The position numbers and the translations under genes are program-made. Below are positions 1 to 64,000 of a DNA stretch of 64,000 nucleotides, piece by piece. The first letter of the stretch is position 1. Each line of letters opens with the position of its first letter. The DNA comes from Salinicola avicenniae (GTDB lineage: Bacteria; Pseudomonadota; Gammaproteobacteria; Pseudomonadales; Halomonadaceae). The stretch lies in assembly GCF_023736115.1 (NCBI RefSeq), contig NZ_JAKQZC010000003.1, positions 310,001 through 374,000 on the forward strand. The letters run 5' to 3'. The notes under the pieces were generated by a model. The model ran no database searches. It was not told the origin of the DNA and saw nothing but the letters and a program-made list of their open reading frames with translations.

Positions 1-902
1 CTACCTGGCGCCACATGAACGGCTACTCGAGCCACACTTACATGTGGGTCAATGCCGAAGGCGAGCGTTTCTGGGTCAAGTATCACTTCAAGACCGATCA
101 AGGCATCAAGTGCATGACGCAGGAACAGGCCGACGAGATGGCCGGCAGCGATGCCGATTATCATCGTCGTGATCTGTTCGATGCGATCAAGCGCGGTGAC
201 TACCCGACCTGGACGCTGCACGTGCAGATCATGCCGTTCGAGGATGCCAAGACCTACCGCATCAACCCGTTCGACCTGACCAAGGTCTGGCCCCACAGCG
301 ACTATCCGCTGCAGGAAGTGGGCAAGATGACGTTGGACCGCAACCCGACCGATTTCCACACCGAAATCGAGCAGGCGGCGTTCGAGCCCAACAATTCGGT
401 ACCCGGTACCGGTTTTTCGCCGGACAAGATGCTGCTGGCGCGCACGATCTCCTACGCCGACGCGCATCGTGCCCGTCTCGGTATCAACTACAAGGACATT
501 CCGGTCAACGCGCCCAAGTGCCCGTTTCACAGCTACAGCAAGGGCGGCCGGATGCGGATCACCAAGACCAGCGATCCGGTCTACGCGCCTAACAGCAAGG
601 GCGGTTCCGAGGCCGATTCGGCGCGTTATCCCGACGATGCCGTCTGGCAGGCGGACGGTGAGTTCGTGCGCGCCGCCTACACGCTGCGTCCGGACGACGA
701 CGACTTCAGCCAGGCGAATGATCTGGTCAACAAGGTGATGGACGACGCGGCCAGGGACCGCCTGGTCAACAACGTGGTCGGTCACGTCTCCGGCGGGGTC
801 GAAGAGCCGGTGCTGTCTCGCGTCTTCGAGTACTGGAAAAACGTCGACGCCACGATCGGTCAGCGCATCGAAGAGGGCGTGAAGGCCAATCGCGGCGAGT
901 AG
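1..902 (+). CDS. catalase, 3' part (5' end outside window)
   Basis: Haem catalase that breaks down hydrogen peroxide in the cytoplasm. The frame is open from the first bases, so the N-terminal half with the distal haem histidine lies outside the window; about 300 residues remain. The visible part opens with [15 protein letters not shown], the family's RHM-(D/N)-GYGSHT segment, followed by '[11 protein letters not shown]', '[11 protein letters not shown]' and '[18 protein letters not shown]'. Those stretches are characteristic of monofunctional clade catalases and include the proximal haem region. The C-terminal part (SKGGRMRI onward) replaces the usual 'DGPM' segment of small-subunit catalases. 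A strong hairpin terminator follows the stop codon. Confidence 0.95.
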
Positions 903-935
903 TCACACGCTGGATGTTGAACGGCATCAAAAACG

Positions 936-968
936 AACGGCTCGCTTCTCGGAAGCGAGCCGTTTTTC
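936..968. terminator. bidirectional rho-independent terminator
   Basis: A 13-bp perfect stem (936-948 pairing with 952-964) has a 3-nt loop and is followed by TTTTT on the plus strand; on the minus strand the stem is followed by CGTTTTT. It lies between the convergent catalase and DUF4870 genes and can serve both. Confidence 0.85.
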
Positions 969-989
969 ATGGTGTCTTCCGGGAAGAGA

Positions 990-1379
990 TCAGCCGATTG
1001 GCTGGCCGCGGTTCAGGCGTGTCAGACCCTTGACGCAGCGATAGATGGTCCAAATCGCCCAGAACGCCATCACGAAAAAGCCGATGAAGATGGCCGAGGT
1101 GATCATGCCTAGCGTCATCCAGAGGAGGCCCCACCAGAAGGTTCGGATCTGGAAGCGGTAGTGCGAGAGCAACATGGGGTTCTGCTCTTCGCCCTTGTTG
1201 ACGTGAGCGAGGATGAGGCCGATCACCGCGGTAATGCCTGTCAGGAATCCGGCCAGATAGAGGACATAGACAATCAGCGCCATGCTGCTGCTATTGACCA
1301 TCGGCGCTTGGGCACGCGCGTCACCCTCGGAAGTCTGTTCCGGGGGCTGAGGGTAGGTTTGGCTTTCAGTGTTATCCAT
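990..1379 (-). CDS. DUF4870-like small membrane protein
   Basis: A predicted inner-membrane protein of 129 residues with a polar, proline/glutamine-rich N-terminus and about three hydrophobic segments. The segments run from roughly MALIVYVLYLAGFLTG to the FFVMAFWAIWTIYRC region. The pattern, including 'LSHYRFQIRTFWW' before the second segment, matches DUF4870/Tic20-like proteins of unknown function. The start at MDNTES (1379) is preferred because AGAGAAA lies just upstream; an in-frame GTG at 1415 would add 12 residues. It is the last gene behind two SPFH genes on the same strand (81 nt gap), so a role in the same membrane system is likely but unproven. Confidence 0.7.
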   Translation of the reverse strand: MDNTESQTYPQPPEQTSEGDARAQAPMVNSSSMALIVYVLYLAGFLTGITAVIGLILAHVNKGEEQNPMLLSHYRFQIRTFWWGLLWMTLGMITSAIFIGFFVMAFWAIWTIYRCVKGLTRLNRGQPIG

Positions 1380-1460
1380 CGTTTCTCTACTCGACATTTT
1401 TATCGGAGCCGACACGCGGCTGCAGGTAGCGACCGCGTGCCGTCGGAGTTGTTGTGAAGA

Positions 1461-2768
1461 TCAGCGGCGCTGGTCGGTGCTCTGCTGTGAGGCGGCGGCG
1501 GTACCCGGGCTGACGCCGTTCTGACGCTGACCCGGCGAGTGACCGAGCGTTTCGTCGAGCGCGAAGGCCTTGTGGGCTTCGATGGGGTGCGCCTCCACGG
1601 CGGAGATCTGTTCGTGCTGCTGGCCGCCGAAGCCTGAAAGCACGTTCACCTTGTCCGCCGGGAACAGCATCATGGTGCCGCTGAACGGCTGGATCAGCGA
1701 TTCGAAGTTGTCGATCAGGTAGGCGTTGAGGGCGTTCTCGCCGCCCGCTTCAAGGATGCGGATGGTCTCGCCGAGCTGCTGAATCTCGGATTCACGCACG
1801 CCGCGATATTCGGTGGCCTCACGCTCGGCGACCAGTACCAGACGTTGTTTCTCGGCTTCCGCCGGGGTCAGGATCTCGGCGCGATACTGGGCATTGAGAT
1901 AGTCGATGCGCGAGCGCTCGGCCTCGATCGTGGCCTTGACGCCGGCGAGGTCGGCGACCCCGGAGCGCTGCGCCTTTTCCATGCCGACGGCGCCGCGCTG
2001 ACGTTCGTCGGCGACCGAGGCACTGGTCTGGTTTTCCAGCGCTTCGCGGTCGTTGTCGCGCCGTCGGACTTCGACCTCGGCGCGGCGGCGATGGCTTTCC
2101 TCGGCGGAGTCGGCCTTGGCGCGGGCTTCCGAGGAGCGAGCCTGGGAGCGGGCCGAGGCGGATTCGACGCGGTTGAGCAGGCCGATATAGAGATCGCCTT
2201 CGCCCATGCCATCGAGCCGATGGTCATCGACATCGGCGATGTTCATGGTGGTGATTTCCAGGCCAATCGCTTCCAGATCGCTCTTGCAGACCCGAATCAT
2301 GTTGCGTACCAGCTCGTCCTTGTCGCGCATGACCTGTTCAGGCGTCATGGTGGCGATCGAGTCGCGCAGGTGACCCTCGATGATCGAGGCGGCGACATTT
2401 TCCAGATCGTTCCAGTTCTCGTTGAGCGAGAGGATGCGACGGATGGCGTTCTGCAGCACCTCGCCCGAGGAAGAGATGGCGAAAGAGACGGTGGCAACCA
2501 CGTTGAGCGGCACCATCCCGCGGGCGATCGCCGACTGCACCTCGACAGTAGCCGTGCGGGGGCGCAGGTCGAGATCGAAGCGTTTATTGATGATCGGCCA
2601 GACCACCACACGGCCACCCTGATAGGTGCGATAGCCGCCGCGGCTCTTGCCGGCGACGACGGCCACCTGGTTGGCACCGACCACGCGGAAGTTGCGGACG
2701 AACTGGAAGGTCAGCGTGATGATGATCAGCGTGACCAGCAGGAAGAAGGATAGGGCGAGCGTAGCCAT
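1461..2768 (-). CDS. SPFH/band-7 (flotillin-like) membrane protein A
   Basis: A 435-residue scaffold protein of membrane microdomains. It has one N-terminal transmembrane helix (residues about 4-26), an SPFH domain (about 27-190, 'NQVAVVAGKSRGG...RVVVWPIINKRFDLDLRP'), a long Arg/Glu/Ala-rich coiled coil (about 200-330) and a flexible Gln/Ser-rich tail. The order is that of flotillins. The coding start overlaps the stop of the upstream SPFH gene by one base (TGATG), so translation is probably coupled and the two proteins may co-assemble. Its sequence is clearly different from its partner, so this is a hetero-pair and not a recent duplicate. Family function is to organise membrane patches; the client is unknown. 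Confidence 0.88.
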   Translation of the reverse strand: MATLALSFFLLVTLIIITLTFQFVRNFRVVGANQVAVVAGKSRGGYRTYQGGRVVVWPIINKRFDLDLRPRTATVEVQSAIARGMVPLNVVATVSFAISSSGEVLQNAIRRILSLNENWNDLENVAASIIEGHLRDSIATMTPEQVMRDKDELVRNMIRVCKSDLEAIGLEITTMNIADVDDHRLDGMGEGDLYIGLLNRVESASARSQARSSEARAKADSAEESHRRRAEVEVRRRDNDREALENQTSASVADERQRGAVGMEKAQRSGVADLAGVKATIEAERSRIDYLNAQYRAEILTPAEAEKQRLVLVAEREATEYRGVRESEIQQLGETIRILEAGGENALNAYLIDNFESLIQPFSGTMMLFPADKVNVLSGFGGQQHEQISAVEAHPIEAHKAFALDETLGHSPGQRQNGVSPGTAAASQQSTDQRR

Positions 2769-4198
2769 CAGTTGCTCTCCGCGGTGTTGTCGGTGGACGA
2801 GGGGGCGCTGTGCTGGGCGGTGGTAAAGTCCCGCACGCGGATGCCGAAGGCCTGCTCGAAGCGGTCGAGGAAGTCGACGAAGCCAGCGGGGCCACGGTTG
2901 ATGGCTGCGTTCATGCCGTTGTCGGCGTCGTCGCCCATGAAGGTCAGGTTGTCGAGGCGGATATCCTTGGCGTTCTGGTGATACGCCTTGAACAGGTGCG
3001 GTAGCTGCCCCTGAACGAACATCGGAATGCGGCCGTAGCGACCGGCCTTGCCGATCATCTCCGCCTGCTGCTCGAGCATCCGGTTACGTACGCCCTGTCG
3101 GATGCGGATCGCCTGGTCGTTACCTTCGGCGACGATCTCCGCCGCTTGGGCCTCGTACTCGGGCTTGAGCGTGACTTCCGACTGGTTGCGCAGCGTCTGC
3201 AGCTCGTTCTCGGCGTTCTCCACTTCGACCTGTGCCTGGGATTGGGCGCGGGCGATCTGGGCAGCGGCTTCCTTCTGTGCCTGGTCGATTCTCGCCTGGC
3301 TCTCCTCTCGGGCGATCCCCAAATTCTGTTCCGCCTCGACGATCGATTCGTCTGCCTGGCTGCGGGCGATCGATTCGCGACGCCGACCGTCGGATTCGGC
3401 GTTCTCGGCTTCCGCCTCCAGCCGCGCCTCCTGGATCTCCACGGCTTGGCGCTTGTGGGCGACGGCCTTGGTGGCCAGGCTGCTGATGTAGTCGGAGCTA
3501 TCCCAGATACGCTGGAACGATACCGAGAAGACCCGGAAGCCGAAGCTCGCCAGATCCTCGTTGGCATCGTCGAGCATGTCCTGGCGGAAGCGCGCGCGCT
3601 CCCCTTCATCGGTGGAGATCGTTTCTTCTTCCGGGGTTTCGCCGGCGTTGACCTTCTCCACGCTTTCGACCATTCCCATCGCCTGCAGCGGCGTCGTGCG
3701 GTTCATGGCGCCGCGAAAGTTGCCCACCATCGTCTGGTGGATCTGGTCATGAATTTCAGCACGCGACTTGCCGAGCATGCGCTCGACTGCCGTGTAGAGC
3801 AGCGCGGTATCTTCGATATCGACACCGACACAGGCCGTGGCATCGGCGCCGACCGTGATCCCATTGGCCGAATTGACGCCTTCCACACGGACGTTGATCG
3901 GCAGCACGCTCAGATCGAGAAACTCGGCGCGGTTCAGAAACGGGATGACGATCGCGGTGCCGCCGAGAATGACCCGAAAGCCGTACTCTCGGCCGTTGGT
4001 CTTCGTCTTGGAGCCCTGAACGACCATCACCTGATTGGGCGGGCAGACCTGGATGACCGCCTTGAGCATGGCGAGGAGCGCAATGAAGATCACCACGGCG
4101 ACGGCACCGGCAGCCATGAAGCCGACGGTACCGAGCGACGCGTTGCCGAGACCCGGCAGCGCTCTCATGAGATTGACGAGGATATAGTCGATATCCAT
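2768..4198 (-). CDS. SPFH/band-7 (flotillin-like) membrane protein B
   Basis: A 476-residue flotillin-like protein. A transmembrane helix (residues about 25-48) precedes the SPFH domain ('CPPNQVMVVQGSKTKT', then 'VILGGTAIVIPFLNRAEFLDLS', as in flotillins). Next comes a Glu/Ala/Gln-rich coiled coil (about 230-370) with many AE/AQ repeats, as in flotillin domains, then a globular tail. It sits between the NfeD-like gene (102 nt upstream) and SPFH A (1-nt overlap). NfeD-SPFH pairing is a known conserved arrangement in which the NfeD OB domain interacts with the flotillin ring; here one NfeD is followed by two SPFH proteins. Confidence 0.9.
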   Translation of the reverse strand: MDIDYILVNLMRALPGLGNASLGTVGFMAAGAVAVVIFIALLAMLKAVIQVCPPNQVMVVQGSKTKTNGREYGFRVILGGTAIVIPFLNRAEFLDLSVLPINVRVEGVNSANGITVGADATACVGVDIEDTALLYTAVERMLGKSRAEIHDQIHQTMVGNFRGAMNRTTPLQAMGMVESVEKVNAGETPEEETISTDEGERARFRQDMLDDANEDLASFGFRVFSVSFQRIWDSSDYISSLATKAVAHKRQAVEIQEARLEAEAENAESDGRRRESIARSQADESIVEAEQNLGIAREESQARIDQAQKEAAAQIARAQSQAQVEVENAENELQTLRNQSEVTLKPEYEAQAAEIVAEGNDQAIRIRQGVRNRMLEQQAEMIGKAGRYGRIPMFVQGQLPHLFKAYHQNAKDIRLDNLTFMGDDADNGMNAAINRGPAGFVDFLDRFEQAFGIRVRDFTTAQHSAPSSTDNTAESN

Positions 4199-4300
4199 CA
4201 GGGTTCCTTTTCTTCGCGTGGTTTTGGCACTAAACGAACCGTCGCGTCGCGGGCAGCTATGCCACCTTGGACTGCCGCGTGCGCAAGTGACGTTGGCGCG

Positions 4301-4975
4301 TTATGGCGTCAGGGGTTCGACGGTGACATCGGAGGTATTCACGGCGATGACGCGAATGCGAGTCCCTTTCGGGATCGGTACGTCATGATCGGCTCTGGCA
4401 TAACGTTCTCGCGTCAACTGCGCGAACGCGATTCTCACACGGCCGATTTCATTGGGATGAATGGTGATGGTGACGTGGCCTTCGCGACCGACCAGCTCAT
4501 CGTCGGCAATCGAGGAGTCATATTCGCGCTGCTGAAATTTCAGGATTGCCCAGGCGCAGACCATGACGAATAGGCCGGCAGGGACGGCCCAAAGAAGGCC
4601 ACTGGAGAGCGACTCGCCACGCAGGGTGGCAATCAGCCCCATGGGACCGAAACCGGCGCAGAAATAGATGAAAAGCCGTAGCAGGAAGAGCAGCTTGAAC
4701 ACGTGACGACCGGCACGGATGCTGCGACTGTACTGACCGCCTCGTGAGGCGACGCCGTCGGCGCCATCACCCGGGGTGCTGTCGCCGGCCGCGTGGTGGT
4801 GCCCCCCGTTGTCATGTCCACCGTTATCAGAGCCGCCGTTATCAGACCCGCCGTTATGGGCATCGCCGGTGTCGTTATCGCTACCGCTCAAACCGAGACT
4901 TTCGGCGGCTATAACGCCTAGCCCGAATAGACTCAATGTGACGTAAATCCCCAGAATCAGGCCGTCATCGATCAT
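4301..4975 (-). CDS. NfeD-like membrane protein with His/Asp/Gly-rich linker
   Basis: A 224-residue protein with an N-terminal hydrophobic helix (about 5-25), a low-complexity linker (about 30-65) built from DNGGS/DNGGH repeats ending in HHH, two or more helices (about 92-145), and a C-terminal beta-rich OB-fold-like domain ('ELVGREGHVTITIHPNEIGRVRIAF' to 'IRVIAVNTSDVTVEPL'). This fits the short NfeD1b type that accompanies flotillins. The linker comes from a 15-nt DNA repeat. It is the first gene of the operon; upstream DNA is AT-rich and holds an inverted repeat. A metal-binding property of the His/Asp linker is only a guess. Confidence 0.8.
   Translation of the reverse strand: MIDDGLILGIYVTLSLFGLGVIAAESLGLSGSDNDTGDAHNGGSDNGGSDNGGHDNGGHHHAAGDSTPGDGADGVASRGGQYSRSIRAGRHVFKLLFLLRLFIYFCAGFGPMGLIATLRGESLSSGLLWAVPAGLFVMVCAWAILKFQQREYDSSIADDELVGREGHVTITIHPNEIGRVRIAFAQLTRERYARADHDVPIPKGTRIRVIAVNTSDVTVEPLTP
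4806..4865. repeat. four 15-bp in-frame tandem units in the nfeD-like gene
   Basis: Units start at 4806, 4821, 4836 and 4851. The middle two differ at one base, while the outer two are more diverged. Each encodes a variant of DNGGS/DNGGH. Copy changes keep the frame. Confidence 0.85.
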
Positions 4976-5269
4976 TGGATGATGTCTCTATACATAAGAA
5001 AGATGGCAAGTGATGCCAATCGAAAAGCAGGGGATTGATTGATAAATCGAGGCGAAAATCTACGCGAAAGTCCGCATGCTTACAATAAATCAGTGTGTAA
5101 ATTTATTGTTATTATTTGTTGTTGCGGCGTGATGTTTTTTCGATTTAGCGGGAAGGAAAGAACGGCTGTAGGAGATCTCTTAAAAATTTGTCGGTTATTG
5201 GCGTCTTATACTTCTTCTCTTCGTTTATGAGAGGGGGAATCGAGCCAATTAGAGACCGGAGGAGGCCGT
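4976..5269. promoter_or_regulatory. AT-rich leader with 9-bp inverted repeat upstream of the NfeD/flotillin operon
   Basis: This stretch is much richer in A/T than its surroundings. ACAATAAAT (5082-5090) and ATTTATTGT (5101-5109) form a perfect 9-bp inverted repeat with a 10-nt spacer, a typical spacing for a dimeric regulator or a short hairpin. It sits about 110 bp upstream of the minus-strand operon start at 4975. No gene was recognised here. Confidence 0.45.
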
Positions 5270-5494
5270 ATGTGTGGTGCTTGTGTCTCGAAACCGATAG
5301 AACGCTTCCCGGCGCTGCGCCGACATGGCTTCACGCAGACGGTGGCAAGAGATGCCTTGAAAAAGGTCGATAGCGGGCGAGGGAGGGCGGCGGCAGGGGG
5401 TATGGCAATGGGGGACGGAGAGCGTCGCGCAGAACGCCGATCCTCGGGAGCCGGCGCCGGCTCCCGAGACGTCTTCAGCTATTGCGCTCCTTGA
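5270..5494 (+). CDS. doubtful small ORF with a strong ribosome site
   Basis: A 74-codon frame starts with ATG five bases after GGAGGAGG, one of the best Shine-Dalgarno matches in the window. The product (MCGACVSKPIERFP...) has a CxxC near its start. However, the second half is Gly/Ala/Arg-rich and reads through a perfect DNA palindrome and into the end of the convergent ndpA gene, as expected for noncoding GC-rich DNA. No family is recognised. The ribosome site may serve a shorter or degraded gene. Confidence 0.2.
   Translation: MCGACVSKPIERFPALRRHGFTQTVARDALKKVDSGRGRAAAGGMAMGDGERRAERRSSGAGAGSRDVFSYCAP
5443..5468. terminator. 26-bp perfect palindrome after ndpA
   Basis: CTCGGGAGCCGGC and its exact complement abut with no loop, 7 bp downstream of the ndpA stop on the minus strand. 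It could fold as a 3'-end hairpin, but no T-run follows on either strand, so a terminator role is uncertain. Confidence 0.45.
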
Positions 5495-6548
5495 TCTGAT
5501 CTTTCAGTGCCCCCGGTATCTGCTTGATGATCAGGCGGTCGTGTTCTTCGTCGTACTCGATGCTATTGCCGAGCAGGTGCGAGTCGAAGCTGATCGAGAC
5601 ACCGCTGGCGCGGCCGGCAAAGCGCTTGAACTGCTGCAGTGTCCGTTTGTCCGGCGGGATCTCCGCGGACAGGCCGTAGTCCTGATTGCGGATATAGTCG
5701 TAGAACGCCTTTGGCTGCGCTTCGTCGACTAGCTCCGAGAGCTCGTCGAGAGTAATCGCTTCGCCGTTCTTGGCCTGGGTGCTGGCGTAGTCGATCAGCG
5801 TTTCCGTCTTCTCGCGGCTGGCTTCCTCGGGCAGGTCTGCGTTCTCCACATAGTCGCTGAAGGCCTTGAGCAGCGTGCGGGTCTCCGCGCTGGCGTTGAC
5901 CCCCTCCCGACAGCCCAGCCACTCGCGAAAGCCCTCGACCAGCTTCTTGTTGCCGCGATCCTGCACGTAGTTGATGTACTGGCGCGACTGGCCGCGCTGC
6001 CATTGGGTCAAGTCGATGCGGGCGGCGAGCATCAGCTGCCCGAGATTCAACTGCGGTGCCGGGACAACGGCGAGGTCGTCATCGAAGCCGAAGCCCTCGC
6101 GCTGGTGAAGCATCGCCAGGGTTAGGTACTCGCTATCGCCCTGGCGGTAGTGCACGAACCACCAGTGACCGCCGACGGAGAGATGCGCGTCGAGCAGCGG
6201 TAACAGGCTCTCGGTTGCCTGGCGAGTGAAGTTCGTAAAATTGAGCTCGCCGCTGCGATAGCGCGTCAGCTCGGCAGCGAAGCGTGAGGCGGGCAGAGGC
6301 GGTGAATCGGCGTCATCGCTGGCGTCAGTTTCCGGCGTTGGCGCTTCCCCCGCATCGGCCTCGCTCACGTCTACCTCCGCGGCGAAGTGTCCCCAGGCCT
6401 TGGGCTTGCGATGAAAACTCGAGTGGAAATGCGCCAGCAGCGACTCCGCGTTGCCGGTGTCGCTCAACGATTCACCCGCTTTCAGCGTGGCGGGTGAATC
6501 GTCGGCTGCCTTGTCGACGCGATGCGTACAGCTTTGCAGTATCGGCAT
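5475..6548 (-). CDS. ndpA: nucleoid-associated protein NdpA/YejK family
   Basis: A 357-residue member of the NA37/YejK nucleoid-associated family, which binds DNA in the cytoplasm. Family-like stretches include 'FHSSFHRKPKAWGHF', 'LPLLDAHLSVGGHWWFVHYRQGD', 'ARIDLTQWQRGQSRQYINYVQDRG' and the C-terminal 'FKRFAGRASGVSISFDSHLLG'. An acidic, proline-rich insert lies at about residues 58-90. Length agrees with the family (about 335-350) plus this insert. It is a single gene; the next gene upstream, the ABC permease, ends 61 nt away on the same strand. The exact cellular role of the family is not well defined. Confidence 0.9.
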   Translation of the reverse strand: MPILQSCTHRVDKAADDSPATLKAGESLSDTGNAESLLAHFHSSFHRKPKAWGHFAAEVDVSEADAGEAPTPETDASDDADSPPLPASRFAAELTRYRSGELNFTNFTRQATESLLPLLDAHLSVGGHWWFVHYRQGDSEYLTLAMLHQREGFGFDDDLAVVPAPQLNLGQLMLAARIDLTQWQRGQSRQYINYVQDRGNKKLVEGFREWLGCREGVNASAETRTLLKAFSDYVENADLPEEASREKTETLIDYASTQAKNGEAITLDELSELVDEAQPKAFYDYIRNQDYGLSAEIPPDKRTLQQFKRFAGRASGVSISFDSHLLGNSIEYDEEHDRLIIKQIPGALKDQIKERNS

Positions 6549-6609
6549 GGAGTCTCTCGTGGTGCAGGGGCGTGCGCCCGTTGTCGGTCCGTTGGGTGGC
6601 GTTCGCGGT

Positions 6610-7367
6610 CTACGGTCGCAGGCGGAAGCCGGTGCGGAAGATCCAGCTGACCACCCCGAGGCTGATCGCGAGGAAGGCGAAGATCATGATCAGGCTGGCG
6701 ATCACGCTGACATCGCTGATGCCGTAGAAGCTCCAGCGGAAACCGCTGACCAGATAGACCACGGGGTTGGCCAGCGTCACCCACTGCCAGACCTCGGGCA
6801 GCATATCGATGGCATAGAAGCTGCCGCCGAGAAAGGTCAGCGGGGTGATGACCAGCAGCGGTACCAGCTGCAGCTTCTCGAAGCCATCCGCCCAGATGCC
6901 GATGATGAAGCCGAGCAGGCTGAAGGTCACGGCGGTCAGCACCAGGAACAGCAGCATCATGAACGGATGCTCGATGCGCAGGGGAACGAAGAAGCTCGCG
7001 GTCGCGAGGATGATCAGCCCGAGTATGATCGACTTCGACGCCGCGGCGCCGACGTAGCCGAGGACGATCTCGACGTAGGAGATCGGCGCCGACATCACCT
7101 CGTAGATGGTGCCGGTGAACTTGGGGAAGAAGATGCCGAAGGAGGCGTTGGAGACGCTTTGCGTCAGCAGCATCAGCATGATCAGGCCGGGCACGATGAA
7201 GGCACCGTAGCTGACGCCCTCGACCTCCTGAATGCGCGAGCCGATGGCGGCACCGAAGACCACGAAATAGAGCGAGGTCGAGATTACCGGCGAGACGATG
7301 CTCTGCAGCAGGGTGCGTCCGGCGCGGGCCATTTCGAAACGGTAGATGGCCTTGACGGCGCGAAGGT

Positions 7368-7371
<4 letters not shown>
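6610..7371 (-). CDS. ABC-2 type permease (YadH-like)
   Basis: A 253-residue inner-membrane permease of the ABC-2 exporter family, with about six hydrophobic helices. Typical features are '[18 protein letters not shown]' near the start and the C-terminal '[37 protein letters not shown]', the ABC-2 signature also seen in E. coli YadH. The ATG start overlaps the stop of the ATPase gene by four bases (ATGA), so the two are translated together. The exported substrate is not known for this family. Confidence 0.9.
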
Positions 7372-8369
<998 letters not shown>

Positions 8370-8537
8370 GAGGACTCTGCGTGATGAAACGTTGAGGGCG
8401 CACATTGTAGGCGAAATCGTCCGCGAGCTGGACCCGAAACGGATTATGGGGCCATCTCTAGAGAGACGTGTGGCCGCGGCGACCGCTGCCACGGTAGACG
8501 CCGTAGGTCGTTGAAACCGTCTGCGACCGTGATTTCT

Positions 8538-8567
8538 GGTCTATACCTTGAAGTCGAGGGATAGACC
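8538..8567. repeat. near-perfect inverted repeat upstream of the SYLF lipoprotein gene
   Basis: GGTCTATACCT (8538-8548) pairs with AGGGATAGACC (8557-8567) with one mismatch and an 8-nt spacer, ending 66 bp before the start codon at 8634. It may be an operator or mRNA hairpin. Confidence 0.4.
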
Positions 8568-8633
8568 GTAGGCCTCATCTATCGATCAGAACGCCGCCGC
8601 TGCCCATGACGACGTTCGGACAAGGAGATCACC

Positions 8634-9224
8634 ATGCCAGCGATTGTCAGTATCAAACGTCTTTCTATCGTGCTGCTGTGCGCCCTGATCGGCACGAGCC
8701 TATTGGCCAGCTGCACCACGACATCGTCCGCCGACCGCGAGAGCCGGATGGCACAGCGGCAGCAATTGGATCAGGACGTGCAGCAAACACTGCAGCGGCT
8801 CTATCGAGCAGTACCTGAGTCTCGTGTGCTGGCCGAGCAGGCCGAGGGCGTGCTGGTGTTCCCCGGTGTACTAGGAGCTAGCTTTATCGTGGGTGCCAGC
8901 CACGGCGACGGGGCCCTTTTGATCGATGGCGTCCGGTCCGGCTACTACACCACGACCAGCGGTTCCATCGGCTTCCAGGCCGGGGCGCAGTCGCAGGCGG
9001 TGATCTACCTGCTGATGACGGAAGAGGCGCTCAATCGCGTCCGCAGCGACAACGGCTGGTCGGTGGGTGCCAGCGCCGGTGTCGCGGTGGCGGATATCGG
9101 GGCCAATGGGCAGATCACCAACAGTACGGCCAATCGGGAAGTCGTCGCCTTCGTGATGAACAACCAGGGCATCCAGGGCGGGGTATCGCTGAACGGCGCG
9201 AAGATCTCGAAAGTCAGTCCGTGA
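8634..9224 (+). CDS. SYLF/Ysc84-domain lipoprotein
   Basis: A 196-residue predicted lipoprotein. A signal peptide ends in the lipobox LLAS-C (Cys27). The mature part is a SYLF (Ysc84) domain: 'VLAEQAEGVLVFPGVLGASFIVGASHGDGALL', 'GSIGFQAGAQSQAVIYLLMTEEAL', 'SVGASAGVAV'. SYLF domains bind membrane lipids in eukaryotes; the bacterial function is unknown. A strong ribosome site (AAGGAGAT, 4 nt before ATG) supports the start. It is monocistronic, with its own upstream inverted repeat. Confidence 0.88.
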   Translation: MPAIVSIKRLSIVLLCALIGTSLLASCTTTSSADRESRMAQRQQLDQDVQQTLQRLYRAVPESRVLAEQAEGVLVFPGVLGASFIVGASHGDGALLIDGVRSGYYTTTSGSIGFQAGAQSQAVIYLLMTEEALNRVRSDNGWSVGASAGVAVADIGANGQITNSTANREVVAFVMNNQGIQGGVSLNGAKISKVSP

Positions 9225-9340
9225 GGCCATCACGGTCGACATGGCTGAGCTGAGCCAGCCGGCACTGGCCGACTTAACGGTCATTGCCGGCGGCCTGACT
9301 AGCGGAGCAGCATCGGCAAGGCTACCGATGCTGGGCCGGC

Positions 9341-10069
9341 TCAGGCGTCTTCGGGGAGCTCGGCGTTGTGATAAACGTTCTGGACGTCGTCGAGATCGTT
9401 CATCATGTCCATGAACTTCTCGAACTGGGCCACGTCGTCGCCCTCGAGTGGCGTGTGGGTCTGTGGCAGAAACTGGATGTCGTCGGCTTCGAAGTCGAGC
9501 TCGCCGAAGGCGTCGGTCAGTGCCTGTTTGGCCTTGGCGTATTCGGTATGTGGCGCGAACACGGTAATTCGGCCATCTTCGTTCTCGATATCGGTGACGT
9601 CGACGTCGGCTTCCATCAGCGCTTCCAGCACGGCTTCCTCGTCCTGGCCAGCAAAGGCAAAGATGGCGCAGTGATCGAACATGTGGCTGACGGTGCCCTG
9701 GGTGCCGATCTTCGACTTGTTCTTGGTAAAGCAGCCGCGGACGTCACCGTAGGTGCGGTTCGGGTTGTCGGTCAGACATTCGACGATCACCATGCAGTTG
9801 CCGGGGCCGAAGCCTTCGTAGCGTGCCGGCGAGAAGTCCTCTCCGCCGCTGCTCGATGCCTTGTCCAGCGCCTTGTCGATGACGTGAGAGGGCACCTGGT
9901 CCTTCTTCGCTTTCTCGATCAGGCCACGCAGCGTCAGGTTGTTGTGAGGATCGGCCCCACCGGACTTGGCGCACACGTAGATTTCGCGGCCGTACTTGCT
10001 GTAGACCTTGGTCTTGGCGGCGGCCGTCTTGGCCATGGATTCCTTGCGGTTCTGGAAGGCCCTACCCAT
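9341..10069 (-). CDS. YebC/PmpR family protein (YeeN-like branch)
   Basis: A 242-residue member of the YebC/PmpR/TACO1 family, with the canonical start '[30 protein letters not shown]' and the core '[28 protein letters not shown]'. The family has been described as DNA-binding regulators and, more recently, as ribosome-associated factors that help translation of difficult sequences. The '[25 protein letters not shown]' style (AKxGxxDPxxN) is closer to E. coli YeeN than to the YebC next to ruvC, and no ruvCAB genes are present here. It is a single gene, divergent from dbpA. Confidence 0.9.
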
Positions 10070-10345
10070 CAGTCTTACCTATCAAGTTGTCTGCGACGGC
10101 GGCGATTTTACTCAATCTGGCTGCCATATTGCAGGTGTATTTGCACGCATGGCGTGAGGAAATGGCGCGTCCGCGAGGGAATACGCGTCAATTCGGGCGC
10201 GCTCTGCTATTCTGCCGCGCCAATGAGACCGGGGGCTTGGCGCGTGTCGTCCATCAGGAGTGACGATCTCGTCGTCTCGATCTGCCGGCCTTCGACACGC
10301 TCGATTTTCTTACCGATCTATTTCTTTCGCCAGGGGGCATTTGCC

Positions 10346-11749
10346 GTGACCGACAGTTTCCAAGAAGCGGCCTTCGCGTCGTTGCCGTTGCCGGCCGCGC
10401 TGCTCGAGGGGCTGGAGGCGCTCGACTACCGTGAAATGACGTCGATCCAGGCCGCCAGCCTGCCGTTCATTCTGGCCGGGCATGACCTGATCGGCCAGGG
10501 CAAGACGGGGTCCGGCAAGACCGCCGCCTTCGGCCTTGGCGTGCTGGCGGCTCTCGATCTCTCTCGCTTTCATGCCCAGGCTCTGGTGCTCTGCCCGACC
10601 CGGGAGCTGGCCGATCAGGTGGCCGAGGAGCTGCGACGGCTGGCGCGTCGCCTGCCGAACGTCAAGATTCTTGCGCTCTGCGGGGGCACGCCGATGGGGC
10701 CGCAGTTGAACTCGCTGGCGCACGGTACGCATGTCGTCGTCGGCACGCCCGGACGCGTCGAGGATCATCTGCGCAAGGGATCGCTCGACCTTTCCGCGCT
10801 GACCACGCTTGTCCTCGACGAGGCGGATCGCATGCTCGACATGGGCTTCCAGGCGACGCTGGAAGCGATTGTTGCCGCCACCCCGACGGCGCGTCAGACG
10901 CTGCTCTTCAGTGCGACCTATAGCGAGACCGTCAAGCCGCTGGCGCAACGGTTGCTGCGGGAACCGCAAATCGTCGAAGTGGCCTCGACGCACGATGGGC
11001 AGAGCATTCAGCAGTCGTTTCATCCGGTCGCAGATGAAGCTGCGCGGCTGCCGGCGCTGCATCGATTGCTGCTGCACTATCGGCCCGCGTCGAGCGTCAT
11101 CTTCTGCAATACGCGCAAGGAGACGCAGGCGGTCGCCGAGGCGCTGAACGAGGCTGGCTTCAGCGCTGGCGCCCTGCACGGGGAGCTCGATCAGCGCGAC
11201 CGCGATCAGACGCTGATCCGGTTTGCCAATGGCAGTCTGTCGATCCTGGTCGCTACCGACGTGGCCGCCCGCGGCCTCGATATCGACTCGCTCGACGCGG
11301 TCTTCAACTATCAGCTCGCCCGTGAGCTCGAGGTTCATGTCCATCGCATCGGACGTACCGGGCGTGCCGGCGAGCAGGGGATAGCCTGTACACTGGTGGC
11401 CGAGCGTGAGGCCTATCGGCTGGAGCGTCTGGCGGACTATCTGGAGCAATCGTTGACGCTGACGCCGCTACCCGCCGAGGCCAAGACGAACGCTCGCCCT
11501 TTTCTGCCGGCCATGGCAACGTTGCAGCTGGACGCCGGCAAGAAGCAGAAAATCCGACCGGGCGATATCCTCGGTGCCCTGACCCAGGGCGACGAGTCGC
11601 TCGATGGCAATCAGGTCGGCAAGATCAAGGTGCTCGAGCGTTCGGCCTATGTCGCCGTCGAGAGAAGCGTCGTCAAGCAGGCGCTCGCGACGTTGGCCAA
11701 TGGCACCTTGAAGGGGCGTCGCTGTCGCGCCCGTCTCATTGCCAACTGA
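10346..11749 (+). CDS. dbpA: ATP-dependent RNA helicase DbpA
   Basis: A 467-residue DEAD-box helicase that in E. coli binds hairpin 92 of 23S rRNA and acts in large-subunit assembly. It has a Q-motif region (MTSIQAASLP), Walker A 'GKTGSGKT' (about 52-59), 'PTRELADQ', DEAD at 158-161, 'LLFSATYS', 'VATDVAARGLDI' and '[10 protein letters not shown]'. The C-terminal DbpA RNA-binding domain ('KIRPGDILGALTQGD...KIKVLERSAYVAVE') separates it from other DEAD-box proteins. The start is GTG at 10346 with AGGGGG eight bases upstream; the frame stays open far upstream but that part is not conserved-looking. Confidence 0.95.
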   Translation: MTDSFQEAAFASLPLPAALLEGLEALDYREMTSIQAASLPFILAGHDLIGQGKTGSGKTAAFGLGVLAALDLSRFHAQALVLCPTRELADQVAEELRRLARRLPNVKILALCGGTPMGPQLNSLAHGTHVVVGTPGRVEDHLRKGSLDLSALTTLVLDEADRMLDMGFQATLEAIVAATPTARQTLLFSATYSETVKPLAQRLLREPQIVEVASTHDGQSIQQSFHPVADEAARLPALHRLLLHYRPASSVIFCNTRKETQAVAEALNEAGFSAGALHGELDQRDRDQTLIRFANGSLSILVATDVAARGLDIDSLDAVFNYQLARELEVHVHRIGRTGRAGEQGIACTLVAEREAYRLERLADYLEQSLTLTPLPAEAKTNARPFLPAMATLQLDAGKKQKIRPGDILGALTQGDESLDGNQVGKIKVLERSAYVAVERSVVKQALATLANGTLKGRRCRARLIAN

Positions 11750-11758
11750 GGCGGGGCC

Positions 11759-11796
11759 GGGCGTTCCTCGGCACGTTGCGCGTGCCGCGAACGCCC
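11759..11796 (+). terminator. candidate hairpin after dbpA
   Basis: GGGCGTTC (11759-11766) pairs with GAACGCCC (11789-11796), and an inner GCACG/CGTGC stem (11771-11775 with 11781-11785) extends it. No T-run follows, so it may be a transcript end stabiliser or a weak terminator. Confidence 0.45.
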
Positions 11797-11817
11797 CATC
11801 CGCGCACGAATGATGTC

Positions 11818-11924
11818 GGTCTTCAGGCGATAACAGCCCTCACACGCGATACAAGGTTTCACGCGCTATAAAAGCCTTCACATGACGACAATCTTTACAC
11901 GATGAAAATCTTTACACGATGAAA
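11818..11924 (+). repeat. six-unit degenerate tandem repeat running into the RIO kinase start codon
   Basis: Units of 17-19 bp begin at 11818, 11835, 11854, 11873, 11891 and 11908. The last two (ATCTTTACACGATGAAA) are identical; the earlier ones drift but keep a T/C-tract, CAC(A/G)CG and an A-rich end. The final unit contains the kinase ATG at 11919. The repeated ATGs open two nested mini-ORFs: ATG 11882 (MTTIFTR, stop overlapping the next ATG) and ATG 11902 (MKIFTR, stop overlapping the kinase ATG). No clear Shine-Dalgarno sequence precedes the kinase, so translation through these coupled mini-ORFs is possible. Confidence 0.85.
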
Positions 11925-12782
11925 GTGCCCAAGCGTCTGCAGCCGCTGGTCGAGGATGGTTTGATCGACGAGGTCGTCGCTCAATTGATGAGCGGCAAGG
12001 AAGCGCAGGTATTCGTGGTTCGCTGTGGCGAGGAACTGCGCTGCGCCAAGGTCTTCAAGGAGGCACGCCAGCGTAGCTTCAAGCAGGCCGTGACCTATCA
12101 GGAAGGACGCAAGGTTCGCAACAGCCGTCGCGCACGGGCGATGTCGAAGAAGACGCGCTACGGCCAACGCGAGCAGGAGTCGGCCTGGCTGAATGCCGAA
12201 GTCGAGGCACTCTATCGGCTGGCGGCTGCCGATGTACGCGTACCTCGGCCGCATGGCTTTGTCGACGGGGTGTTGTTGATGGAGCGCATTGCGGATGACG
12301 CAGGAGACGTCGCGCCACGTCTGGATGATGTCGACCTGCCCCCCGACGTGGCCCGCGATTATCACCAACGCCTGGTCGACGAAGTGGTCAAGATGCTGTG
12401 CGCGGGACTGATCCATGGCGATCTCTCGGCGTTCAACATCCTGGTAGGTGCCACGGGGCCGGTGATCATCGATTTGCCCCAGGCAGTCGATGCGGCCGGC
12501 AACAATAACGCGCCCTGGATGCTGGTGCGCGACGTCGACAATCTGAAGCGCCATTTCGGCCGTTTCGCCCCGGACCTGCTCGGCACCGATTATGGCAAGG
12601 AGATCTGGGCGCATTACGAGGCCGGATCGCTATACCCGGGGATGTCGCTGACCGGGCAATACGCGCCGAGTCAACTGCCGGTGGATGTCGATGGCGTCAT
12701 GCGCGTGATCGATGATGCGCGTGCAGAGGCCGAGGCGCGCGTGGCGGGGCGGTCAGAAGAGGGCGATGACGAGGATTGGTGA
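11919..12782 (+). CDS. RIO1-type serine protein kinase
   Basis: A 287-residue atypical protein kinase of the bacterial RIO group. The ATP-binding lysine is in 'CAKVFKE' (K44). The family insert 'RSFKQAVTYQEGRKVRNSRRARAMSKKT' follows. The catalytic loop is 'HGDLSAFNIL' (D168, N173) and the metal-binding loop is 'IIDLPQ' (D185). All key residues are present, so it should be active. RIO kinases act on ribosome maturation in archaea and eukaryotes; substrates in bacteria are little known. The start lies inside a tandem repeat and lacks an obvious ribosome site. It stands just after dbpA, another ribosome-related gene, but 169 nt apart. Confidence 0.9.
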   Translation: MKVPKRLQPLVEDGLIDEVVAQLMSGKEAQVFVVRCGEELRCAKVFKEARQRSFKQAVTYQEGRKVRNSRRARAMSKKTRYGQREQESAWLNAEVEALYRLAAADVRVPRPHGFVDGVLLMERIADDAGDVAPRLDDVDLPPDVARDYHQRLVDEVVKMLCAGLIHGDLSAFNILVGATGPVIIDLPQAVDAAGNNNAPWMLVRDVDNLKRHFGRFAPDLLGTDYGKEIWAHYEAGSLYPGMSLTGQYAPSQLPVDVDGVMRVIDDARAEAEARVAGRSEEGDDEDW

Positions 12783-12872
12783 CCGGGGGCGAGAAACCGA
12801 CCAATAAGCGTCTACAATGGGGTCACGCAATTGGCGACCCGCCAAGGTCGCCGCTGTTTTGAGGAGCCTATT

Positions 12873-13880
12873 ATGCAAGTGGTCAATCTGAAGTCCCCCG
12901 GTGGTCTCGATAATCTCGAGTTGCACGAGGTGGAAGGTCCGGGCGAACCGGGGCCTGGCGAGATACGTGTCCGTATCCATGCCAGCTCGCTGAACTTCCA
13001 CGACTATCTCGTCGCCAGCGGTGTCTCTCCGACCGAACAGAATCGTATTCCGATGTCCGATGGCGCCGGCGTGGTCGAAGCCGTTGGTCAGGGTGTCAAC
13101 GAATTCAAGGTCGGCGATGCCGTCGTCTCGACCTTCTTCCCGCATTGGCTGGAAGGGCCGGCACGCGTTGCCGACTTCAAGACCGTGCCGGGTGACGGGG
13201 TCGACGGCTACGCGCGCGAGCAGGTCGTGCGGCCTGTCGAATGGTTCACCCACGCGCCGGCCGGCTACAGCCATGCCGAAGCGGCCACGCTGACCACGGC
13301 CGGGCTGACCGCTTGGCGTGCGCTGGTGGTCGATGGCGGACTCAAGGCCGGCGATACGGTGCTGACGTTGGGCACCGGTGGGGTCTCTATCTTTGCCGTA
13401 CAACTGGCCAAGGCGATGGGCGCCCACGTGATCTCGACCTCGTCCTCGGAAGAGAAACTGTCCAAGCTGCGCGAGCTGGGCGCAGACGAAACGATCAACT
13501 ATCGCGAAGAGCCGGAGTGGGGCAAGCGGGTCAAGGCGTTGACCGGCGGCCACGGCGCGGATCATGTGATCGAAGTGGGCGGGCCCGGTACGCTGCCGCA
13601 GTCCATCGAGGCCGTGGCGATTGCCGGGCATATCTCGCTGATTGGCGTGCTGACCGGTACCGGCGGCGAATTGCCGACGGCCAAGCTGATGGCCAAGCAG
13701 GCCAAGCTTCAAGGGCTGATCGTCGGTAGCCGTCGTCACCAGATCGAGATGATTCGGGCGCTCGAGGTCAACGGCATCAAGCCGGTCATCGACCGTTCGT
13801 TCGGGCTGGGCGACATCGCTGAAGCCTTCCGTCATCAGGAAGCCGGCAAGCACTTTGGCAAGATCTGCCTGGAATTCTGA
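12873..13880 (+). CDS. zinc-independent MDR alcohol dehydrogenase/quinone oxidoreductase
   Basis: A 335-residue medium-chain dehydrogenase/reductase. The N-terminal catalytic GroES-like domain (about 1-125) has 'SSLNFHDYLV' in place of the catalytic zinc cysteine, so it is of the zinc-independent type. The Rossmann domain has 'VLTLGTGGVSIFAVQLAKAMGAHVIST' (about 160-190). NAD(P)H-dependent reduction of a quinone, enone or aldehyde is expected; the substrate cannot be read from sequence. The start at 12873 follows GAGGAG by seven bases. It is monocistronic, ending at a strong terminator. Confidence 0.88.
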   Translation: MQVVNLKSPGGLDNLELHEVEGPGEPGPGEIRVRIHASSLNFHDYLVASGVSPTEQNRIPMSDGAGVVEAVGQGVNEFKVGDAVVSTFFPHWLEGPARVADFKTVPGDGVDGYAREQVVRPVEWFTHAPAGYSHAEAATLTTAGLTAWRALVVDGGLKAGDTVLTLGTGGVSIFAVQLAKAMGAHVISTSSSEEKLSKLRELGADETINYREEPEWGKRVKALTGGHGADHVIEVGGPGTLPQSIEAVAIAGHISLIGVLTGTGGELPTAKLMAKQAKLQGLIVGSRRHQIEMIRALEVNGIKPVIDRSFGLGDIAEAFRHQEAGKHFGKICLEF

Positions 13881-13935
13881 TCTTTCGGCGCCGACGTTGG
13901 GGGTAGGACCCCGGCGATAGCACCGATGCCATGAA

Positions 13936-13970
13936 AAACGCCGCCGGTCCTCGACCGGCGGCGTTTCTCG
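13936..13970. terminator. bidirectional rho-independent terminator
   Basis: A 14-bp perfect stem (13936-13949 with 13953-13966) has a CTC loop. TTT CTC follows on the plus strand and a TTTTT run on the minus strand. It lies between convergent genes. Confidence 0.85.
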
Positions 13971-14078
13971 TTGAGCGAGGCCCAGTGTTGAGTGACGCCT
14001 CGCGCTGTCAGAGACGCGTCATCTGGCAACGCTCCGTAGGCGGAGACGCGCCGGGTACCAGGCGTCGAGACGGGAGCG

Positions 14079-14894
14079 TTACTGGCGCGAGGCGGGACGC
14101 AGATCGTAGTCGAAGTACTGTGTCATCAGTGCTTCGAAGGTGCCGTCGGCATAGACACTGTCGAGCGCCTGGTTGAACGCCTCGGCGAGCGCTTCGTCGC
14201 GAGGCCGCACGGCGATCGCGTTGCCGCGTCCGAAGATCGATGCCGGACGGTTGATTCGCGGGCCGACCTGGACGTAGTCGCTGTCGGGGCTGCCCAGTTC
14301 CAGAGTATCGAGCGCCACCGGATAGTTGATGAAGGCGAGATCCAGACGTTGCGACTGCAGGTCCAGCGCGACATCGGCCGCGGTGGCGTAGCGGTGGATC
14401 TCGAGGGTGTCGGCGTAACGCTCGGTGACGTAGTTGTCCTGGGTCGTCCCGCGCTGCACACCGGCGGTCAGCCCCTCGAGCGCCGCCGAGTCGTCGATGT
14501 CGATCTCATTGCCGCGGCGCGTGACCCACACCTTCGGCGACATGGCATAGGGCTCGGTGAAGCGGACCTGGCGTTCCCGTGCCGGGGTGATACGCATCGA
14601 GGACAGGATGGCATCGTACTTGCGAGCCAGCAGTCCTGGAATGATGCCGTCCCATCCCTGGATGACCCACTCGCACTCGAGCTCGGCGCGACGGCAGAGT
14701 TCGTTGCCCAGATCGATCTCGAAGCCGGCCAATTCGCCATCGGCAGTGCGGTATTCGAAGGGGGGATAGGGGACATCCACGGCGAGCCGGACATGCTGCG
14801 GCGCGTCGTCGGCCTGAGCCTGCGGCACCAGCGATAGCGCGACGGCCAGAGGGGAAACAAGACGGCCGAAGCGGAAGAGGGAACTGAGAGTCAC
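14079..14894 (-). CDS. periplasmic amino-acid binding protein (ABC type, orphan)
   Basis: A 271-residue family 3 solute-binding protein. Its signal peptide is cleaved near AQA-DD (residue 28). The core has 'VRLAVDVPYPPFEYRTADGELAGFEIDLGNELCRR', then 'DGIIPGLLARKYDAILSSMRITPARERQVRFTEPY', the pattern of Lys/Arg/Orn- and His-binding proteins, including the conserved Arg of 'RITPARE'. No permease or ATPase gene lies near, so it either shares a transporter encoded elsewhere or acts as a sensor. About 530 bp without a gene follow upstream. Confidence 0.88.
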   Translation of the reverse strand: MTLSSLFRFGRLVSPLAVALSLVPQAQADDAPQHVRLAVDVPYPPFEYRTADGELAGFEIDLGNELCRRAELECEWVIQGWDGIIPGLLARKYDAILSSMRITPARERQVRFTEPYAMSPKVWVTRRGNEIDIDDSAALEGLTAGVQRGTTQDNYVTERYADTLEIHRYATAADVALDLQSQRLDLAFINYPVALDTLELGSPDSDYVQVGPRINRPASIFGRGNAIAVRPRDEALAEAFNQALDSVYADGTFEALMTQYFDYDLRPASRQ

Positions 14895-15425
14895 GCGGTA
14901 ATCCTTGTTGTGATCCTGATGAGATTGTCGTCTATCTGTTGTGGTTTACGCCCGGCGCCACTGTCAGCGTTCGCCAGACAGGCGCCAGAGCCCGCCGACT
15001 GACGGTCGACGCGAGTAGATTACCACCTGTTCATGGCCGTTTGGATGCCCGCGACACCAGTCAGCAGTTCGAAAAGTGCACCGAAAAGGTCAAGGCGGAT
15101 CAAGACGATGCGCTTCTGACAATTGCTTTCCTGGTGTCGTGGATTGCCTGAAAAGCGATGCGCGATATCGTCGAAATCCGGACATTCGTCCGGCGCTGCC
15201 CGGCGACTGTTTCGTTTGTCGATACGGCGCTTCCCGCGCCATGGCTAATATGGTGCGCCTGACAGCACTGCCCCTTCCCTATCTTGACTTCCGGAGGTTT
15301 CTATTAACCCTTTAAAAACATCTGTTTAAGTTGTTTTTTAAAGGGTTGGCACGCCCTTTGCCATATATCTCGGCAGTTGCAATGTTGTTGCCAGGCAAAC
15401 ATCAGAGAGCAAGGGAGATCGGGCG
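14895..15425. other. gene-free region upstream of the TRAP operon
   Basis: No convincing coding frame was found in these 531 bp. The left part carries the promoter of the orphan binding-protein gene. The right part turns AT-rich after 15295 and contains a 13-bp inverted repeat 79-120 bp before the dctP start. Confidence 0.5.
15306..15347. promoter_or_regulatory. 13-bp perfect inverted repeat upstream of the TRAP operon
   Basis: AACCCTTTAAAAA (15306-15318) and TTTTTAAAGGGTT (15335-15347) are exact complements with a 16-nt spacer. The symmetry and place suggest the operator of the TRAP operon regulator; a GntR-like or Lrp-like protein is possible. The Lrp/AsnC gene at 20139 is the nearest candidate. 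Confidence 0.55.
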
Positions 15426-16517
15426 ATGCGTAACCCAAGACGAGATTTCATCAAGACCGGGGCCGGCGCCCTGGTCGGTATGGCTGCCGCACCGGTGGTG
15501 GCGAGGGCACAGGATTCGCAGACGTTTCGTTGGCGAATGACCAGCGCCTATGGGGCCGGCGCGCCGTTCTACACCACCGGGCCCGGTTCGGCCAGCGACT
15601 TCGTCAAGCGCGTCGAAGCCGCTTCAGGAGGGCGTCTGGTCATTGACTTCTATCCGGCGGGCGAACTGATTCCGGCACTGGAAGGGTTCGATGCCGTGCG
15701 CGGTGGGACCGTACAGATGAACTGGGGCAACTCCTTTTTCTGGTCCGGTCGCTCGTTTGCCGCCCAGTACTTCACGGCCGTGCCTTTCGGGATGGATGCC
15801 ATGGGCACCAATGCCTGGCTGTATCACGGCGGCGGCCAGGCACTATGGGACGAGGTCTACGCCGATTTCGGCCTCAAGGCGTTGCCAGCCGGCAATACCG
15901 GTATGCAGATGACTGGCTGGTTCAAGGCGCCGCTCGAGAATATCGACAGCTTCAACGGGCTGCGCATGCGAGTGGCCGGGCTGACGGGGCAGGTCTATCA
16001 AGAGCTGGGCGTCAATGTGCAGGTCTTGCCGGGTGGCGAGATCTTCCCGGCGCTGGAGCGCGGCGTGATCGATGCCGCGGAATTCGTCGGCCCTTATCTC
16101 GACCGTCAGCTCGGTCTCCAGAACGCGGCCTCTCACTATTACACGCCGGGCTGGCACGAGCCGAGCAACGTGAGCGAACTGCTGATCAACCGCTCGGCCT
16201 GGGAATCCTTGCCGGATGACCTCAAGGCGATCGTCGAGAACTGCGCGGCGGCTTGTAACGAGATCAGCCTGGCCTGGTGCAATGCCAACAACGCGGAGGC
16301 GCTCAAGGATCTGACCGAGAACCAAGGCGTCACGCTGCACCAGCTGCCCGAGGGCGTTTTGCCCAGGCTGCGTGAAGTCACCATGGATACGCTCTCCAGC
16401 CACGCGAACGCGGACCCTCTGGTGGCTAAGGTCCATAACGCTTACTTCGACTTCAAGCAACAAGCCATGTCCTGGCTCTCTGTCAGCGAGAAGGTACTGC
16501 TCGACCAGGTGCTCTGA
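15426..16517 (+). CDS. TRAP transporter periplasmic binding protein, TakP-like
   Basis: A 363-residue DctP-family receptor. The N-terminus 'RNPRRDFIKTGAGALVGMAAAP' is a twin-arginine export signal (RRDFIK), meaning Tat export of a folded protein. The mature part carries 'FNGLRMRVAGLTGQVYQELGVNVQVLPGGEIFPALERGVIDAAEFVGPY', typical of the TakP subfamily, whose studied member binds 2-oxo acids through a cation. The ribosome site is AGGGAGA. The adjacent genes encode both membrane subunits. The ligand class is likely a 2-oxo or alpha-keto-like carboxylate, possibly oxamate given the downstream enzyme (inference). Confidence 0.92.
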   Translation: MRNPRRDFIKTGAGALVGMAAAPVVARAQDSQTFRWRMTSAYGAGAPFYTTGPGSASDFVKRVEAASGGRLVIDFYPAGELIPALEGFDAVRGGTVQMNWGNSFFWSGRSFAAQYFTAVPFGMDAMGTNAWLYHGGGQALWDEVYADFGLKALPAGNTGMQMTGWFKAPLENIDSFNGLRMRVAGLTGQVYQELGVNVQVLPGGEIFPALERGVIDAAEFVGPYLDRQLGLQNAASHYYTPGWHEPSNVSELLINRSAWESLPDDLKAIVENCAAACNEISLAWCNANNAEALKDLTENQGVTLHQLPEGVLPRLREVTMDTLSSHANADPLVAKVHNAYFDFKQQAMSWLSVSEKVLLDQVL

Positions 16518-16585
16518 CGGCGCGGTATCTCGCCGTCCTTGTCGGGCGGCGATAGTCCGAAACAGGTGAATGAGGAGCGATCGTT

Positions 16586-17155
16586 TTGACCTCGACGACG
16601 GCGGTCTCGACCGACGGGGCGACCAGCCCCTGGCGTCGCGTGTTACATGGCATCGAGCGTGCCATCGAGTCTCTGGGAAACGCCACGGCCTGGTTGACGC
16701 TGGTGCTCGTGGTGCTGGTCTGCGCAGACGTGGCCCTGCGCTATATCTGGCACACGGGATCTATCGCCCAGCAGGAGCTGCAGTGGCATCTACTGGCGGT
16801 AATCGCGATGATCAGCGCCGCGTTCACGTTTCAGCAGGGCGATCACGTGCGCGTCGATGTGCTTTATCAACACTATCCGCGACGACTCCAGCAGGGGTTC
16901 GATATCGTCGTCAATCTGCTGGTCGTGGTGCCGGCGATGCTGTTTCTGGCCTGGATCAGTCTCGATTTCGTCGAGCAGTCCTGGCTGTTGGGCGAGGGTT
17001 CGTCCGATCCCGGCGGGCTGCCTGCGCGCTATATCATCAAGGCGTTCCTGCCACTGGGCTTCCTGCTGGTCGCTATACAGGGTGGGGCGCGCGGCTTGCT
17101 CGACATGGGTGCGATGCTGACCGGAAAGCGCGAGGTCGCCGACGATGGGGCTTGA
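16586..17155 (+). CDS. TRAP transporter small permease (DctQ)
   Basis: A 189-residue four-helix inner-membrane subunit. The start is TTG at 16586 with GAGGAG eight bases upstream; no ATG gives a better fit. The sequence has the family features 'LVVLVCADVALRYIWHTGSIAQQELQWHLLAVIAMISAAFTFQQGDHVRVD' and 'DFVEQSWLLGEGSSDPGGLPARYIIKAFLPLGF'. It lies 68 nt after the receptor gene and overlaps the large subunit by 11 nt. Confidence 0.92.
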   Translation: MTSTTAVSTDGATSPWRRVLHGIERAIESLGNATAWLTLVLVVLVCADVALRYIWHTGSIAQQELQWHLLAVIAMISAAFTFQQGDHVRVDVLYQHYPRRLQQGFDIVVNLLVVVPAMLFLAWISLDFVEQSWLLGEGSSDPGGLPARYIIKAFLPLGFLLVAIQGGARGLLDMGAMLTGKREVADDGA

Positions 17156-18467
17156 ACTCATGGCCGTCTGGATGGTGATCGCGCTCTTCGGGTTACTGTT
17201 TCTCGGCGTGCCGGTGCCATTCGCCCTGGCCGGTAGCGGTCTGGTGTTCGGCATCCTCGGTTTTGGGCCCGAGCTGTTCGGGCTGCTGCCAATGCGCGTC
17301 TTTGGCGTGGTGACCAACTACACCCTGCTGGCCATTCCGCTGTTTGTCTTCATGGGCGTGATGCTGGAGAAATCGCAGCTGGCCGCTCGCATGCTGGAGG
17401 TCATCGGCCGTGTCGCGGGCGACCGCTCCGGCGGCATGGCCTTCGCCATCGTCGTTGTCGGCGTGCTGATGGGTGCCTCGACCGGCATCGTTGCCGCGAC
17501 CGTGGTAACGGTGGGACTCATCAGTCTGCCGACGCTGCTGGCGCGAGGCTATAGCAAGCCCGTCGCCTGCGGCACCATCTGCGCGGCGGGCACGCTCGGC
17601 CAGATCATTCCGCCAAGCCTGGTGTTGATCATTCTCTCGGATATCTCCGGCGAGTCGGTGGGTACGCTGTTTGCCGGTGCGCTGGTGCCGGGGATTCTCC
17701 TCGCGGGGCTCTATCTGGTCTACCTGGTCGTGCTGGCGAGGCTGCGCCCCGATAGCATGCCGCCGATTCCTCGAGAGGAGCGGGAGGCGATCTCGCTGGC
17801 GCGAACGCTGCTGGATCTGGTCAAGGTCGTGGTGCCGCCGCTGATGCTGATCGTGCTGGTGCTGGGCTCGATCATCGGCGGTATTGCGGCACCGACCGAG
17901 GCGGCTGGAGTCGGTGCGCTCGGGGCGATCATTCTGGTGGCCGTGAGCGGCAAGCTGAGCCTGCCGGTGCTGCGCGAGACGGTGATCACGACGTTCAAGA
18001 TCACCGGCATGACGCTGTTCGTGCTGATCGCGGCCCAGGTATTCGGCCTGGCCTTTCGCGGGCTGGGAGGTGACCGTCTGATCGAGACGCTCTTTGGCTT
18101 TCTGCCCGGCGGTGTCTGGGGCGGCATCGTTTTCATGATGCTGCTGATCTTCGTGCTCGGTTTCTTTCTCGACTGGATCGAGATCTCCTATATCGTGCTG
18201 CCATTGATGTTTCCCTGGTTCCAGCAGCAGGGCGTCGACCTGGCCTGGCTCTGCATTCTGGTGGCGATGAACCTGCAGACCTCGTTTCTGACGCCGCCGT
18301 TCGGCTGGTCGCTGTTCTACCTGCGTGGTGTCGCGCCACCGGAGGTCCGTACACGCCATATTTACCAAGGCGTGATGCCCTATATCGGGATCCAGTTCCT
18401 GGCACTCGCGCTGCTCTGCCTGATCCCCCCGCTGGTGACCTGGTTGCCTGCCGCGATCGGCTGGTAA
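17145..18467 (+). CDS. TRAP transporter large permease (DctM)
   Basis: A 440-residue inner-membrane subunit with about 12-13 helices that carries sodium-driven uptake together with DctQ. Recognised stretches: 'VGVLMGASTGIVAATVVTVGLISLPTLLARGYSKPVACGTICAAGTLGQIIPPSLVLIILSD' and 'IAAPTEAAGVGALGA'. The first ATG overlaps dctQ by 11 nt; MAVWMV five codons later is an alternative start. It is followed 45 nt later by the GGT-family hydrolase gene on the same strand. Confidence 0.93.
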   Translation: MGLELMAVWMVIALFGLLFLGVPVPFALAGSGLVFGILGFGPELFGLLPMRVFGVVTNYTLLAIPLFVFMGVMLEKSQLAARMLEVIGRVAGDRSGGMAFAIVVVGVLMGASTGIVAATVVTVGLISLPTLLARGYSKPVACGTICAAGTLGQIIPPSLVLIILSDISGESVGTLFAGALVPGILLAGLYLVYLVVLARLRPDSMPPIPREEREAISLARTLLDLVKVVVPPLMLIVLVLGSIIGGIAAPTEAAGVGALGAIILVAVSGKLSLPVLRETVITTFKITGMTLFVLIAAQVFGLAFRGLGGDRLIETLFGFLPGGVWGGIVFMMLLIFVLGFFLDWIEISYIVLPLMFPWFQQQGVDLAWLCILVAMNLQTSFLTPPFGWSLFYLRGVAPPEVRTRHIYQGVMPYIGIQFLALALLCLIPPLVTWLPAAIGW

Positions 18468-18512
18468 CCGACGCGTTGCGGTTTCGAGACCTGAACAGGG
18501 AGCACCGTTCCT

Positions 18513-20108
18513 ATGCAAGAGCTGTCTTCATGCCGCTGCGGCATGGTCGTGGCACCCCACCATGACGCGTCTCGCGCGGGGCTCGAGGTCCTGCGAGAAG
18601 GCGGTAACGCGATCGAGGCGATGGTGGCGGCAGCGGCCTCGATCGCGGTTGTCTATCCCCACATGAACTCCCTCGGCGGCGACGGCTTCTGGTTGGTTGC
18701 CGAACCCGGCAAGCCGCCGCTCGGCATCGAGGGCTGTGGCCCTGCCGCTGCACTGGCCGACCGGGATTTCTACCGGGACTATGCCTCGATCCCCTCGCGC
18801 GGGCCGCTCGCCGCGCTGACACCTGCCGGGACGGTGGCCGGCTGGGAACTGGCGTTGCAGCAGTCGCGCCGGTGGGGCGGGCGCCTGCCGTTGACGCGCT
18901 TGCTGGCACCCGCCATCGATCAGGCGCGCGATGGCATCAGGGTGACCCGCGGGCAGGCCGCGCTGACCGCCGCGAAGCTCGAGGAGTTACGTGGCATGCC
19001 GGGGTTCGCCGACCACCTGCTGGTCGACGGTGAGGCGCCGAGCGAGGGCGCGACGTTTCGCCAGCCGGCCCTGGCCACGACGCTGGAGCGACTGGCCAGT
19101 GCGGGGCTCGAGGATTTCTATCGCGGTGAACTCGGCGCGAGCATGGGCGATGCGCTCGAAGCGCTGGGCAGCCCGCTGCGACGCTCGGATCTGGCCGCCT
19201 TCCACGCGCGGCAGGTCACACCGCTGTCGCTACCGCTCGCGAATGGGCGAGTCTGGAATCTCCCGCCGCCCACGCAGGGCGTGGCTTCGCTGATGATTCT
19301 CGGTATTTTCGAGCGGCTATGTCAGCGCGTCGGGCGCCCCGAGGCGGAAGCCTTCGACTATGTGCACGGGCTGGTTGAGTCGACCAAGCGCGCCTTTGTC
19401 GAGCGCGACCGGTACGTGACAGACCCCCGGTGGATGACGCTTGAGCCCGGGGCGCTGCTGCTCGACGAACGCCTGAATCGGCTTGCCGCCGGTATCGACA
19501 GGCAGCGCGCAATGCCCTGGCCGCAGTCGGGAGAACCCGGAGATACGGTGTGGATGGGCTGCATCGACGGCGCGGGGCGCGCCGTCAGCTTTATCCAGAG
19601 CACCTACTGGGAGTTCGGCTCGGGCGTTGTGCTGCCGTCGACCGGGGTAGTCTGGCAGAACCGAGGTATTAGCTTCGCTCTCGATCCCGATGCCAGGCAG
19701 GCGCTGTCGCCGGGGCGCCGGCCGTTTCATACCCTCAATCCGGCTTTGGCGCGGCTCGACGACGGGAGAACGTCGGTCTACGGCACCATGGGTGGAGAAG
19801 GGCAGCCGCAGACCCAGGCCGCGATCTTCACGCGCCATGCGCTCTATGACCAGCCTTGGCAGGCGGCGATCGAGGCACCACGCTGGTTGCTGGGCCGGAC
19901 CTGGGGCGAGGGAACGACCTCCTTGAAACTGGAAGCCCGGTGGCCGCCCGCGCTGGTCGAAAAGCTGCGTCAGGCGGGGCATCGGGTCGACCTGGTCGAT
20001 AGCTATAGCGACAGCATGGGGCACGCCGGCGGCATCTCTCGCTGGCCCGACGGCCGCCTCGAGGGTGGCGCCGACCCGCGCAGCGACGGCAGCGTGGCCG
20101 GCTTTTAA
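18513..20108 (+). CDS. gamma-glutamyltransferase-family Ntn hydrolase, oxamate amidohydrolase (HpxW)-like
   Basis: A 531-residue proenzyme of the GGT fold. The self-processing nucleophile is Thr345 in 'GDTVWMGCIDGAGRAVSFIQSTYWEFGSGVV', where true GGTs read HTTHFSVVD. The DTVWM form with 'FIQSTYWEFGSG' recalls HpxW, the oxamate amidohydrolase of purine/allantoin breakdown. No signal peptide is visible, unlike periplasmic GGT, so it should act in the cytoplasm. AGGGAG lies nine bases before ATG. Placement at the end of a TRAP 2-oxoacid-type operon suggests it hydrolyses the imported compound. Ordinary gamma-glutamyl activity cannot be excluded. Confidence 0.8.
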   Translation: MQELSSCRCGMVVAPHHDASRAGLEVLREGGNAIEAMVAAAASIAVVYPHMNSLGGDGFWLVAEPGKPPLGIEGCGPAAALADRDFYRDYASIPSRGPLAALTPAGTVAGWELALQQSRRWGGRLPLTRLLAPAIDQARDGIRVTRGQAALTAAKLEELRGMPGFADHLLVDGEAPSEGATFRQPALATTLERLASAGLEDFYRGELGASMGDALEALGSPLRRSDLAAFHARQVTPLSLPLANGRVWNLPPPTQGVASLMILGIFERLCQRVGRPEAEAFDYVHGLVESTKRAFVERDRYVTDPRWMTLEPGALLLDERLNRLAAGIDRQRAMPWPQSGEPGDTVWMGCIDGAGRAVSFIQSTYWEFGSGVVLPSTGVVWQNRGISFALDPDARQALSPGRRPFHTLNPALARLDDGRTSVYGTMGGEGQPQTQAAIFTRHALYDQPWQAAIEAPRWLLGRTWGEGTTSLKLEARWPPALVEKLRQAGHRVDLVDSYSDSMGHAGGISRWPDGRLEGGADPRSDGSVAGF

Positions 20109-20138
20109 TCTCTCTCTGGAGCGAGCCGCGCGGCGGGG

Positions 20139-20585
20139 TCAAATCTTGGCGCCGCCGCGGCCATGCTTGATCCGTGACAGCAGCGTGGTGCAGTTGACCG
20201 AGATCACTTCCTCGCGACCGAGCAGACGCTCGCGAGCGAAGCGGTCGAATGTCTCCTGGCTATCGGTGAGCGTGTGCATGTGCAGGCTTCTCAAATCGCT
20301 CATGATGTAGAGATTGATCACTTCATGGCACTCGCCCAGCTCTTCCGCCATGGCCTCGATGGCGTAGGGCGCGACCTTGAGGTCGACGAAGGTGGAGATG
20401 ACCTTGCCGAGCTTGGTGGGGTTGACCACCGCCGTGAACTGCTCGATCACCCCGCTGTCGACCAGATGCTGAACCCGGTCGCGCGCGTGGGCGCGTGATA
20501 TCTCGAGTTCACGCGCCAGTTCGGCGTAGGACATCCGGCCATCCTTGATCAGGAGGTTGAGCAATGCGTTGTCGAGCTTGTTCAT
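20139..20585 (-). CDS. Lrp/AsnC-family transcriptional regulator
   Basis: A 148-residue regulator. The N-terminal winged helix is 'LDNALLNLLIKDGRMSYAELARELEISRAHARDRVQHLVDSGVI' and the C-terminal RAM ligand domain contains 'LDVKV-like VDLKVAPYAIEAMAEEL', 'CHEVINLYIMSDLRSLHMHTLTDS'. The RAM core is shorter and differs from Lrp itself, resembling rarer branches. It faces the TRAP-hydrolase operon tail to tail (30 nt apart), so it is a candidate local regulator. Confidence 0.85.
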   Translation of the reverse strand: MNKLDNALLNLLIKDGRMSYAELARELEISRAHARDRVQHLVDSGVIEQFTAVVNPTKLGKVISTFVDLKVAPYAIEAMAEELGECHEVINLYIMSDLRSLHMHTLTDSQETFDRFARERLLGREEVISVNCTTLLSRIKHGRGGAKI

Positions 20586-20760
20586 AATTTTTCAGATACC
20601 GAGAGCCCAGAGGAAGAAAGGGTTGGGAGACCGACGGGCCGCGCTTGGCAAGCGAAGGACCGGTCCGCCGCTCGAGCCGCCTTCGTCGCGAGGCCGGCGT
20701 TGACGTCTCGTGATCGGTCATGACTAATAGAGTGCCGATTCAGCAGCGACAGAGACGTCC

Positions 20761-21225
20761 ATGAACTGCATTTTCTGCGATATCGTCGCCGGCCGCGCGC
20801 CATGTCACAAGGTCTGGGAGGACGATGGGCATCTGGCTTTCCTCTCGATCTTTCCCAACACGGCAGGTTTTACCGTGGTCATTCCCAAGGCTCATCATCC
20901 CAGCTACGCGTTCGAGCGCGAGGATGCGGTGCTCGAGCAACTGATCGTGGCAACCAAGCGCGTTGCCGCGCGACTGGATGCGTCGCTGGAAGGGGTGGCG
21001 CGCTGCGGCATGTTCTTCGAAGGCTACGGGGTCGATCACCTTCACGCCAAACTGTTTCCGATGCATGGCACCGGGGAAGATTCCAGTTTCAAGCCGATCG
21101 AAGCCAACGTGGACAAGTTTTTCGATGTCTACGAGGGCTATCTCTCTTCGCACGACTATAAGCGCGCCGATGATGACGCCCTGGCGGCGCTGGCCCGGCA
21201 TATTCGCGAGTTCGACGGGCCCTGA
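20761..21225 (+). CDS. HIT-family hydrolase with altered triad
   Basis: A 154-residue histidine-triad nucleotide hydrolase/transferase. It has the N-terminal 'CIFCDIVAGRAPCHKVWEDDGHLAFLSIFPNTAGFTVVIPKAHHPS' with CxxC, and the motif 'DHLHAKLFPMHG'. His93 and the likely nucleophile His95 are kept, but the third triad position (97) is Lys. An extra C-terminal helix region (about 110-154) is longer than in Hint proteins. It acts on nucleotide adducts in the cytoplasm; the exact substrate is unknown. It is a single gene. Confidence 0.85.
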   Translation: MNCIFCDIVAGRAPCHKVWEDDGHLAFLSIFPNTAGFTVVIPKAHHPSYAFEREDAVLEQLIVATKRVAARLDASLEGVARCGMFFEGYGVDHLHAKLFPMHGTGEDSSFKPIEANVDKFFDVYEGYLSSHDYKRADDDALAALARHIREFDGP

Positions 21226-21370
21226 TGTCGAGCTGCGGCTGTGATGCTGTCGTTCATCGAGGCCTGGCGCTTTCTTCAGTCGGGATCTCACGTTAACTTG
21301 ACGGCTGTCTTCGCCGGCAATGCTCTTGCCGCTTCATTCCATGCGTTTGCCCCGATCCGGATACTTTTCG

Positions 21371-21994
21371 ATGACGACGAACATGCCTGCTCTGCCAACC
21401 GCCCAGCGCCAGGTCTGGCGCTGGGCGCTCTTGCTATCTCTGCTGCTGTCGCTCAGCGGCTGCGGTATCAACAACATTCCCACGCTGGACGAGAAGGTGA
21501 AATCGGCCTGGTCTCAGGTCGAGAGCCAGTACCAGCGGCGTGCGGACCTGATTCCGAACCTGGTCGAGACAGTGAAGGGGTTTGCCGCCCAGGAGCGAGA
21601 AACGCTCGAGGCGGTGACCGATGCCCGGTCCCGGGCCACGTCGATCCAGGTCGATGCCGATACACTGAACGACCCGGAGCAGCTACAACGGTTCGAAGAC
21701 GCCCAGCAGCAGCTGAGCGGAGCACTGAGCCGCCTGATGGCCGTCTCTGAGCGCTATCCCGACCTGCGCTCTAGCCAGAATTTCCTGTCGCTGCAGTCCC
21801 AGCTCGAAGGCACCGAGAACCGGATTGCCGTGGCGCGGCGTGACTTCATCCAGGCGGTCGAGACCTACAATACCGAGATTCGGACCTTCCCCGGCAAGAT
21901 CTGGCATAGCCTGCTCTACAGTGATCTTCCGCTGCGCGACAACTTTCAGGCCACGACCGAGGGCGCGGAAGAGGCGCCACAGGTGAATTTCTGA
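21371..21994 (+). CDS. lemA: LemA-family lipoprotein
   Basis: A 207-residue LemA-family protein anchored through a lipobox (LSLSG-C, Cys31). The typical core is 'IPTLDEKVKSAWSQVESQYQRRADLIPNLVETVKGFAAQERETLEAVTDARSRA', followed by 'PDLRSSQNFLSLQSQLEGTENRIAVARRDFIQAVETYNTEIRTFPG'. It is a helical-bundle membrane protein of unclear function, nearly always paired with TPM-domain proteins, as here: the next gene overlaps by one base (TGATG). The start at 21371 is chosen by hydrophobic-signal length; the ribosome site is weak, and MPALP at 21386 is possible. Confidence 0.88.
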   Translation: MTTNMPALPTAQRQVWRWALLLSLLLSLSGCGINNIPTLDEKVKSAWSQVESQYQRRADLIPNLVETVKGFAAQERETLEAVTDARSRATSIQVDADTLNDPEQLQRFEDAQQQLSGALSRLMAVSERYPDLRSSQNFLSLQSQLEGTENRIAVARRDFIQAVETYNTEIRTFPGKIWHSLLYSDLPLRDNFQATTEGAEEAPQVNF

Positions 21995-22791
21995 TGCTTA
22001 GGCGATTTCCTCGAATCCTTGCGCCGTGGTTGACGCTACTGGTTCTCGCGCTGGTCTCGATGGCTCAGGCGGCGCCAGAGTTTCCCGAATTGAGCGGCCG
22101 CGTCGTCGATAACGCGGAACTGCTGTCGGATGGCGACCGCTCCCGCTTGAGTGACATGCTGGCGGCGCACGAAGCGGCGACCGGCGAGCAGGTTGTCGTG
22201 GTCACGCTGCCCGATCTCCAGGGCGAAGCGATCGAGAGTTACGGCTATCAGCTTGGGCGCCACTGGGGCATCGGGCAGGAGGGCGAGGACAATGGCGCGC
22301 TGCTGATTGTCGCAATGCAGGAGCGGCAAGTGCGCATCGAGGTCGGCTATGGGCTGGAGGGGCGGCTGACCGATGCGCAATCTTCGGCCATCATCCAGCA
22401 AATCATCACGCCCGCTTTCCAGCAGGGAAATTTCTCCGCAGGGATCTTGCAGGGCACCCAGGCCATGATCGAAGTGCTTGGCGGCGATCCGCAGCGCGAG
22501 ACGACACCGGCAGCGGATCCCGCCGCGGAATCGGAGGATTCGCGTCATCTGGGCGGCGCCGGTATCTGGTTCGGCGTCCTGTTCTTCATCGTCATGCTGA
22601 TCGTGCGTAGCGGCGGCGGTGGCGGCGGTGGGGGCCGTCGCCGCCGGGGACGCGGTGCGCTAGGCGGCGTGCTGCTGGGCGGCGCGCTCGGCAGCGGCGG
22701 TGGATTCGGTGGCGGCGGTCTCGGCGGAGGCGGTGGCTTCAGCGGTGGCGGCGGCGGTTTCGGTGGCGGCGGCGCCTCCGGCGGCTGGTGA
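21994..22791 (+). CDS. TPM-domain membrane protein with Gly-rich tail (YgcG-like)
   Basis: A 265-residue protein with a signal peptide (to about AQA-AP, residue 27), a TPM domain (about 34-165: 'GRVVDNAELLSDGDRSRLSDMLAAHEAATGEQVVVVTLPDLQG', 'ALLIVAMQERQVRIEVGYGLEGRLTD'), one transmembrane helix (about 188-204), a basic patch (GRRRRGRG) and a glycine-rich tail of GGG/GGF repeats. TPM domains have been linked to photosystem repair and phosphatase-like activity in plants; in bacteria they accompany LemA. It is translationally coupled to lemA. Confidence 0.9.
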   Translation: MLRRFPRILAPWLTLLVLALVSMAQAAPEFPELSGRVVDNAELLSDGDRSRLSDMLAAHEAATGEQVVVVTLPDLQGEAIESYGYQLGRHWGIGQEGEDNGALLIVAMQERQVRIEVGYGLEGRLTDAQSSAIIQQIITPAFQQGNFSAGILQGTQAMIEVLGGDPQRETTPAADPAAESEDSRHLGGAGIWFGVLFFIVMLIVRSGGGGGGGGRRRRGRGALGGVLLGGALGSGGGFGGGGLGGGGGFSGGGGGFGGGGASGGW

Positions 22792-22807
22792 AGAAGGGGA
22801 CGCGAAC

Positions 22808-23443
22808 ATGACGCTACTGAACGATAACGAGCGCCGACAGGTCGGCGAAGCCATCACACGGATCGAACGCGAGACCGATGCGGAGGTGGTGACGGTGCTG
22901 GCGCGTCAGGCCGACAACTACGCCTATATCCCGCTGCTCTGGGCCGGCGTCATCGCGCTCGTCGCGCCCGGGGCCTTAGCGGTCATTGCCAGCTGGCTTC
23001 CCGGCGGTGCGGCACCGGGCGTGTGGTGGCTGCTGGCGCTGCAGTGGCTCACCTTCATCGTACTGGGTGTGCTCTTTCGCCTGCCGGCGGTGATGACACG
23101 ACTGATCCCGCGATCGGTGCGCTTCTGGCGCGCTTCCAATCTGGCGCGTCGTCAGTTCCTGGAGCAGAACCTGCATCACACCGAGGCAGGCACCGGGATG
23201 TTGATTTTCGTTTCCGAGGCGGAGCGTTATGTCGAAATTCTGGTCGACCGGGGGATCTCGCAGCAGCTGAGCGACGCCCACTGGCAGCGTATCGTTGCCG
23301 ACTTCACCCAGCGGGTGCGCGCCGGCGAGACGCTGCCGGGTTTCCTCGACTGCATCGACGCCTGCGGCGAGCTGCTCAAGACGCATGTGCCAGCGACGCA
23401 CGACAGAAACGAACTGCCGAATCGGCTGGTCGTGCTGGAGTAG
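22808..23443 (+). CDS. second TPM-domain membrane protein
   Basis: A 211-residue protein with a TPM-like domain split by two transmembrane helices: 'LLNDNERRQVGEAITRIERETDAEVVTVLARQADNYAYIPLLWAG' comes first, then helices at about 44-95, then 'TEAGTGMLIFVSEAERYVEILVDRGISQQL...WQRIVADFTQRVRAGETLPGFLDCIDACGELL'. The start at 22808 has AAGGGG upstream. It lies 16 nt after the first TPM gene, completing the LemA-TPM-TPM set seen in many proteobacteria. Confidence 0.88.
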   Translation: MTLLNDNERRQVGEAITRIERETDAEVVTVLARQADNYAYIPLLWAGVIALVAPGALAVIASWLPGGAAPGVWWLLALQWLTFIVLGVLFRLPAVMTRLIPRSVRFWRASNLARRQFLEQNLHHTEAGTGMLIFVSEAERYVEILVDRGISQQLSDAHWQRIVADFTQRVRAGETLPGFLDCIDACGELLKTHVPATHDRNELPNRLVVLE

Positions 23444-23483
23444 TTTGCGGGCGTCGCCCGCCCGCCGCCACACGCCAATGAAA

Positions 23484-23523
23484 AGCGCGGCCACCGATTC
23501 GATCGGTGGCCGCGCTGCTTTTC
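23484..23523. terminator. bidirectional rho-independent terminator
   Basis: A 15-bp perfect stem (23484-23498 with 23502-23516) with loop TCG is flanked by AAAA on the left and GCTTTT on the right. It serves the TPM gene (plus) and rhlE (minus). Confidence 0.88.
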
Positions 23524-23547
23524 CGGCTCGAGAGAGACGTCGGAGGC

Positions 23548-25008
23548 TTAGCGGTTGCCGCCACCGCCGCCGGCATTGCCGGTGCGTCCCCGGCCACCGC
23601 GCGAGCGCCGACGGCGTGGCGGTGCATCGGCGGCTCGGTTGCTATCGGCATCCAAGCGGTTGCCGCGATTGTCGTCGTTGTCGCGTGCCGAGTTCGAGGC
23701 GCCGCCACTGCCGTTAGCGCCACGACGCTGGCCGTTGCCATTGCCGCCGCCGTTGCCGCCACGACCGCTACCGTTACCGCGTCCACCACCATTGCCACGA
23801 CCGCCACCGTTGCCACGTCCGCGAGGCTGACGCGGGGGGCGATCGTCGTTCTCGTCGACCTTGGGGCCACCGCCCGGTGTCGGTTCGAAGCCCTCGACGA
23901 TCTGGCTGTCGAGGCGCTTGCTGATCAGGCGCTCGATACCGGCCAGTTCCTTCTTCTCGTCCAGGCTGACCAGTGAAACCGCATGTCCGCTGGCGCCGGC
24001 GCGGCCGGTGCGCCCGATACGGTGGACATAGTCCTCGGCTACGTTGGGCAGTTCGAAATTGACGACCTGCGGCAGTTGATTGATATCCAGCCCGCGCGCG
24101 GCGATGTCGGTCGCCACCAGGGCCCGAATGTCGCCACTCTTGAAGTCGGCCAGTGCCTTGGTCCGGGCATTCTGGCTCTTGTTGCCGTGGATTGCCGCCG
24201 CTTCGATTCCCTGGCCTTCGAGATATTTGGTCAGACGGTTGGCGCCATGCTTGGTGCGCGTGAACACCAGTACCTGATGCCAGTCATGTGTCTGGATCAG
24301 GTGAGACAACAGCGCTGGCTTGCGGCTCTTGTCGACCGGATGGACGCGTTGCTCGACGGTTGTGGCCGTGGAGTTGCGTGGCGTGACCGAAACCTCGACC
24401 GGGTCGTTGACGATGCTCTTGGCGAGGTTGCGAATGTCCTGCGAGAAGGTCGCCGAGAAGAGCAGGTTCTGACGCTGCTTGGGCAGCACCGCCAGCACCT
24501 TGCGAATATCGTGGATAAAGCCCATGTCGAGCATGCGGTCGGCTTCATCGAGCACCAGCACTTCGAGCTGATCGAAGCGCACGGCTTTCTGCTGGTAAAG
24601 ATCGAGCAGGCGGCCCGGCGTGGCGACCAGGATGTCGACGCCGTCGCGCAGCTTGGCGATCTGCGGGTTGATCTTGACGCCGCCGAATACCACCGCGCTC
24701 TTCAGCGGCAGGTGCTTGCCGTAGGTCTCGACGCTTTCGCTGACCTGGGCGGCCAGTTCGCGAGTCGGGGTCAGCATCAGCGCCCGGATGGGGCGGCCTT
24801 TCGGCTGATCTTTCTGCGACAGACGGTGCAGGATCGGAAGGGTAAAACCGGCCGTCTTGCCGGTACCCGTCTGGGCGGCCGCCATGACATCGCGGCCCTG
24901 CAGCACGGCGGGAATCGCCTGGCTCTGAATCGGGGAGGGGGTGTCGTAGCCCTGTTCGGCAACGGCTGTCAGCAACGGGGCGCTAAGGCCCAGTGAGTCA
25001 AAACTCAT
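23548..25008 (-). CDS. rhlE: DEAD-box RNA helicase RhlE
   Basis: A 486-residue ATP-dependent RNA helicase. It has Q-motif '[13 protein letters not shown]', Walker A 'AAQTGTGKT', 'PTRELAAQ', 'DEAD' within '[23 protein letters not shown]', 'LLFSATFS', '[16 protein letters not shown]' and '[10 protein letters not shown]'. These match RhlE. The tail (about 385-486) is low complexity, with RGNGGG repeats, a DNDDNRGN segment and a basic [11 protein letters not shown] end, likely an RNA-binding disordered region. It is the second DEAD-box gene in the window; it differs from DbpA in lacking the C-terminal RNA-binding fold. Confidence 0.93.
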
Positions 25009-25426
25009 TCGGTAATCTCTAAGGTCGCGGCGAGAGGCGAAGGGAAGCGGCTACGCTCAACCGTGGGGTGCCAGTGCTGGCTGATGTGCCTGATGACAGG
25101 CTTGCAGAAGGGTCGCCATCTCTTTTCAGCTTCGCGTGACGACGGGCCAGACGCTGGTGATAGTGGTCAGGCAGCTTAACGTAACTCGCGGGCGTCCGCT
25201 ATGCGTTTGTCGCCTGAGCGGGGCCCGCGAAGCGTCGGTCGGCGACGATTACGACGGGCGTGATGTCGCGTCGTGCGTGGGGTGGTGGCGAAGTAAGGAC
25301 TGACTGGGGCGAAGATCCGGTGTCGGTACCGACGATTCGGTGTGGTGGGATGAATTGAACGCTACCTCGTTTCCCGATACCGTTTTGCTCCCATTGCCGG
25401 GAAACACGGCATCACGCGGAAAAACG
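25009..25426. other. gene-free region between rhlE and the GntR gene
   Basis: These 418 bp separate divergent genes. No coding frame with family features was found. A 12-bp perfect palindrome (GTCGGTACCGAC, 25322-25333) lies about 95 bp before the GntR start and may be regulatory, but a match of this length in GC-rich DNA is weak evidence. Confidence 0.35.
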
Positions 25427-26104
25427 ATGAAAAGACTCTACTTGTCCGACACCGTGGCAGGTGAAATCGGTAGCTATATCACGGAAAACCAGCTGGAAGC
25501 CGGGGACCGCCTGCCGTCGGTATCCGAATGGATGACGCGACTGCAAGTGGGGCGTTCGACGCTACGTGAAGGGGTCAAGCGACTTGAGGCCGAGGGGGTC
25601 ATCAAGGTCGTCAATGGCAGAGGGATCTTTGTCAGCGATCAGCAGATTTTTCGCCTCTTTTCGCGCCTGCATGTCACCGATGCGCGTCAGCACCTGCTGG
25701 AGATGCTGGACGTACGCCAGGTGCTGGAGGGCAAGGCCGTGGCGCTGGCGACGGTCAATGCCTGCGAGGCACAGTTCGACGAAATGGCACAGTATCTGGA
25801 AGCATATCGTCAGGCCCGCGAGGACGACGATTTCCTGCGCGTCCATGAAGCGGACAGCGCCTTTCATCTGGCGATCTACCGGGCCAGCGGCAATCAGGTG
25901 ATGGTCGAACTGATCCGCTCGATCCATTCCGAACTCTATGCCTCCTGGCAGACCCCGGAAGATCGCAACAACGTCTTCGACGACAGCTTTCCTCACCACC
26001 TGGCGCTGCTCGAGGCGATGCGTCAGCGCGACGTCGTGGCCGCCAGCGCTGCCTATGTCGATCTGATGGCATCGACGCGCCATACCGTCGAGATCATGGC
26101 GTAA
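25427..26104 (+). CDS. GntR/FadR-family (FCD domain) regulator
   Basis: A 225-residue repressor-type protein. The winged helix is 'VAGEIGSYITENQLEAGDRLPSVSEWMTRLQVGRSTLREGVKRLEAEGVIKVVNGRGIFV' and the effector domain is FCD (about 85-215: 'MLDVRQVLEGKAVALAT', 'ADSAFHLAIYRASGNQVMVELIRSIHSEL', 'HHLALLEAMRQRD'), whose Asp/His residues usually bind a metal and a carboxylate ligand. The start at 25427 removes a poorly supported 29-residue extension. The following GDPD gene begins 70 nt later on the same strand; co-transcription is possible. Confidence 0.88.
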   Translation: MKRLYLSDTVAGEIGSYITENQLEAGDRLPSVSEWMTRLQVGRSTLREGVKRLEAEGVIKVVNGRGIFVSDQQIFRLFSRLHVTDARQHLLEMLDVRQVLEGKAVALATVNACEAQFDEMAQYLEAYRQAREDDDFLRVHEADSAFHLAIYRASGNQVMVELIRSIHSELYASWQTPEDRNNVFDDSFPHHLALLEAMRQRDVVAASAAYVDLMASTRHTVEIMA

Positions 26105-26123
26105 CCGTCGAGGTCATAGCGCA
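26084..26123. repeat. 20-bp tandem duplication across the GntR stop codon
   Basis: The unit ACCGTCGAGATCATGGCGTA (26084-26103) is followed by a copy (26104-26123) with three differences. It spans the TAA stop codon, so the end of the gene is duplicated into the 3' flank. Confidence 0.8.
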
Positions 26124-26174
26124 GAGAAAGCTGATCTTGTGGACTGCACCATAGGCAAGACAAAGGAGACAAAA

Positions 26175-27329
26175 ATGCCTATCAAGATACACCGTTGGCT
26201 ATTGGTTTGCGGTGTCGGCGCACTGCTGCCAGTGTCATCCGTGCTGGCGGATGCGCCGAACGCCGGCGAGTCGCGGGGCGCGACACTCTGTACCAAGATT
26301 CCGGTTCCCTGCGAGGCGGTGATCGCCCACCGCGGGGCGTCGTTCATGGCGCCGGAGTCCACGGCGCCGGCCTACCGGCTGGCGCGTGAGCTGGGGGCCG
26401 ACTACCTAGAGCTCGATCTGCAGCGGACGAAGGATGGCCAGCTGGTTGCCATTCATGACAACACGTTGGGCCGCAATACCAACGTGGCCGAGGTCTTCCC
26501 GGCACGAGCCGAGGCGCCGGTCTCCGCCTTCACGCTGGCTGAACTCAAGCAACTCGATGCCGGTAGCTGGTTCAATGCCGCCTATCCCGAGCGCGCACGC
26601 GACGCTTATGCGGGCCTGCCGATCCTGACGCTCGATGAAGTGATCGATATCGCGGAGGGCGGTCGCCATCGCCCGGGGCTGTATATCGAGACCAAGGTCC
26701 CCGATCAGTTCCCGGGCATCGAGCAGGACCTGCGTGAGGCGCTGGCGTCACGCGGCTGGCTGGGGGAGCCTGAGTCGCCGGCGGCCAGCGAGAGAGATAG
26801 GGTCTCCGTGGCGGACGGCCCCGCCCGCGTGATGATGCAGACCTTTTCCAGGGCCAGCCTGGCTGCTCTCGAGGAGGCAATGCCGGAGGTGCCACGTGTG
26901 CTGCTGCTCTGGGTGGGAGAGGGGAGTATCGAGCCGGCGCCGAGCCAGCCCCAGGGCGACGAGGAGAGCCTGGCAGACTACTACGCGCGCCAGACGGTCG
27001 CTTCCCCCGAGGCCTATGGGCAATGGCTCGACTTCGCCAAGGCACACGGCGCGATCGGCATCGGGCCATCGACGATCCAGACCGAGCACGACGGTGCCTT
27101 CAGCCGCCAGTTCAGCTACATGGAGCTGGCCGAGTCGTGGATGGTCGGCATGGCGCACGATGACGGGTTGCTGGTGCATCCCTATACGGTCGATTCGCCG
27201 GCGGATTTCGCCCGCTATCAGCAGCGGGGAGTCGACGGTTTCTTCACCAATCGGCCGGCAGCGCTGCTGGAATTTCTCGGCCAGACGCCTGCCGACCCGC
27301 AGCAATTGCTGGATCGCCTCGGCTACTGA
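26175..27329 (+). CDS. secreted glycerophosphodiester phosphodiesterase
   Basis: A 384-residue GlpQ-like enzyme that splits glycerophosphodiesters into glycerol 3-phosphate and an alcohol in the periplasm. The signal peptide ends near VLA-DA (residue 25). Catalytic motifs are 'VIAHRGASFMAPESTAPAYRLARELGADYLELDLQRTKDGQLVAIHD', with the conserved His, Glu, Asp and second His all present, and 'HPYTVDSP..FARYQQRGVDGFFTNRPA' at the end. AAGGAG lies nine bases before ATG 26175. There is no glpT-type transporter beside it. Confidence 0.93.
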   Translation: MPIKIHRWLLVCGVGALLPVSSVLADAPNAGESRGATLCTKIPVPCEAVIAHRGASFMAPESTAPAYRLARELGADYLELDLQRTKDGQLVAIHDNTLGRNTNVAEVFPARAEAPVSAFTLAELKQLDAGSWFNAAYPERARDAYAGLPILTLDEVIDIAEGGRHRPGLYIETKVPDQFPGIEQDLREALASRGWLGEPESPAASERDRVSVADGPARVMMQTFSRASLAALEEAMPEVPRVLLLWVGEGSIEPAPSQPQGDEESLADYYARQTVASPEAYGQWLDFAKAHGAIGIGPSTIQTEHDGAFSRQFSYMELAESWMVGMAHDDGLLVHPYTVDSPADFARYQQRGVDGFFTNRPAALLEFLGQTPADPQQLLDRLGY

Positions 27330-27506
27330 GTCTGGATCGCGTCGCCCGGTCGACGATGGTCCGGGCGACGACCGGCCGACAGCAAAGCGCCGTCCGTGAA
27401 CGGGCTTTCACTTCGACAGGCGACCGCCGCCGTGCTTCACTCGACAGGCACCGATGCGTCGTTAGACGTTCGTCTATCTTCATCCACCAATAGGCAGGTA
27501 ACAACG

Positions 27507-27797
27507 ATGAACAGCACTCGTCCCAAGGCCCAACCCACCGTTCAAATCGACAACGATCGCGTCGTCGTCACCGAGTGGCGGTTTCCGCCTGGCGCCGAGA
27601 CCGGCTGGCACGAGCACGGCCATGACTATGTCGTCGTGCCGCAGACCACCGGCAAGCTCGACCTGCAGACGCTCGACGGCCATACCTTCTCCACGCTGGA
27701 GACTGGCGTTTCCTACTACCGTGACAGCGGCGTCGAACACAACGTCATCAACGACAATGACTTCGAATTCGTCTTCGTCGAGATCGAGATGAAGTAG
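27507..27797 (+). CDS. small cupin-domain protein
   Basis: A 96-residue single-domain cupin. The first cupin motif is 'PGAETGWHEHGHDYVVVPQTTG' (metal-binding His, His, and position of Glu taken by Asp) and the second is 'GVSYYRDSGVEHNVINDND'. It most likely binds a metal ion; enzymatic or sensing function is unknown. The start at 27507 has an AGG upstream (GGCAGGTAACAACG). It is monocistronic, 177 nt after the phosphodiesterase gene. Confidence 0.85.
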   Translation: MNSTRPKAQPTVQIDNDRVVVTEWRFPPGAETGWHEHGHDYVVVPQTTGKLDLQTLDGHTFSTLETGVSYYRDSGVEHNVINDNDFEFVFVEIEMK

Positions 27798-28581
27798 TCG
27801 TGCCTCGCGTGGTGCGAGTATTGTCCTCGTGTCACGCGTGGGTGCCAGGCGTGCTACCCGCAGATTCACCGGGCGCGCCGTTGTTGATCGCCGTACGATG
27901 ACGACAAGATCTTGGTTAAATTCCCCTGGATTCCCACGCTGAATCGCTCTTCTCCGCCAAGCGTGGAGAATCGTGATTCCGATTCCTTTCGGGCATCAAG
28001 CTCGTTTTTCTCCTTGCCGTTTTCGTAAAGCCTTGTCGAAACGGCACCCCCCTGTGTCTATGCCTGTGACCGGTGTCGTGCCCGGGGGCTCAGGCGCCTG
28101 TCTCGGCGCAGTGGCTAGCTTCATGCCGAGCGTGATCTAAGGCCCAATCCCACCATGACAAGGCCTTCTTCATTTGCGGGAAGGCAGTGGGGCAGGCGAT
28201 GTCCCGATGCTCAGGACTCAGTTTCCGACTATTGCCGATGCGAGTAGACAGGGCGTGAGGGTGCGCCATCAGCCAGGCCTCATCGACACGTCGTTTTCGA
28301 GCCTTGAGGGGCATCATCGATACGGCGACCATCAGTACCCGTTGATGCGGAGAGATCTCATGAGTATCAAGATGTTCCCCCCGGCCTGCGATGACACGCT
28401 AGTACCGTGTCGGAGTCATGGAAGGATGGTTGTCAGTCAGTGAGCTTATTTTTTTGATCTGGCCCTCTAAGGCTGAATTGGTTAACAGTCATAATTAGAT
28501 TTTTCTAAATAAAGGAGTCTTGTTGTTGCCGTGGTCGATGAGGACCGGGGCGGCTGTTGAGAAACCAATGGGGGAGGGATC
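27798..28581. other. gene-poor stretch with lower GC, possible gene remnant
   Basis: These 784 bp contain no recognised gene. An imperfect hairpin (TGCCGTTTTCG / CGAAACGGCA) lies around 28020-28053. The part 28440-28520 is clearly AT-rich and precedes the methyltransferase gene, where it may supply a promoter. Base composition differs from neighbouring genes, which fits an old insertion or decayed gene. Confidence 0.4.
28090..28332 (-). CDS. unrecognised small ORF or gene remnant
   Basis: An 80-codon frame with a protein-like composition (KARKRRVDEAWLMAHPHA, SPEHRD, a Trp-rich SWWDWALDHARHEASH end). No family is recognised and no good ribosome site precedes it. A plus-strand frame (28174-28443) overlaps most of it. 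It may be the rest of a mobile-element or transferred gene. Confidence 0.25.
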   Translation of the reverse strand: MVAVSMMPLKARKRRVDEAWLMAHPHALSTRIGNSRKLSPEHRDIACPTAFPQMKKALSWWDWALDHARHEASHCAETGA

Positions 28582-29364
28582 ATGAATAACGTCAAGCTTT
28601 TACCTGCCGAGGCGCTGGAACAGGCCCGGCTCGAAGCGTTCGAGAAGGTGCTGGATACGCGCCTGCGTAAACTCCAGACGGTCGTGCTCTCCAGGCAGCA
28701 AGAGGTAGACCGTCAGCTCTATCGACAATTCGAGGCGTTTCACTGGCTGACGAGACGCCTTTCCATTCGGGGGCGTCTACCGCCATTACGTGGTTGGCCT
28801 CTGTCTCCGGATATCCTTCTGTTGCTGCATGAGTGGATCGTCGAACGTCGCCCTGAGGTGGTGGTGGAATTCGGCAGTGGGGCTTCCACCTTGGTGATCG
28901 CGGATGCGCTGGCTCAGGTGGGAGCGGGGCGGCTCATCTCGATCGAGCACCTCGAGCCCTACGCACAGCAAACCCGTGTGAACCTGGAGCGGGAGGATCT
29001 GAATGGGTGGGTCGATCTTCGCGTGGGTGAGCTGGAGCCCTGGGTGGGTGAGCACCTCAATGAGCGTGACGACCAGAAGCGACTTTGGTACCCGGTCTCG
29101 CTACTTCAAGGTGTCAAGGATATCGACTTCGTGTTGGTGGATGGACCACCGGCACCCACCTGCGAATTTGCCCGCTATCCCGCGCTGCCCGCCGTCGCCG
29201 ATAGACTGTCGCCCCGCGCCACGGTTTGGTTGGATGACGCTGCCAGAGGAGAAGAGAAGCGTATCTGCCAGCGGTGGGCAGAGCGCTACCATGGCGCTTT
29301 CGCGTCGATGCCGATGGAGAAGGGGCTAGGCGTGTTCACTTTTGGCAATGAAACCGTGACATGA
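28582..29364 (+). CDS. class I SAM-dependent methyltransferase-like protein
   Basis: A 260-residue protein. After a helical N-terminus (about 1-65) comes a Rossmann methyltransferase core: 'PEVVVEFGSGASTLVIADALAQVGAGRLISIEHLEPYAQQTRVNLEREDL' (SAM-binding glycine loop and acidic end of strand 2), and 'DIDFVLVDGPPAPTCEFARYPALPAVADRLSPRATVWLDDAARGEEK'. It resembles the methyltransf_24 group often found with polysaccharide genes, but no such genes adjoin. GGGGGAGGG lies close before ATG. The flanking low-GC DNA suggests acquisition by transfer. Confidence 0.75.
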   Translation: MNNVKLLPAEALEQARLEAFEKVLDTRLRKLQTVVLSRQQEVDRQLYRQFEAFHWLTRRLSIRGRLPPLRGWPLSPDILLLLHEWIVERRPEVVVEFGSGASTLVIADALAQVGAGRLISIEHLEPYAQQTRVNLEREDLNGWVDLRVGELEPWVGEHLNERDDQKRLWYPVSLLQGVKDIDFVLVDGPPAPTCEFARYPALPAVADRLSPRATVWLDDAARGEEKRICQRWAERYHGAFASMPMEKGLGVFTFGNETVT

Positions 29365-29508
29365 CCTGGCGGGCACTGCGCCGGCCAGGGCACAGGCGTT
29401 CGGGGGAGCACAAGGCACGGGGCATCCGCTATCACCGCGACGGCCGCCTCCGGCATAGCGCTGTCGACGAGCGATGCGATCGACATCGAGACAGCGTCGT
29501 GGAAACGG

Positions 29509-30426
29509 TCAGGAGACGGGGGCCCGCATCATGCCGCGTAGATGTTCCAGAAATGCCGCGGTAGCGGCTGGCAAGGTGCGATTGGCCAGCGTCTGTAATT
29601 CCACATGGCGGGCGTCCATGCCCGTATCGCGAATCGGAATCGCGACCAGTTGCTGCCTGAGCAGACGATGTCGGATCGAGACCTCGCCGGCCAGCGCGAT
29701 CCCGCCGCCCAGCATGGCGTAATTCACCAGGGCTTCGGTGTAATTGCTGGTAAAGATCGACTCGAAGATTAGATTCTGCTGACTGCAGCAGATATCGAAG
29801 AGCTGGCGTAGCGTGGTTTCCGGCGGGGGAAGCGCGAGGGCAAAAGCCTGCAGTTGTGCCAGTGTGACATGCTGTCTCGTTGCCAGGGGATGCTCGTGCG
29901 ACATCAGCGCATGAATGCGTGAGCGCTGGCGCGCCTCGACCTGAATGTCGCGTTCCGGCGCGAGGCTGAAGGTCAAACCGATATCGACCTCTCCCTCGCG
30001 TACCTTACGGGTCACTTCGGCCGGCGAACTGACGCTCAGGCGAAACTGGATACCTTGATAGCGCTGCCGAAATTCCGCGACCGCCAGCGGGATAAAATCG
30101 ACCGCAAAGCCTTCCGAGCTGGCGAGACGTACCGTTCCTCGCTCCAGCCCCTGTAGTGCCTGAATCTCACTGGCGACGCGTTCGCTCTCCAGCTGCATGC
30201 GGCGGGCATGAGCGGCGAGGAGTTCACCCGCGGCACTGGGGGTCATGCCGCGGGCACGTCGCTCGAAGAGCTGGGTATCGAGCTCCTGCTCCAGGCGCGA
30301 GATCTGACGGCTGATCGCCGAGGCCGCGACGTTGAGTTGTAACGAGGCTTCGCTGATCGAGCCATGCTTAACCACGGCGAGAAAGTATCGCAGGGCGGTC
30401 TCTTGCAGCGCGCGATTGTTGATCAT
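29509..30426 (-). CDS. LysR-family regulator of the peptide importer
   Basis: A 305-residue regulator. Helix-turn-helix is at the N-terminus ('RYFLAVVKHGSISEASLQLNVAASAISRQISRLEQELDTQLFERR'), then the effector domain ('GTVRLASSEGFAVDFIPLAVAEFRQRYQGIQFRLSV', 'VREGEVDIGLTF'). ATG 30426 has AGAGG upstream and removes a 20-codon extension encoded by a DNA repeat. It is divergent from the binding-protein gene at 30640 with 213 bp between, the classic arrangement for a LysR regulator controlling its neighbour operon. Confidence 0.92.
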   Translation of the reverse strand: MINNRALQETALRYFLAVVKHGSISEASLQLNVAASAISRQISRLEQELDTQLFERRARGMTPSAAGELLAAHARRMQLESERVASEIQALQGLERGTVRLASSEGFAVDFIPLAVAEFRQRYQGIQFRLSVSSPAEVTRKVREGEVDIGLTFSLAPERDIQVEARQRSRIHALMSHEHPLATRQHVTLAQLQAFALALPPPETTLRQLFDICCSQQNLIFESIFTSNYTEALVNYAMLGGGIALAGEVSIRHRLLRQQLVAIPIRDTGMDARHVELQTLANRTLPAATAAFLEHLRGMMRAPVS

Positions 30427-30440
30427 GATATCGGCCTCTT

Positions 30441-30468
30441 TTGTTTTTATTAAGATTGTTTTTATTAA
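30441..30468. repeat. 13-bp direct repeat in the LysR/dpp divergent promoter
   Basis: TTGTTTTTATTAA occurs at 30441-30453 and 30456-30468, 15 bp apart and 15 bp before the LysR start codon. This AT-rich pair lies in an otherwise GC-rich region and could be a promoter or an autoregulatory site. Confidence 0.75.
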
Positions 30469-30639
30469 TGTTTGCCGAAATGGCAATGCTTTATTCTAAA
30501 CATTGTACTTGTGGCATGGGTAGGGCTCGGATAGCGTGAATTCAGTGTCGACGGCCAAGGCGAAATATCGCGACAAGAATAATCCGCCGGGCGACATGAT
30601 CCATTCGATTTCATCCCACGACATAATAACGAGGTTGAA

Positions 30640-32160
30640 ATGCGCTCGATCCTGACTACCCGTCACGCGCTGACGGGAGCGGTACTGTGTTGTCTCTCGC
30701 TGCCGGCGCAGGCGAACAAGGCCAATGATACGTTGGTCTATGCCTCCGACAGCGAGCCCGAGAATGTCAGCCCCTACCATAACAACCTGCGTGAAGGCGT
30801 CATTCTTTCCCATCTTGCCTGGGATACGTTGATCTACCGGAATCCGGAGACCAACGACTACGAACCGATGCTGGCGACCGAGTGGCACTGGGTGGATGAC
30901 ACGACCCTGGAGATGACGCTGCGCGAGGGGGTGACGTTTCAGAACGGTGAACCCTTCAATGCCGATGACGTGGTGTTCACCTTCAACTATGTGGTGTCGC
31001 CGGAGTCCAAGGTCGTGACGCGACAGAACATCGATTGGATCGATCATGTCGAGAAGATCGATGACACCCATGTCAGATTTCATCTCGACGGTCCCTTTCC
31101 CGCCGCCCTGGAGTATCTATCCGGGCCGTTGCCGGTCTATCCCGATGAATACTTCCAGGAAGTCGGGCTCGAGACCTATAGCCAGCAACCGATCGGTACC
31201 GGGCCGTATCGCATCACTGAAGTCATACCCGGCGAAGGCGTCACGCTGGAACGCAACGACGACTATTTTGCCGACAGTCCGATCGGCAAGCCGCAGATCG
31301 GCAAGCTCGAGTTCAAGGTCATTCCGGACCAGGACTCTCGCGTGGCGCAACTGATGACCGGGCAGGTGGACTGGATCTGGCGCGTGCCGGCGGATCAGGC
31401 CGAGCAGATGCAGAGCGTGCCCAACATTACCGTGGATAGCGGTGAGACGATGCGCGTGGGTTATATCGCGCTGGACGCAGCAGAGCGAGAAGACTCACCG
31501 TTGCACGATCTCAAGGTGCGTCGGGCGATCAACCACGCGATCAATCGTCAGGGCATGGCGGACAATCTGGTGCGCGGCGGCAGTCGGCCGCTCTATGCGC
31601 CCTGTTTTCCGGCGCAGTTCGGCTGCGAGACCGAGGATGTCGTCGATTATGACTACGATCCCGAAAAGGCCCGGACATTGCTGGAGGAAGCGGGGTACGG
31701 CGATGGCTTCGAGGTGGATCTCTTCGCCTATCGCGAACGCGACTATGCCGAGGCGATGATCGGCGACCTGCGCAATGTCGGCATTCGCGCCAACCTGCGC
31801 TTCATGACCTCACCGGCACTGCTGGATATGCAGCGCGGCGGCAAGACCGACATGTCGTTCAAGACCTGGGGCTCCTACTCGGTCAATGACGTCTCGGCCA
31901 TCACCAGCGTCTATTTCGGTGGCGGTGCGGATGATCGCTGGAACGACGAACAGGTCCAGCAGTGGCTACAGACGGCGGATACTTCGGTCGATCCGGCGGT
32001 GCGCAAGGAGAACTATCGCAAAGCCCTCCAGCGCATTTCCGAGCAGGCCTATTGGGCACCGCTCTTTTCCTACTCCACCTACTATGCCTACACCGCCGAT
32101 CTGAACTTCACGCCTTATCCGGACGAGCTGCCGCGTTTCGCCGAAGCCAGCTGGCAATAG
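30640..32160 (+). CDS. peptide/nickel-type ABC transporter binding protein
   Basis: A 506-residue family 5 extracellular binding protein. The signal peptide is cleaved near AQA-NK (residue 25). Core features: 'LVYASDSEPENVSPYHNNLREGVILSHLAWDTLIYRNPETNDYEPMLATEWHW', 'LREGVTFQNGEPFNADDVVFTF', 'GTGPYRI' and 'DLKVRRAINHAINRQGMADNLVRGGSRPLYAPCFPAQFGCE'. It delivers a short peptide or peptide-like compound to the following permease. It is first in the operon; promoter control by the divergent LysR protein is likely. Confidence 0.92.
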   Translation: MRSILTTRHALTGAVLCCLSLPAQANKANDTLVYASDSEPENVSPYHNNLREGVILSHLAWDTLIYRNPETNDYEPMLATEWHWVDDTTLEMTLREGVTFQNGEPFNADDVVFTFNYVVSPESKVVTRQNIDWIDHVEKIDDTHVRFHLDGPFPAALEYLSGPLPVYPDEYFQEVGLETYSQQPIGTGPYRITEVIPGEGVTLERNDDYFADSPIGKPQIGKLEFKVIPDQDSRVAQLMTGQVDWIWRVPADQAEQMQSVPNITVDSGETMRVGYIALDAAEREDSPLHDLKVRRAINHAINRQGMADNLVRGGSRPLYAPCFPAQFGCETEDVVDYDYDPEKARTLLEEAGYGDGFEVDLFAYRERDYAEAMIGDLRNVGIRANLRFMTSPALLDMQRGGKTDMSFKTWGSYSVNDVSAITSVYFGGGADDRWNDEQVQQWLQTADTSVDPAVRKENYRKALQRISEQAYWAPLFSYSTYYAYTADLNFTPYPDELPRFAEASWQ

Positions 32161-32240
32161 CCCTCGATGCAATATCGCAAGTGATGTCGCGGGGTCGTCG
32201 TCTGCTGGTGGATAGCGGCCGCGCGGCGTGAGGAGAGCGT

Positions 32241-33158
32241 ATGGGAACTTTCATCGTTCGGCGAATTCTGGTCGCCCTGAGCGTGGCGCTGACCATATCG
32301 ATCGTCAGTTTCATGCTGCTGCATCTGTCCGGAGATCTGGCTGCCTCGATTGCGGGGCCGGAAGCGACGGCGGAGCAGGTCGAGCAGATTCGCATCGACT
32401 ATGGCCTGGATCGGCCGATCGTCAATCAGTACCTGGAGTGGCTGGGCCATGCACTGCAGTTCGATTTCGGTCGTTCCTACTACTACCAGAGCACGGTCGT
32501 GGATCTCATCGTGGACCGCATGCCGATCACGCTGACGTTGGGCGGCCTGGCACTAGCCTTGGCTGTCTGCATTGCCATTCCGCTGGGTGTGGTCGCTGCC
32601 ATTCGGCGTGATACCTGGGTAGACCGGCTGGCGCTGTTGTTCGCCGTGATCGGACAGGCGATGCCCAGCTTCTGGTTCGGTTTGACTTTGATCGTGATCT
32701 TCGCGGTCACGCTGCAGTGGCTCCCGGCAGCCGGCAGCGACGGCTGGCAACACTTCGTGCTACCGGCCATCGCGCTGGGTTACTACGCCACGCCCGCCAT
32801 GATGCGACTGACCCGCACGGGCATGCTCGAGGTATTGGAGTCGGACTACATCCGCACGGCGCGCGCCAAGGGGCTCAGTGCCAGATCCGTCATCTTCAAG
32901 CACGCGTTGCGCAACGCGGTCATCCCGGTCGTCGCGCTGGCGGCGGTGGAGCTCGGTTTCATGTTGGGAGGGTCCGTGGTGATCGAGTCGGTGTTCTCGC
33001 TGAACGGCCTCGGACAGCTGGCCTGGGATGCGATCTCCCGCAACGACTATCCCGTGGTTCAGGCCGTCGTGCTGATCATCGCGCTGTTCTACATCGTTCT
33101 GACGCTGTTGGCGGATGTCGCCAATGCGGCGCTCGACCCGCGCATCCGTACCCGATGA
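32241..33158 (+). CDS. ABC transporter permease, DppB-like
   Basis: A 305-residue inner-membrane subunit with six helices. It has the family opening 'FIVRRILVALSVALTISIVSFMLLHLSGD', 'RIDYGLDRPIVNQYLEWLGHALQFDFGRSY' and the coupling loop 'RTGMLEVLESDYIRTARAKGLSARSVIFKHALRNAVIPVVAL'. GAGGAGAG lies before the ATG. It is the second gene of the operon, 80 nt after the binding protein. Confidence 0.94.
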   Translation: MGTFIVRRILVALSVALTISIVSFMLLHLSGDLAASIAGPEATAEQVEQIRIDYGLDRPIVNQYLEWLGHALQFDFGRSYYYQSTVVDLIVDRMPITLTLGGLALALAVCIAIPLGVVAAIRRDTWVDRLALLFAVIGQAMPSFWFGLTLIVIFAVTLQWLPAAGSDGWQHFVLPAIALGYYATPAMMRLTRTGMLEVLESDYIRTARAKGLSARSVIFKHALRNAVIPVVALAAVELGFMLGGSVVIESVFSLNGLGQLAWDAISRNDYPVVQAVVLIIALFYIVLTLLADVANAALDPRIRTR

Positions 33159-33168
33159 GGAGCCAGAC

Positions 33169-34110
33169 ATGACGATCTCGACGTCGACGACACACGAAGC
33201 ATCGGCGGCCGAAGGGGCGCGGCCGGCGACGCTGGGCGAAATTCCTCTGCCGGCACCGGCCTGGTCACGCCTGACGCGCAAGGTTTTCGGGCACCGGGGG
33301 CTGACGATAGGGCTCTGCCTCGTGTTGGTGGCCGTGGCCGTCGCGCTGCTGGCGCCGGTACTCGCCCCGCACGATCCCTACTATCAAGACATCGCCAATC
33401 GCATGGTGCCGCCCGTCTGGCATGAATCAGGCAGCTGGTCGCACGTCCTCGGTACCGACAAATTAGGGCGCGACTATCTGAGCCGGCTGCTCTACGGCAC
33501 GCGGATCTCGCTGGTCATCGGCCTGGTCGCGGCGCTGATTTCCGGCGTCATCGGCACGACGCTCGGCGTGCTGGCGGGCTATTTTGGTGGCCGGGTCGAC
33601 GCTGTCATCAGCTATATCGTCACCACTCGCCTGGCCATGCCGGTCGTGCTGGTTGCGCTGGCGCTCGCGTCGCTCACCGGCGGCTCGCTGTTCACCGTGA
33701 TCGTGCTGCTCGGGCTGCTGTTGTGGGACCGCTTTGCCGTGGTGTCGCGTTCGGTGACCCAGCAGCTGCGAGACTCGGAGTATATCCATGCCGCGCGTAC
33801 GCTCGGGTGCTCGCTGCCGTACATTCTGCTGCGCGAGGTGCTGCCCAATATCACCGGCGCTCTGATCGTCGTCATTACGCTGGAGATGGCCCACGCCATC
33901 TTGCTCGAGGCCACGCTGTCGTTTCTCGGCATGGGGGTGCAGCCGCCATTGCCCTCCTGGGGGCTGATGGTGGCCGAGGGCAAGGCCTACATGTTCTTCC
34001 AGCCCTGGGTCATCGCCATTCCCGGCATCGCGCTATTTCTGCTGGTGCTGGCGATCAACCTGCTGGGCGATGGTCTACGGGATCTCAATGCACCGGGAGG
34101 GCGCAGCTGA
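33169..34110 (+). CDS. ABC transporter permease, DppC-like
   Basis: A 313-residue inner-membrane subunit. A polar N-terminus of about 45 residues precedes the first helix ('GLTIGLCLVLVAVAVALLAPVLAPHDP'); then 'HVLGTDKLGRDYLSRLLYGTRISLVIG' and the coupling loop 'LRDSEYIHAARTLGCSLPYILLREVLPNITGALIV', as in DppC/OppC. GAGGAG lies seven bases before ATG 33169. It ends with a one-base overlap with the next gene (TGATG). Confidence 0.94.
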   Translation: MTISTSTTHEASAAEGARPATLGEIPLPAPAWSRLTRKVFGHRGLTIGLCLVLVAVAVALLAPVLAPHDPYYQDIANRMVPPVWHESGSWSHVLGTDKLGRDYLSRLLYGTRISLVIGLVAALISGVIGTTLGVLAGYFGGRVDAVISYIVTTRLAMPVVLVALALASLTGGSLFTVIVLLGLLLWDRFAVVSRSVTQQLRDSEYIHAARTLGCSLPYILLREVLPNITGALIVVITLEMAHAILLEATLSFLGMGVQPPLPSWGLMVAEGKAYMFFQPWVIAIPGIALFLLVLAINLLGDGLRDLNAPGGRS

Positions 34111-35117
34111 TGGCGTTACTGGAAGCCAGGAATCTACGAGTCGACCTGCCGGTGGATGCCGGCACTCTACATGCCGTGCGCGGGATCGACTTCCATGTCG
34201 AGCGCGGCGAAATGCTGTGTCTGGTCGGCGAATCCGGCTGCGGCAAGTCGATGACGTCGCTGGCCCTGATGGGCCTGCTGCCGCGACGCGCCCGCCTCAC
34301 GGCGGATTGCCTCGATTTCGACGGCATCGATCTGACCGCTATCTCGGCGCGACAGCGCGGTGGCCTGCGCGGCTTGCGCATGGCGATGATCTTTCAGGAG
34401 CCGATGACTGCGCTGAACCCGTCCTACACGCTGGGCAATCAGCTCTGCGAAGCCTTCCTCCGGCATCGTCTGGGCAGTCGCCAGAACGCGCGAGAGCGGG
34501 CGATCCATCTTCTGGAACGGGTCGGTATCAGTGCGGCGGCCGAGCGGCTTGACCAGTATCCCCATCAGCTCTCAGGCGGGCTTCGTCAGCGCGTCATGAT
34601 CGCCATGGCGCTGATGTGCAAACCCGATCTCATTATTGCCGACGAGCCGACCACGGCCCTTGATGTGACCATCCAGGCACAGATTCTGCGTCTGCTGCGG
34701 GAGCTGCAGCAGGAGTCCGGTACGGCGGTGATCTTCATTACGCATGATCTGGGCGTGGTGGCGAGAATCGCCGACCGGGTGGCAGTCATGTACGCGGGTG
34801 AAGTCATCGAAGCCGCCGTCACTCCGGCACTCTATGCCAGACCCAGTCATCCCTACACGCGAGGACTGCTCAGCTGTATCCCCGCGCCGGGCAAGACGCC
34901 GCCGGGAAGCCGTCTGCAGGCGATCCCCGGTGTCGTCCCCAGTCTGGTCGGCCACGTCGAGGGTTGCGCGTTTCGCAACCGTTGCCCCCTTGCCGAAGCG
35001 CGCTGCGAGACTACCCCGCCGTTCATGGCCTTGAACGAGGGGCATCGCGCTCGCTGCCACTTCGCCGACCGCCCGATGGCCTCGGCCACGCCCTCACAGC
35101 CGGAGACGATTTCATGA
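34110..35117 (+). CDS. ABC transporter ATPase, DppD-like
   Basis: A 335-residue ATPase. Walker A '[11 protein letters not shown]', Q-loop '[11 protein letters not shown]', signature 'LSGGLRQRV', Walker B '[14 protein letters not shown]', H-loop 'FITHDLG'. The C-terminal oligopeptide-ABC domain carries the Cys set of '[..][16 protein letters not shown]', typical of the iron-sulfur-binding region of DppD/OppD. The frame is open upstream but the start at 34110 is coupled to DppC. Confidence 0.94.
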
Positions 35118-36136
35118 ATGCCATTCTGTCTGCCGAGGCGGCACCCGGACCCTCCCCGCTGCGCGATCCTCACGCGGGGTCCGGTGAGATCGCACTCGAG
35201 CTCTGTGCGCTGTCGAAGACCTTTACGCTAGGCGGCGGGTTTTTCCGGCAGGGTCGCACGCTGCATGCGGTCAACGACGTCTCGCTACGCGTGCCTCGGG
35301 GACAGGTCATGGGGCTGGTGGGAGAGTCCGGCTGCGGCAAGAGCACCCTGGCCAAGATGCTGCTGGGACTGACGACGCCCAGCGACGGCGATGTATTGAT
35401 CGACGGGCGACCGCTGCGGGGCGCGGACCAGAAAAAGCTGGCGCGTCATGTACAGCCGATCTTTCAGGATCCCTATTCGTCGCTCAATCCCCGTAAGCGG
35501 ATTGAGCAGATTATCGCGCTGCCGTTGGCGATCCATGCCATGGGCAATTCGGGGGAGCGCCGGCGACGTGTCGCCGAGATGCTGGACCTCGTCGGCCTGC
35601 CCAAGCGCGCGGCACAGCAGTACCCCGGCCAGCTGTCGGGCGGTCAGCGCCAGCGCGTGGCGATCGCTCGCGCCCTGATCATGCGACCTGACATTGTCAT
35701 CTGCGACGAACCCACGTCGGCGCTGGATGTCTCGGTGCAGGCGCAGATTCTCAATCTGCTGCTGGATCTCAAGCGTGAGTTCGGCCTGACCTATCTGTTC
35801 ATCAGTCACGACCTGGCAGTGGTCGAGCATCTGGTCGACCGACTGGCGGTGATGTATCTGGGGCGGATCGTGGAGGAGGGGCCGCGAGCACAGATCTTCG
35901 GCGCCCCGCGTCATCCGTACACGCAGGCCTTGCTGGCTTCCGCGCTGACGCCCGAGCCGGGACTTGGCGTGCCGGATATCGGCCTGGGCGACGAGATGCC
36001 GGACCCTGCCAACCCGCCGACGGGTTGTGCCTTCCATCCGCGTTGCCCCATGGCTGTGGATCGCTGTCGCTCGTCGCGGCCCGTGCTGGAAGGCGTGCGC
36101 GGTGATGCCGGGCGCGTCGCCTGCCACCTGGCCTGA
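35114..36136 (+). CDS. ABC transporter ATPase, DppF-like
   Basis: A 340-residue ATPase pairing with DppD. Walker A '[17 protein letters not shown]', 'PIFQDPYSSLNPRKRIEQII', signature 'LSGGQRQRV', Walker B 'IVICDEPTSALDVSVQAQILNLL', H-loop 'FISHDLAVVEHL'. A C-terminal Cys cluster (GCAFHPRCPMAVDRC) matches the family. Its ATG overlaps the DppD stop by four bases (ATGA). Confidence 0.94.
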   Translation: MNAILSAEAAPGPSPLRDPHAGSGEIALELCALSKTFTLGGGFFRQGRTLHAVNDVSLRVPRGQVMGLVGESGCGKSTLAKMLLGLTTPSDGDVLIDGRPLRGADQKKLARHVQPIFQDPYSSLNPRKRIEQIIALPLAIHAMGNSGERRRRVAEMLDLVGLPKRAAQQYPGQLSGGQRQRVAIARALIMRPDIVICDEPTSALDVSVQAQILNLLLDLKREFGLTYLFISHDLAVVEHLVDRLAVMYLGRIVEEGPRAQIFGAPRHPYTQALLASALTPEPGLGVPDIGLGDEMPDPANPPTGCAFHPRCPMAVDRCRSSRPVLEGVRGDAGRVACHLA

Positions 36137-36219
36137 TATCGCATCGAGTAGACCGTACCTGGCGGCATCGGCCGTTCTGCTTATTTTCTGTTCGCTTCTT
36201 TCGTATCGAGGAGACTCGC

Positions 36220-37638
36220 ATGGCGCGTCAACAAGCGCTGAATCTGGCCTGGCAATATTTCGACAATGGCGACTTCCGCCGGGATCTCGCGACGCGTATC
36301 GCCGTCCGCAGCGAAAGCCAGGAGCCCGGCAGGGAAGCCGAGTTGCGCCACTACCTGACCGCCTGCGTGATCCCGGAGATCGAGGCACTGGGGTTCGGCT
36401 GGGAGATTGTCGATAATCCGGTCGCCGGATTCGGGCCTTTTCTGTTGGCCGAGCGTATCGAACCCGACGCGCCCCTGACCGTGCTGACCTACGGCCACGG
36501 TGATGTCGTGCGCGGCTATGATGCACAGTGGCGCGACGGTCTCTCGCCCTGGGAAATCGTCGAGGAGGGGGACCGTTGGTACGGCCGTGGCACGGCTGAC
36601 AACAAGGGGCAACACAGTATCAATCTGCGGGCGCTGGCCAGCGTGCTCGAGGCGCGCGACGGCCGACTGGGCTACAGCGTCAAGCTCGTGCTGGAGATGG
36701 GGGAGGAGACCGGCTCCCCGGGACTCAAGGCCGTCTGCGAACGCTATGGCGAGCGGCTGGCAGCCGATCTCTTCATTGGCTCCGATGGGCCTCGTCTGGC
36801 GGCCGACGCGCCGACGCTGTTTCTCGGCTCACGAGGGTCGTTCAACTTCGACCTGCGGCTGCGCGCCCGCGATGGCGCGCACCACTCGGGCAACTGGGGC
36901 GGGGTCCTCTCCAATCCGGCCACCAGGCTGGCCAATGCGTGGGCCACACTGGTGGATGCCAAGGGACGAATTCTGATCGAGGGGCTACGGCCTCCGGCCA
37001 TTCCCGCGGCCGTGCATGATGCTGTCAAGGCGCTGTCTGTGGGCGCGACACCGGGGGATCCGGCCATCGATCCGGGCTGGGGGGAGCCGGGCCTGCTGCC
37101 GGCGGAACGTCTCTTCGCCTGGAACACGCTGGAGCTGCTGGCAATGAAGGCCGGCAACCCCGATGCACCCGCCAACGCGATCCCCGGCGAGGCGTACGCG
37201 CACTGTCAGCTGCGCTTCGTGGTTGGCAGCGATCGCGAACACTTTCTCGATCACCTCCGGGGGCATCTGGACGCCCATGGCTTCGAGGACGTGGAAGTCA
37301 GCAGTGCGCGCATGTCGCAGATGAACGCGACGCGGCTCGATCCGACGGACCCCTGGGTCGGCTGGGCGCTCGCATCGATGAGCGAGTCCAGTGGCAAGAC
37401 GCCGACTTTGTTGCCCAACCTTGGTGGATCGCTGCCCAACGATGTCTTTGCCGATACGCTGGGATTGCCCACGCTCTGGGTGCCGCACTCCTATCCTGCC
37501 TGCGCGCAGCATGCACCGGATGAGCATGCGCTGAAGAGTATTGTCCGCGAAGGTCTGGGCATCATGGCGGGGCTATGGTGGGATTTGGGTGAACAAGGCC
37601 GAGACGTGATAAAGGAACGTGAAACATGGCATCGCTGA
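36220..37638 (+). CDS. M20-family metallohydrolase (peptidase/deacylase) 1
   Basis: A 472-residue zinc hydrolase of the M20 family in the cytoplasm. Metal and catalytic motifs: 'LTYGHGDVV' (His and following Asp), 'WYGRGTADNKGQHSINL' (bridging Asp), 'LEMGEETGSPGL' (catalytic Glu-Glu), 'FIGSDGPRL' and, near the end, 'VPHSYPACAQHAPDEH'. The lid/dimerisation domain lies at about 190-360. Hydrolysis of a dipeptide or N-acyl amino acid is expected. It stands 83 nt after the last importer gene on the same strand and overlaps the next M20 gene by 13 nt. Confidence 0.88.
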   Translation: MARQQALNLAWQYFDNGDFRRDLATRIAVRSESQEPGREAELRHYLTACVIPEIEALGFGWEIVDNPVAGFGPFLLAERIEPDAPLTVLTYGHGDVVRGYDAQWRDGLSPWEIVEEGDRWYGRGTADNKGQHSINLRALASVLEARDGRLGYSVKLVLEMGEETGSPGLKAVCERYGERLAADLFIGSDGPRLAADAPTLFLGSRGSFNFDLRLRARDGAHHSGNWGGVLSNPATRLANAWATLVDAKGRILIEGLRPPAIPAAVHDAVKALSVGATPGDPAIDPGWGEPGLLPAERLFAWNTLELLAMKAGNPDAPANAIPGEAYAHCQLRFVVGSDREHFLDHLRGHLDAHGFEDVEVSSARMSQMNATRLDPTDPWVGWALASMSESSGKTPTLLPNLGGSLPNDVFADTLGLPTLWVPHSYPACAQHAPDEHALKSIVREGLGIMAGLWWDLGEQGRDVIKERETWHR

Positions 37639-37661
37639 ACAACATGGCTTCGCCGAACAAC
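37626..37661. repeat. 18-bp tandem duplication at the M20 gene start
   Basis: ATGGCATCGCTGAACAAC (37626-37643) and ATGGCTTCGCCGAACAAC (37644-37661) differ at two bases. Each copy holds an in-frame ATG, so either could be used as the start. Confidence 0.85.
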
Positions 37662-38828
37662 AGGGAAACGATGATGGCGACGGCGTGTGACTGGCTCGCC
37701 GGTCGGCAGGCGGAGATGGTCGAGTGCCTGGAGACGCTGGTCAATATCGATTCCAACAGCTATGACAAGGCCGGCACCGACAGGGTCGCGGACGTGATCG
37801 TCGACTGGCTCGAGGCCGACGGTATCGAGATATTACGTACGCCGCGCCCCGACGCGGGTGACATTCTCGAGGCACGTCTCGACGGTGACGGTCGCGATGC
37901 CGGCAACGGCCACGTCTTGATGATGGGCCATCGCGACACGGTCTTCCCCACGGGAACGGTGGCAACGCGCGGCTACACGCGAGACGGCGACACGGCTTTC
38001 GGGCCGGGGGTCGCCGACATGAAGTCCGGCCTGGTGCTCAATATTTTCGTGCTGCGCGCGCTCAAGCGTCTGGCGCCGTTGCCGTTTCCGGTGCGGGTAC
38101 TGTTTACCGCGGACGAAGAGATAGGCTCTCGTGACGGCACGGCGTTCATTCGCCAGGCGGCCTCGGGCGCCAGGGCCGTGCTCAACGCCGAGCCGGGACG
38201 GATCAGCGGCAATGTGGTGACCGGACGCAAGGGGGGCGCGGCCTTTCTGATCGAGGTGACCGGGCGGGCCGCCCACTCGGGCGTCAGCCATGCGGATGGC
38301 GCCAGCGCCATCGAGGCGCTGGCGCGCAAGATCGTCAAGCTGCATGCGCTGACCGACTATGTGGCCGGCGTGACCACCAATGTCGGTCTGATCGAGGGCG
38401 GCGTATCGCGCAATACCGTGGCGCCTTCTGCCAGTGCTCAGCTCGATACACGCTTCGTCACCAACGCGCAGCGTGAAGCACTGTTGGCCGACATCGAGGC
38501 GATCGTGGCCGAAGAGGACGTCGTCGGTACCCGGGCGACCTTGACGCAGACCTCCGGGTTCCTGCCGATGGAGCCGGCCATGAGCGACGCGTTGTTCGCT
38601 CGCTACCGAGCGCAGGCGGCACGGCTCGGCTTCGAGGTCGACGGCGAGTTTACCGGCGGCTGCTCGGATGCCGGCACGACCGCCAGCCTGGGCATCCCGA
38701 CGCTCTGCGGTACCGGCCCGGTTGGGGCCAAGATGCATACCGAGGCGGAGTACTGTCGTCTCGAGACCTTCGTTCCCCGGGCGCAGGCGGTGGCCTTGAC
38801 CATACTGGACCTGGCCCACCAGGACTGA
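37626..38828 (+). CDS. M20-family metallohydrolase 2 (carboxypeptidase G2-like)
   Basis: A 400-residue M20 hydrolase of a different branch: 'LMMGHRDTVFPTGTVATRGYTRDGDTAFGPGVADMKSGLVLNIFVLRAL', 'VLFTADEEIGSRDG', and C-terminal 'GGCSDAGTTASLGIPTLCGTGPVGAKMHTEAEYC', resembling glutamate carboxypeptidase/CPG2. No signal peptide is visible, so it is cytoplasmic. AAGGAA lies before the ATG. The first 12 residues are a duplicated hexapeptide (MASLNN MASPNN) made by an 18-bp DNA repeat, so the true start may be the second Met. Confidence 0.9.
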   Translation: MASLNNMASPNNRETMMATACDWLAGRQAEMVECLETLVNIDSNSYDKAGTDRVADVIVDWLEADGIEILRTPRPDAGDILEARLDGDGRDAGNGHVLMMGHRDTVFPTGTVATRGYTRDGDTAFGPGVADMKSGLVLNIFVLRALKRLAPLPFPVRVLFTADEEIGSRDGTAFIRQAASGARAVLNAEPGRISGNVVTGRKGGAAFLIEVTGRAAHSGVSHADGASAIEALARKIVKLHALTDYVAGVTTNVGLIEGGVSRNTVAPSASAQLDTRFVTNAQREALLADIEAIVAEEDVVGTRATLTQTSGFLPMEPAMSDALFARYRAQAARLGFEVDGEFTGGCSDAGTTASLGIPTLCGTGPVGAKMHTEAEYCRLETFVPRAQAVALTILDLAHQD

Positions 38829-38848
38829 CAGCCGAGCACCGACGTGGT

Positions 38849-38874
38849 GAGCGCCGATACCGTGATCGGCGCTC
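38849..38874. terminator. hairpin between convergent M20 and pip genes
   Basis: GAGCGCCGAT (38849-38858) and ATCGGCGCTC (38865-38874) form a 10-bp stem with a 6-nt loop. No T-run follows, so termination efficiency is uncertain, but the position fits. Confidence 0.55.
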
Positions 38875-38892
38875 GGCGACGATCCCAGAGGC

Positions 38893-40002
<1,110 letters not shown>

Positions 40003-40104
40003 TCAATTGACTTCGGTCGTCGGCGCGGTCGCCGGCGTGATCTACCGATGCCAAGCCCGATGCCCAGAGAGGTCGGCCGCCGACGTGGTCGAGTCGAGAA
40101 CCCC

Positions 40105-40482
40105 ATGAAATCACGCTCCCGCGATACCGGATTCCGTCATCTTGTCTACTCGACGGGCTATTCGCTCAAAGGCCTGGTTGCCGCCTTTCGCAACGAGGCG
40201 GCCTTTCGTCAGGAAGTGGCGCTGTGCGTCGTGCTGGTGCCGCTGGCCTACTGGATCGGCGAAAATCCGATCGAGTGGCTGGTCCTGGTCGGCAGCTGCG
40301 TTTTCGTACTGATCGTCGAGCTGCTCAACAGCGCGGTGGAGACGGTGGTCGACCGTATTGGCCCCGAGCATCACGAGCTCTCCGGACGGGCCAAGGATAT
40401 CGGGTCGGCGGCGGTCATGCTGGCGCTGGGGATGGCGGCGGTCACCTGGGGATTGCTGGCCTATCAGAAGTTCTTGGGGTGA
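40105..40482 (+). CDS. dgkA: diacylglycerol kinase (prokaryotic DgkA)
   Basis: A 125-residue inner-membrane enzyme that phosphorylates diacylglycerol to phosphatidic acid for lipid recycling. It has an amphipathic N-terminus and three helices. Catalytic signature: 'IVELLNSAVETVVDRIGPEHHELSGRAKDIGSAAVML', complete with the conserved Glu and Asn residues. The start at 40105 is chosen because DgkA begins just before 'GFRHLVYSTGYSLKGL'. Divergent from pip. Confidence 0.95.
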   Translation: MKSRSRDTGFRHLVYSTGYSLKGLVAAFRNEAAFRQEVALCVVLVPLAYWIGENPIEWLVLVGSCVFVLIVELLNSAVETVVDRIGPEHHELSGRAKDIGSAAVMLALGMAAVTWGLLAYQKFLG

Positions 40483-40489
40483 ACGCCCT

Positions 40490-41107
40490 TCATCGGGTGG
40501 ACAGGTCGCCGGGACGATCCACGTCGCGCCAGATGCCGGCGTCATCGGTCTCGACGAGCTGAACGGCCGACCGGTGAGCCGAGACGACGGTTCTGGCACC
40601 CTCTCCGGTGGTCAGCGCCGCCAGCGCCGTCCAGAAGTCGCGGCCGAACAGCACCGGATGGCCCGAGCGATCGTCGCACCGGGGTACGACAATCCGGTCG
40701 CTGGCTGCCTGAGCCACCAGTGCGTGACAGGTTCGCACCTGCAACCAGGGCATGTCGCCGAGGAGCACCGCGGCGGCACGCGCATCGTGTATCGCTCCGC
40801 GTTCGAGAAGCTGGCGAAACGCATCGCCGAGGCTGGCCGCCAGGCCGGCGGCGGCATGCGGGGCGGTCAGGGGCTCGACGCCCGGCGGCGGCGCGCCGCC
40901 AAGCAGGTGCTCGATTTCGTCCTGCGGGCGTAGCACCAGAAAGCAGCGGGAAAAGGCCGGGCTCACCGTCGCCAGGGTGGTTGCCAGCAGCGTGCGGCCA
41001 TCGGGCAGGCGGGCACGCCGCTTGTCGCTGCCGAATCGTGACCCGATACCGGCAGCCATCACCACGCCGACCACGCCACCACCACTGGCATTCGATTCAG
41101 AGGGCAT
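40490..41107 (-). CDS. MobA/MocA-like nucleotidyltransferase
   Basis: A 205-residue NTP-transferase with the nucleotide loop 'VVGVVMAAGIGSRFGSDKR', then 'LLGDMPWLQ' and 'RSGHPVLFGRDFWTALAAL'. This is the MocA/NTP_transf_3 type that attaches CMP or GMP to molybdopterin. It ends only 8 nt from the convergent dgkA stop and overlaps the XdhC-like gene by 11 nt, so the two form an operon. No molybdoenzyme structural gene is present in the window. Confidence 0.85.
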   Translation of the reverse strand: MPSESNASGGGVVGVVMAAGIGSRFGSDKRRARLPDGRTLLATTLATVSPAFSRCFLVLRPQDEIEHLLGGAPPPGVEPLTAPHAAAGLAASLGDAFRQLLERGAIHDARAAAVLLGDMPWLQVRTCHALVAQAASDRIVVPRCDDRSGHPVLFGRDFWTALAALTTGEGARTVVSAHRSAVQLVETDDAGIWRDVDRPGDLSTR

Positions 41108-42068
41108 CGCGTGCCTTGCCGCGTCGTATCCGCAGCACGTCGGCGACGACGGCCAGCGCGATTTCCGCCGGCGTCTTGCTGTCCAGGTTCAATCCGATCG
41201 GCATATGAATGCGTGAGATGGCGTTGTCGTCCAGGCCGCCGGAGCGCTTGAGGCGCTCGGCGCGCTTCTCGGAGGTGCGTTTCGAGCCCATCACGCCGAT
41301 ATAGAACGCCGGCGTGCGCACCGCTTCGATCATCGCCAGGTCGTCGATGCGCGGGTCATGGGTCAGTGCCACCACGGCGGTGGCGGCATGGCAGGCGCCG
41401 GAACCGATAAACAGCGACGGCAGTACCGACTGCACTTCGACGCCATCGACGGCAAAATCGCGCCGCTCCTCTTCACGAGGGTCGCAGACGATTACCTCGA
41501 AGCCGAGTGCGCGGGCGAATTCGGCGCAGAAGCGCGACACCGGCGAGATGCCGGCAATGATCAGGCGCAGCGCCGGGCCCACACGCAGGCGAATGGTCTG
41601 CGCATCGCGCTCGACGCGCGGGCCGTTCTCGCCGGCCTGCACGAAGTGCTTGCGCCCGCTCGTCAGGTCGATGTGGCGCACCAGCGACTGCTGGCCGAGC
41701 AGGGTGGCGTGCAGCGTTTCCAGGTGGGTCAGCGTGGCGGCGTCCGGGATCAGGCGCTCGACGAGCACATCGAGAATGCCGCCACAGGGCAGCGAAACCT
41801 GGGGCGATTCGTCGGCGCCTTCGCCATAGCGGACCACCGTCAGGGCGTCGCCGAAATGGCCCTCAGCCACCTTGCCGAGAAAATCCTCCTCGATGCAGCC
41901 GCCGGAAAGCGAACCGACGTGGCGGCCGTCGCCTTTGGCCACCAGCATCGACCCCGGCTCGCGCGGGGAGGAGCCGAAGGTTGCGAGCACGCTGCAGAGC
42001 CAGATCGTCTCGCCGGCGTTGGCCCACTCGAGCGCGGCGTCGAGAACCTGAAGATCGAGATGTTGCAT
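41097..42068 (-). CDS. XdhC/CoxI-family molybdoenzyme maturation factor
   Basis: A 323-residue chaperone-like factor that inserts or sulfurates the molybdenum cofactor of xanthine-dehydrogenase-type enzymes. The N-terminal XdhC/CoxI domain has 'VLATFGSSPREPGSMLVAKGDGRHVGSLSGGCIEEDFLGK' and 'SLPCGG'. The C-terminal Rossmann-like domain has 'LIIAGISPVSRFCAEFARALGFEVIVCDPREEERRDF' and 'FYIGVMGSKRTSEKRAERL'. The start at MQHLDLQ (42068) matches the usual N-terminus of the family; the ribosome site is weak. Confidence 0.9.
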   Translation of the reverse strand: MQHLDLQVLDAALEWANAGETIWLCSVLATFGSSPREPGSMLVAKGDGRHVGSLSGGCIEEDFLGKVAEGHFGDALTVVRYGEGADESPQVSLPCGGILDVLVERLIPDAATLTHLETLHATLLGQQSLVRHIDLTSGRKHFVQAGENGPRVERDAQTIRLRVGPALRLIIAGISPVSRFCAEFARALGFEVIVCDPREEERRDFAVDGVEVQSVLPSLFIGSGACHAATAVVALTHDPRIDDLAMIEAVRTPAFYIGVMGSKRTSEKRAERLKRSGGLDDNAISRIHMPIGLNLDSKTPAEIALAVVADVLRIRRGKARDAL

Positions 42069-42252
42069 GAAGGTCGTCTTGTCGTCGTAAGGCGTCGTCC
42101 TGACGCCGAGGATGAATCCGTGCTCTCTAGCGTAAGCCATGAACGTGAGTGGGGAACGATATTCTGTCGATGACATTGCCCTTTCATAGGATCAGGCACG
42201 CATCGTGGGGGTTTCGGTTCGTTGCCCGGCTCGGGCTGGACTCACGATGCGT

Positions 42253-42297
42253 TCAGTCGAGACGTACTCAGTCGAGACGTACTCAGTCGAGACGTGC
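42253..42297. repeat. three 15-bp tandem units over the SIR2-like gene stop codon
   Basis: Units at 42253, 42268 and 42283 (TCAGTCGAGACGTAC, the last ending TGC). The first two are identical and the third differs at one base. The third unit encodes the last residues and stop codon of the SIR2-like gene, so the stop is repeated twice more downstream. Confidence 0.9.
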
Positions 42298-43446
42298 ATC
42301 GACCACGTCGGCGCAGAAGTCCTCGAAGCGGCCGCTGTAGTAGTGCTCGCGCGGCCAACCGGTGCGCGGCAGGTAGAAGAACATCTCCTCCAGCCGCGAC
42401 TTGATGGTGGCGTGATTCTTGGTGTCGATCACGAAGACATGCTTGCCTTTGGCGTCGTTGGGGCTCTCGGCCAGCTGGCGCAGGATGAAACGTACCAGCG
42501 AGTCTTCCTGCGGCATGCTGTAGCCGACAATGACCAGCACATCGGTTTCGCGCAGCAGGCGTACCGCCTTGGGAAACACCTGATGGAAATAGGGCTCGTC
42601 GTAGTCTTGCACCTGCGAGGGCAGGATCAGCAGGGGCGGCTGTTCGCGGATTTCGGCGTCGCTGCGTCGTCGATACTCGAAATCGAAGCCGGCGGCGGTC
42701 GGCAGAATCTCGAAGCCGCCGTTGATCTTGATCACGTTGCGATCGACCGTGCGCGGGAGGTGTTCCCAGATCGTCCCGCCGCAGATGCGCTGCGGCGTGA
42801 CGCCACGATAGAGCCGGCCGAAGACCGGCGCATCCTGGCGGTAGGCGTGTTCGAGAATGGTCTCGATGGTGAAGTCGTAGTTGGTGGTCAGGAAATGGTA
42901 GAGCGGCCAGTCCGCCTCCATGCCGGCGCGGCGGGCGCGACGCTCCAGATCGACGAAGAACTGCGTGATCGCGCGCTGTCCCGCGCTGATGTCGGGCGAG
43001 GCGAAGCGCAGCGTGGCATCGTCGACGTTGTGAATATCGCAGGCGGCGGTGAAGCGGCGCATGACCAAGGTGCGCAGCTCGCTGATGCTCAGGTGCAGGT
43101 TCTGGTCATCGAAGTAGCGGTTGCGAATATCGGGATAGCGCACCTGCATGTCGAGGACGTAACGCAGATTCTTGAAACGCTCGAAATCCAGGTGGCGATA
43201 GTGCTCCCAGCCGATGACGTGCATCACGTGCTGCAGGTTGGGGAAGTCGCGAATATCGTCGAGGTCGATTGCAAATAGCTCACCGTCGGTCGGCGAGCGC
43301 GGATCCCAGGCTTTCGAGAATCCGGCACCGCACCAGAAGGTGACCACCGGCGGCTTGCGGTGTGCTGGATCCTGCCCGGCCAGGTCGTCGATCAGGCGAC
43401 CGTAGGTCTCGACCGTGGCGGCGTTGTTGATGCTGGTATTGGACAT
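42283..43446 (-). CDS. SIR2-like domain protein
   Basis: A 387-residue protein with SIR2-type NAD-binding motifs: 'VVTFWCGAGFSKAW' (GAGxS, 40-44), 'YHFLTTNYDFTIE' (TTNYD, 187-191), 'VIKINGGFE' (240-246) and 'VLVIVGYSMPQEDSLV' (307 onward). Where sirtuins and defence SIR2 NADases have a catalytic His-Gly, this protein has Asn-Gly (242-243). It is therefore either an NAD-binding protein without classic activity or a variant enzyme. Its start is 4 nt after the nadC stop, so it is expressed with NAD synthesis. It is soluble, with no signal peptide. Relatives occur in phage-defence settings, but no other defence gene lies near. Confidence 0.8.
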   Translation of the reverse strand: MSNTSINNAATVETYGRLIDDLAGQDPAHRKPPVVTFWCGAGFSKAWDPRSPTDGELFAIDLDDIRDFPNLQHVMHVIGWEHYRHLDFERFKNLRYVLDMQVRYPDIRNRYFDDQNLHLSISELRTLVMRRFTAACDIHNVDDATLRFASPDISAGQRAITQFFVDLERRARRAGMEADWPLYHFLTTNYDFTIETILEHAYRQDAPVFGRLYRGVTPQRICGGTIWEHLPRTVDRNVIKINGGFEILPTAAGFDFEYRRRSDAEIREQPPLLILPSQVQDYDEPYFHQVFPKAVRLLRETDVLVIVGYSMPQEDSLVRFILRQLAESPNDAKGKHVFVIDTKNHATIKSRLEEMFFYLPRTGWPREHYYSGRFEDFCADVVDARLD

Positions 43447-43450
43447 GGCA

Positions 43451-44338
43451 TTACCCCTGTGCGGCTGGGGCGCCCGCGGGCGCATCGAGCCCGATATCGA
43501 CCGCCGGCGCCGACTGCGTGATCCGGCCGACCGAGATGAAATCGACGCCGGTCTCGGCGATCTCGCGGATCGTTTCCAGGCGGACGCCACCCGAGGCTTC
43601 GAGCGGCACCTGGCCGGCGGCCAGCTTGACCGCCGCGGACATCTCCGCCAGCGACATGTTGTCGAGCATGATCATGTCGGCGCCGGCGTCGAGCGCTTCC
43701 CGCACCTGATCGAGGCGGTCGCATTCGACCTCGATCCGGGTCAGCACCGGCGCGCGCTGGCGAGCACGAGCGACGGCTGCCTCGATACTGCCGCAGACCG
43801 CGATGTGGTTATCCTTGAGCATGATGCCGCTATCCAGGCCCAGCCGGTGGTTGCGCCCGCCGCCACAGGCCACCGCGTACTTCTCCAGCGCTCGCAGCCC
43901 CGGCGTGGTCTTGCGTGTGTCCACCAGCTGGGCGGCGGTGCCGGCGATGCGCTCGACATAGCGTGCGGTGAGGGTGGCGATGCCGGAGAGATGCTGAATC
44001 AGGTTGAGGGCGGTACGCTCGACCGTCAGCAGGCTGCGAGCCGCGCCCTGCAGGGCGAGCAGCGGCGTGCCGGCCGCGAGGCGGTCGCCATCCGAGGCCA
44101 GTCGCTCCACGTCGATGCGATCGTCGTAGCGCTGAAAGGCTCGCGCCGCCACGCTCAGGCCGGCTAGCGTCATCGGCTCGCGCGCGACCATCTCGAATCG
44201 AGCCGTGGCGTTCGCTTCCAGCATCAGCGTCGCGGTCAGGTCGCCATGGCCGATATCCTCGGTGAGAAAGCGGCGCAGACTCTCGTCGAGTTGCAGCGAG
44301 TCCGGTTGCCAGGGCGGTGCGGCGGAAAAAGCGGTCAT
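43451..44338 (-). CDS. nadC: nicotinate-nucleotide pyrophosphorylase (quinolinate phosphoribosyltransferase)
   Basis: A 295-residue NAD-biosynthesis enzyme that makes nicotinate mononucleotide from quinolinate and PRPP. Motifs: 'TEDIGHGDLTA', 'ERTALNLIQHLSGIAT', 'VDTRKTTPGLRALEKYAVACGGGRNHRLGLDSGIMLKDNH', 'RIEVECD', 'ADMIMLDNM', 'LEASGG' and 'VDFISVGRIT'. AGGAGG lies five bases before ATG 44338. No nadA or nadB in the window. Followed by the SIR2-like gene in the same transcription unit. Confidence 0.95.
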   Translation of the reverse strand: MTAFSAAPPWQPDSLQLDESLRRFLTEDIGHGDLTATLMLEANATARFEMVAREPMTLAGLSVAARAFQRYDDRIDVERLASDGDRLAAGTPLLALQGAARSLLTVERTALNLIQHLSGIATLTARYVERIAGTAAQLVDTRKTTPGLRALEKYAVACGGGRNHRLGLDSGIMLKDNHIAVCGSIEAAVARARQRAPVLTRIEVECDRLDQVREALDAGADMIMLDNMSLAEMSAAVKLAAGQVPLEASGGVRLETIREIAETGVDFISVGRITQSAPAVDIGLDAPAGAPAAQG

Positions 44339-44461
44339 GAAGGCCTCCTGCGGATCGGGTTCCGTCCAGACTACACTGCCCGGCGGCAGTGACATATCAT
44401 CGCCTTTGTCGACAGACCGCCCAAGACGGTCGCTAAACACCAGCATACAAGGGAAACGCTC

Positions 44462-44686
44462 ATGCCCGTCCGCCGCTGGATCTGGGGTGTCTGGCTCCTC
44501 GTCCTTCTCTGCTACTTCGTGCCCTATGGCCTGCTCGGGCAGGTGCATGCCTGGTACGGCAGTTTCCTGTTCTGGAGCGTGGTCGGGATACTGGTGATCG
44601 TGGCCAATGTGCTGATCACGCGGGACTTTGGTGAGCGGGACTTTGGTGAGATGCCCGACGATCGCAACGGGGAGGAAGAGGCATGA
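44462..44686 (+). CDS. DUF3311 small membrane protein
   Basis: A 74-residue inner-membrane protein with two hydrophobic helices ('WIWGVWLLVLLCYFVPYGLL', 'GSFLFWSVVGILVIVANVLIT') and an acidic tail. DUF3311 proteins are usually encoded just upstream of SSS symporters, probably as a small subunit. Here ATGA overlap couples it to the symporter. The tail has a duplicated RDFGE from a 15-bp DNA repeat. Confidence 0.88.
   Translation: MPVRRWIWGVWLLVLLCYFVPYGLLGQVHAWYGSFLFWSVVGILVIVANVLITRDFGERDFGEMPDDRNGEEEA
44621..44650. repeat. 15-bp perfect tandem duplication in the DUF3311 gene
   Basis: CGGGACTTTGGTGAG is present at 44621-44635 and 44636-44650, identical and in frame (RDFGE RDFGE). Perfect identity implies a recent event. 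Confidence 0.92.
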
Positions 44687-46176
44687 CGCCTACGCTGATC
44701 TGGACGGCCGTCGGCGTGTACCTGATCGCGGGCCTGACGCTGGCCTGGCTCGCTCGTGGCGAGGCCACCAACGGAGCAGGCGTCGACATGAGCGGCTATT
44801 TCCTCGGTAGCCGACGCATGAACGGCTTTGTCTCCGCGCTGAGTTACAGCGCGACGACCTACAGCGCGTTCATGATGGTCGGGCTGGCCGGGCTGACCTA
44901 CGCCGGTGGCGTCGGTGCCTTCGGCTTCGAGATCGTCTATTTTGCCGGCGTCTCACTGGTGGCCGTGTTCGGTCCCAAGTTCTGGGCCGTCGGCAAGCGT
45001 TTCGGTTTTGTCACGCCGAGCGAGATGCTCGGACATCGCTATGCGGACAACAAGGTCGCAGTCGCCACGGCGCTGGCAAGCTGCCTGTTCCTGATCCCTT
45101 ACGCTGCGGTGCAGTTGGCCGGTGTCGGCTATCTGCTCGCCGGCATGAGTGGCGGCACGATCTCGTTCACCACCGGTGTGGTGGTAGCCACGTTGCTGGC
45201 GATCCTGTTCTCCTATATCGCCGGCATCCGCTCGGTCATGTGGACCGACTCGCTGCAGGCGCTGTTCATGATCGTCGCCTCGACGCTGGTGGCACTGCTG
45301 GTCGTTCACTCGCTGGGCGGTTTCTCGGGGCTGTTCGAGACGCTCGCGACCGAGCATCCGGAATCTCTCGTCGTCCCCGGGCCGGGGCTGTTCAGCCTGA
45401 CGACCTTCCTCGGGCTGACTATTCCCTGGTTTTTCTTCAGTCTTTCCAATCCGCAGGTGAGTCAGCGACTCTTCATGCCGGCGTCGCTCAAGTCGATGCG
45501 TCAGATGCTGATCGGCTTTCTGGTTTTCGGCTTCATCTACACCCTAGTCTCGGTGCTGTGGGGCTTCTCGGCGCTGGTGGCGTTTCCTGACCTGCCCCAG
45601 TCCGATCTGGCGACGCCGACGCTGCTGGCGTCCGAGCATGTGCCGCCAGTGCTGGGCGTGATCGTGATGGTGGGGATTCTCGCTGCCGCGGTGTCGACCA
45701 TCGATTCGATCATGCTGACGCTATCCTCGATGCTGTCGCGGGATGTCTACGCCAATGTCGCGACCGATGCCAGCGAGGCGAAGCAGCTCAAGGTGGGCAA
45801 GTGGGTGTTGCCGATCATCGCGGTGCTGGCCTTCCTGTTCGCCGAGCTGCAGCTCGACCTGATCGCGGTCCTGTCGGTCGCCGCCTCGACCGGACTGGTG
45901 GTGACGGTGCCGGCGATTATCGGTGCCTTCTACTGGAAGCGCGGTACCGCGCTCGGCGCGTTGGCCAGCATCGTTGGCGGGGGCGTGGTAGTCATCGCGC
46001 TCTACCTGAGCGGCGCCAAACCGCTGGACCTGCCGGCCGGCATCTGGGCCCTGCCAGTTGCCGTGGTGCTGTTCGTGTTCGGCAGTCTGGCGAGCCGCGC
46101 CTCACACGAGCGGGCGAGCGAATTCATGGCGGTTGCAACCTCACGGACCACGGCGGCATCGGGCCGCTCGCGGTGA
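44683..46176 (+). CDS. sodium:solute symporter (SSS family)
   Basis: A 497-residue inner-membrane symporter with about 13 helices. Recognised stretches: 'SGYFLGSRRMNGFVSALSYSATTYSAFMMVGLAGLTYAGGVGAFGFE', 'FVTPSEMLGHRYADNK', 'AGIRSVMWTDSLQALFMI', 'NPQVSQRLFMPASLKSMRQ' and 'GILAAAVSTIDSIMLTLSSMLSRDVY' (sodium-site helix). The mix is like MctP/PanF-type carriers of monocarboxylates or pantothenate, but the substrate is not certain. Start overlaps DUF3311. Confidence 0.92.
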   Translation: MTPTLIWTAVGVYLIAGLTLAWLARGEATNGAGVDMSGYFLGSRRMNGFVSALSYSATTYSAFMMVGLAGLTYAGGVGAFGFEIVYFAGVSLVAVFGPKFWAVGKRFGFVTPSEMLGHRYADNKVAVATALASCLFLIPYAAVQLAGVGYLLAGMSGGTISFTTGVVVATLLAILFSYIAGIRSVMWTDSLQALFMIVASTLVALLVVHSLGGFSGLFETLATEHPESLVVPGPGLFSLTTFLGLTIPWFFFSLSNPQVSQRLFMPASLKSMRQMLIGFLVFGFIYTLVSVLWGFSALVAFPDLPQSDLATPTLLASEHVPPVLGVIVMVGILAAAVSTIDSIMLTLSSMLSRDVYANVATDASEAKQLKVGKWVLPIIAVLAFLFAELQLDLIAVLSVAASTGLVVTVPAIIGAFYWKRGTALGALASIVGGGVVVIALYLSGAKPLDLPAGIWALPVAVVLFVFGSLASRASHERASEFMAVATSRTTAASGRSR

Positions 46177-46373
46177 TGCATCGCACCGAGACACATCGGG
46201 CGCGGCGCCAGGCCCGGGGAATGTTGGGGGATGAAAGGCGAGTCGCGAGGAGGCAGGTCATCGACGGATTGAACCCGTAGCGTCGGCCTAGGCAGCTCCC
46301 GTTCGACTTCGCTAGAATCGGCGTCTTTTCCGGGCGATCCGGCCATAGCGGACGCCATCGAAGAGGTCGCCAC

Positions 46374-47057
46374 GTGGTTGCTGACAAGGTTCGTTTTGAC
46401 GTCGATGGCGTCATTTGCATCAGCCTGGTCGAGCGCGAGGATCGCCGTACGCTGCTGCGCGAGTCATTTGCCGCTCTCGACCATGAGATCGAATTCCTGC
46501 TGGTCGAGCGGGACAGTGACAACCCGGAGCGTGGGTGCTTCGATTCTCACATACGCTGTGCCCAGATTGCCCGGGAACGCGGCTATCGCCGTGTACTGAT
46601 TCTGGAAGATGATGCGACCTTCGCGCCGCCCACGGCCAACCACCTACGGCGCATCAATCGCTTTCTACGCTGGCGTAATCCTCGGATCTTCTATCTGGGT
46701 GGCATGCTTGGGCGCAGCTGGCTGATCCCTTGGCGAGGCGTAGTGCGTTGTCGCTGGAAGGGCGGTCACTGCTACATACTTTCCGCTGCCGCTTGCCGGG
46801 ATCTGAGTCGCCGTGTCTATGCGGGCAAGACCCTGGACGGCTTCTACTGCGAATACTTTCGCGGCTATGGCGCCTTTCCGATGCTTTCTCAGCAGCAGCC
46901 GGAGACGGTAGGTCGCAGTGATCTGATGGATCATCGTAATCAGCGCAAGGGACATATCCGCATCAAGGATGAGCACTATTGGGCCGACAACCTGAGGCGC
47001 CAGCGGGCAGCGCTGCGTCGCAATTGGGCGAGAACGCTGCTGCTACGCTATCTCTGA
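46374..47057 (+). CDS. glycosyltransferase family 25 (LOS/LPS type)
   Basis: A 227-residue transferase. N-terminal 'GVICISLVEREDRRTLLRESF', then 'RGCFDSHIRCAQIARERGYRRVLILEDDATF' (the SH and EDD metal/nucleotide motifs of GT25), and 'GGHCYILSAAACRDLSRRVYAGKTLDGFYCEYF'. Likely adds a sugar to lipooligosaccharide or another surface glycan at the cytoplasmic face. The start is GTG 46374 preceded by GAAGAGG. No other glycan genes adjoin, so the acceptor is unknown. Confidence 0.88.
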   Translation: MVADKVRFDVDGVICISLVEREDRRTLLRESFAALDHEIEFLLVERDSDNPERGCFDSHIRCAQIARERGYRRVLILEDDATFAPPTANHLRRINRFLRWRNPRIFYLGGMLGRSWLIPWRGVVRCRWKGGHCYILSAAACRDLSRRVYAGKTLDGFYCEYFRGYGAFPMLSQQQPETVGRSDLMDHRNQRKGHIRIKDEHYWADNLRRQRAALRRNWARTLLLRYL

Positions 47058-47087
47058 TCCGGCGCTGACGTCTTCGGAAGTCGTGTT

Positions 47088-48305
47088 TCAATCGCTTTTC
47101 AGCCCGGCCGCGTGCCGGGCTTTGCGTGGGTAGGACACTATCAGGACCAGCAGGGCGATCACGGGTACCAGCAGCACGAGATTGAGTCCTTGCCAGCCGA
47201 TCCAGGCGTTCAACGGGCCGGCTGCCAGTGCCGCCAGCGCGGCGAGGGAAAACACCGTGCAGTCATTGATCGCTTGCACGCGTGGGGCCTCGTCGGCCCG
47301 GCAACTGAGCGCCAGCCAGGCACTGGCCGGCAGGAACGTGAAGTTCCAGCCGAGGCCGAGCAGCAGCAATCCGACACCGAACCCCCATAGCGCTGGCGTC
47401 AGCAGCGCGCAGAGCAGACTCAGCAGCAGGCAAAGGCCGCCGCACGCGATCAGACGGGCATGGCCGAGGCGGCGCGTCAGTCGGCCGGTTACGAATGAAG
47501 GCGCGAACATCGCCAGCATGTGCCACTGAATGACGTCGGCGACGGCAGGGAAGTCGTGTCCGACGTGGGTCATGGCCAACGGTGTGGCGGTCATCGCCAG
47601 GTTCATGACCGCATAGCCGAGAGCGGCGCCGAGGATAGCCAACCGCAGCGCTGGTTGGCGCAGAATGGCTTTCAGCGGCCGCGTGGGGGTGGGCATTTTT
47701 GCCTGCGCGTGCTTGGCGGACGGCAGCTCGAGCATCACGAGAATGGCCAGGGCCAGCCCATACAGCAGGCCAAGACCGACGAAGGCGCCGAGAAAAGGCT
47801 GCGCGAACCAGTCCCGCGAGTGCTGGGCCAGCCAGGGGCCGGCCAGTGCCGCCACGACGCCGCCGGCCATGACCAGGCCGAGCGCCGCGTCGCGCTGCTC
47901 GCCTGATGCGACTTCCATGGCGGCGAAGCGGTAGAGCATGCCACAGCCGATGCTCATGCCAACGGCAAACGTGCCCAGGTTGAACAGACGGAAACTGGCG
48001 GTCTCCAGGGCTAGCCCGCAGGCGACGATTCCGAGCAGGCCAATCAGATTGCCGGTCACGAAGGTACGCTTGCGTCCCCAGCGCGCGGTCAGCCAACCCG
48101 CCGGTAGCGTGGCGGCCGTCAGCCCCGCGAGCTGCATGGCGATCGGCAGCGTGATCCAGATGTCACTTGGCGCCAGGCGTTCGCCGACCAGCGGGTTGGT
48201 GGCAATCAGCACGATATTGCCGCTGATCAACAGCGCCTGACAAAGCGCCAGCAACCAGACGGCGGCGGGCAGCCGCGAGCGGGATTTTGGCCAAGGGTGC
48301 ATCAT
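47088..48305 (-). CDS. MFS transporter
   Basis: A 405-residue inner-membrane protein with 12 helices, including the motif-A loop 'GWLTARWGRKRTFVTGNLIGLLGI' between helices 2 and 3. It resembles drug/metabolite efflux MFS carriers. Its gene start overlaps the upstream GlxA-type regulator gene by four bases (ATGA), so the regulator and transporter are co-translated. The substrate is unknown. Confidence 0.88.
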   Translation of the reverse strand: MMHPWPKSRSRLPAAVWLLALCQALLISGNIVLIATNPLVGERLAPSDIWITLPIAMQLAGLTAATLPAGWLTARWGRKRTFVTGNLIGLLGIVACGLALETASFRLFNLGTFAVGMSIGCGMLYRFAAMEVASGEQRDAALGLVMAGGVVAALAGPWLAQHSRDWFAQPFLGAFVGLGLLYGLALAILVMLELPSAKHAQAKMPTPTRPLKAILRQPALRLAILGAALGYAVMNLAMTATPLAMTHVGHDFPAVADVIQWHMLAMFAPSFVTGRLTRRLGHARLIACGGLCLLLSLLCALLTPALWGFGVGLLLLGLGWNFTFLPASAWLALSCRADEAPRVQAINDCTVFSLAALAALAAGPLNAWIGWQGLNLVLLVPVIALLVLIVSYPRKARHAAGLKSD

Positions 48306-49291
48306 GCGGCTGCCTCCGAGAGACCGAAGCGGGCACGGTAGACGCTGGGCGGCAGGCCGTAATGACGCTGGAACTGGCGCCGCAGCTGCTCCGCACCGCC
48401 GAGCCGACAGTGCGTCGCGATATGCGAAAGTGTGGCATCGCTCTCGGCCAGCTGTTGTCGCGCCAACTCGAGACGAAGGCGGGTCAGGAAGGCGCCGGGA
48501 GTCATGCCTAGCTGTTGGCGAAAGAGGCGCTGGAAGTGGCGTGGCGTGACCGCCATGCTCTCAGCCATCGTGGCGATGTCCCACGCGGCGAGCGGCGTGC
48601 TGATCACCCGGTCGATCACCTCGCGTAGGCGACCATGGCTGGTCAACTGACAGCGCAACCCCTCGCTGAACTGCGCCTGATCGCCGGGGCGATGCAGAAA
48701 CACTACCAGCTCGCGAGCCACGCGGGCTGCCAGCGAAGCCCCATGATCGCGTGCGACGAGCGCCAGGGCCAGGTCGATACCGGCGGTGACGCCGGCGCTG
48801 GTGAAGCGGTTGTCGCTTTCGCAGTAGAGCGCCTGCGCATCGACCTCGAGCAGGGGGAACTCGCGTGCCAGTCGTTCCGCCTGGCGCCAGTGCGTGGCTA
48901 CGCGACAGCCATCCAGCAGGCCGGTGCGGGCCAGCGCGAAAGCACCGGTACAGACCGAGGCAACGCGGGCGCTGCGCAGGGCGCGTTCCCGCAGTAGCGC
49001 GATGTCCTGCTCGTCCAGCGCATGCACGCCATGGCCGCCGGCGATCATCAGCAGGTCGCCGGGCGGTGTGCGCTCGAGCGCATGCGTGGCCATCAGCGTC
49101 ATGCCGCTGTTGGTTCGCACCGGTCCCGGCGCCGTGGCGAGCAGTCTCTGCGTGTAGTGCGTGATCCCCGATTCCTGGTTGGCGCTGGCGAAAACCTGCC
49201 ACGGGCCGCTGGCGTCCAGCAGCTGACAGTCCGGATAGATGAAGAGATCGACGGTTCGGGGCATGTGGGTTCGGGGCATGAGGGGGCGCAT
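48302..49291 (-). CDS. GlxA-family regulator (DJ-1/PfpI domain plus AraC helix-turn-helix)
   Basis: A 329-residue regulator. The N-terminal GATase1-like domain (about 14-180: 'TVDLFIYPDCQLLDASGPWQVFASANQ', 'LLMIAGGHGVHALD', 'VASVCTGAFALARTGLLDGCRVATHW', with the Cys of 'CTGAF') is followed by two AraC helix-turn-helix motifs ('WDIATMAESMAVTPRHFQRLFRQQLGMTPGAFLTRLRLELARQQL', 'HIATHCRLGGAEQLRRQFQRHYGLPPSVYRARF'). Three nearby Met codons (49291, 49279, 49264) arise from a duplicated sequence, so the start is ambiguous. Confidence 0.9.
   Translation of the reverse strand: MRPLMPRTHMPRTVDLFIYPDCQLLDASGPWQVFASANQESGITHYTQRLLATAPGPVRTNSGMTLMATHALERTPPGDLLMIAGGHGVHALDEQDIALLRERALRSARVASVCTGAFALARTGLLDGCRVATHWRQAERLAREFPLLEVDAQALYCESDNRFTSAGVTAGIDLALALVARDHGASLAARVARELVVFLHRPGDQAQFSEGLRCQLTSHGRLREVIDRVISTPLAAWDIATMAESMAVTPRHFQRLFRQQLGMTPGAFLTRLRLELARQQLAESDATLSHIATHCRLGGAEQLRRQFQRHYGLPPSVYRARFGLSEAAA
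49253..49280. repeat. 15-bp-period duplication at the GlxA gene start
   Basis: GGTTCGGGGCATG occurs at 49253-49265 and again at 49268-49280. On the coding strand this doubles 'ATGCCCCGAACC', giving MPRTH-MPRT and two competing in-frame ATGs. Confidence 0.9.
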
Positions 49292-49546
49292 CGCAAGGGA
49301 CCGGCTTATAGTCTGCGACGGAGATTCGATGTCGGCAATGACGCATCGACCACCGAAAGCGACCTATGGGAGGGCCAATAAAAGCGACCGGATATGACGC
49401 TCATGCCTCGCGCTATGTCGGACATGACTTATCCTTTAGTCGAGCATTCAGGGGTTAAGGATTGCCCAGGCTTCATGTTGGGCCGGCGGAGCGATATCCT
49501 CTCTGGCTCATCAATAACACGCTAATGAAAAAGGGTTCTGGCTGTC
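49292..49546. promoter_or_regulatory. divergent promoter region between GlxA-type gene and oprB-type gene
   Basis: These 255 bp hold no coding frame of note. The GlxA-type gene starts leftward and the porin gene rightward. The ribosome site AAAGGG precedes the porin ATG by about 12 bases. Confidence 0.4.
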
Positions 49547-50845
49547 ATGGCGACGCAAGCAATCAAGTGGGGCGGGATGCCTCTTCTCATCGTCGGCAGC
49601 GTGCTGGCCGCCGGCACGGCCAACGCCTATTCCGCGTTCTCGCCGGATTCTCCGCACATGTTCGGCGACTGGGGCGGCGAGCGCTCGGCGCTGGAGGAGG
49701 CTGGGATCTCGTTCGACTTCTCCTATGTCGGCGAGGCAGCCACGGTGCTGGACGGTGGCTACTACGATAGCCACGTGACCAAGTACGCCGATCAGTTCGC
49801 GGCGGGGGCCAACTTCGACCTGGAGCGGCTCTTCGATATCGAGGGTGCGGATTTCCAGATCACGGTCACCAACCGCAACGGCCACAGTGCCAATGAGCGT
49901 ATCGATCATCCGGGAGCCACCGTCAGCGGCTCGCTGGTACAGGAAGTGCAGGGGCGTGGCCCGGTCTCGCGCCTGACCCAGTTCTGGTACCGCCAGCGCC
50001 TGCTCGACGATGCGCTGGTGATCAAGCTCGGGCGGATCCCGGTCGGCGACGATTTCGGCACCATCGACAGTAACTTCCAGAACCTCGCCTTTGGCAGCGA
50101 CCCGCTGGGTAACTGGGGCAACAACGTCTACAACTGGCCGATCTCGCAGTGGGCGGCAGTGATTCGCGCGAACATTGCCGAAGATTGGTACGCCCAGCTC
50201 GGCGCCTTCAACATCAACGACAGCAACCTCGAGAATGATGGCTTCGACCTGCGCACCAGCGGTTCGGAGGGCACGATGTATCCGCTCGAGTTCGGTTTCA
50301 CGCCTTCACCGAACGGCCTGGATGGCGCCTACAAGCTCGGGTTCTACACCAGCAACGTCGATAACCAGGCTTACGGCTCGCGCCCGGCCAGCAGCACCAG
50401 CGACACCAATACCGGGGTCTACTACGTGGTGCAGCAGCAGGTGACCGCCCGTGACGGCAATCCGGATCGCGGCCTGACGCTTTTCACCATGGGCAATGCC
50501 AATAACGGCGATACGGCCGGAATCGATCGCTACGTATCGGTTGGGGCGACCTACAAAGGCCCCTTCGATGCGCGCCCCCAAGACGATATGGGTATCGGGT
50601 TGGCCTATCTGCATGTCAACGACGACGTCAATGACTATATCGACTACACCAATGCCATGATGGCCGGATCGGCTACGCCATTGCCGCGCCAGGGGCACGA
50701 GTACGATGCCGAGCTTTATTACAGCTTCCAGCTGACTGGCTACCTCTCGCTGCGGCCCAACCTGCAGTACGTGGCCAACCCGTCGGCGGTGGATTCGGTC
50801 GAGAATGCCTGGCTGTTCGGCACCACGCTCAAGGCGAATTTCTGA
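49547..50845 (+). CDS. carbohydrate-selective outer-membrane porin, OprB family
   Basis: A 432-residue outer-membrane beta-barrel. The signal peptide ends near ANA-YS (residue 27). Conserved porin features: 'FGDWGGERSALEEAGISFDFSYVGEA', 'FWYRQRLLDDALVIKLGRIPVGDDFG', 'AWLFGTTLKANF', the last ending in Phe as needed for outer-membrane insertion. It lets sugars or related solutes through the outer membrane. Monocistronic, followed by a strong terminator. Confidence 0.92.
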   Translation: MATQAIKWGGMPLLIVGSVLAAGTANAYSAFSPDSPHMFGDWGGERSALEEAGISFDFSYVGEAATVLDGGYYDSHVTKYADQFAAGANFDLERLFDIEGADFQITVTNRNGHSANERIDHPGATVSGSLVQEVQGRGPVSRLTQFWYRQRLLDDALVIKLGRIPVGDDFGTIDSNFQNLAFGSDPLGNWGNNVYNWPISQWAAVIRANIAEDWYAQLGAFNINDSNLENDGFDLRTSGSEGTMYPLEFGFTPSPNGLDGAYKLGFYTSNVDNQAYGSRPASSTSDTNTGVYYVVQQQVTARDGNPDRGLTLFTMGNANNGDTAGIDRYVSVGATYKGPFDARPQDDMGIGLAYLHVNDDVNDYIDYTNAMMAGSATPLPRQGHEYDAELYYSFQLTGYLSLRPNLQYVANPSAVDSVENAWLFGTTLKANF

Positions 50846-50912
50846 GCCTGCCCGCGTCGCGGCAGTGGGGGTAGAACCCGGCTGCCGCGGATCGTGACCA
50901 CAGGTTCCGTGA

Positions 50913-50946
50913 ACGACGAAGGCTGCCCTCGGGCAGCCTTCGTCGT
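50913..50946. terminator. bidirectional hairpin between porin gene and tctA
   Basis: ACGACGAAGGCTGCCC (50913-50928) and its exact complement (50931-50946) form a 16-bp stem with a 2-nt loop. T-runs are absent, but length and position between convergent genes make it a likely terminator. Confidence 0.75.
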
Positions 50947-51011
50947 GTGTGCGGTCTCGTTGGTGGCAGATTGCTGGCCAGGTTCCTCGTCTATCCTGGG
51001 TCGGCGTGCCG

Positions 51012-52541
51012 TCAGCCCTGCGCCTGGCCGGGAATGCCGCGATCCTTCGGCTTGCGAATGACCATGAAGTAGAAGAACACGGCCGTCAGTGCGATGAAGA
51101 AGAGGCTGTCGGGGCTAGTGAAGAAGACCAGCGGATTGCCGTCGCTGATCGACAGCGTACGACGACAGTACTCCTCCAGGCTGGGTCCGAGCACGAAACC
51201 GAGCAGCAGGCAGACCGTCGGATACTTCTGCTTGCGCATGAAGTACGCGAGCACGCCGAAGACCAGCGCCAGTGCCATCTGGAAGGTCGAGTAGGTGGCC
51301 ACGTAGCTGCCGACCAGCGCGACCACGGCAATACTCGAGTAGAGCACGTCCCGCCGGATCGAGACGATCTTGAGGAAGTAGGGACCGAGCAGATAGAGCG
51401 TCAGCGGTATCAGCACCAGGGCGCTGATGAATAGCGAGGCGAACATGGGGGCGACCAGGTCCAGCTGCTGGGTCATGAACTGCGGCCCCGGCTGCAGGCC
51501 GTTGATGATGAGTACGCCGAGCACGATCGCGGTGGTCGGATCACCCGGAATCCCGAAGGTCAGCATCGGCACGAAGGCGCCGCCGCACATCGAGTTGTTG
51601 GCGCACTCCGCGGCGGCGATGCCCTCCGGATTGCCCTTGCCGTAGCGTTCGGGATGCTTCGACGAGCGCATCGACTCGGCATAGGAGACGAAGGCCGCCA
51701 TCGAACCGCCGGCGCCGGGCAGAATGCCGACCGCATAGCCGATGACTGCGCTCTTCAGGTAGCGCAGCAGGCCGATCTCGCGCACTTCCGAGAGCGGCGG
51801 GATAAAGTCGCGTCGGCGCACGCGGGCAGCCTGGACCTGGCTCAGGTCCACCGTTCGTGCGCGACGACTGTCGGCCTGGATCAGCAGCTCGCTGATGGCG
51901 AAGGCGCCAATGATCAGCGGCATCATGTCGATGCCCTGGACCAGTACGCTGGTGCCGAAGGTGAAGCGTGCCACCGGCTGCACCACGTCGATGCCGATGG
52001 TCGCGATCATCACGCCGAGGAGGGTGGCGATCATGCCCTTCGTCACCGAGCCGCGCTGGGAAATGATGATCACGATCAGGGCGAAGGCGATCAGCGAGAA
52101 CTTGCCCGGCGTGCGGATCAGCAGCGCCACATCCGCCGCCAGCGGTGCGACCACCATCAGCAGCAGGGCACCGATCGAGCCGCCGATCATCGACCCCAGC
52201 GCGGCGTGGCCCAATGCCTTGGCCCCCTCGCCGCGCTGCTGCATCGGGTAGCCCTCCAGCGCGGTCATCATCGAGGCGGGGGCGCCGGGAATATTGATGG
52301 TCGTGGCGGTGATGCTGCCGCTGCACATGCCGGCCATGAAGATGCTGGCGCAGGCGACCAGTGCGGTGGTGACGTCGAGGCTGTAGGTCAGCGGCAGCAG
52401 CAGGGCGATGGCTAGCACCGAGGTCAGCCCCGGTACCGCACCGAAGAAGGTGCCGATCAGGAAGCCGCCGATCATGTAGAGCAGCGTTTCGGGGTTGGCG
52501 AGGGCGGTAAAACCGCCCAATAGCCCGGAGAGGGAATCCAT
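51012..52541 (-). CDS. tctA: tripartite tricarboxylate transporter large subunit TctA
   Basis: A 509-residue inner-membrane protein with about 11-12 helices. Signature stretches: 'GTFFGAVPGLTSVLAIALLLPLTYSLD', 'CSGSITATTINIPGAPASMMTALEGYPMQQRGEGAKALGHAALGSMIGG', 'YAVGILPGAGGSMAAFVSYAESMRSSKHPERYGKGNPEGIAAAECANNS' and 'LTFGIPGDPTTAIVLGVLIINGLQPGP'. These are canonical TctA motifs. The start at 52541 lies 2 nt after tctB. It takes up tricarboxylates or other organic acids with TctB and TctC. Confidence 0.95.
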   Translation of the reverse strand: MDSLSGLLGGFTALANPETLLYMIGGFLIGTFFGAVPGLTSVLAIALLLPLTYSLDVTTALVACASIFMAGMCSGSITATTINIPGAPASMMTALEGYPMQQRGEGAKALGHAALGSMIGGSIGALLLMVVAPLAADVALLIRTPGKFSLIAFALIVIIISQRGSVTKGMIATLLGVMIATIGIDVVQPVARFTFGTSVLVQGIDMMPLIIGAFAISELLIQADSRRARTVDLSQVQAARVRRRDFIPPLSEVREIGLLRYLKSAVIGYAVGILPGAGGSMAAFVSYAESMRSSKHPERYGKGNPEGIAAAECANNSMCGGAFVPMLTFGIPGDPTTAIVLGVLIINGLQPGPQFMTQQLDLVAPMFASLFISALVLIPLTLYLLGPYFLKIVSIRRDVLYSSIAVVALVGSYVATYSTFQMALALVFGVLAYFMRKQKYPTVCLLLGFVLGPSLEEYCRRTLSISDGNPLVFFTSPDSLFFIALTAVFFYFMVIRKPKDRGIPGQAQG

Positions 52542-52543
52542 GA

Positions 52544-53080
52544 CTATTGGCTCCAGAGAGTGGGCAGACGGACCTGAAATACGATCTCGAACAGCAGGTA
52601 ACCGGCGAGCGTGATCACGGCGGTGGCGATGATCTTGCTCGGCAGCTTCTCGCGGATACCGCCGAACAACAGACACAGGAGAAGTACGTAGAGGGCCGTG
52701 GCAAAGAAATAGCCGATGGCGTCGAAGGCGATCAGGTAGCCCGCGGTGAGTCCGATGACGCCAATGGCTCCGGGAGAGAGACCCAGGTAGCGACGGTCGG
52801 CGAGCGCCGGCGATGCGCTATTGGTCTTGGCCTCCGCCTCATCCGCCGTATCGTTTGGCGCCGACGTGGCGAATGACCCGCGCAGGGAATGCCACATGGC
52901 GAAGGCCAGGGCGACGAGCATGATGAGCGCCGTGGCAATGGGAAAGAACGATGCCGTCATGTTGCCGTCGCGCATGGGCGGGCCCAAGCGAAACGCGTCG
53001 ACGAGATAGATCAGGGTGATCACGGCCAGTCCGGCGGGGAAGTAGAAACCGCCGCCGAGGCGAAAGCGTCTGGAGTTCAT
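52544..53080 (-). CDS. tctB: tripartite tricarboxylate transporter small subunit TctB
   Basis: A 178-residue membrane protein with four helices ('GGFYFPAGLAVITLIYLVDAFRLGPP...ASFFPIATALIMLVALAFAMWHSL', 'LGLSPGAIGVIGLTAGYLIAFDAIGYFFATALYVLLLCLLFGG', 'TAVITLAGYLLFEIVFQVRLP'). It is the usual poorly conserved small subunit between TctC and TctA. The start is ATG 53080; a TTG at 53095 would add five residues coded by repeat DNA. Confidence 0.9.
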   Translation of the reverse strand: MNSRRFRLGGGFYFPAGLAVITLIYLVDAFRLGPPMRDGNMTASFFPIATALIMLVALAFAMWHSLRGSFATSAPNDTADEAEAKTNSASPALADRRYLGLSPGAIGVIGLTAGYLIAFDAIGYFFATALYVLLLCLLFGGIREKLPSKIIATAVITLAGYLLFEIVFQVRLPTLWSQ

Positions 53081-53084
53081 GGGC

Positions 53085-53179
53085 GTACCTGTCAACGGAG
53101 GGTGCCTGTCAGTGGAGAGGGGCTGTCAGCAGGGGCCTGTCAGCAATAGTTTTTTCGAAATGGTCTTTTCGCAATGGTC
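53085..53179. repeat. two families of short tandem repeats in the tctC-tctB leader
   Basis: Four degenerate units sharing CCTGTCA(A/G) begin near 53085, 53102, 53121 and 53134, with 13-19 bp lengths. Directly after them a 14-bp unit TTTTCG(A/C)AATGGTC is repeated twice (53152-53165, 53166-53179) with one mismatch. The 159-bp gap between tctC and tctB is mostly repeat. Confidence 0.8.
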
Positions 53180-53239
53180 TGTCAGCGAGCGCCGCGCCTG
53201 GCAGGGCGCGGCGATTCACGAAAGGGCGGTGGCGGTGCG

Positions 53240-54232
53240 CTACTTCTCGAGCACACCCTGCTCGGCCAGCTCGTCCATCGTCTCGAACAGGTGGGTCTGG
53301 GTCTGTTCGGCCCACTCGGAGACCTCGTCGGTGCCCAGCCAGGCCGGTGTGACGCCGATCTGCTGCAGCCACTGCTGGAACTCGTCGCTTTCGTAGGCGT
53401 CGTGGTAGGTCGTCTCGAGCGTCTCGATCACGTCGTCCGGCGTGCGTGCCGGTGCGACCAGCACGATGAAACTGCCCATCTGCAGGTCGACATCGGTATC
53501 GGTCTCGGTGACTGGCGGCACATCGGGGAAGCCTTCGTTCTGGGTGTCCGTGAACTCCACCAGTCCGCGCGCCTGACCGGATTCGATCAGCGGCGCGAGG
53601 TCGCCGAGGCTGGTGACCACGCCATCCACTTCGCCGTTGAGCAGCGCCTCTTTCTGGGTGGCGGCGCTGTTGTCGTAGGAGACGATCTTGAACTCGGCGC
53701 CGGTCATTTCCTGCAATTGCAGGAGCGTCAGGTAGGTGCGCCCGCCCATGTTCTGGACGCCCAGACGGATGCTATCGGGGGTCTCCTTGGCGGCGGCAAT
53801 CAGATCGCTGAAGTTGTCGTAGGGCGCGTCCGCGGCCACGGTAATGGCATCGGCCTCGCTGGTGATACGCGCAATCATACGCATCTGATCGAGGCTATAG
53901 CCCGGCAGCATGTTCTTCCACGGGATGGTGATGACGCTGTCGTAGGTGATCGCCGCGATGGTCTGGCCGTCGGGACGCGCCTTCATCAGTTGCAGGAGCC
54001 CGGTCGCGGTCATCCCGCCCTCGACGTTCTCGACGTACATCGAGACCGGCAGCGAGTCCTCGGCGATATTGGAGATCTTGCGCACGATGGCATCGGTACC
54101 GCCCCCGGCCGCGGCTGGCACGATAACGCGCACATCGCGGCTGGGGTAGTCGGCATAGGCACTGCCGACGGTGAAGCTCGCCAGGCAGGTGAGGCCGACG
54201 AGAGCTGTCTTGAGGGCTGGTTTGAAAATCAT
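53240..54232 (-). CDS. tctC: tripartite tricarboxylate transporter binding protein TctC
   Basis: A 330-residue periplasmic receptor of the TctC/Bug family. The signal peptide ends near AYA-DY (residue 27). Core: 'YPSRDVRVIVPAAAGGGTDAIVRKIS', 'VENVEGGMTATGLLQLMKARPDGQT', 'IRLGVQNMGGRTYLTLLQLQEMTGAEFKIVSYDNSAATQKEALLNGEVDGVVTSLG'. It is the first gene of the operon. The ligand, an organic di- or tricarboxylate, cannot be fixed from sequence, and no two-component regulator is encoded nearby. Confidence 0.93.
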   Translation of the reverse strand: MIFKPALKTALVGLTCLASFTVGSAYADYPSRDVRVIVPAAAGGGTDAIVRKISNIAEDSLPVSMYVENVEGGMTATGLLQLMKARPDGQTIAAITYDSVITIPWKNMLPGYSLDQMRMIARITSEADAITVAADAPYDNFSDLIAAAKETPDSIRLGVQNMGGRTYLTLLQLQEMTGAEFKIVSYDNSAATQKEALLNGEVDGVVTSLGDLAPLIESGQARGLVEFTDTQNEGFPDVPPVTETDTDVDLQMGSFIVLVAPARTPDDVIETLETTYHDAYESDEFQQWLQQIGVTPAWLGTDEVSEWAEQTQTHLFETMDELAEQGVLEK

Positions 54233-54343
54233 GGCGTGTCCCCGCGGTGATTGAGCTGAATGATCGCGACCGACGAAGAGCCCGCCGTCGATAGCCGATG
54301 ACAGGTATACCGGGCCTTTTCATATGATGTAATACAACATTGG

Positions 54344-54382
54344 TGGCAAGACCACGTTGGCAAGACCACGCTGGCGAGATCG
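54344..54382. repeat. 14-bp tandem repeat in the tctC-glnE divergent region
   Basis: TGGCAAGACCACGT (54344-54357), TGGCAAGACCACGC (54358-54371) and a third, decayed TGGCGAGATCG (54372-54382). It lies about 115-155 bp before the glnE start and about 110 bp before the tctC start. Confidence 0.85.
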
Positions 54383-54497
54383 TGCGGCTTCCTTTGGCTC
54401 GCGAAAGCGGTTTGGCTATGCTGGCAGGGCTTTGGCGGCCGTTCAGTCTCCGGCGATCGCCCCTCGCTATCCTCTTTGCCCTAGCGGAGTGTTACCC

Positions 54498-57446
54498 ATG
54501 CCCCTGGCCGATGACTGGTTCCCCGATCTGGCGCTGCCGGCTGCTCTCGAGTCGACCTGGCAGACGGCGCGACGACAGCTCGTGGCGGGGACGGCGGACG
54601 CCGACGACGAGGCGCTCGCCGCCTGGCTGGCTCTGCCGTCGGAACGTCGCCGCCTGCTGGCGCGGGTCTGCCTGCTTTCCGACTTTGCCCGGGATCTATG
54701 GGGCCAGCATCCCGACTGGTTGGGCCTGTTGCAGGATCAGGGCGAACTGGAGACGGCCCCGCCGCGCGCCACGCTCGATGCCTGGCTGGCGGCGAGTCTC
54801 GAAACGGTCACGGACGAGGCGGGGCTGCACGCCGAGCTGCGCCGCTTTCGGCAGCGTCGCATGCTGGGCATCGTCTGGCGCCATCTCGCCGGCGGCGACA
54901 TGTGGCAGACGGCCGGTGCTGTCTCCGCACTCGCCGAGAGCTGTCTCGAGGGGGCACTGCGCTGGCTCGAGACACATCTGTCCACGCGCTGGGGCACGCC
55001 GGCAGCGCGCGCGGATGGCTCGCCCCAGCGGCTGGTCGTGCTCGGCATGGGCAAGCTGGGCGCCGGCGAGCTCAATCTCTCTTCCGATATCGATCTGATC
55101 TTCGCCTACCCGGAGGCGGGAACGACTCGCGGCGGCGAACGCGAATATGACCATCAGCAGTACTTCACCAAGCTTGGCCAGAAGCTGATCGCGGCGCTGG
55201 ACACCATCACCGCCGACGGCTTCGCGTTTCGGGTCGACATGCGTCTGCGACCGCTCGGCGACGGTGGCCCGCTGGTGGGCAATTTCAACTCGCTGACCGG
55301 CTACTATCAGGATCAGGGGCGTGAATGGGAGCGCTACGCGCTGCTCAAGGCGCGCCCGGTGGCCGGCGATCTCGCGGCCGGTGACGAGCTGTTGCGGGCG
55401 CTCAATCCGTTCATCTACCGCAAGTATCTGGATTTCGGCGCGATCGAGTCGCTGCGCGAGATGAAGGGGCTGATTCATCGCGAGGTCAAGCGGCTGGGGC
55501 GTGAGGAGAACATCAAGCTCGGCCGTGGCGGTATCCGCGAGGTCGAATTCGTCGTGCAGGCGTTTCAGCTGATCCGCGGCGGGCGCGATACCGAACTGCA
55601 GGTCACGTCGTTGCGGGTCGCCATGCGGCAGCTCGTCGAGCTCGAGCTGCTGCCGCCCGCGGTGGTCGACGAGCTGCACGATGATTATGTCTTTCTGCGC
55701 GATCTTGAGCACGCTCTGCAGGCCCAGCAGGATCGCCAGACCCAGACGCTGCCGCAGGACGATGTCGGTCGCGCGCGCCTGGCGCTTGCCATGGGGCTGA
55801 CGGACTGGGCGGCGCTGTGTGACGCGCTGGACGCGTGCCGGGCCCGAGTGCGCTCTCATTTCGATGCCGTGGTCGCCGATCCCGAGGCCGAAACGCAAGA
55901 CTCCGAGCAGACCGATGCCGCGCACGTCTGGTGGCAGCTGTGGCAAGGCGAACTGGCAGCCGACGAGGCCCAGGCCGTGCTCGATCGGGCCGGTTTCCCG
56001 CTGCCGGAGGCCTATCGTCGTCTGACCGCGTTTCGCCAGTCGCGTGGCGTGCAGTCGATGCAGCGTATCGGCTACGAGCGACTGGAAGCGGTCATGCCGC
56101 TGCTGCTGGAAGCCCTGGCGGAAAGCGACGCCCCGGGTGTCGCACTCGAGCGCGTGTTGCCACTGATCGAGGCGGTGCTGCGGCGCACGGCCTACCTGTC
56201 GTTGCTTAAGGAGAATCCGCATGTGCTGCCTTCGTTGGTGCGGTTGTGCGCGGCGAGTCCTTGGATCGCCGAGCAGCTGGCGCGCCACCCGATCCTGCTC
56301 GATGAGCTGCTGACGCCGGACACGCTCTATTCGCCCGCGGATCGCCAGCGGCTGGCCGACGAACTGCGCCAGACCCTGGCGCGGATTCCCGAGGATGACG
56401 AGGAGGCTTGGCTGGAAGCGATGCGGGTCTTCAAGCAGACCCAGGTGCTGCGCGTCGCCGCCTCGGATATCGCCGGCGCGCGCGTGCTGATGAAAGTGAG
56501 CGACTATCTCACCGCCATTGCCGAGGTCGTGTTGGAGAGCGTGCTGCAGATGGCGTGGCGGTCGTTGACCGCGCGTTACGGGCAGCCCCAGCCACGCGAA
56601 GGCGCCGATACGGCCGCTTTCCTGATTGTCGGCTACGGCAAGCTCGGTGGCATCGAGCTGGGCTATGGCTCGGATCTCGATCTGGTCTTTCTCTATGATG
56701 CGGCACCGCAGGGCGCGACCGATGGTCCCAAGTCGCTCGACAACGTGGTGTTTTTCACGCGGCTGGGGCAGCGCATCATCCATCTGCTGACGGCCACTAC
56801 GCCAAGCGGCACCCTCTACGAGGTCGACATGCGGCTGCGGCCGTCCGGCAATGCCGGTCTGTTGGTTTCCTCGCTCGAGGCGTTCGCCGAGTATCAGCGT
56901 CGCGAGGCGTGGACCTGGGAGCACCAGGCGCTGGTGCGGGCCCGGGCGGTGGCCGGCGACGATCGGCTGGCGGCGCGCTTCGGCGAGGTGCGCCGAGAGA
57001 TTCTCGGGCGGCCGCGCGACAGCGAGACGCTGCGCGGCGAAGTGGTCAACATGCGGGCGAAGATGCGCGACCATTTGGGTAGCGGACTCGAGGCGCGGGA
57101 GGCCGGCCAGTTCCATCTCAAGCAGGATGCCGGCGGGCTGGTGGATATCGAGTTCATGAACCAGTATGCGGTGCTGGCGTTCTCCGGCGAGACGCCGGCG
57201 CTGCTCGAGGTGACCGACAACATGCGCCTGCTCGATGCGCTGGCCGATAGCGGACGTCTGCCGGATCGCGATGCCCGCGACCTGCAGGCGGCGTACCTGG
57301 CCTACCGCGATGCCAGTCATCGCGCGGCGCTGGCGAAGGCCGGCAGCCTGGTGCCGGCGTCAGCCTATGCCGAGTATCGTCAGCGTGTGTGCGAACTGTG
57401 GCAGCGCTGGATGACACCTGGCGACGAGACGACAAACGGTCCATGA
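54498..57446 (+). CDS. glnE: bifunctional glutamine synthetase adenylyltransferase/deadenylase
   Basis: A 982-residue enzyme that adds AMP to, and removes it from, glutamine synthetase as nitrogen status changes. Two nucleotidyltransferase domains are visible: the deadenylase near residues 195-203 ('LSSDIDLIFAYPE') and the adenylylase near 720-731 ('GYGSDLDLVFLYDA'), each followed by 'VDMRLRP'. Other family stretches are 'LGRGGIREVEFVVQAFQLIRGGRD' and 'QDAGGLVDIEFMNQYAVL'. ATG 54498 has GCGGAG upstream. The length is as in other proteobacteria (about 945-985). No glnB or ntr genes lie near. Confidence 0.96.
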   Translation: MPLADDWFPDLALPAALESTWQTARRQLVAGTADADDEALAAWLALPSERRRLLARVCLLSDFARDLWGQHPDWLGLLQDQGELETAPPRATLDAWLAASLETVTDEAGLHAELRRFRQRRMLGIVWRHLAGGDMWQTAGAVSALAESCLEGALRWLETHLSTRWGTPAARADGSPQRLVVLGMGKLGAGELNLSSDIDLIFAYPEAGTTRGGEREYDHQQYFTKLGQKLIAALDTITADGFAFRVDMRLRPLGDGGPLVGNFNSLTGYYQDQGREWERYALLKARPVAGDLAAGDELLRALNPFIYRKYLDFGAIESLREMKGLIHREVKRLGREENIKLGRGGIREVEFVVQAFQLIRGGRDTELQVTSLRVAMRQLVELELLPPAVVDELHDDYVFLRDLEHALQAQQDRQTQTLPQDDVGRARLALAMGLTDWAALCDALDACRARVRSHFDAVVADPEAETQDSEQTDAAHVWWQLWQGELAADEAQAVLDRAGFPLPEAYRRLTAFRQSRGVQSMQRIGYERLEAVMPLLLEALAESDAPGVALERVLPLIEAVLRRTAYLSLLKENPHVLPSLVRLCAASPWIAEQLARHPILLDELLTPDTLYSPADRQRLADELRQTLARIPEDDEEAWLEAMRVFKQTQVLRVAASDIAGARVLMKVSDYLTAIAEVVLESVLQMAWRSLTARYGQPQPREGADTAAFLIVGYGKLGGIELGYGSDLDLVFLYDAAPQGATDGPKSLDNVVFFTRLGQRIIHLLTATTPSGTLYEVDMRLRPSGNAGLLVSSLEAFAEYQRREAWTWEHQALVRARAVAGDDRLAARFGEVRREILGRPRDSETLRGEVVNMRAKMRDHLGSGLEAREAGQFHLKQDAGGLVDIEFMNQYAVLAFSGETPALLEVTDNMRLLDALADSGRLPDRDARDLQAAYLAYRDASHRAALAKAGSLVPASAYAEYRQRVCELWQRWMTPGDETTNGP

Positions 57447-57480
57447 AAACAGCGGTGGGTGACGGTATCATTAAGGCTTC

Positions 57481-58134
57481 ATGACTCTTGTTCGCGGTGT
57501 GGAGCCGCCCGCCATGCTTTCACTAACCTCCGCCAGCGAGATTGCTCACGGCAACGACCGGGCGATCTTCCGGCATCCCGAGTATGCCGATCGCTGCATC
57601 AAGGTCGCGCGCTTTCCCGAGCGCGGCAGTCATCAAAACGAGCGCGAAAAGCACTACTTCGAAGGCCTTCTGCGGCGCGGCCTCGATGACTGGTCCTACG
57701 TGCCGGCGTACTACGGGACGCTCGAGACCGATCGCGGCGAGGGGCTGGTGTTTTCCCTGATTGTGGATGCCGACGGCACGGTGTCGCGGACACTGCGCCA
57801 GATTCAGCGTGCGGGCGACGACGATGGCTGGCTGCAGAGCCAGGCCTTTCACGACGAGCTGCACGCGCTTTACGCCTATCTACGTCGCCACTGGGTCGTG
57901 CCGTCGGACATCAACGATCGCAATATCGTGTGTCAGCACCTGGCCGACGGCCGCCGTCGGCTGTGGCTGATCGACGGTGTCTCCAATCCCGACTTCATGC
58001 CGCTGGCCAACGTCTGGCCGTGGTTCGCGCGGCAGAAGATCGATCGCCGCATGAAGCGCTTTTTCGCCAAGCTGACGCGTGCCGGGCTGCTGCCGGAAAC
58101 CCAGCGCGAGGCGCTGACGCGCGCGCCCTGCTGA
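57481..58134 (+). CDS. YrbL-family kinase-like protein
   Basis: A 217-residue protein of the YrbL (PhoP-regulated) family, with a kinase-like core: 'GNDRAIFRHPEYADRCIKVARFPERG' (putative ATP lysine), 'HWVVPSDINDRNIVCQHL' (catalytic-loop-like Asp and Asn) and 'RLWLIDGVSNPDFMP' (DFG-like Asp). It may phosphorylate a small molecule or protein. ATG 57481 has TAAGG seven bases upstream; MLSLTS 11 codons later is an alternative. It lies 34 nt after glnE on the same strand, so it may be co-transcribed. Confidence 0.82.
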   Translation: MTLVRGVEPPAMLSLTSASEIAHGNDRAIFRHPEYADRCIKVARFPERGSHQNEREKHYFEGLLRRGLDDWSYVPAYYGTLETDRGEGLVFSLIVDADGTVSRTLRQIQRAGDDDGWLQSQAFHDELHALYAYLRRHWVVPSDINDRNIVCQHLADGRRRLWLIDGVSNPDFMPLANVWPWFARQKIDRRMKRFFAKLTRAGLLPETQREALTRAPC

Positions 58135-58216
58135 CCCGGTGAGGCGAATGCCGACGGGCGGCGGCGGCTCTCAGGCAACAGGCGTCCACGACTTCGCCGG
58201 TTCACAGACACAAAGA

Positions 58217-58245
58217 CCCCGCCGTCAGCACGGCGGGGCCTTCTT
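58217..58245 (+). terminator. rho-independent terminator after the YrbL-like gene
   Basis: CCCCGCCGT (58217-58225) pairs with ACGGCGGGG (58230-58238) across a CAGC loop, followed by CCTTCTT. AAAG lies on the left side, so weak reverse activity is also possible. Confidence 0.7.
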
Positions 58246-58251
58246 CATGAG

Positions 58252-58324
58252 TAGCGCCTACGTCAGGGATAGCGTCTACGCCATGGATAGTGCCTAAGTC
58301 ACGGGCAACGCCTACGTCGCCGGA
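58252..58324. repeat. four 18-bp degenerate tandem units between yrbL-like gene and trhO
   Basis: Units begin at 58252, 58270, 58288 and 58306: TAGCGCCTACGTCAGGGA, TAGCGTCTACGCCATGGA, TAGTGCCTAAGTCACGGG, CAACGCCTACGTCGCCGGA. They share (T/C)A(G/A)(C/T)G(C/T)CTA(C/A)G. They lie in the 3' flank of trhO. Confidence 0.85.
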
Positions 58325-58348
58325 CCCGGTGTCAGGCCCGGTCGTGAC

Positions 58349-59287
58349 TCAGTGCTGGGCGCGCGGGTCGCGGCCGATCGGGTGCGGCTCGTTGCGCGCT
58401 CGGGCGAGTTCGATCTGCTTCTGTCGCTCGCGCGCGCTGGCGCGGGTCTTCTCCGGCAGTGAGTCCCAGCAGTGGGGACAGCTGATGCCCGGTGAATACC
58501 GCTCGGAGGCCTGATCCGCCGCGGAGATCGGCCGGCGGCAGGCATGACACTGTTCGAATTCGCCTTTGCTCAGGTCGTGTCGCACGGTCACCCGGTTGTC
58601 GAAGACGAAGCAGTCGCCGCGCCAGCGGGTCTCGCTCTCCGGCACTTTCTCCAGATAGTTGAGAATGCCACCCTTCAGGTGAAAGACTTCATCGAAGCCT
58701 TCGTTGAGCATGAAGCTCGACGCTTTCTCGCAGCGAATGCCGCCGGTGCAGAACATTGCCACCTTCTTGTGACGGGCGGGATCGTAGTGCTCGCGAACGT
58801 AGTCGGGGAACTCGCGAAACGAACGGGTTTCAGGGTCGACCGCGCCTTCGAAGCTGCCGATCGCGACCTCATAGTCGTTGCGGGTATCGATCACCAGGAC
58901 TTCGGGATCGTCGATCAGGTCGTTCCACTGCTCGGGTTCGACGTAGGTGCCGACGCGCGTGTTGGGGTCGACGCCTTCGACGCCCATGGTCACGATCTCG
59001 CGCTTGAGCTTGACCTTGGTGCGGTAGAACGGATGCGCGTCGCAGTAGGACTCCTTGTGATCGAGTGCCGCCAGCCGCGGATCGCGCTTGAGCCAATCGA
59101 GCAGGGCAGCGATGGCATCCGGTGTCCCGGAGACGGTGCCGTTGATGCCCTCGCGGGCGAGCAGCAGCGTGCCCTTGACGTCGAGTCGTTTCATCTCCGC
59201 GAGCAGCGGCTCGCGCAGGGCTTCGAAGTCGTCGAGTGTCACGAACTGATAAAGCGCCGCGACGACGATCGGTCGGTCGTTGGTCAT
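58349..59287 (-). CDS. trhO: tRNA uridine(34) hydroxylase (rhodanese-like)
   Basis: A 312-residue YceA/TrhO protein that makes 5-hydroxyuridine at tRNA position 34. The N-terminal acylphosphatase-like part ('[44 protein letters not shown]') precedes a rhodanese domain with active-site Cys180 in '[15 protein letters not shown]'. A C-terminal Cys-rich segment ('CHACRRPIS', 'SPGISCPHC') forms a likely zinc site. Length and motifs are as in E. coli, so the call is firm. It is monocistronic, with tandem repeats in both flanks. Confidence 0.95.
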
Positions 59288-59605
59288 GCAAAAACTCCTG
59301 GCAGTCGCCCGCGTAAAGGGCGGACCGGGTCGGCCTGTATCGATATCGGAAAACGCCTGGGCGTTTCTGTCGAAACGATAGGGCGTTCGAAACGAAAGGG
59401 CGTTCGAAACGAGAGCGCGCTCGGCTGAAGGCCCGAGCGCACCGGCTACGCGACGGGACGTGCGCCCGTCGGATGCCGCATTTTACGCCGCTGGCCAAAG
59501 AGGTCCAGTGACAGCGGGTCGCGGCGACAGGGATCGCCGCGCGGGCATGGACTTTCCCGTTGCGAGCCGTTATTGATAACGGCTGTCGTAAACATGGGTT
59601 AAGTC
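59288..59605. other. trhO 5' region with 17-bp tandem repeats
   Basis: This 318-bp divergent region holds the promoter of trhO and of the membrane-protein gene at 59606. Three 17-bp units (59370-59420: TCGAAACGATAGGGCGT, TCGAAACGAAAGGGCGT, TCGAAACGAGAGCGCGC) lie 83-133 bp before the trhO start. No gene was recognised. Confidence 0.75.
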
Positions 59606-60050
59606 GTGTCTACACAAGAGAACGATCGGCGTAGCGAAAACCCGGCGCGGGCCTCGGTATCGGCCGTTCTCGCAGCGATGCTGCTGTGGGGTGGCTGGTG
59701 TTTCTTCACCAATGCGGAGGCACCGTGGCCTGCGCGTGTCGGCATGGCACTGGCGCAGGCGCTGGCCAGCGGTGTCATCACCGGGTGCCTGGCTCGGAGC
59801 GTGACAGGCGCCATGGCACGCTGGGGCCGAAGGCCAGCCGCCTGCTGGCTGGTGCCGCTGAGTGTGGTCGCGGTGACTGGCAGTGCGCTCTGGCCTGCAT
59901 TGGGCGCTCGGAACGCCAGCGCTGGCGCGAACCATCGCGCCGCCCATCGTGGTTGCCTGGAGCTACTGCCAGTGGCTCGCCTGGCGGGAGGCGACGACGC
60001 TACGCCGCGCGCCTCATGACGCCGATGCCTTACGGAGGCGGTTGCCCTGA
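59606..60050 (+). pseudogene. small membrane protein gene with a frameshift
   Basis: From GTG 59606 the frame encodes helices 'VSAVLAAMLLWGGWCFF', 'MALAQALASGVITGCLARSVTGAM' and 'WLVPLSVVAVTGSALW', then turns into a poor Ala/Gly/His/Arg sequence ending at 60019. Next to it, a different frame, entered around 59890, reads 'LHWALGTPALARTIAPPIVVAWSYCQWLAWREATTLRRA' to a stop at 60050. This is a proper helix and fits the pattern of the first part. So one base has probably been gained (or two lost) near 59888-59900, or the sequence has an error there. The family is unknown. Confidence 0.65.
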
Positions 60051-60102
60051 CGGCAATCTTCTCGTTATCTCCCTCTCTTCCTCTTCGTTCAGGAGTCCTA
60101 CC

Positions 60103-60795
60103 GTGCCATCTCCCTCCGCCAACCGGCGGCCGATCAAGAGCCGTGACCACCGCGTCGCGCAGCGCACCGCGACGTGGTTGAACCGGCGTGGTTTCACACC
60201 GAACGAGATCTCGCTGGCCAGTATCGCTTTCGCCGCCTTCGGCGCGCTGATGCTGGTGGCCTGGCGCCATGCCACGGGCGGCGCACAGTGGCTTCTGCCG
60301 CTGCTGGCCATCATCGGTATTCAGGGGCGCCTGCTGTGCAACCTGTTCGATGGCATGGTGGCGGTAGAGGGCGGGCGTTCGACGCCCGCCGGTGAACTCT
60401 ACAACGATATGCCCGACCGGGCTGCGGATGCGCTTCTGCTGGTCGCCGCGGGCTATGCCGCGAGTGCGCTCTGGTCGTTGGGTGTCTGGCTTGGCTGGCT
60501 GGCGGCACTACTGGCGGTCGCGACCGCCTACGTGCGCGTGCTGGGTGCCTCGATGGGCGCGCCGATGCGGTTCTCCGGGCCGATGGCCAAGCAGCATCGC
60601 ATGGCGCTGCTGAGCGGCGCCTGTCTGCTCAGCGTGCTCGAGCCCTATTTTTGGCCCAAGGGCATCGTGATGCTGCTCACCGTGGTCGCCATCGCCGTCG
60701 GCAGTGCCGTGACCATCGCGCGTCGTACGCGCGATATCCACGAGCACTGCGAATCCGCGGCGGCTGCCCTGCCGGCAGGAGCGGATGATGTTTGA
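60103..60795 (+). CDS. CDP-alcohol phosphatidyltransferase with altered metal motif (YnbA/YnjF-like)
   Basis: A 230-residue inner-membrane enzyme that transfers a phosphatidyl group from CDP-diacylglycerol to an alcohol. The motif region, residues 80-109, reads N-LF-DG-MV-A-V...G-ELY-N-DMP-D-RAA-D. Compared with the family's D(x2)DG(x2)AR(x8)G(x3)D(x3)D, the first Asp is Asn, Arg is Val and the third Asp is Asn, while the catalytic last Asp is kept. E. coli YnbA/YnjF-type proteins look alike. GTG 60103 has AGGAG eight bases upstream. It overlaps the next gene by 11 nt. Its alcohol acceptor is unknown. Confidence 0.82.
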   Translation: MPSPSANRRPIKSRDHRVAQRTATWLNRRGFTPNEISLASIAFAAFGALMLVAWRHATGGAQWLLPLLAIIGIQGRLLCNLFDGMVAVEGGRSTPAGELYNDMPDRAADALLLVAAGYAASALWSLGVWLGWLAALLAVATAYVRVLGASMGAPMRFSGPMAKQHRMALLSGACLLSVLEPYFWPKGIVMLLTVVAIAVGSAVTIARRTRDIHEHCESAAAALPAGADDV

Positions 60796-61720
60796 GATCG
60801 CCCCGCACGTGGAGACGGTGGTCATCGCGGTGTTGGCGCTGCTCTGCGTGGCTAGTCTGTCGCGGGTGTGGATGGGGCAGCGTCAGCCCGAGCGCGACCT
60901 GCTCGAACTCAAGCAGCGCATCCGCTCCTGGTGGTGGATGATCGGGTTACTGTTCGTTGTCCTGCTGCTCAATCGTGACGCCGGTATCGTCTTCTTCGCC
61001 TGCCTGAGCTATCTGGCGCTCAAGGAGTTCTTCTCGATCGTGCCGACGCGCCTGGTAGACCGGCGCGTGCTGTTCTGGGCCTATCTGGCGATCCCGCTGC
61101 AGTATCTGTGGATCTGGCAGGAATGGTACGGCATGTTCAGCGTCTTCGTGCCGGTCTACGTCTTCCTGTTCCTGCCGGTACGCATGCTGCTGCTCGGCGA
61201 CAGTCAGGGTTTCATCCGCGCGGCGGGGGTGATCCACTGGATGGTGATGCTGGCGATCTACTGTATTGGTCACCTGGCGGCGCTGCTGACGTTGCCGGTG
61301 CTCAACCCGGCGGCTGGCTATCTGGGGCCGGTGCTGTTCGTGCTGTTCATCACCCAGTTCAACGATGTCTGCCAGTACGTCTGGGGCAAGCGTATCGGCA
61401 AACGCCCGATTCTGCCGCGCGTCAGCCCCAACAAGACCTGGGGCGGCTTTCTCGGCGGTGGCCTGACGGTGACGCTCTGCGCCGGGCTCGTCGGCCCGTA
61501 TCTGACCGGCATGTCCTGGTCGCTCGCGCTGGCCGCGGGGGCGGTGATCGCGGTGTGCGGCTTCTTCGGCGATGTGGTCATCTCCTCGGTCAAGCGCGAC
61601 CTCGGCATCAAGGACACCGGCCAGCTGATTCCGGGGCACGGCGGGATTCTCGACCGTCTCGACAGCATCATCTACACGGCGCCGGTCTTCTTCCATTTCT
61701 ATCGCTACTTCGCGTACTGA
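60785..61720 (+). CDS. phosphatidate cytidylyltransferase (CdsA/YnbB-like)
   Basis: A 311-residue inner-membrane enzyme that makes CDP-diacylglycerol from CTP and phosphatidate. It has about eight helices and the CTP-transferase signature near the C-terminus: 'VVISSVKRDLGIKDTGQLIPGHGGILDRLDSIIYTAPVF', plus 'RISPNKTWGGFLGGG' (here RVSPNKTWGG). It is a paralogue separate from the chromosomal cdsA expected next to ispU/dxr, none of which are here. It lies between the phosphatidyltransferase and an acyltransferase gene, so it likely feeds the former. Confidence 0.9.
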   Translation: MMFEIAPHVETVVIAVLALLCVASLSRVWMGQRQPERDLLELKQRIRSWWWMIGLLFVVLLLNRDAGIVFFACLSYLALKEFFSIVPTRLVDRRVLFWAYLAIPLQYLWIWQEWYGMFSVFVPVYVFLFLPVRMLLLGDSQGFIRAAGVIHWMVMLAIYCIGHLAALLTLPVLNPAAGYLGPVLFVLFITQFNDVCQYVWGKRIGKRPILPRVSPNKTWGGFLGGGLTVTLCAGLVGPYLTGMSWSLALAAGAVIAVCGFFGDVVISSVKRDLGIKDTGQLIPGHGGILDRLDSIIYTAPVFFHFYRYFAY

Positions 61721-61729
61721 GGTGCCGTC

Positions 61730-62383
61730 ATGCAGCGCTGGCTGAAAGTGCTCTTCTTCCTGTTGCTGGTGCGGCCACTGATCGTGTTCGTCATCGGTCT
61801 CAACGTATTCCAGCGCGAACGCCTGCCGCGACGTGGTCCACACGTGCTGGTCGCCAATCACAACAGTCATCTCGATACCCTGGTGCTGATGAGTCTGTTT
61901 TCCTGGCGTGATCTGCACCGGGTGCGCCCTGTGGCGGCGGCGGACTACTTTCTCGCCAACCGCTGGCTGGCGTGGTTCTCGACCCATGTGCTCGACATTA
62001 TCCCGATTCGACGCGACGGCGGCGGCAATCGGCGGGATCTGATGGCCGACTGTCGCGCGGCGCTGGCGGCCGGCGATATCGTGATCCTGTTTCCCGAGGG
62101 CAGTCGCGGTCGACCGGAAGCGATGCAGCCGCTGAAGAAGGGCGTCTTCCATCTGCTCAAGACACACCCCGAGATACCGCTGACGCCGGTCATGCTGCGG
62201 GGGCTGGGGCGAGCGTTGCCCAAGGGCGAGGCACTGCTGGTGCCGCGCAACTGCGACGTGGCGATCGGCGAGGCGATGCAGGTTGGCGATGACAGCGCCG
62301 CTTTCATGGGCGCACTCGAGGCCGCATTCGAGACGCTGGCCGAGCAGTGCCGGGGCAGTGCCTGGCTCGACGAGTGGCAGTAG
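61730..62383 (+). CDS. 1-acyl-glycerol-phosphate acyltransferase-like protein (PlsC family)
   Basis: A 217-residue acyltransferase. It has an N-terminal hydrophobic segment, the catalytic H(x4)D in 'VANHNSHLDTLVLMSL', and the glycerol-phosphate motif 'ILFPEGSRGRPEAMQPLKKGVFHLLKTHPEIPLTPVMLRG'. Transfer of an acyl chain to lysophosphatidate or a similar lipid at the inner membrane is expected. It follows the CdsA-like gene by 9 nt, so the three genes are one operon. Confidence 0.9.
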   Translation: MQRWLKVLFFLLLVRPLIVFVIGLNVFQRERLPRRGPHVLVANHNSHLDTLVLMSLFSWRDLHRVRPVAAADYFLANRWLAWFSTHVLDIIPIRRDGGGNRRDLMADCRAALAAGDIVILFPEGSRGRPEAMQPLKKGVFHLLKTHPEIPLTPVMLRGLGRALPKGEALLVPRNCDVAIGEAMQVGDDSAAFMGALEAAFETLAEQCRGSAWLDEWQ

Positions 62384-62405
62384 CGTAGACGTTGGACCTT
62401 CACCA

Positions 62406-63353
62406 TTAACCGGCGAATGGCGAGACGTCGGCCAGGCTGTCGGCGATATGGCGCGCGATCATCAGATCGAGGTGCGCCCCTCCGCCATTCTTGTAGAACG
62501 TGATCTCGTCGCGGTCGCGCCGTCCGACCCGGCCGGCGATCAGATCGTAGAGGTCGCCGAGGATATCGCCGGCGGCAATCACGCCGGCATCGAGCGGAAT
62601 CTTCAGCTCACCGATGTGACCGAGCGTGGTTTCGCGGCTGTCGACGAAGAGCCGGCTGCGGCGTAGCAGGACGTCGTCGGCCTCGCGCATGTCCGCCTTG
62701 TAGGCGCCGATCAGGTCGACGTGCGTTCCCGGTCTGAGCCACTGCCCCTCGAGAAACGGCGTACGGGACATCGTCGCGCTGGCGAGGATATCGGCACGGG
62801 CGACCGCGGCGGCCAGGTCTGGCGTGGCCGTGACGGTCAGGCCGCGCTCGGTAAACCGTTCGGCGAGCGCTCTGGCCTTTTCGGGCGTGCGATTCCATAC
62901 CGTGACCTGCTCGAGCCCGGGAAACAGGGAGGTATAGCCGTCGATCAGGCTGGCCGCAACCCGGCCCACGCCGCAGACCAGCAGATGGCGGCTGTCCGGC
63001 CGGGCCAGCAGCCGGGCGCCGAGTAGCGAGTCGCCGACCGTCTTGAGCTCGGTGACCAGGCGGCTGTCGATGATCGCCTTCAACTGGCCGTCTTCCGGCG
63101 CGAAGTAAAGCATCGCGCCCTGGACGGTATCCAGGCCGCGAGCCGCGTTGCCGTCGAAGACCGTCACCGCCTTGGCGCCATACCTCACACCGGGGATGAA
63201 GCAGGAGCGGTTGAGCAGCGTCTTGTCGGCGGGACCGAGAAAGGTGTCGTCGATCTCCGGGCGGGCGGCGCGATGGCCTTCGCGCAGCGCCTCGACGGCA
63301 GCTTCCCAGGTAAGCCGATCGCGGACGTCGGCGTAGCGGATATGGCGTGTCAT
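62406..63353 (-). CDS. ornithine cyclodeaminase/mu-crystallin family enzyme
   Basis: A 315-residue NAD(P)-dependent enzyme: 'RYADVRDRLTWEAAVEALREGHRA', 'RYGAKAVTVFDGN', 'LKAIIDSRLVTELKTVGDSLLGARLLARPDSRHLLVCGVGRVAASLIDGYTSLFPGLEQVTVWNRTPEKARAL' (Rossmann loop), 'GTHVDLIGAYKADMREADD'. This is the ornithine cyclodeaminase/delta1-pyrroline-2-carboxylate reductase type. Which reaction it does cannot be told from sequence. GGAG lies six bases before ATG 63353. It is probably transcribed alone or with the following PaiB-like gene (53 nt). Confidence 0.9.
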   Translation of the reverse strand: MTRHIRYADVRDRLTWEAAVEALREGHRAARPEIDDTFLGPADKTLLNRSCFIPGVRYGAKAVTVFDGNAARGLDTVQGAMLYFAPEDGQLKAIIDSRLVTELKTVGDSLLGARLLARPDSRHLLVCGVGRVAASLIDGYTSLFPGLEQVTVWNRTPEKARALAERFTERGLTVTATPDLAAAVARADILASATMSRTPFLEGQWLRPGTHVDLIGAYKADMREADDVLLRRSRLFVDSRETTLGHIGELKIPLDAGVIAAGDILGDLYDLIAGRVGRRDRDEITFYKNGGGAHLDLMIARHIADSLADVSPFAG

Positions 63354-63406
63354 GCAGGACTCCAGCCGGGATCGAAGCCTCATGGTCGGTTACCGACGGC
63401 GCGCTG

Positions 63407-64000
63407 TCACGCCTCGTCGAGTCCACTCAGCGTGCGTGCCGCCATCGCGTCGAGCCCCGAGGTCACTCGCAGATCGTGCTGGATCGCTTCACGCTCCGCC
63501 CGAGGACGATGCTGACTCGCCTTGCGCTTGCCGTCGACCGACACGATGGTCAGTTCGACGCCGACGATCGCCTGGCAGAGCGCATCGATGAAAGTCGCCG
63601 GCGCGTCGTTGACCGCCCAGGGTGCGGGTCGCTCTGTCTCGAAGCGCGCGGTCAGATCGGTCACCAGCGACCGGAGCCACGCCGGCTCGTCGATCAGCCG
63701 TAGCTGGCCGCGAACCTGCACGACCTGGTAGTTCCAGGTGGGCACCACCCGACCGTGCTCGCGCTTGGCCGGATAGATGCTGGGGCTGATGTACGCCTGC
63801 GGGCCGTGGAAGATCGCCATGGCACTGCGCGGTGCGGCGAGAGCCGCCAGCGGGTTGGCGCGGGCGACATGGCCGCGCAGCGCTCCGGCGAGTGAAGCGG
63901 CCCAATCGGTGTTGTCCGCCATGGGCATCGGTGGCTCGCCGGGATAGCGCAGTAGCGGCAAATGGTCGGTCGAGATCGCGCCGGTGTCGTCGGTCGTGAC
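63407..64000 (-). CDS. PaiB-family FMN-binding protein, 5' end outside window
   Basis: 197 residues are visible; about 25 N-terminal residues lie beyond the edge, and the frame is open to the last base (VTTDDTGAISTDHLPLLRYPGEPP). Family stretches: 'LRGHVARANPL', 'AMAIFHGPQAYISPSIYPAKREHGRVVPTWNYQVVQVRGQLRLIDEP'. This split-barrel FMN-binding family includes Bacillus PaiB, a repressor of sporulation and protease genes; the bacterial relatives may be flavoenzymes. Confidence 0.88.
   Translation of the reverse strand, partial: VTTDDTGAISTDHLPLLRYPGEPPMPMADNTDWAASLAGALRGHVARANPLAALAAPRSAMAIFHGPQAYISPSIYPAKREHGRVVPTWNYQVVQVRGQLRLIDEPAWLRSLVTDLTARFETERPAPWAVNDAPATFIDALCQAIVGVELTIVSVDGKRKASQHRPRAEREAIQHDLRVTSGLDAMAARTLSGLDEA

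What the first reader, a model, noticed from the sequence alone, without database searches (positions are those of the whole stretch)
4806..59420. Short 14-20 bp tandem duplications recur at gene edges across the window
At least eleven loci carry 2-6 adjacent copies of a 14-20 bp unit: 4806, 11818, 26084, 37626, 42253, 44621, 49253, 53085-53179 (two families), 54344, 58252 and 59370. A direct repeat at 30441 (15-bp spacing) makes twelve. Nearly all touch a start codon, a stop codon or a 5' or 3' leader; only 4806 and 44621 are inside genes, and those are in frame. Units differ in sequence from place to place, so this is not one dispersed repeat family. The same size and position class points to a common process, for example slippage or repair at gene boundaries, or to selection for extra start/stop copies. 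I know of no described system with this pattern.
Basis: partly seen in the sequence, partly recalled or inferred. Interest (0 to 1): 0.72.

Follow-up and report, generated by a model that had tools for sequence, protein, structure and literature searches.

The report
Short tandem duplications tolerated outside genes
This relative of salt-loving Salinicola bacteria keeps acquiring small back-to-back copies of roughly 12 to 21 DNA letters, and they collect between genes and across gene ends mainly because an extra copy does little harm there.

Summary
The repeats are real: 12 arrays in the window against 0.05 per dinucleotide shuffle. They continue through the genome, a Salinicola relative: 48 arrays of period 13-30 bp outside genes or across gene edges in the 864 kb sampled, with none there in one shuffle. 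Units show no shared family. Density is about 40 per 100 kb of non-coding and 2 per 100 kb of coding DNA; 13 of 15 in-gene arrays keep frame. Around stops, density falls to zero 30-60 bp inside genes and stays broadly level outside. Gene edges are thus mostly the border of tolerated territory: a tandem copy spanning a stop or start leaves one intact gene whatever its length. Relatives show new copies and copy-number change. Best reading: birth of bacterial minisatellites by short tandem duplication plus purifying selection. Left over: a roughly two-fold excess across stops, clear only in this genome; a size hump at 13-16 bp; strong lineage dependence (0 in 250 kb of E. coli K-12). No Ku gene was found.

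The parts
4821..4857 (.). 15-bp unit x 2.5, inside the NfeD-like gene 4301-4975(-); in frame
11827..11882 (.). degenerate 19-bp unit x 2.9 (70% matches) just upstream of the next array
11890..11924 (+). 17-bp unit x 2.1, exact, each copy holding an ATG; the second copy holds the called start of the RIO-kinase-like gene 11919-12782. The first ATG opens MKIFTR* whose TGA overlaps the called ATG (read by eye)
26084..26121 (+). 20-bp unit x 1.9 spanning the TAA of the GntR/FCD regulator 25427-26104; no array in the bases after the one orthologue found (L125)
30441..30468 (.). 13-bp direct repeat, period 15, AT-rich, upstream of the called start (30426) of a LysR gene (-) in the divergent gap to 30640(+); an alternative TTG start at 30486 would place it in the gene; could be an operator rather than a duplication
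37623..37662 (+). 18-bp unit x 2.2 spanning the stop of the M20 peptidase 36220-37638 and possible in-frame starts of the next M20 gene (first ATG 37626)
42253..42295 (-). 15-bp unit x 2.9, exact, each copy ending in TGA at the 3' end of 42283-43446(-)
44620..44650 (.). 15-bp unit x 2.1, exact, in the divergent gap between nadC-like 43451-44548(-) and the SSF transporter 44683-46176(+)
49253..49284 (-). 15-bp unit x 2.1, in frame, in the first codons of the AraC/DJ-1 gene 48302-49291(-); repeats a possible ATG start
53088..53144 (.). degenerate 17-bp unit x 3.5 in the gap between TctB 52544-53080(-) and TctC 53240-54232(-)
53152..53180 (.). 14-bp unit x 2.1 in the same gap
54344..54379 (+). 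14-bp unit x 2.6 at the 5' end or leader of glnE (first start TTG 54357, called start 54498)
58252..58318 (.). degenerate 18-bp unit x 3.7 in the convergent gap yrbL 57481-58134 / rhodanese gene 58349-59287(-)
59370..59423 (.). 17-bp unit x 3.2 upstream of the rhodanese gene start (59287, -)

Best explanation
These are independent short tandem duplications (mostly 12-21 bp) that arise across the chromosome and sometimes grow into small minisatellites by copy-number change. Purifying selection removes them inside genes unless they keep frame. It tolerates them between genes and across gene edges, because a tandem copy that spans a stop leaves the first stop in place and one that spans a start leaves the last start in place, whatever the unit length. 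Shown here: the excess over shuffles, the coding/non-coding contrast, the frame rule, unrelated units, absence from the few orthologous edges available, and new copies between close relatives. Inferred: that births are spread evenly before selection, and the birth step itself, most likely replication misalignment or copying of a displaced short strand; Ku-dependent joining is unlikely because no Ku gene was found in this genome.
For: Own genome sample, period 13-30 bp, at least 88% identity: 48 arrays in 119.6 kb outside genes or across edges against 15 in about 744 kb of coding DNA, 13 of the 15 in frame; one shuffle gave 1, inside a gene. Step at stops. 52 arrays show no family sequence. 5 of 16 stop-edge genes queried had orthologues in the sampled relatives, and none showed the array in the 60 bases printed. 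L005 carries a 14-bp and a 17-bp tandem copy absent from its 93.9%-identical relative L003. The yrbL-rhodanese gap has an 18-bp x 3.7 array here, a different 18-bp x 6.4 array in L005, about 2 copies by eye in L003, and nothing flagged by the detector in that gap in the other 11 Salinicola loci. 22 of 49 own arrays have at most 1 bp of periodic match beyond two copies.
Against: A neutral-plus-decay model predicts about 12% of outside arrays across stops; 31% (15 of 48, 88% identity) and 24% (20 of 83, 82%) are seen in this genome. In convergent gaps the contrast is sharper: 7 stop-spanning against 1 internal at 88%, 11 against 8 at 82%. Plain slippage predicts the shortest units to be the commonest; the pooled exact-copy excess is large at 7 bp, dips at 9-12 bp and humps at 13-16 bp. 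Only 3 of 8 insertions of 6-55 bp in three close pairs were clear tandem copies, and 4 of 16 gaps in a second scan, two of these at one place. Junction homology is mixed: over five genomes 20 of 55 two-copy arrays have 3 bp or more of extra match, against 10% in simulated copies.
Confidence: 0.77

Rival explanations
1. A duplication process focused on stop codons or gene 3' ends, for example nicks or R-loops where ribosomes leave the transcript, adds to the general background.
For: 15 stop-spanning arrays against 3.6 expected by uniform placement in non-coding DNA (P about 1e-6); a surplus survives a model with slower decay of the coding copy and restriction to convergent gaps. G005 leans the same way (4 of 17, P 0.03), and G009 (5 array starts in the 30 bp before stops, 3 in the 60 bp after).
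Against: Pooled over G005, G009, G007, G018 and G017, 13 arrays start in the 30 bp before stops and 41 in the 60 bp after, no surplus; G009, G007, G018 and G017 are not significant. Uniform placement overstates the free space, since promoters and missed genes count as free. The test was chosen after seeing the data.
Confidence: 0.15
2. Selection for spare stop or start codons keeps the copies.
For: Many stop-spanning arrays repeat an intact stop codon (read by eye); 11890, 37623 and 49253 repeat an ATG.
Against: 5 of 15 stop-spanning periods are multiples of three, as chance gives; start-spanning arrays are at expectation, 4 against 3.6.
Confidence: 0.04
3. Staggered breaks filled in and joined by Ku/LigD end joining.
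For: Little junction homology in 22 of 49 arrays.
Against: Ku (PF02735) was not found in this genome nor in G005, G009 and G007; it is present in 8 of 18 genomes of the genus, and this genome has the highest density of the seven measured. Ku was not sought in G018 or G017.
Confidence: 0.03
4. Some of them are functional direct repeats (operators), kept by selection.
For: 30441 and 44620 lie in divergent gaps; divergent gaps have the highest density of internal arrays in this genome at 88% identity, 15 in 32.4 kb.
Against: Unit sequences are unrelated. The few orthologous edges checked lack the arrays, but 30441 and 44620 themselves were not checked in relatives.
Confidence: 0.1

Closest known systems
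Bacterial minisatellites / VNTR loci (as used in MLVA typing)
   Same: Head-to-tail units of about 10-25 bp, mostly outside genes, with copy number that changes between close strains.
   Different: Many here are two-copy arrays; copy-number change was seen in relatives, not in the window's own species, for which no second strain was found.
Short tandem duplications as the main kind of short insertion in eukaryotes (recalled: Messer and Arndt 2007; PMC2374710 seen in a listing only)
   Same: Adjacent copy of unrelated sequences.
   Different: Bacterial genome; size hump at 13-16 bp.
Insertions mediated by short direct repeats in yeast rad27 (FEN1) mutants (PMC5677150, passages seen)
   Same: Tandem gain of units in an overlapping size range (one locus with a 16-bp unit); Okazaki-fragment processing is implicated.
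   Different: There the events are flanked by repeats of 1-21 bp; here 22 of 49 show at most 1 bp of extra match.
Palindromic units and other small dispersed repeats (PMC2884548, passages seen)
   Same: Small and intergenic.
   Different: Those share sequence between places; these do not.

Membership tests
Bacterial minisatellite / VNTR | Head-to-tail copies of a unit longer than about 9 bp | tested here: met
Bacterial minisatellite / VNTR | Copy number differs between close strains | tested here: inconclusive
   Met at one locus in relatives (18-bp unit, 6.4 copies in L005 against about 2 by eye in L003); for the window's species no second strain was held
REP/BIME, small dispersed repeats, MITE | Same sequence at many places | tested here: not met
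   52 arrays: pairs sharing 8/9/10/11-mers 33/7/4/0 against 45.7/11.3/2.8/0.9 in shuffles; of 10 window units tried, 8 have no second copy within 2 mismatches in 864 kb, two 14-bp units have 5 and 14. Units at 4821, 30441, 49253 and 53088 were not tried
Ku/LigD fill-in joining | Ku gene present | tested here: not met
   0 matches in G000
Selection for spare stop codons | Second stop in frame with the gene | tested here: not met
   5 of 15 stop-spanning periods divisible by 3
Gene-boundary-targeted process | Density at edges above that of adjacent intergenic DNA | tested here: inconclusive
   About two-fold at stops in this genome, none at starts, weak or null in the other five genomes

The most novel reading that the evidence does not exclude
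Salinicola and some related lineages run an elevated duplication process that copies stretches of about 13-16 nt in tandem and is absent or rare in E. coli. The size would mark a short single strand of fixed length that is resynthesised and then ligated back instead of being removed, such as a nucleotide-excision-repair 12-13-mer or an Okazaki primer flap (both lengths recalled). Within this genome it strikes about twice as often across stop codons as nearby.
Probability: 0.17. Interest if true: 0.62.

Novelty: new member of a known kind. Interest (0 to 1): 0.36.

Why it matters
It explains a striking pattern by a simple rule: a tandem copy across a gene edge leaves the gene readable whatever its length, so edges and gaps record the mutation while genes hide it. 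Counting arrays between genes then gives a cheap read-out of a mutation type that differs between bacterial lineages (39 per 100 kb of non-coding DNA here, 2 in G017, 0 in the E. coli sample). The size hump, if it holds, would point to a specific repair or replication intermediate.

Tried and rejected
Ku-dependent joining: rejected for this genome, no Ku found. Repair-gene loss as the cause of high density: exonuclease I (PF08411) and exonuclease VII (PF02601) are present in all 7 genomes tested; SbcD (TIGR00619) is present in the five Salinicola and not found in G018 (dense) or G017 (sparse); MutH is not found in any of the 7. None of these separates dense from sparse genomes among those 7. 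A hard lower size limit of 12 bp: it looked sharp with whole-sequence shuffles and a low-complexity filter and in run-length counts, but with intergenic-only shuffles and no filter the pooled exact excess is 11.1 at 7 bp, 4.7 at 8 bp, 8.7 over 9-12 bp and 21.9 over 13-16 bp, so I keep a hump, not a floor, and the 7-bp excess speaks against a strict size gate. Long junction microhomology: mixed; 22 of 49 own arrays have none, 12 have 4-9 bp and 15 have 13 or more, partial third copies that cannot be told from homology; over five genomes 20 of 55 two-copy arrays have 3 bp or more against 10% in simulated copies. Spare-stop selection: rejected by frame. C-terminal frameshift as the source of stop-edge arrays: the gene end matches orthologues at L076:13744 (3 of 3 relatives) and has the same length in one relative each at 36220 and 25427, while C-termini differ at 42283 and L071:18503; 11 of the 16 genes queried had no orthologue in the sampled DNA. 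Close-pair alignments were partly non-collinear (overall identity 0.83-0.90), and the third pair gave no usable gap, so that test is small. Literature: seven searches, seen as listings with the start of each abstract, plus passages of PMC2884548 and PMC5677150; no listed title or abstract opening described this pattern, and I make no wider claim about print. Gene calls are from my own simple caller (on E. coli L184 it found 41 of 43 annotated stops and 37 exact starts), so start-side statements are weaker than stop-side ones.
Full report
WHERE. The window is G000:C5:310001-374000 of a 4.03-Mb genome. It falls in the same genus as the Salinicola records returned, by matching contig lengths and protein identity (68-78% for the glnE product at 54357-57446; the gene is named from Pfam). 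No close strain was found: in the parts that align, sampled Salinicola loci are 76-80% identical to the window at the DNA level.

OBSERVATION. Tandem Repeats Finder and my own detector find most of the reported repeats, and the rest were read by eye. With periods of 12-25 bp and adjacent copies at least 88% identical there are 12 arrays in the window, against 0.05 per shuffle over 20 dinucleotide shuffles; 3 arrays are exact against none. Three places are degenerate (70-76% matches).

GENOME. I took 800 kb more of the same genome, so the sample is 864 kb or about a fifth of it, and called genes with a simple codon-usage caller (checked on E. coli L184: 41 of 43 stops, 37 of 43 starts). Over periods of 10-40 bp there are 127 arrays against 53 in one shuffle. 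In one search, chance accounts for periods 10-11 and almost nothing from 13 bp up outside genes. For periods of 13-30 bp at 88% identity there are 29 arrays between genes, 15 across stops, 4 across starts and 15 inside genes, of which 13 have a period divisible by three; one shuffle gave 1, inside a gene. That is 40 per 100 kb outside genes and 2 per 100 kb inside. Between genes periods divisible by three are not favoured (6 of 30).

EDGES. Across stops the count is 15 against 3.6 expected if a unit is placed at random with at least one non-coding base; across starts it is 4 against 3.6. This looked like a stop-targeted process, so I tested it three ways. (1) Around stops with at least 60 bp of downstream gap (82% identity), array starts per 100 kb run 0 and 0 in the bins 60-30 bp inside the gene, 107 and 169 in the two 15-bp bins before the stop, 61-123 in the four bins after it, 19-146 in the next five, and 0-71 in the last four. 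So the main feature is a step at the gene end, with a modest surplus at it. (2) A forward model with slower decay of the coding copy predicts about 12% of outside arrays at stops; 31% (15 of 48) are seen at 88% identity and 24% (20 of 83) at 82%. (3) In convergent gaps, which should lack promoters of the flanking genes, 7 span stops and 1 is internal at 88%; 11 and 8 at 82%. A roughly two-fold surplus therefore survives in this genome. In G005, G009, G007, G018 and G017 the test gives 4 of 17 (P 0.03), 2 of 11, 0 of 7, 2 of 14 and 0 of 1; pooled over these five, 13 arrays start in the 30 bp before stops and 41 in the 60 bp after, although G009 alone leans the other way (5 and 3). I report the surplus as unexplained and do not build on it.

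WHY EDGES ARE PERMITTED. A tandem copy of a stretch that contains a stop leaves the first stop where it was; a copy of a stretch that contains a start leaves the last start and what follows intact. Both hold for any unit length, whereas inside a gene mainly multiples of three survive. This follows from the geometry and fits the frame counts above. Selection for spare stops would favour periods divisible by three at stops; 5 of 15 are.

AGE AND LIVENESS. For 5 of 16 stop-edge genes queried, orthologues were present in the sampled relatives, and none showed the array in the 60 bases printed after the aligned end (by eye). Between two records named S. salarius and 93.9% identical, L005 has a 14-bp and a 17-bp tandem copy that L003 lacks, and 6.4 against about 2 copies of an 18-bp unit after yrbL (L005 has a short run of N in that gap). 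In all, 3 of 8 insertions of 6-55 bp in three close pairs were clear tandem copies, one of them only 6 bp long; the alignments were partly non-collinear and the third pair gave none. A wider scan of 260 kb of redundant alignments found 16 gaps of 9-40 bp, 4 of them tandem at 80% identity or more, two of these at the same place in two species, against 0 of 800 random positions. The window's own 58252 array sits in that same yrbL-rhodanese gap with a different unit; the detector flagged nothing in that gap in the other 11 Salinicola loci, though L008 looks faintly repetitive by eye. I read this as separate births in one permissive gap.

SIZE AND LINEAGE. Pooled over this genome, three other Salinicola and G018 (340 kb of gaps), exact two-copy arrays exceed intergenic shuffles by 11.1 at 7 bp, 4.7 at 8 bp, 8.7 over 9-12 bp, 21.9 over 13-16 bp and 5 over 17-21 bp, with 4 arrays from 22 to 30 bp. 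An earlier count suggested a sharp floor at 12 bp; the better control softened it to a dip and a hump. Density per 100 kb of non-coding DNA (period 13-30, 88%): own 39.3 (95% interval 28.9-52.3), G005 27.6, G009 17.7, G007 12.8, G018 27.9, G017 2.1, E. coli K-12 0 (0-9.7; 0 arrays in 250 kb, 38.1 kb counted as non-coding with rRNA, 27.7 kb without). Intervals of the denser genomes overlap. Exonuclease I, exonuclease VII, SbcD and MutH content does not track this among 7 genomes, and Ku is absent from the four Salinicola whose density was measured from stretches. Kinship does not track it simply either: G018 and G017 are both 'same order'.

MECHANISM. Shown: independent tandem duplications, tolerated outside genes, with recent gains in the genus. 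Inferred: the birth is a replication or repair accident that copies a short strand in place. Of 49 own arrays, 22 show at most 1 bp of periodic match beyond two copies, 12 show 4-9 bp and 15 show 13 or more (partial third copies); over five genomes 20 of 55 two-copy arrays have 3 bp or more, against 10% in simulated copies without homology. So homology may help some births but is not needed for all. Ku joining is unlikely here. Yeast rad27 mutants gain units of similar size (PMC5677150, passages), a parallel only.

KNOWN KIND. This fits bacterial minisatellites and VNTR loci in their birth phase. It is not a dispersed family. The pattern needs no new system; the stop surplus, the size hump and the lineage contrast are the parts worth a second look.

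Noticed in passing
window 11890-11960: The 17-bp start duplication creates a six-codon upstream reading frame (MKIFTR*) whose TGA overlaps the called ATG of the RIO-kinase-like gene, so it may couple or lower its translation.
   Followed up: partly
L005 13698-13918 and window 58134-58348: The yrbL-rhodanese convergent gap holds unrelated 18-bp arrays in two Salinicola lineages, a much longer spacer in L012 (about 600 bp), and only about 30 bp in L017: a very labile gap beside glnE.
   Followed up: partly
window 22612-22785 and 23758-23822: Repeats of 3-33 bp and 18 bp in the 3' parts of the TPM-domain gene and the DEAD-box helicase gene; they look like protein low complexity, not the same class.
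   Followed up: no
window 30441-30468: AT-rich 13-bp direct repeat, period 15, just upstream of a LysR-type regulator start; a possible operator pair.
   Followed up: no
G001, G002, G003, G008, G010, G011, G012, G021: Eight of 18 genomes of the genus carry two neighbouring Ku-like genes; in the other ten, the window's genome included, none was found.
   Followed up: no
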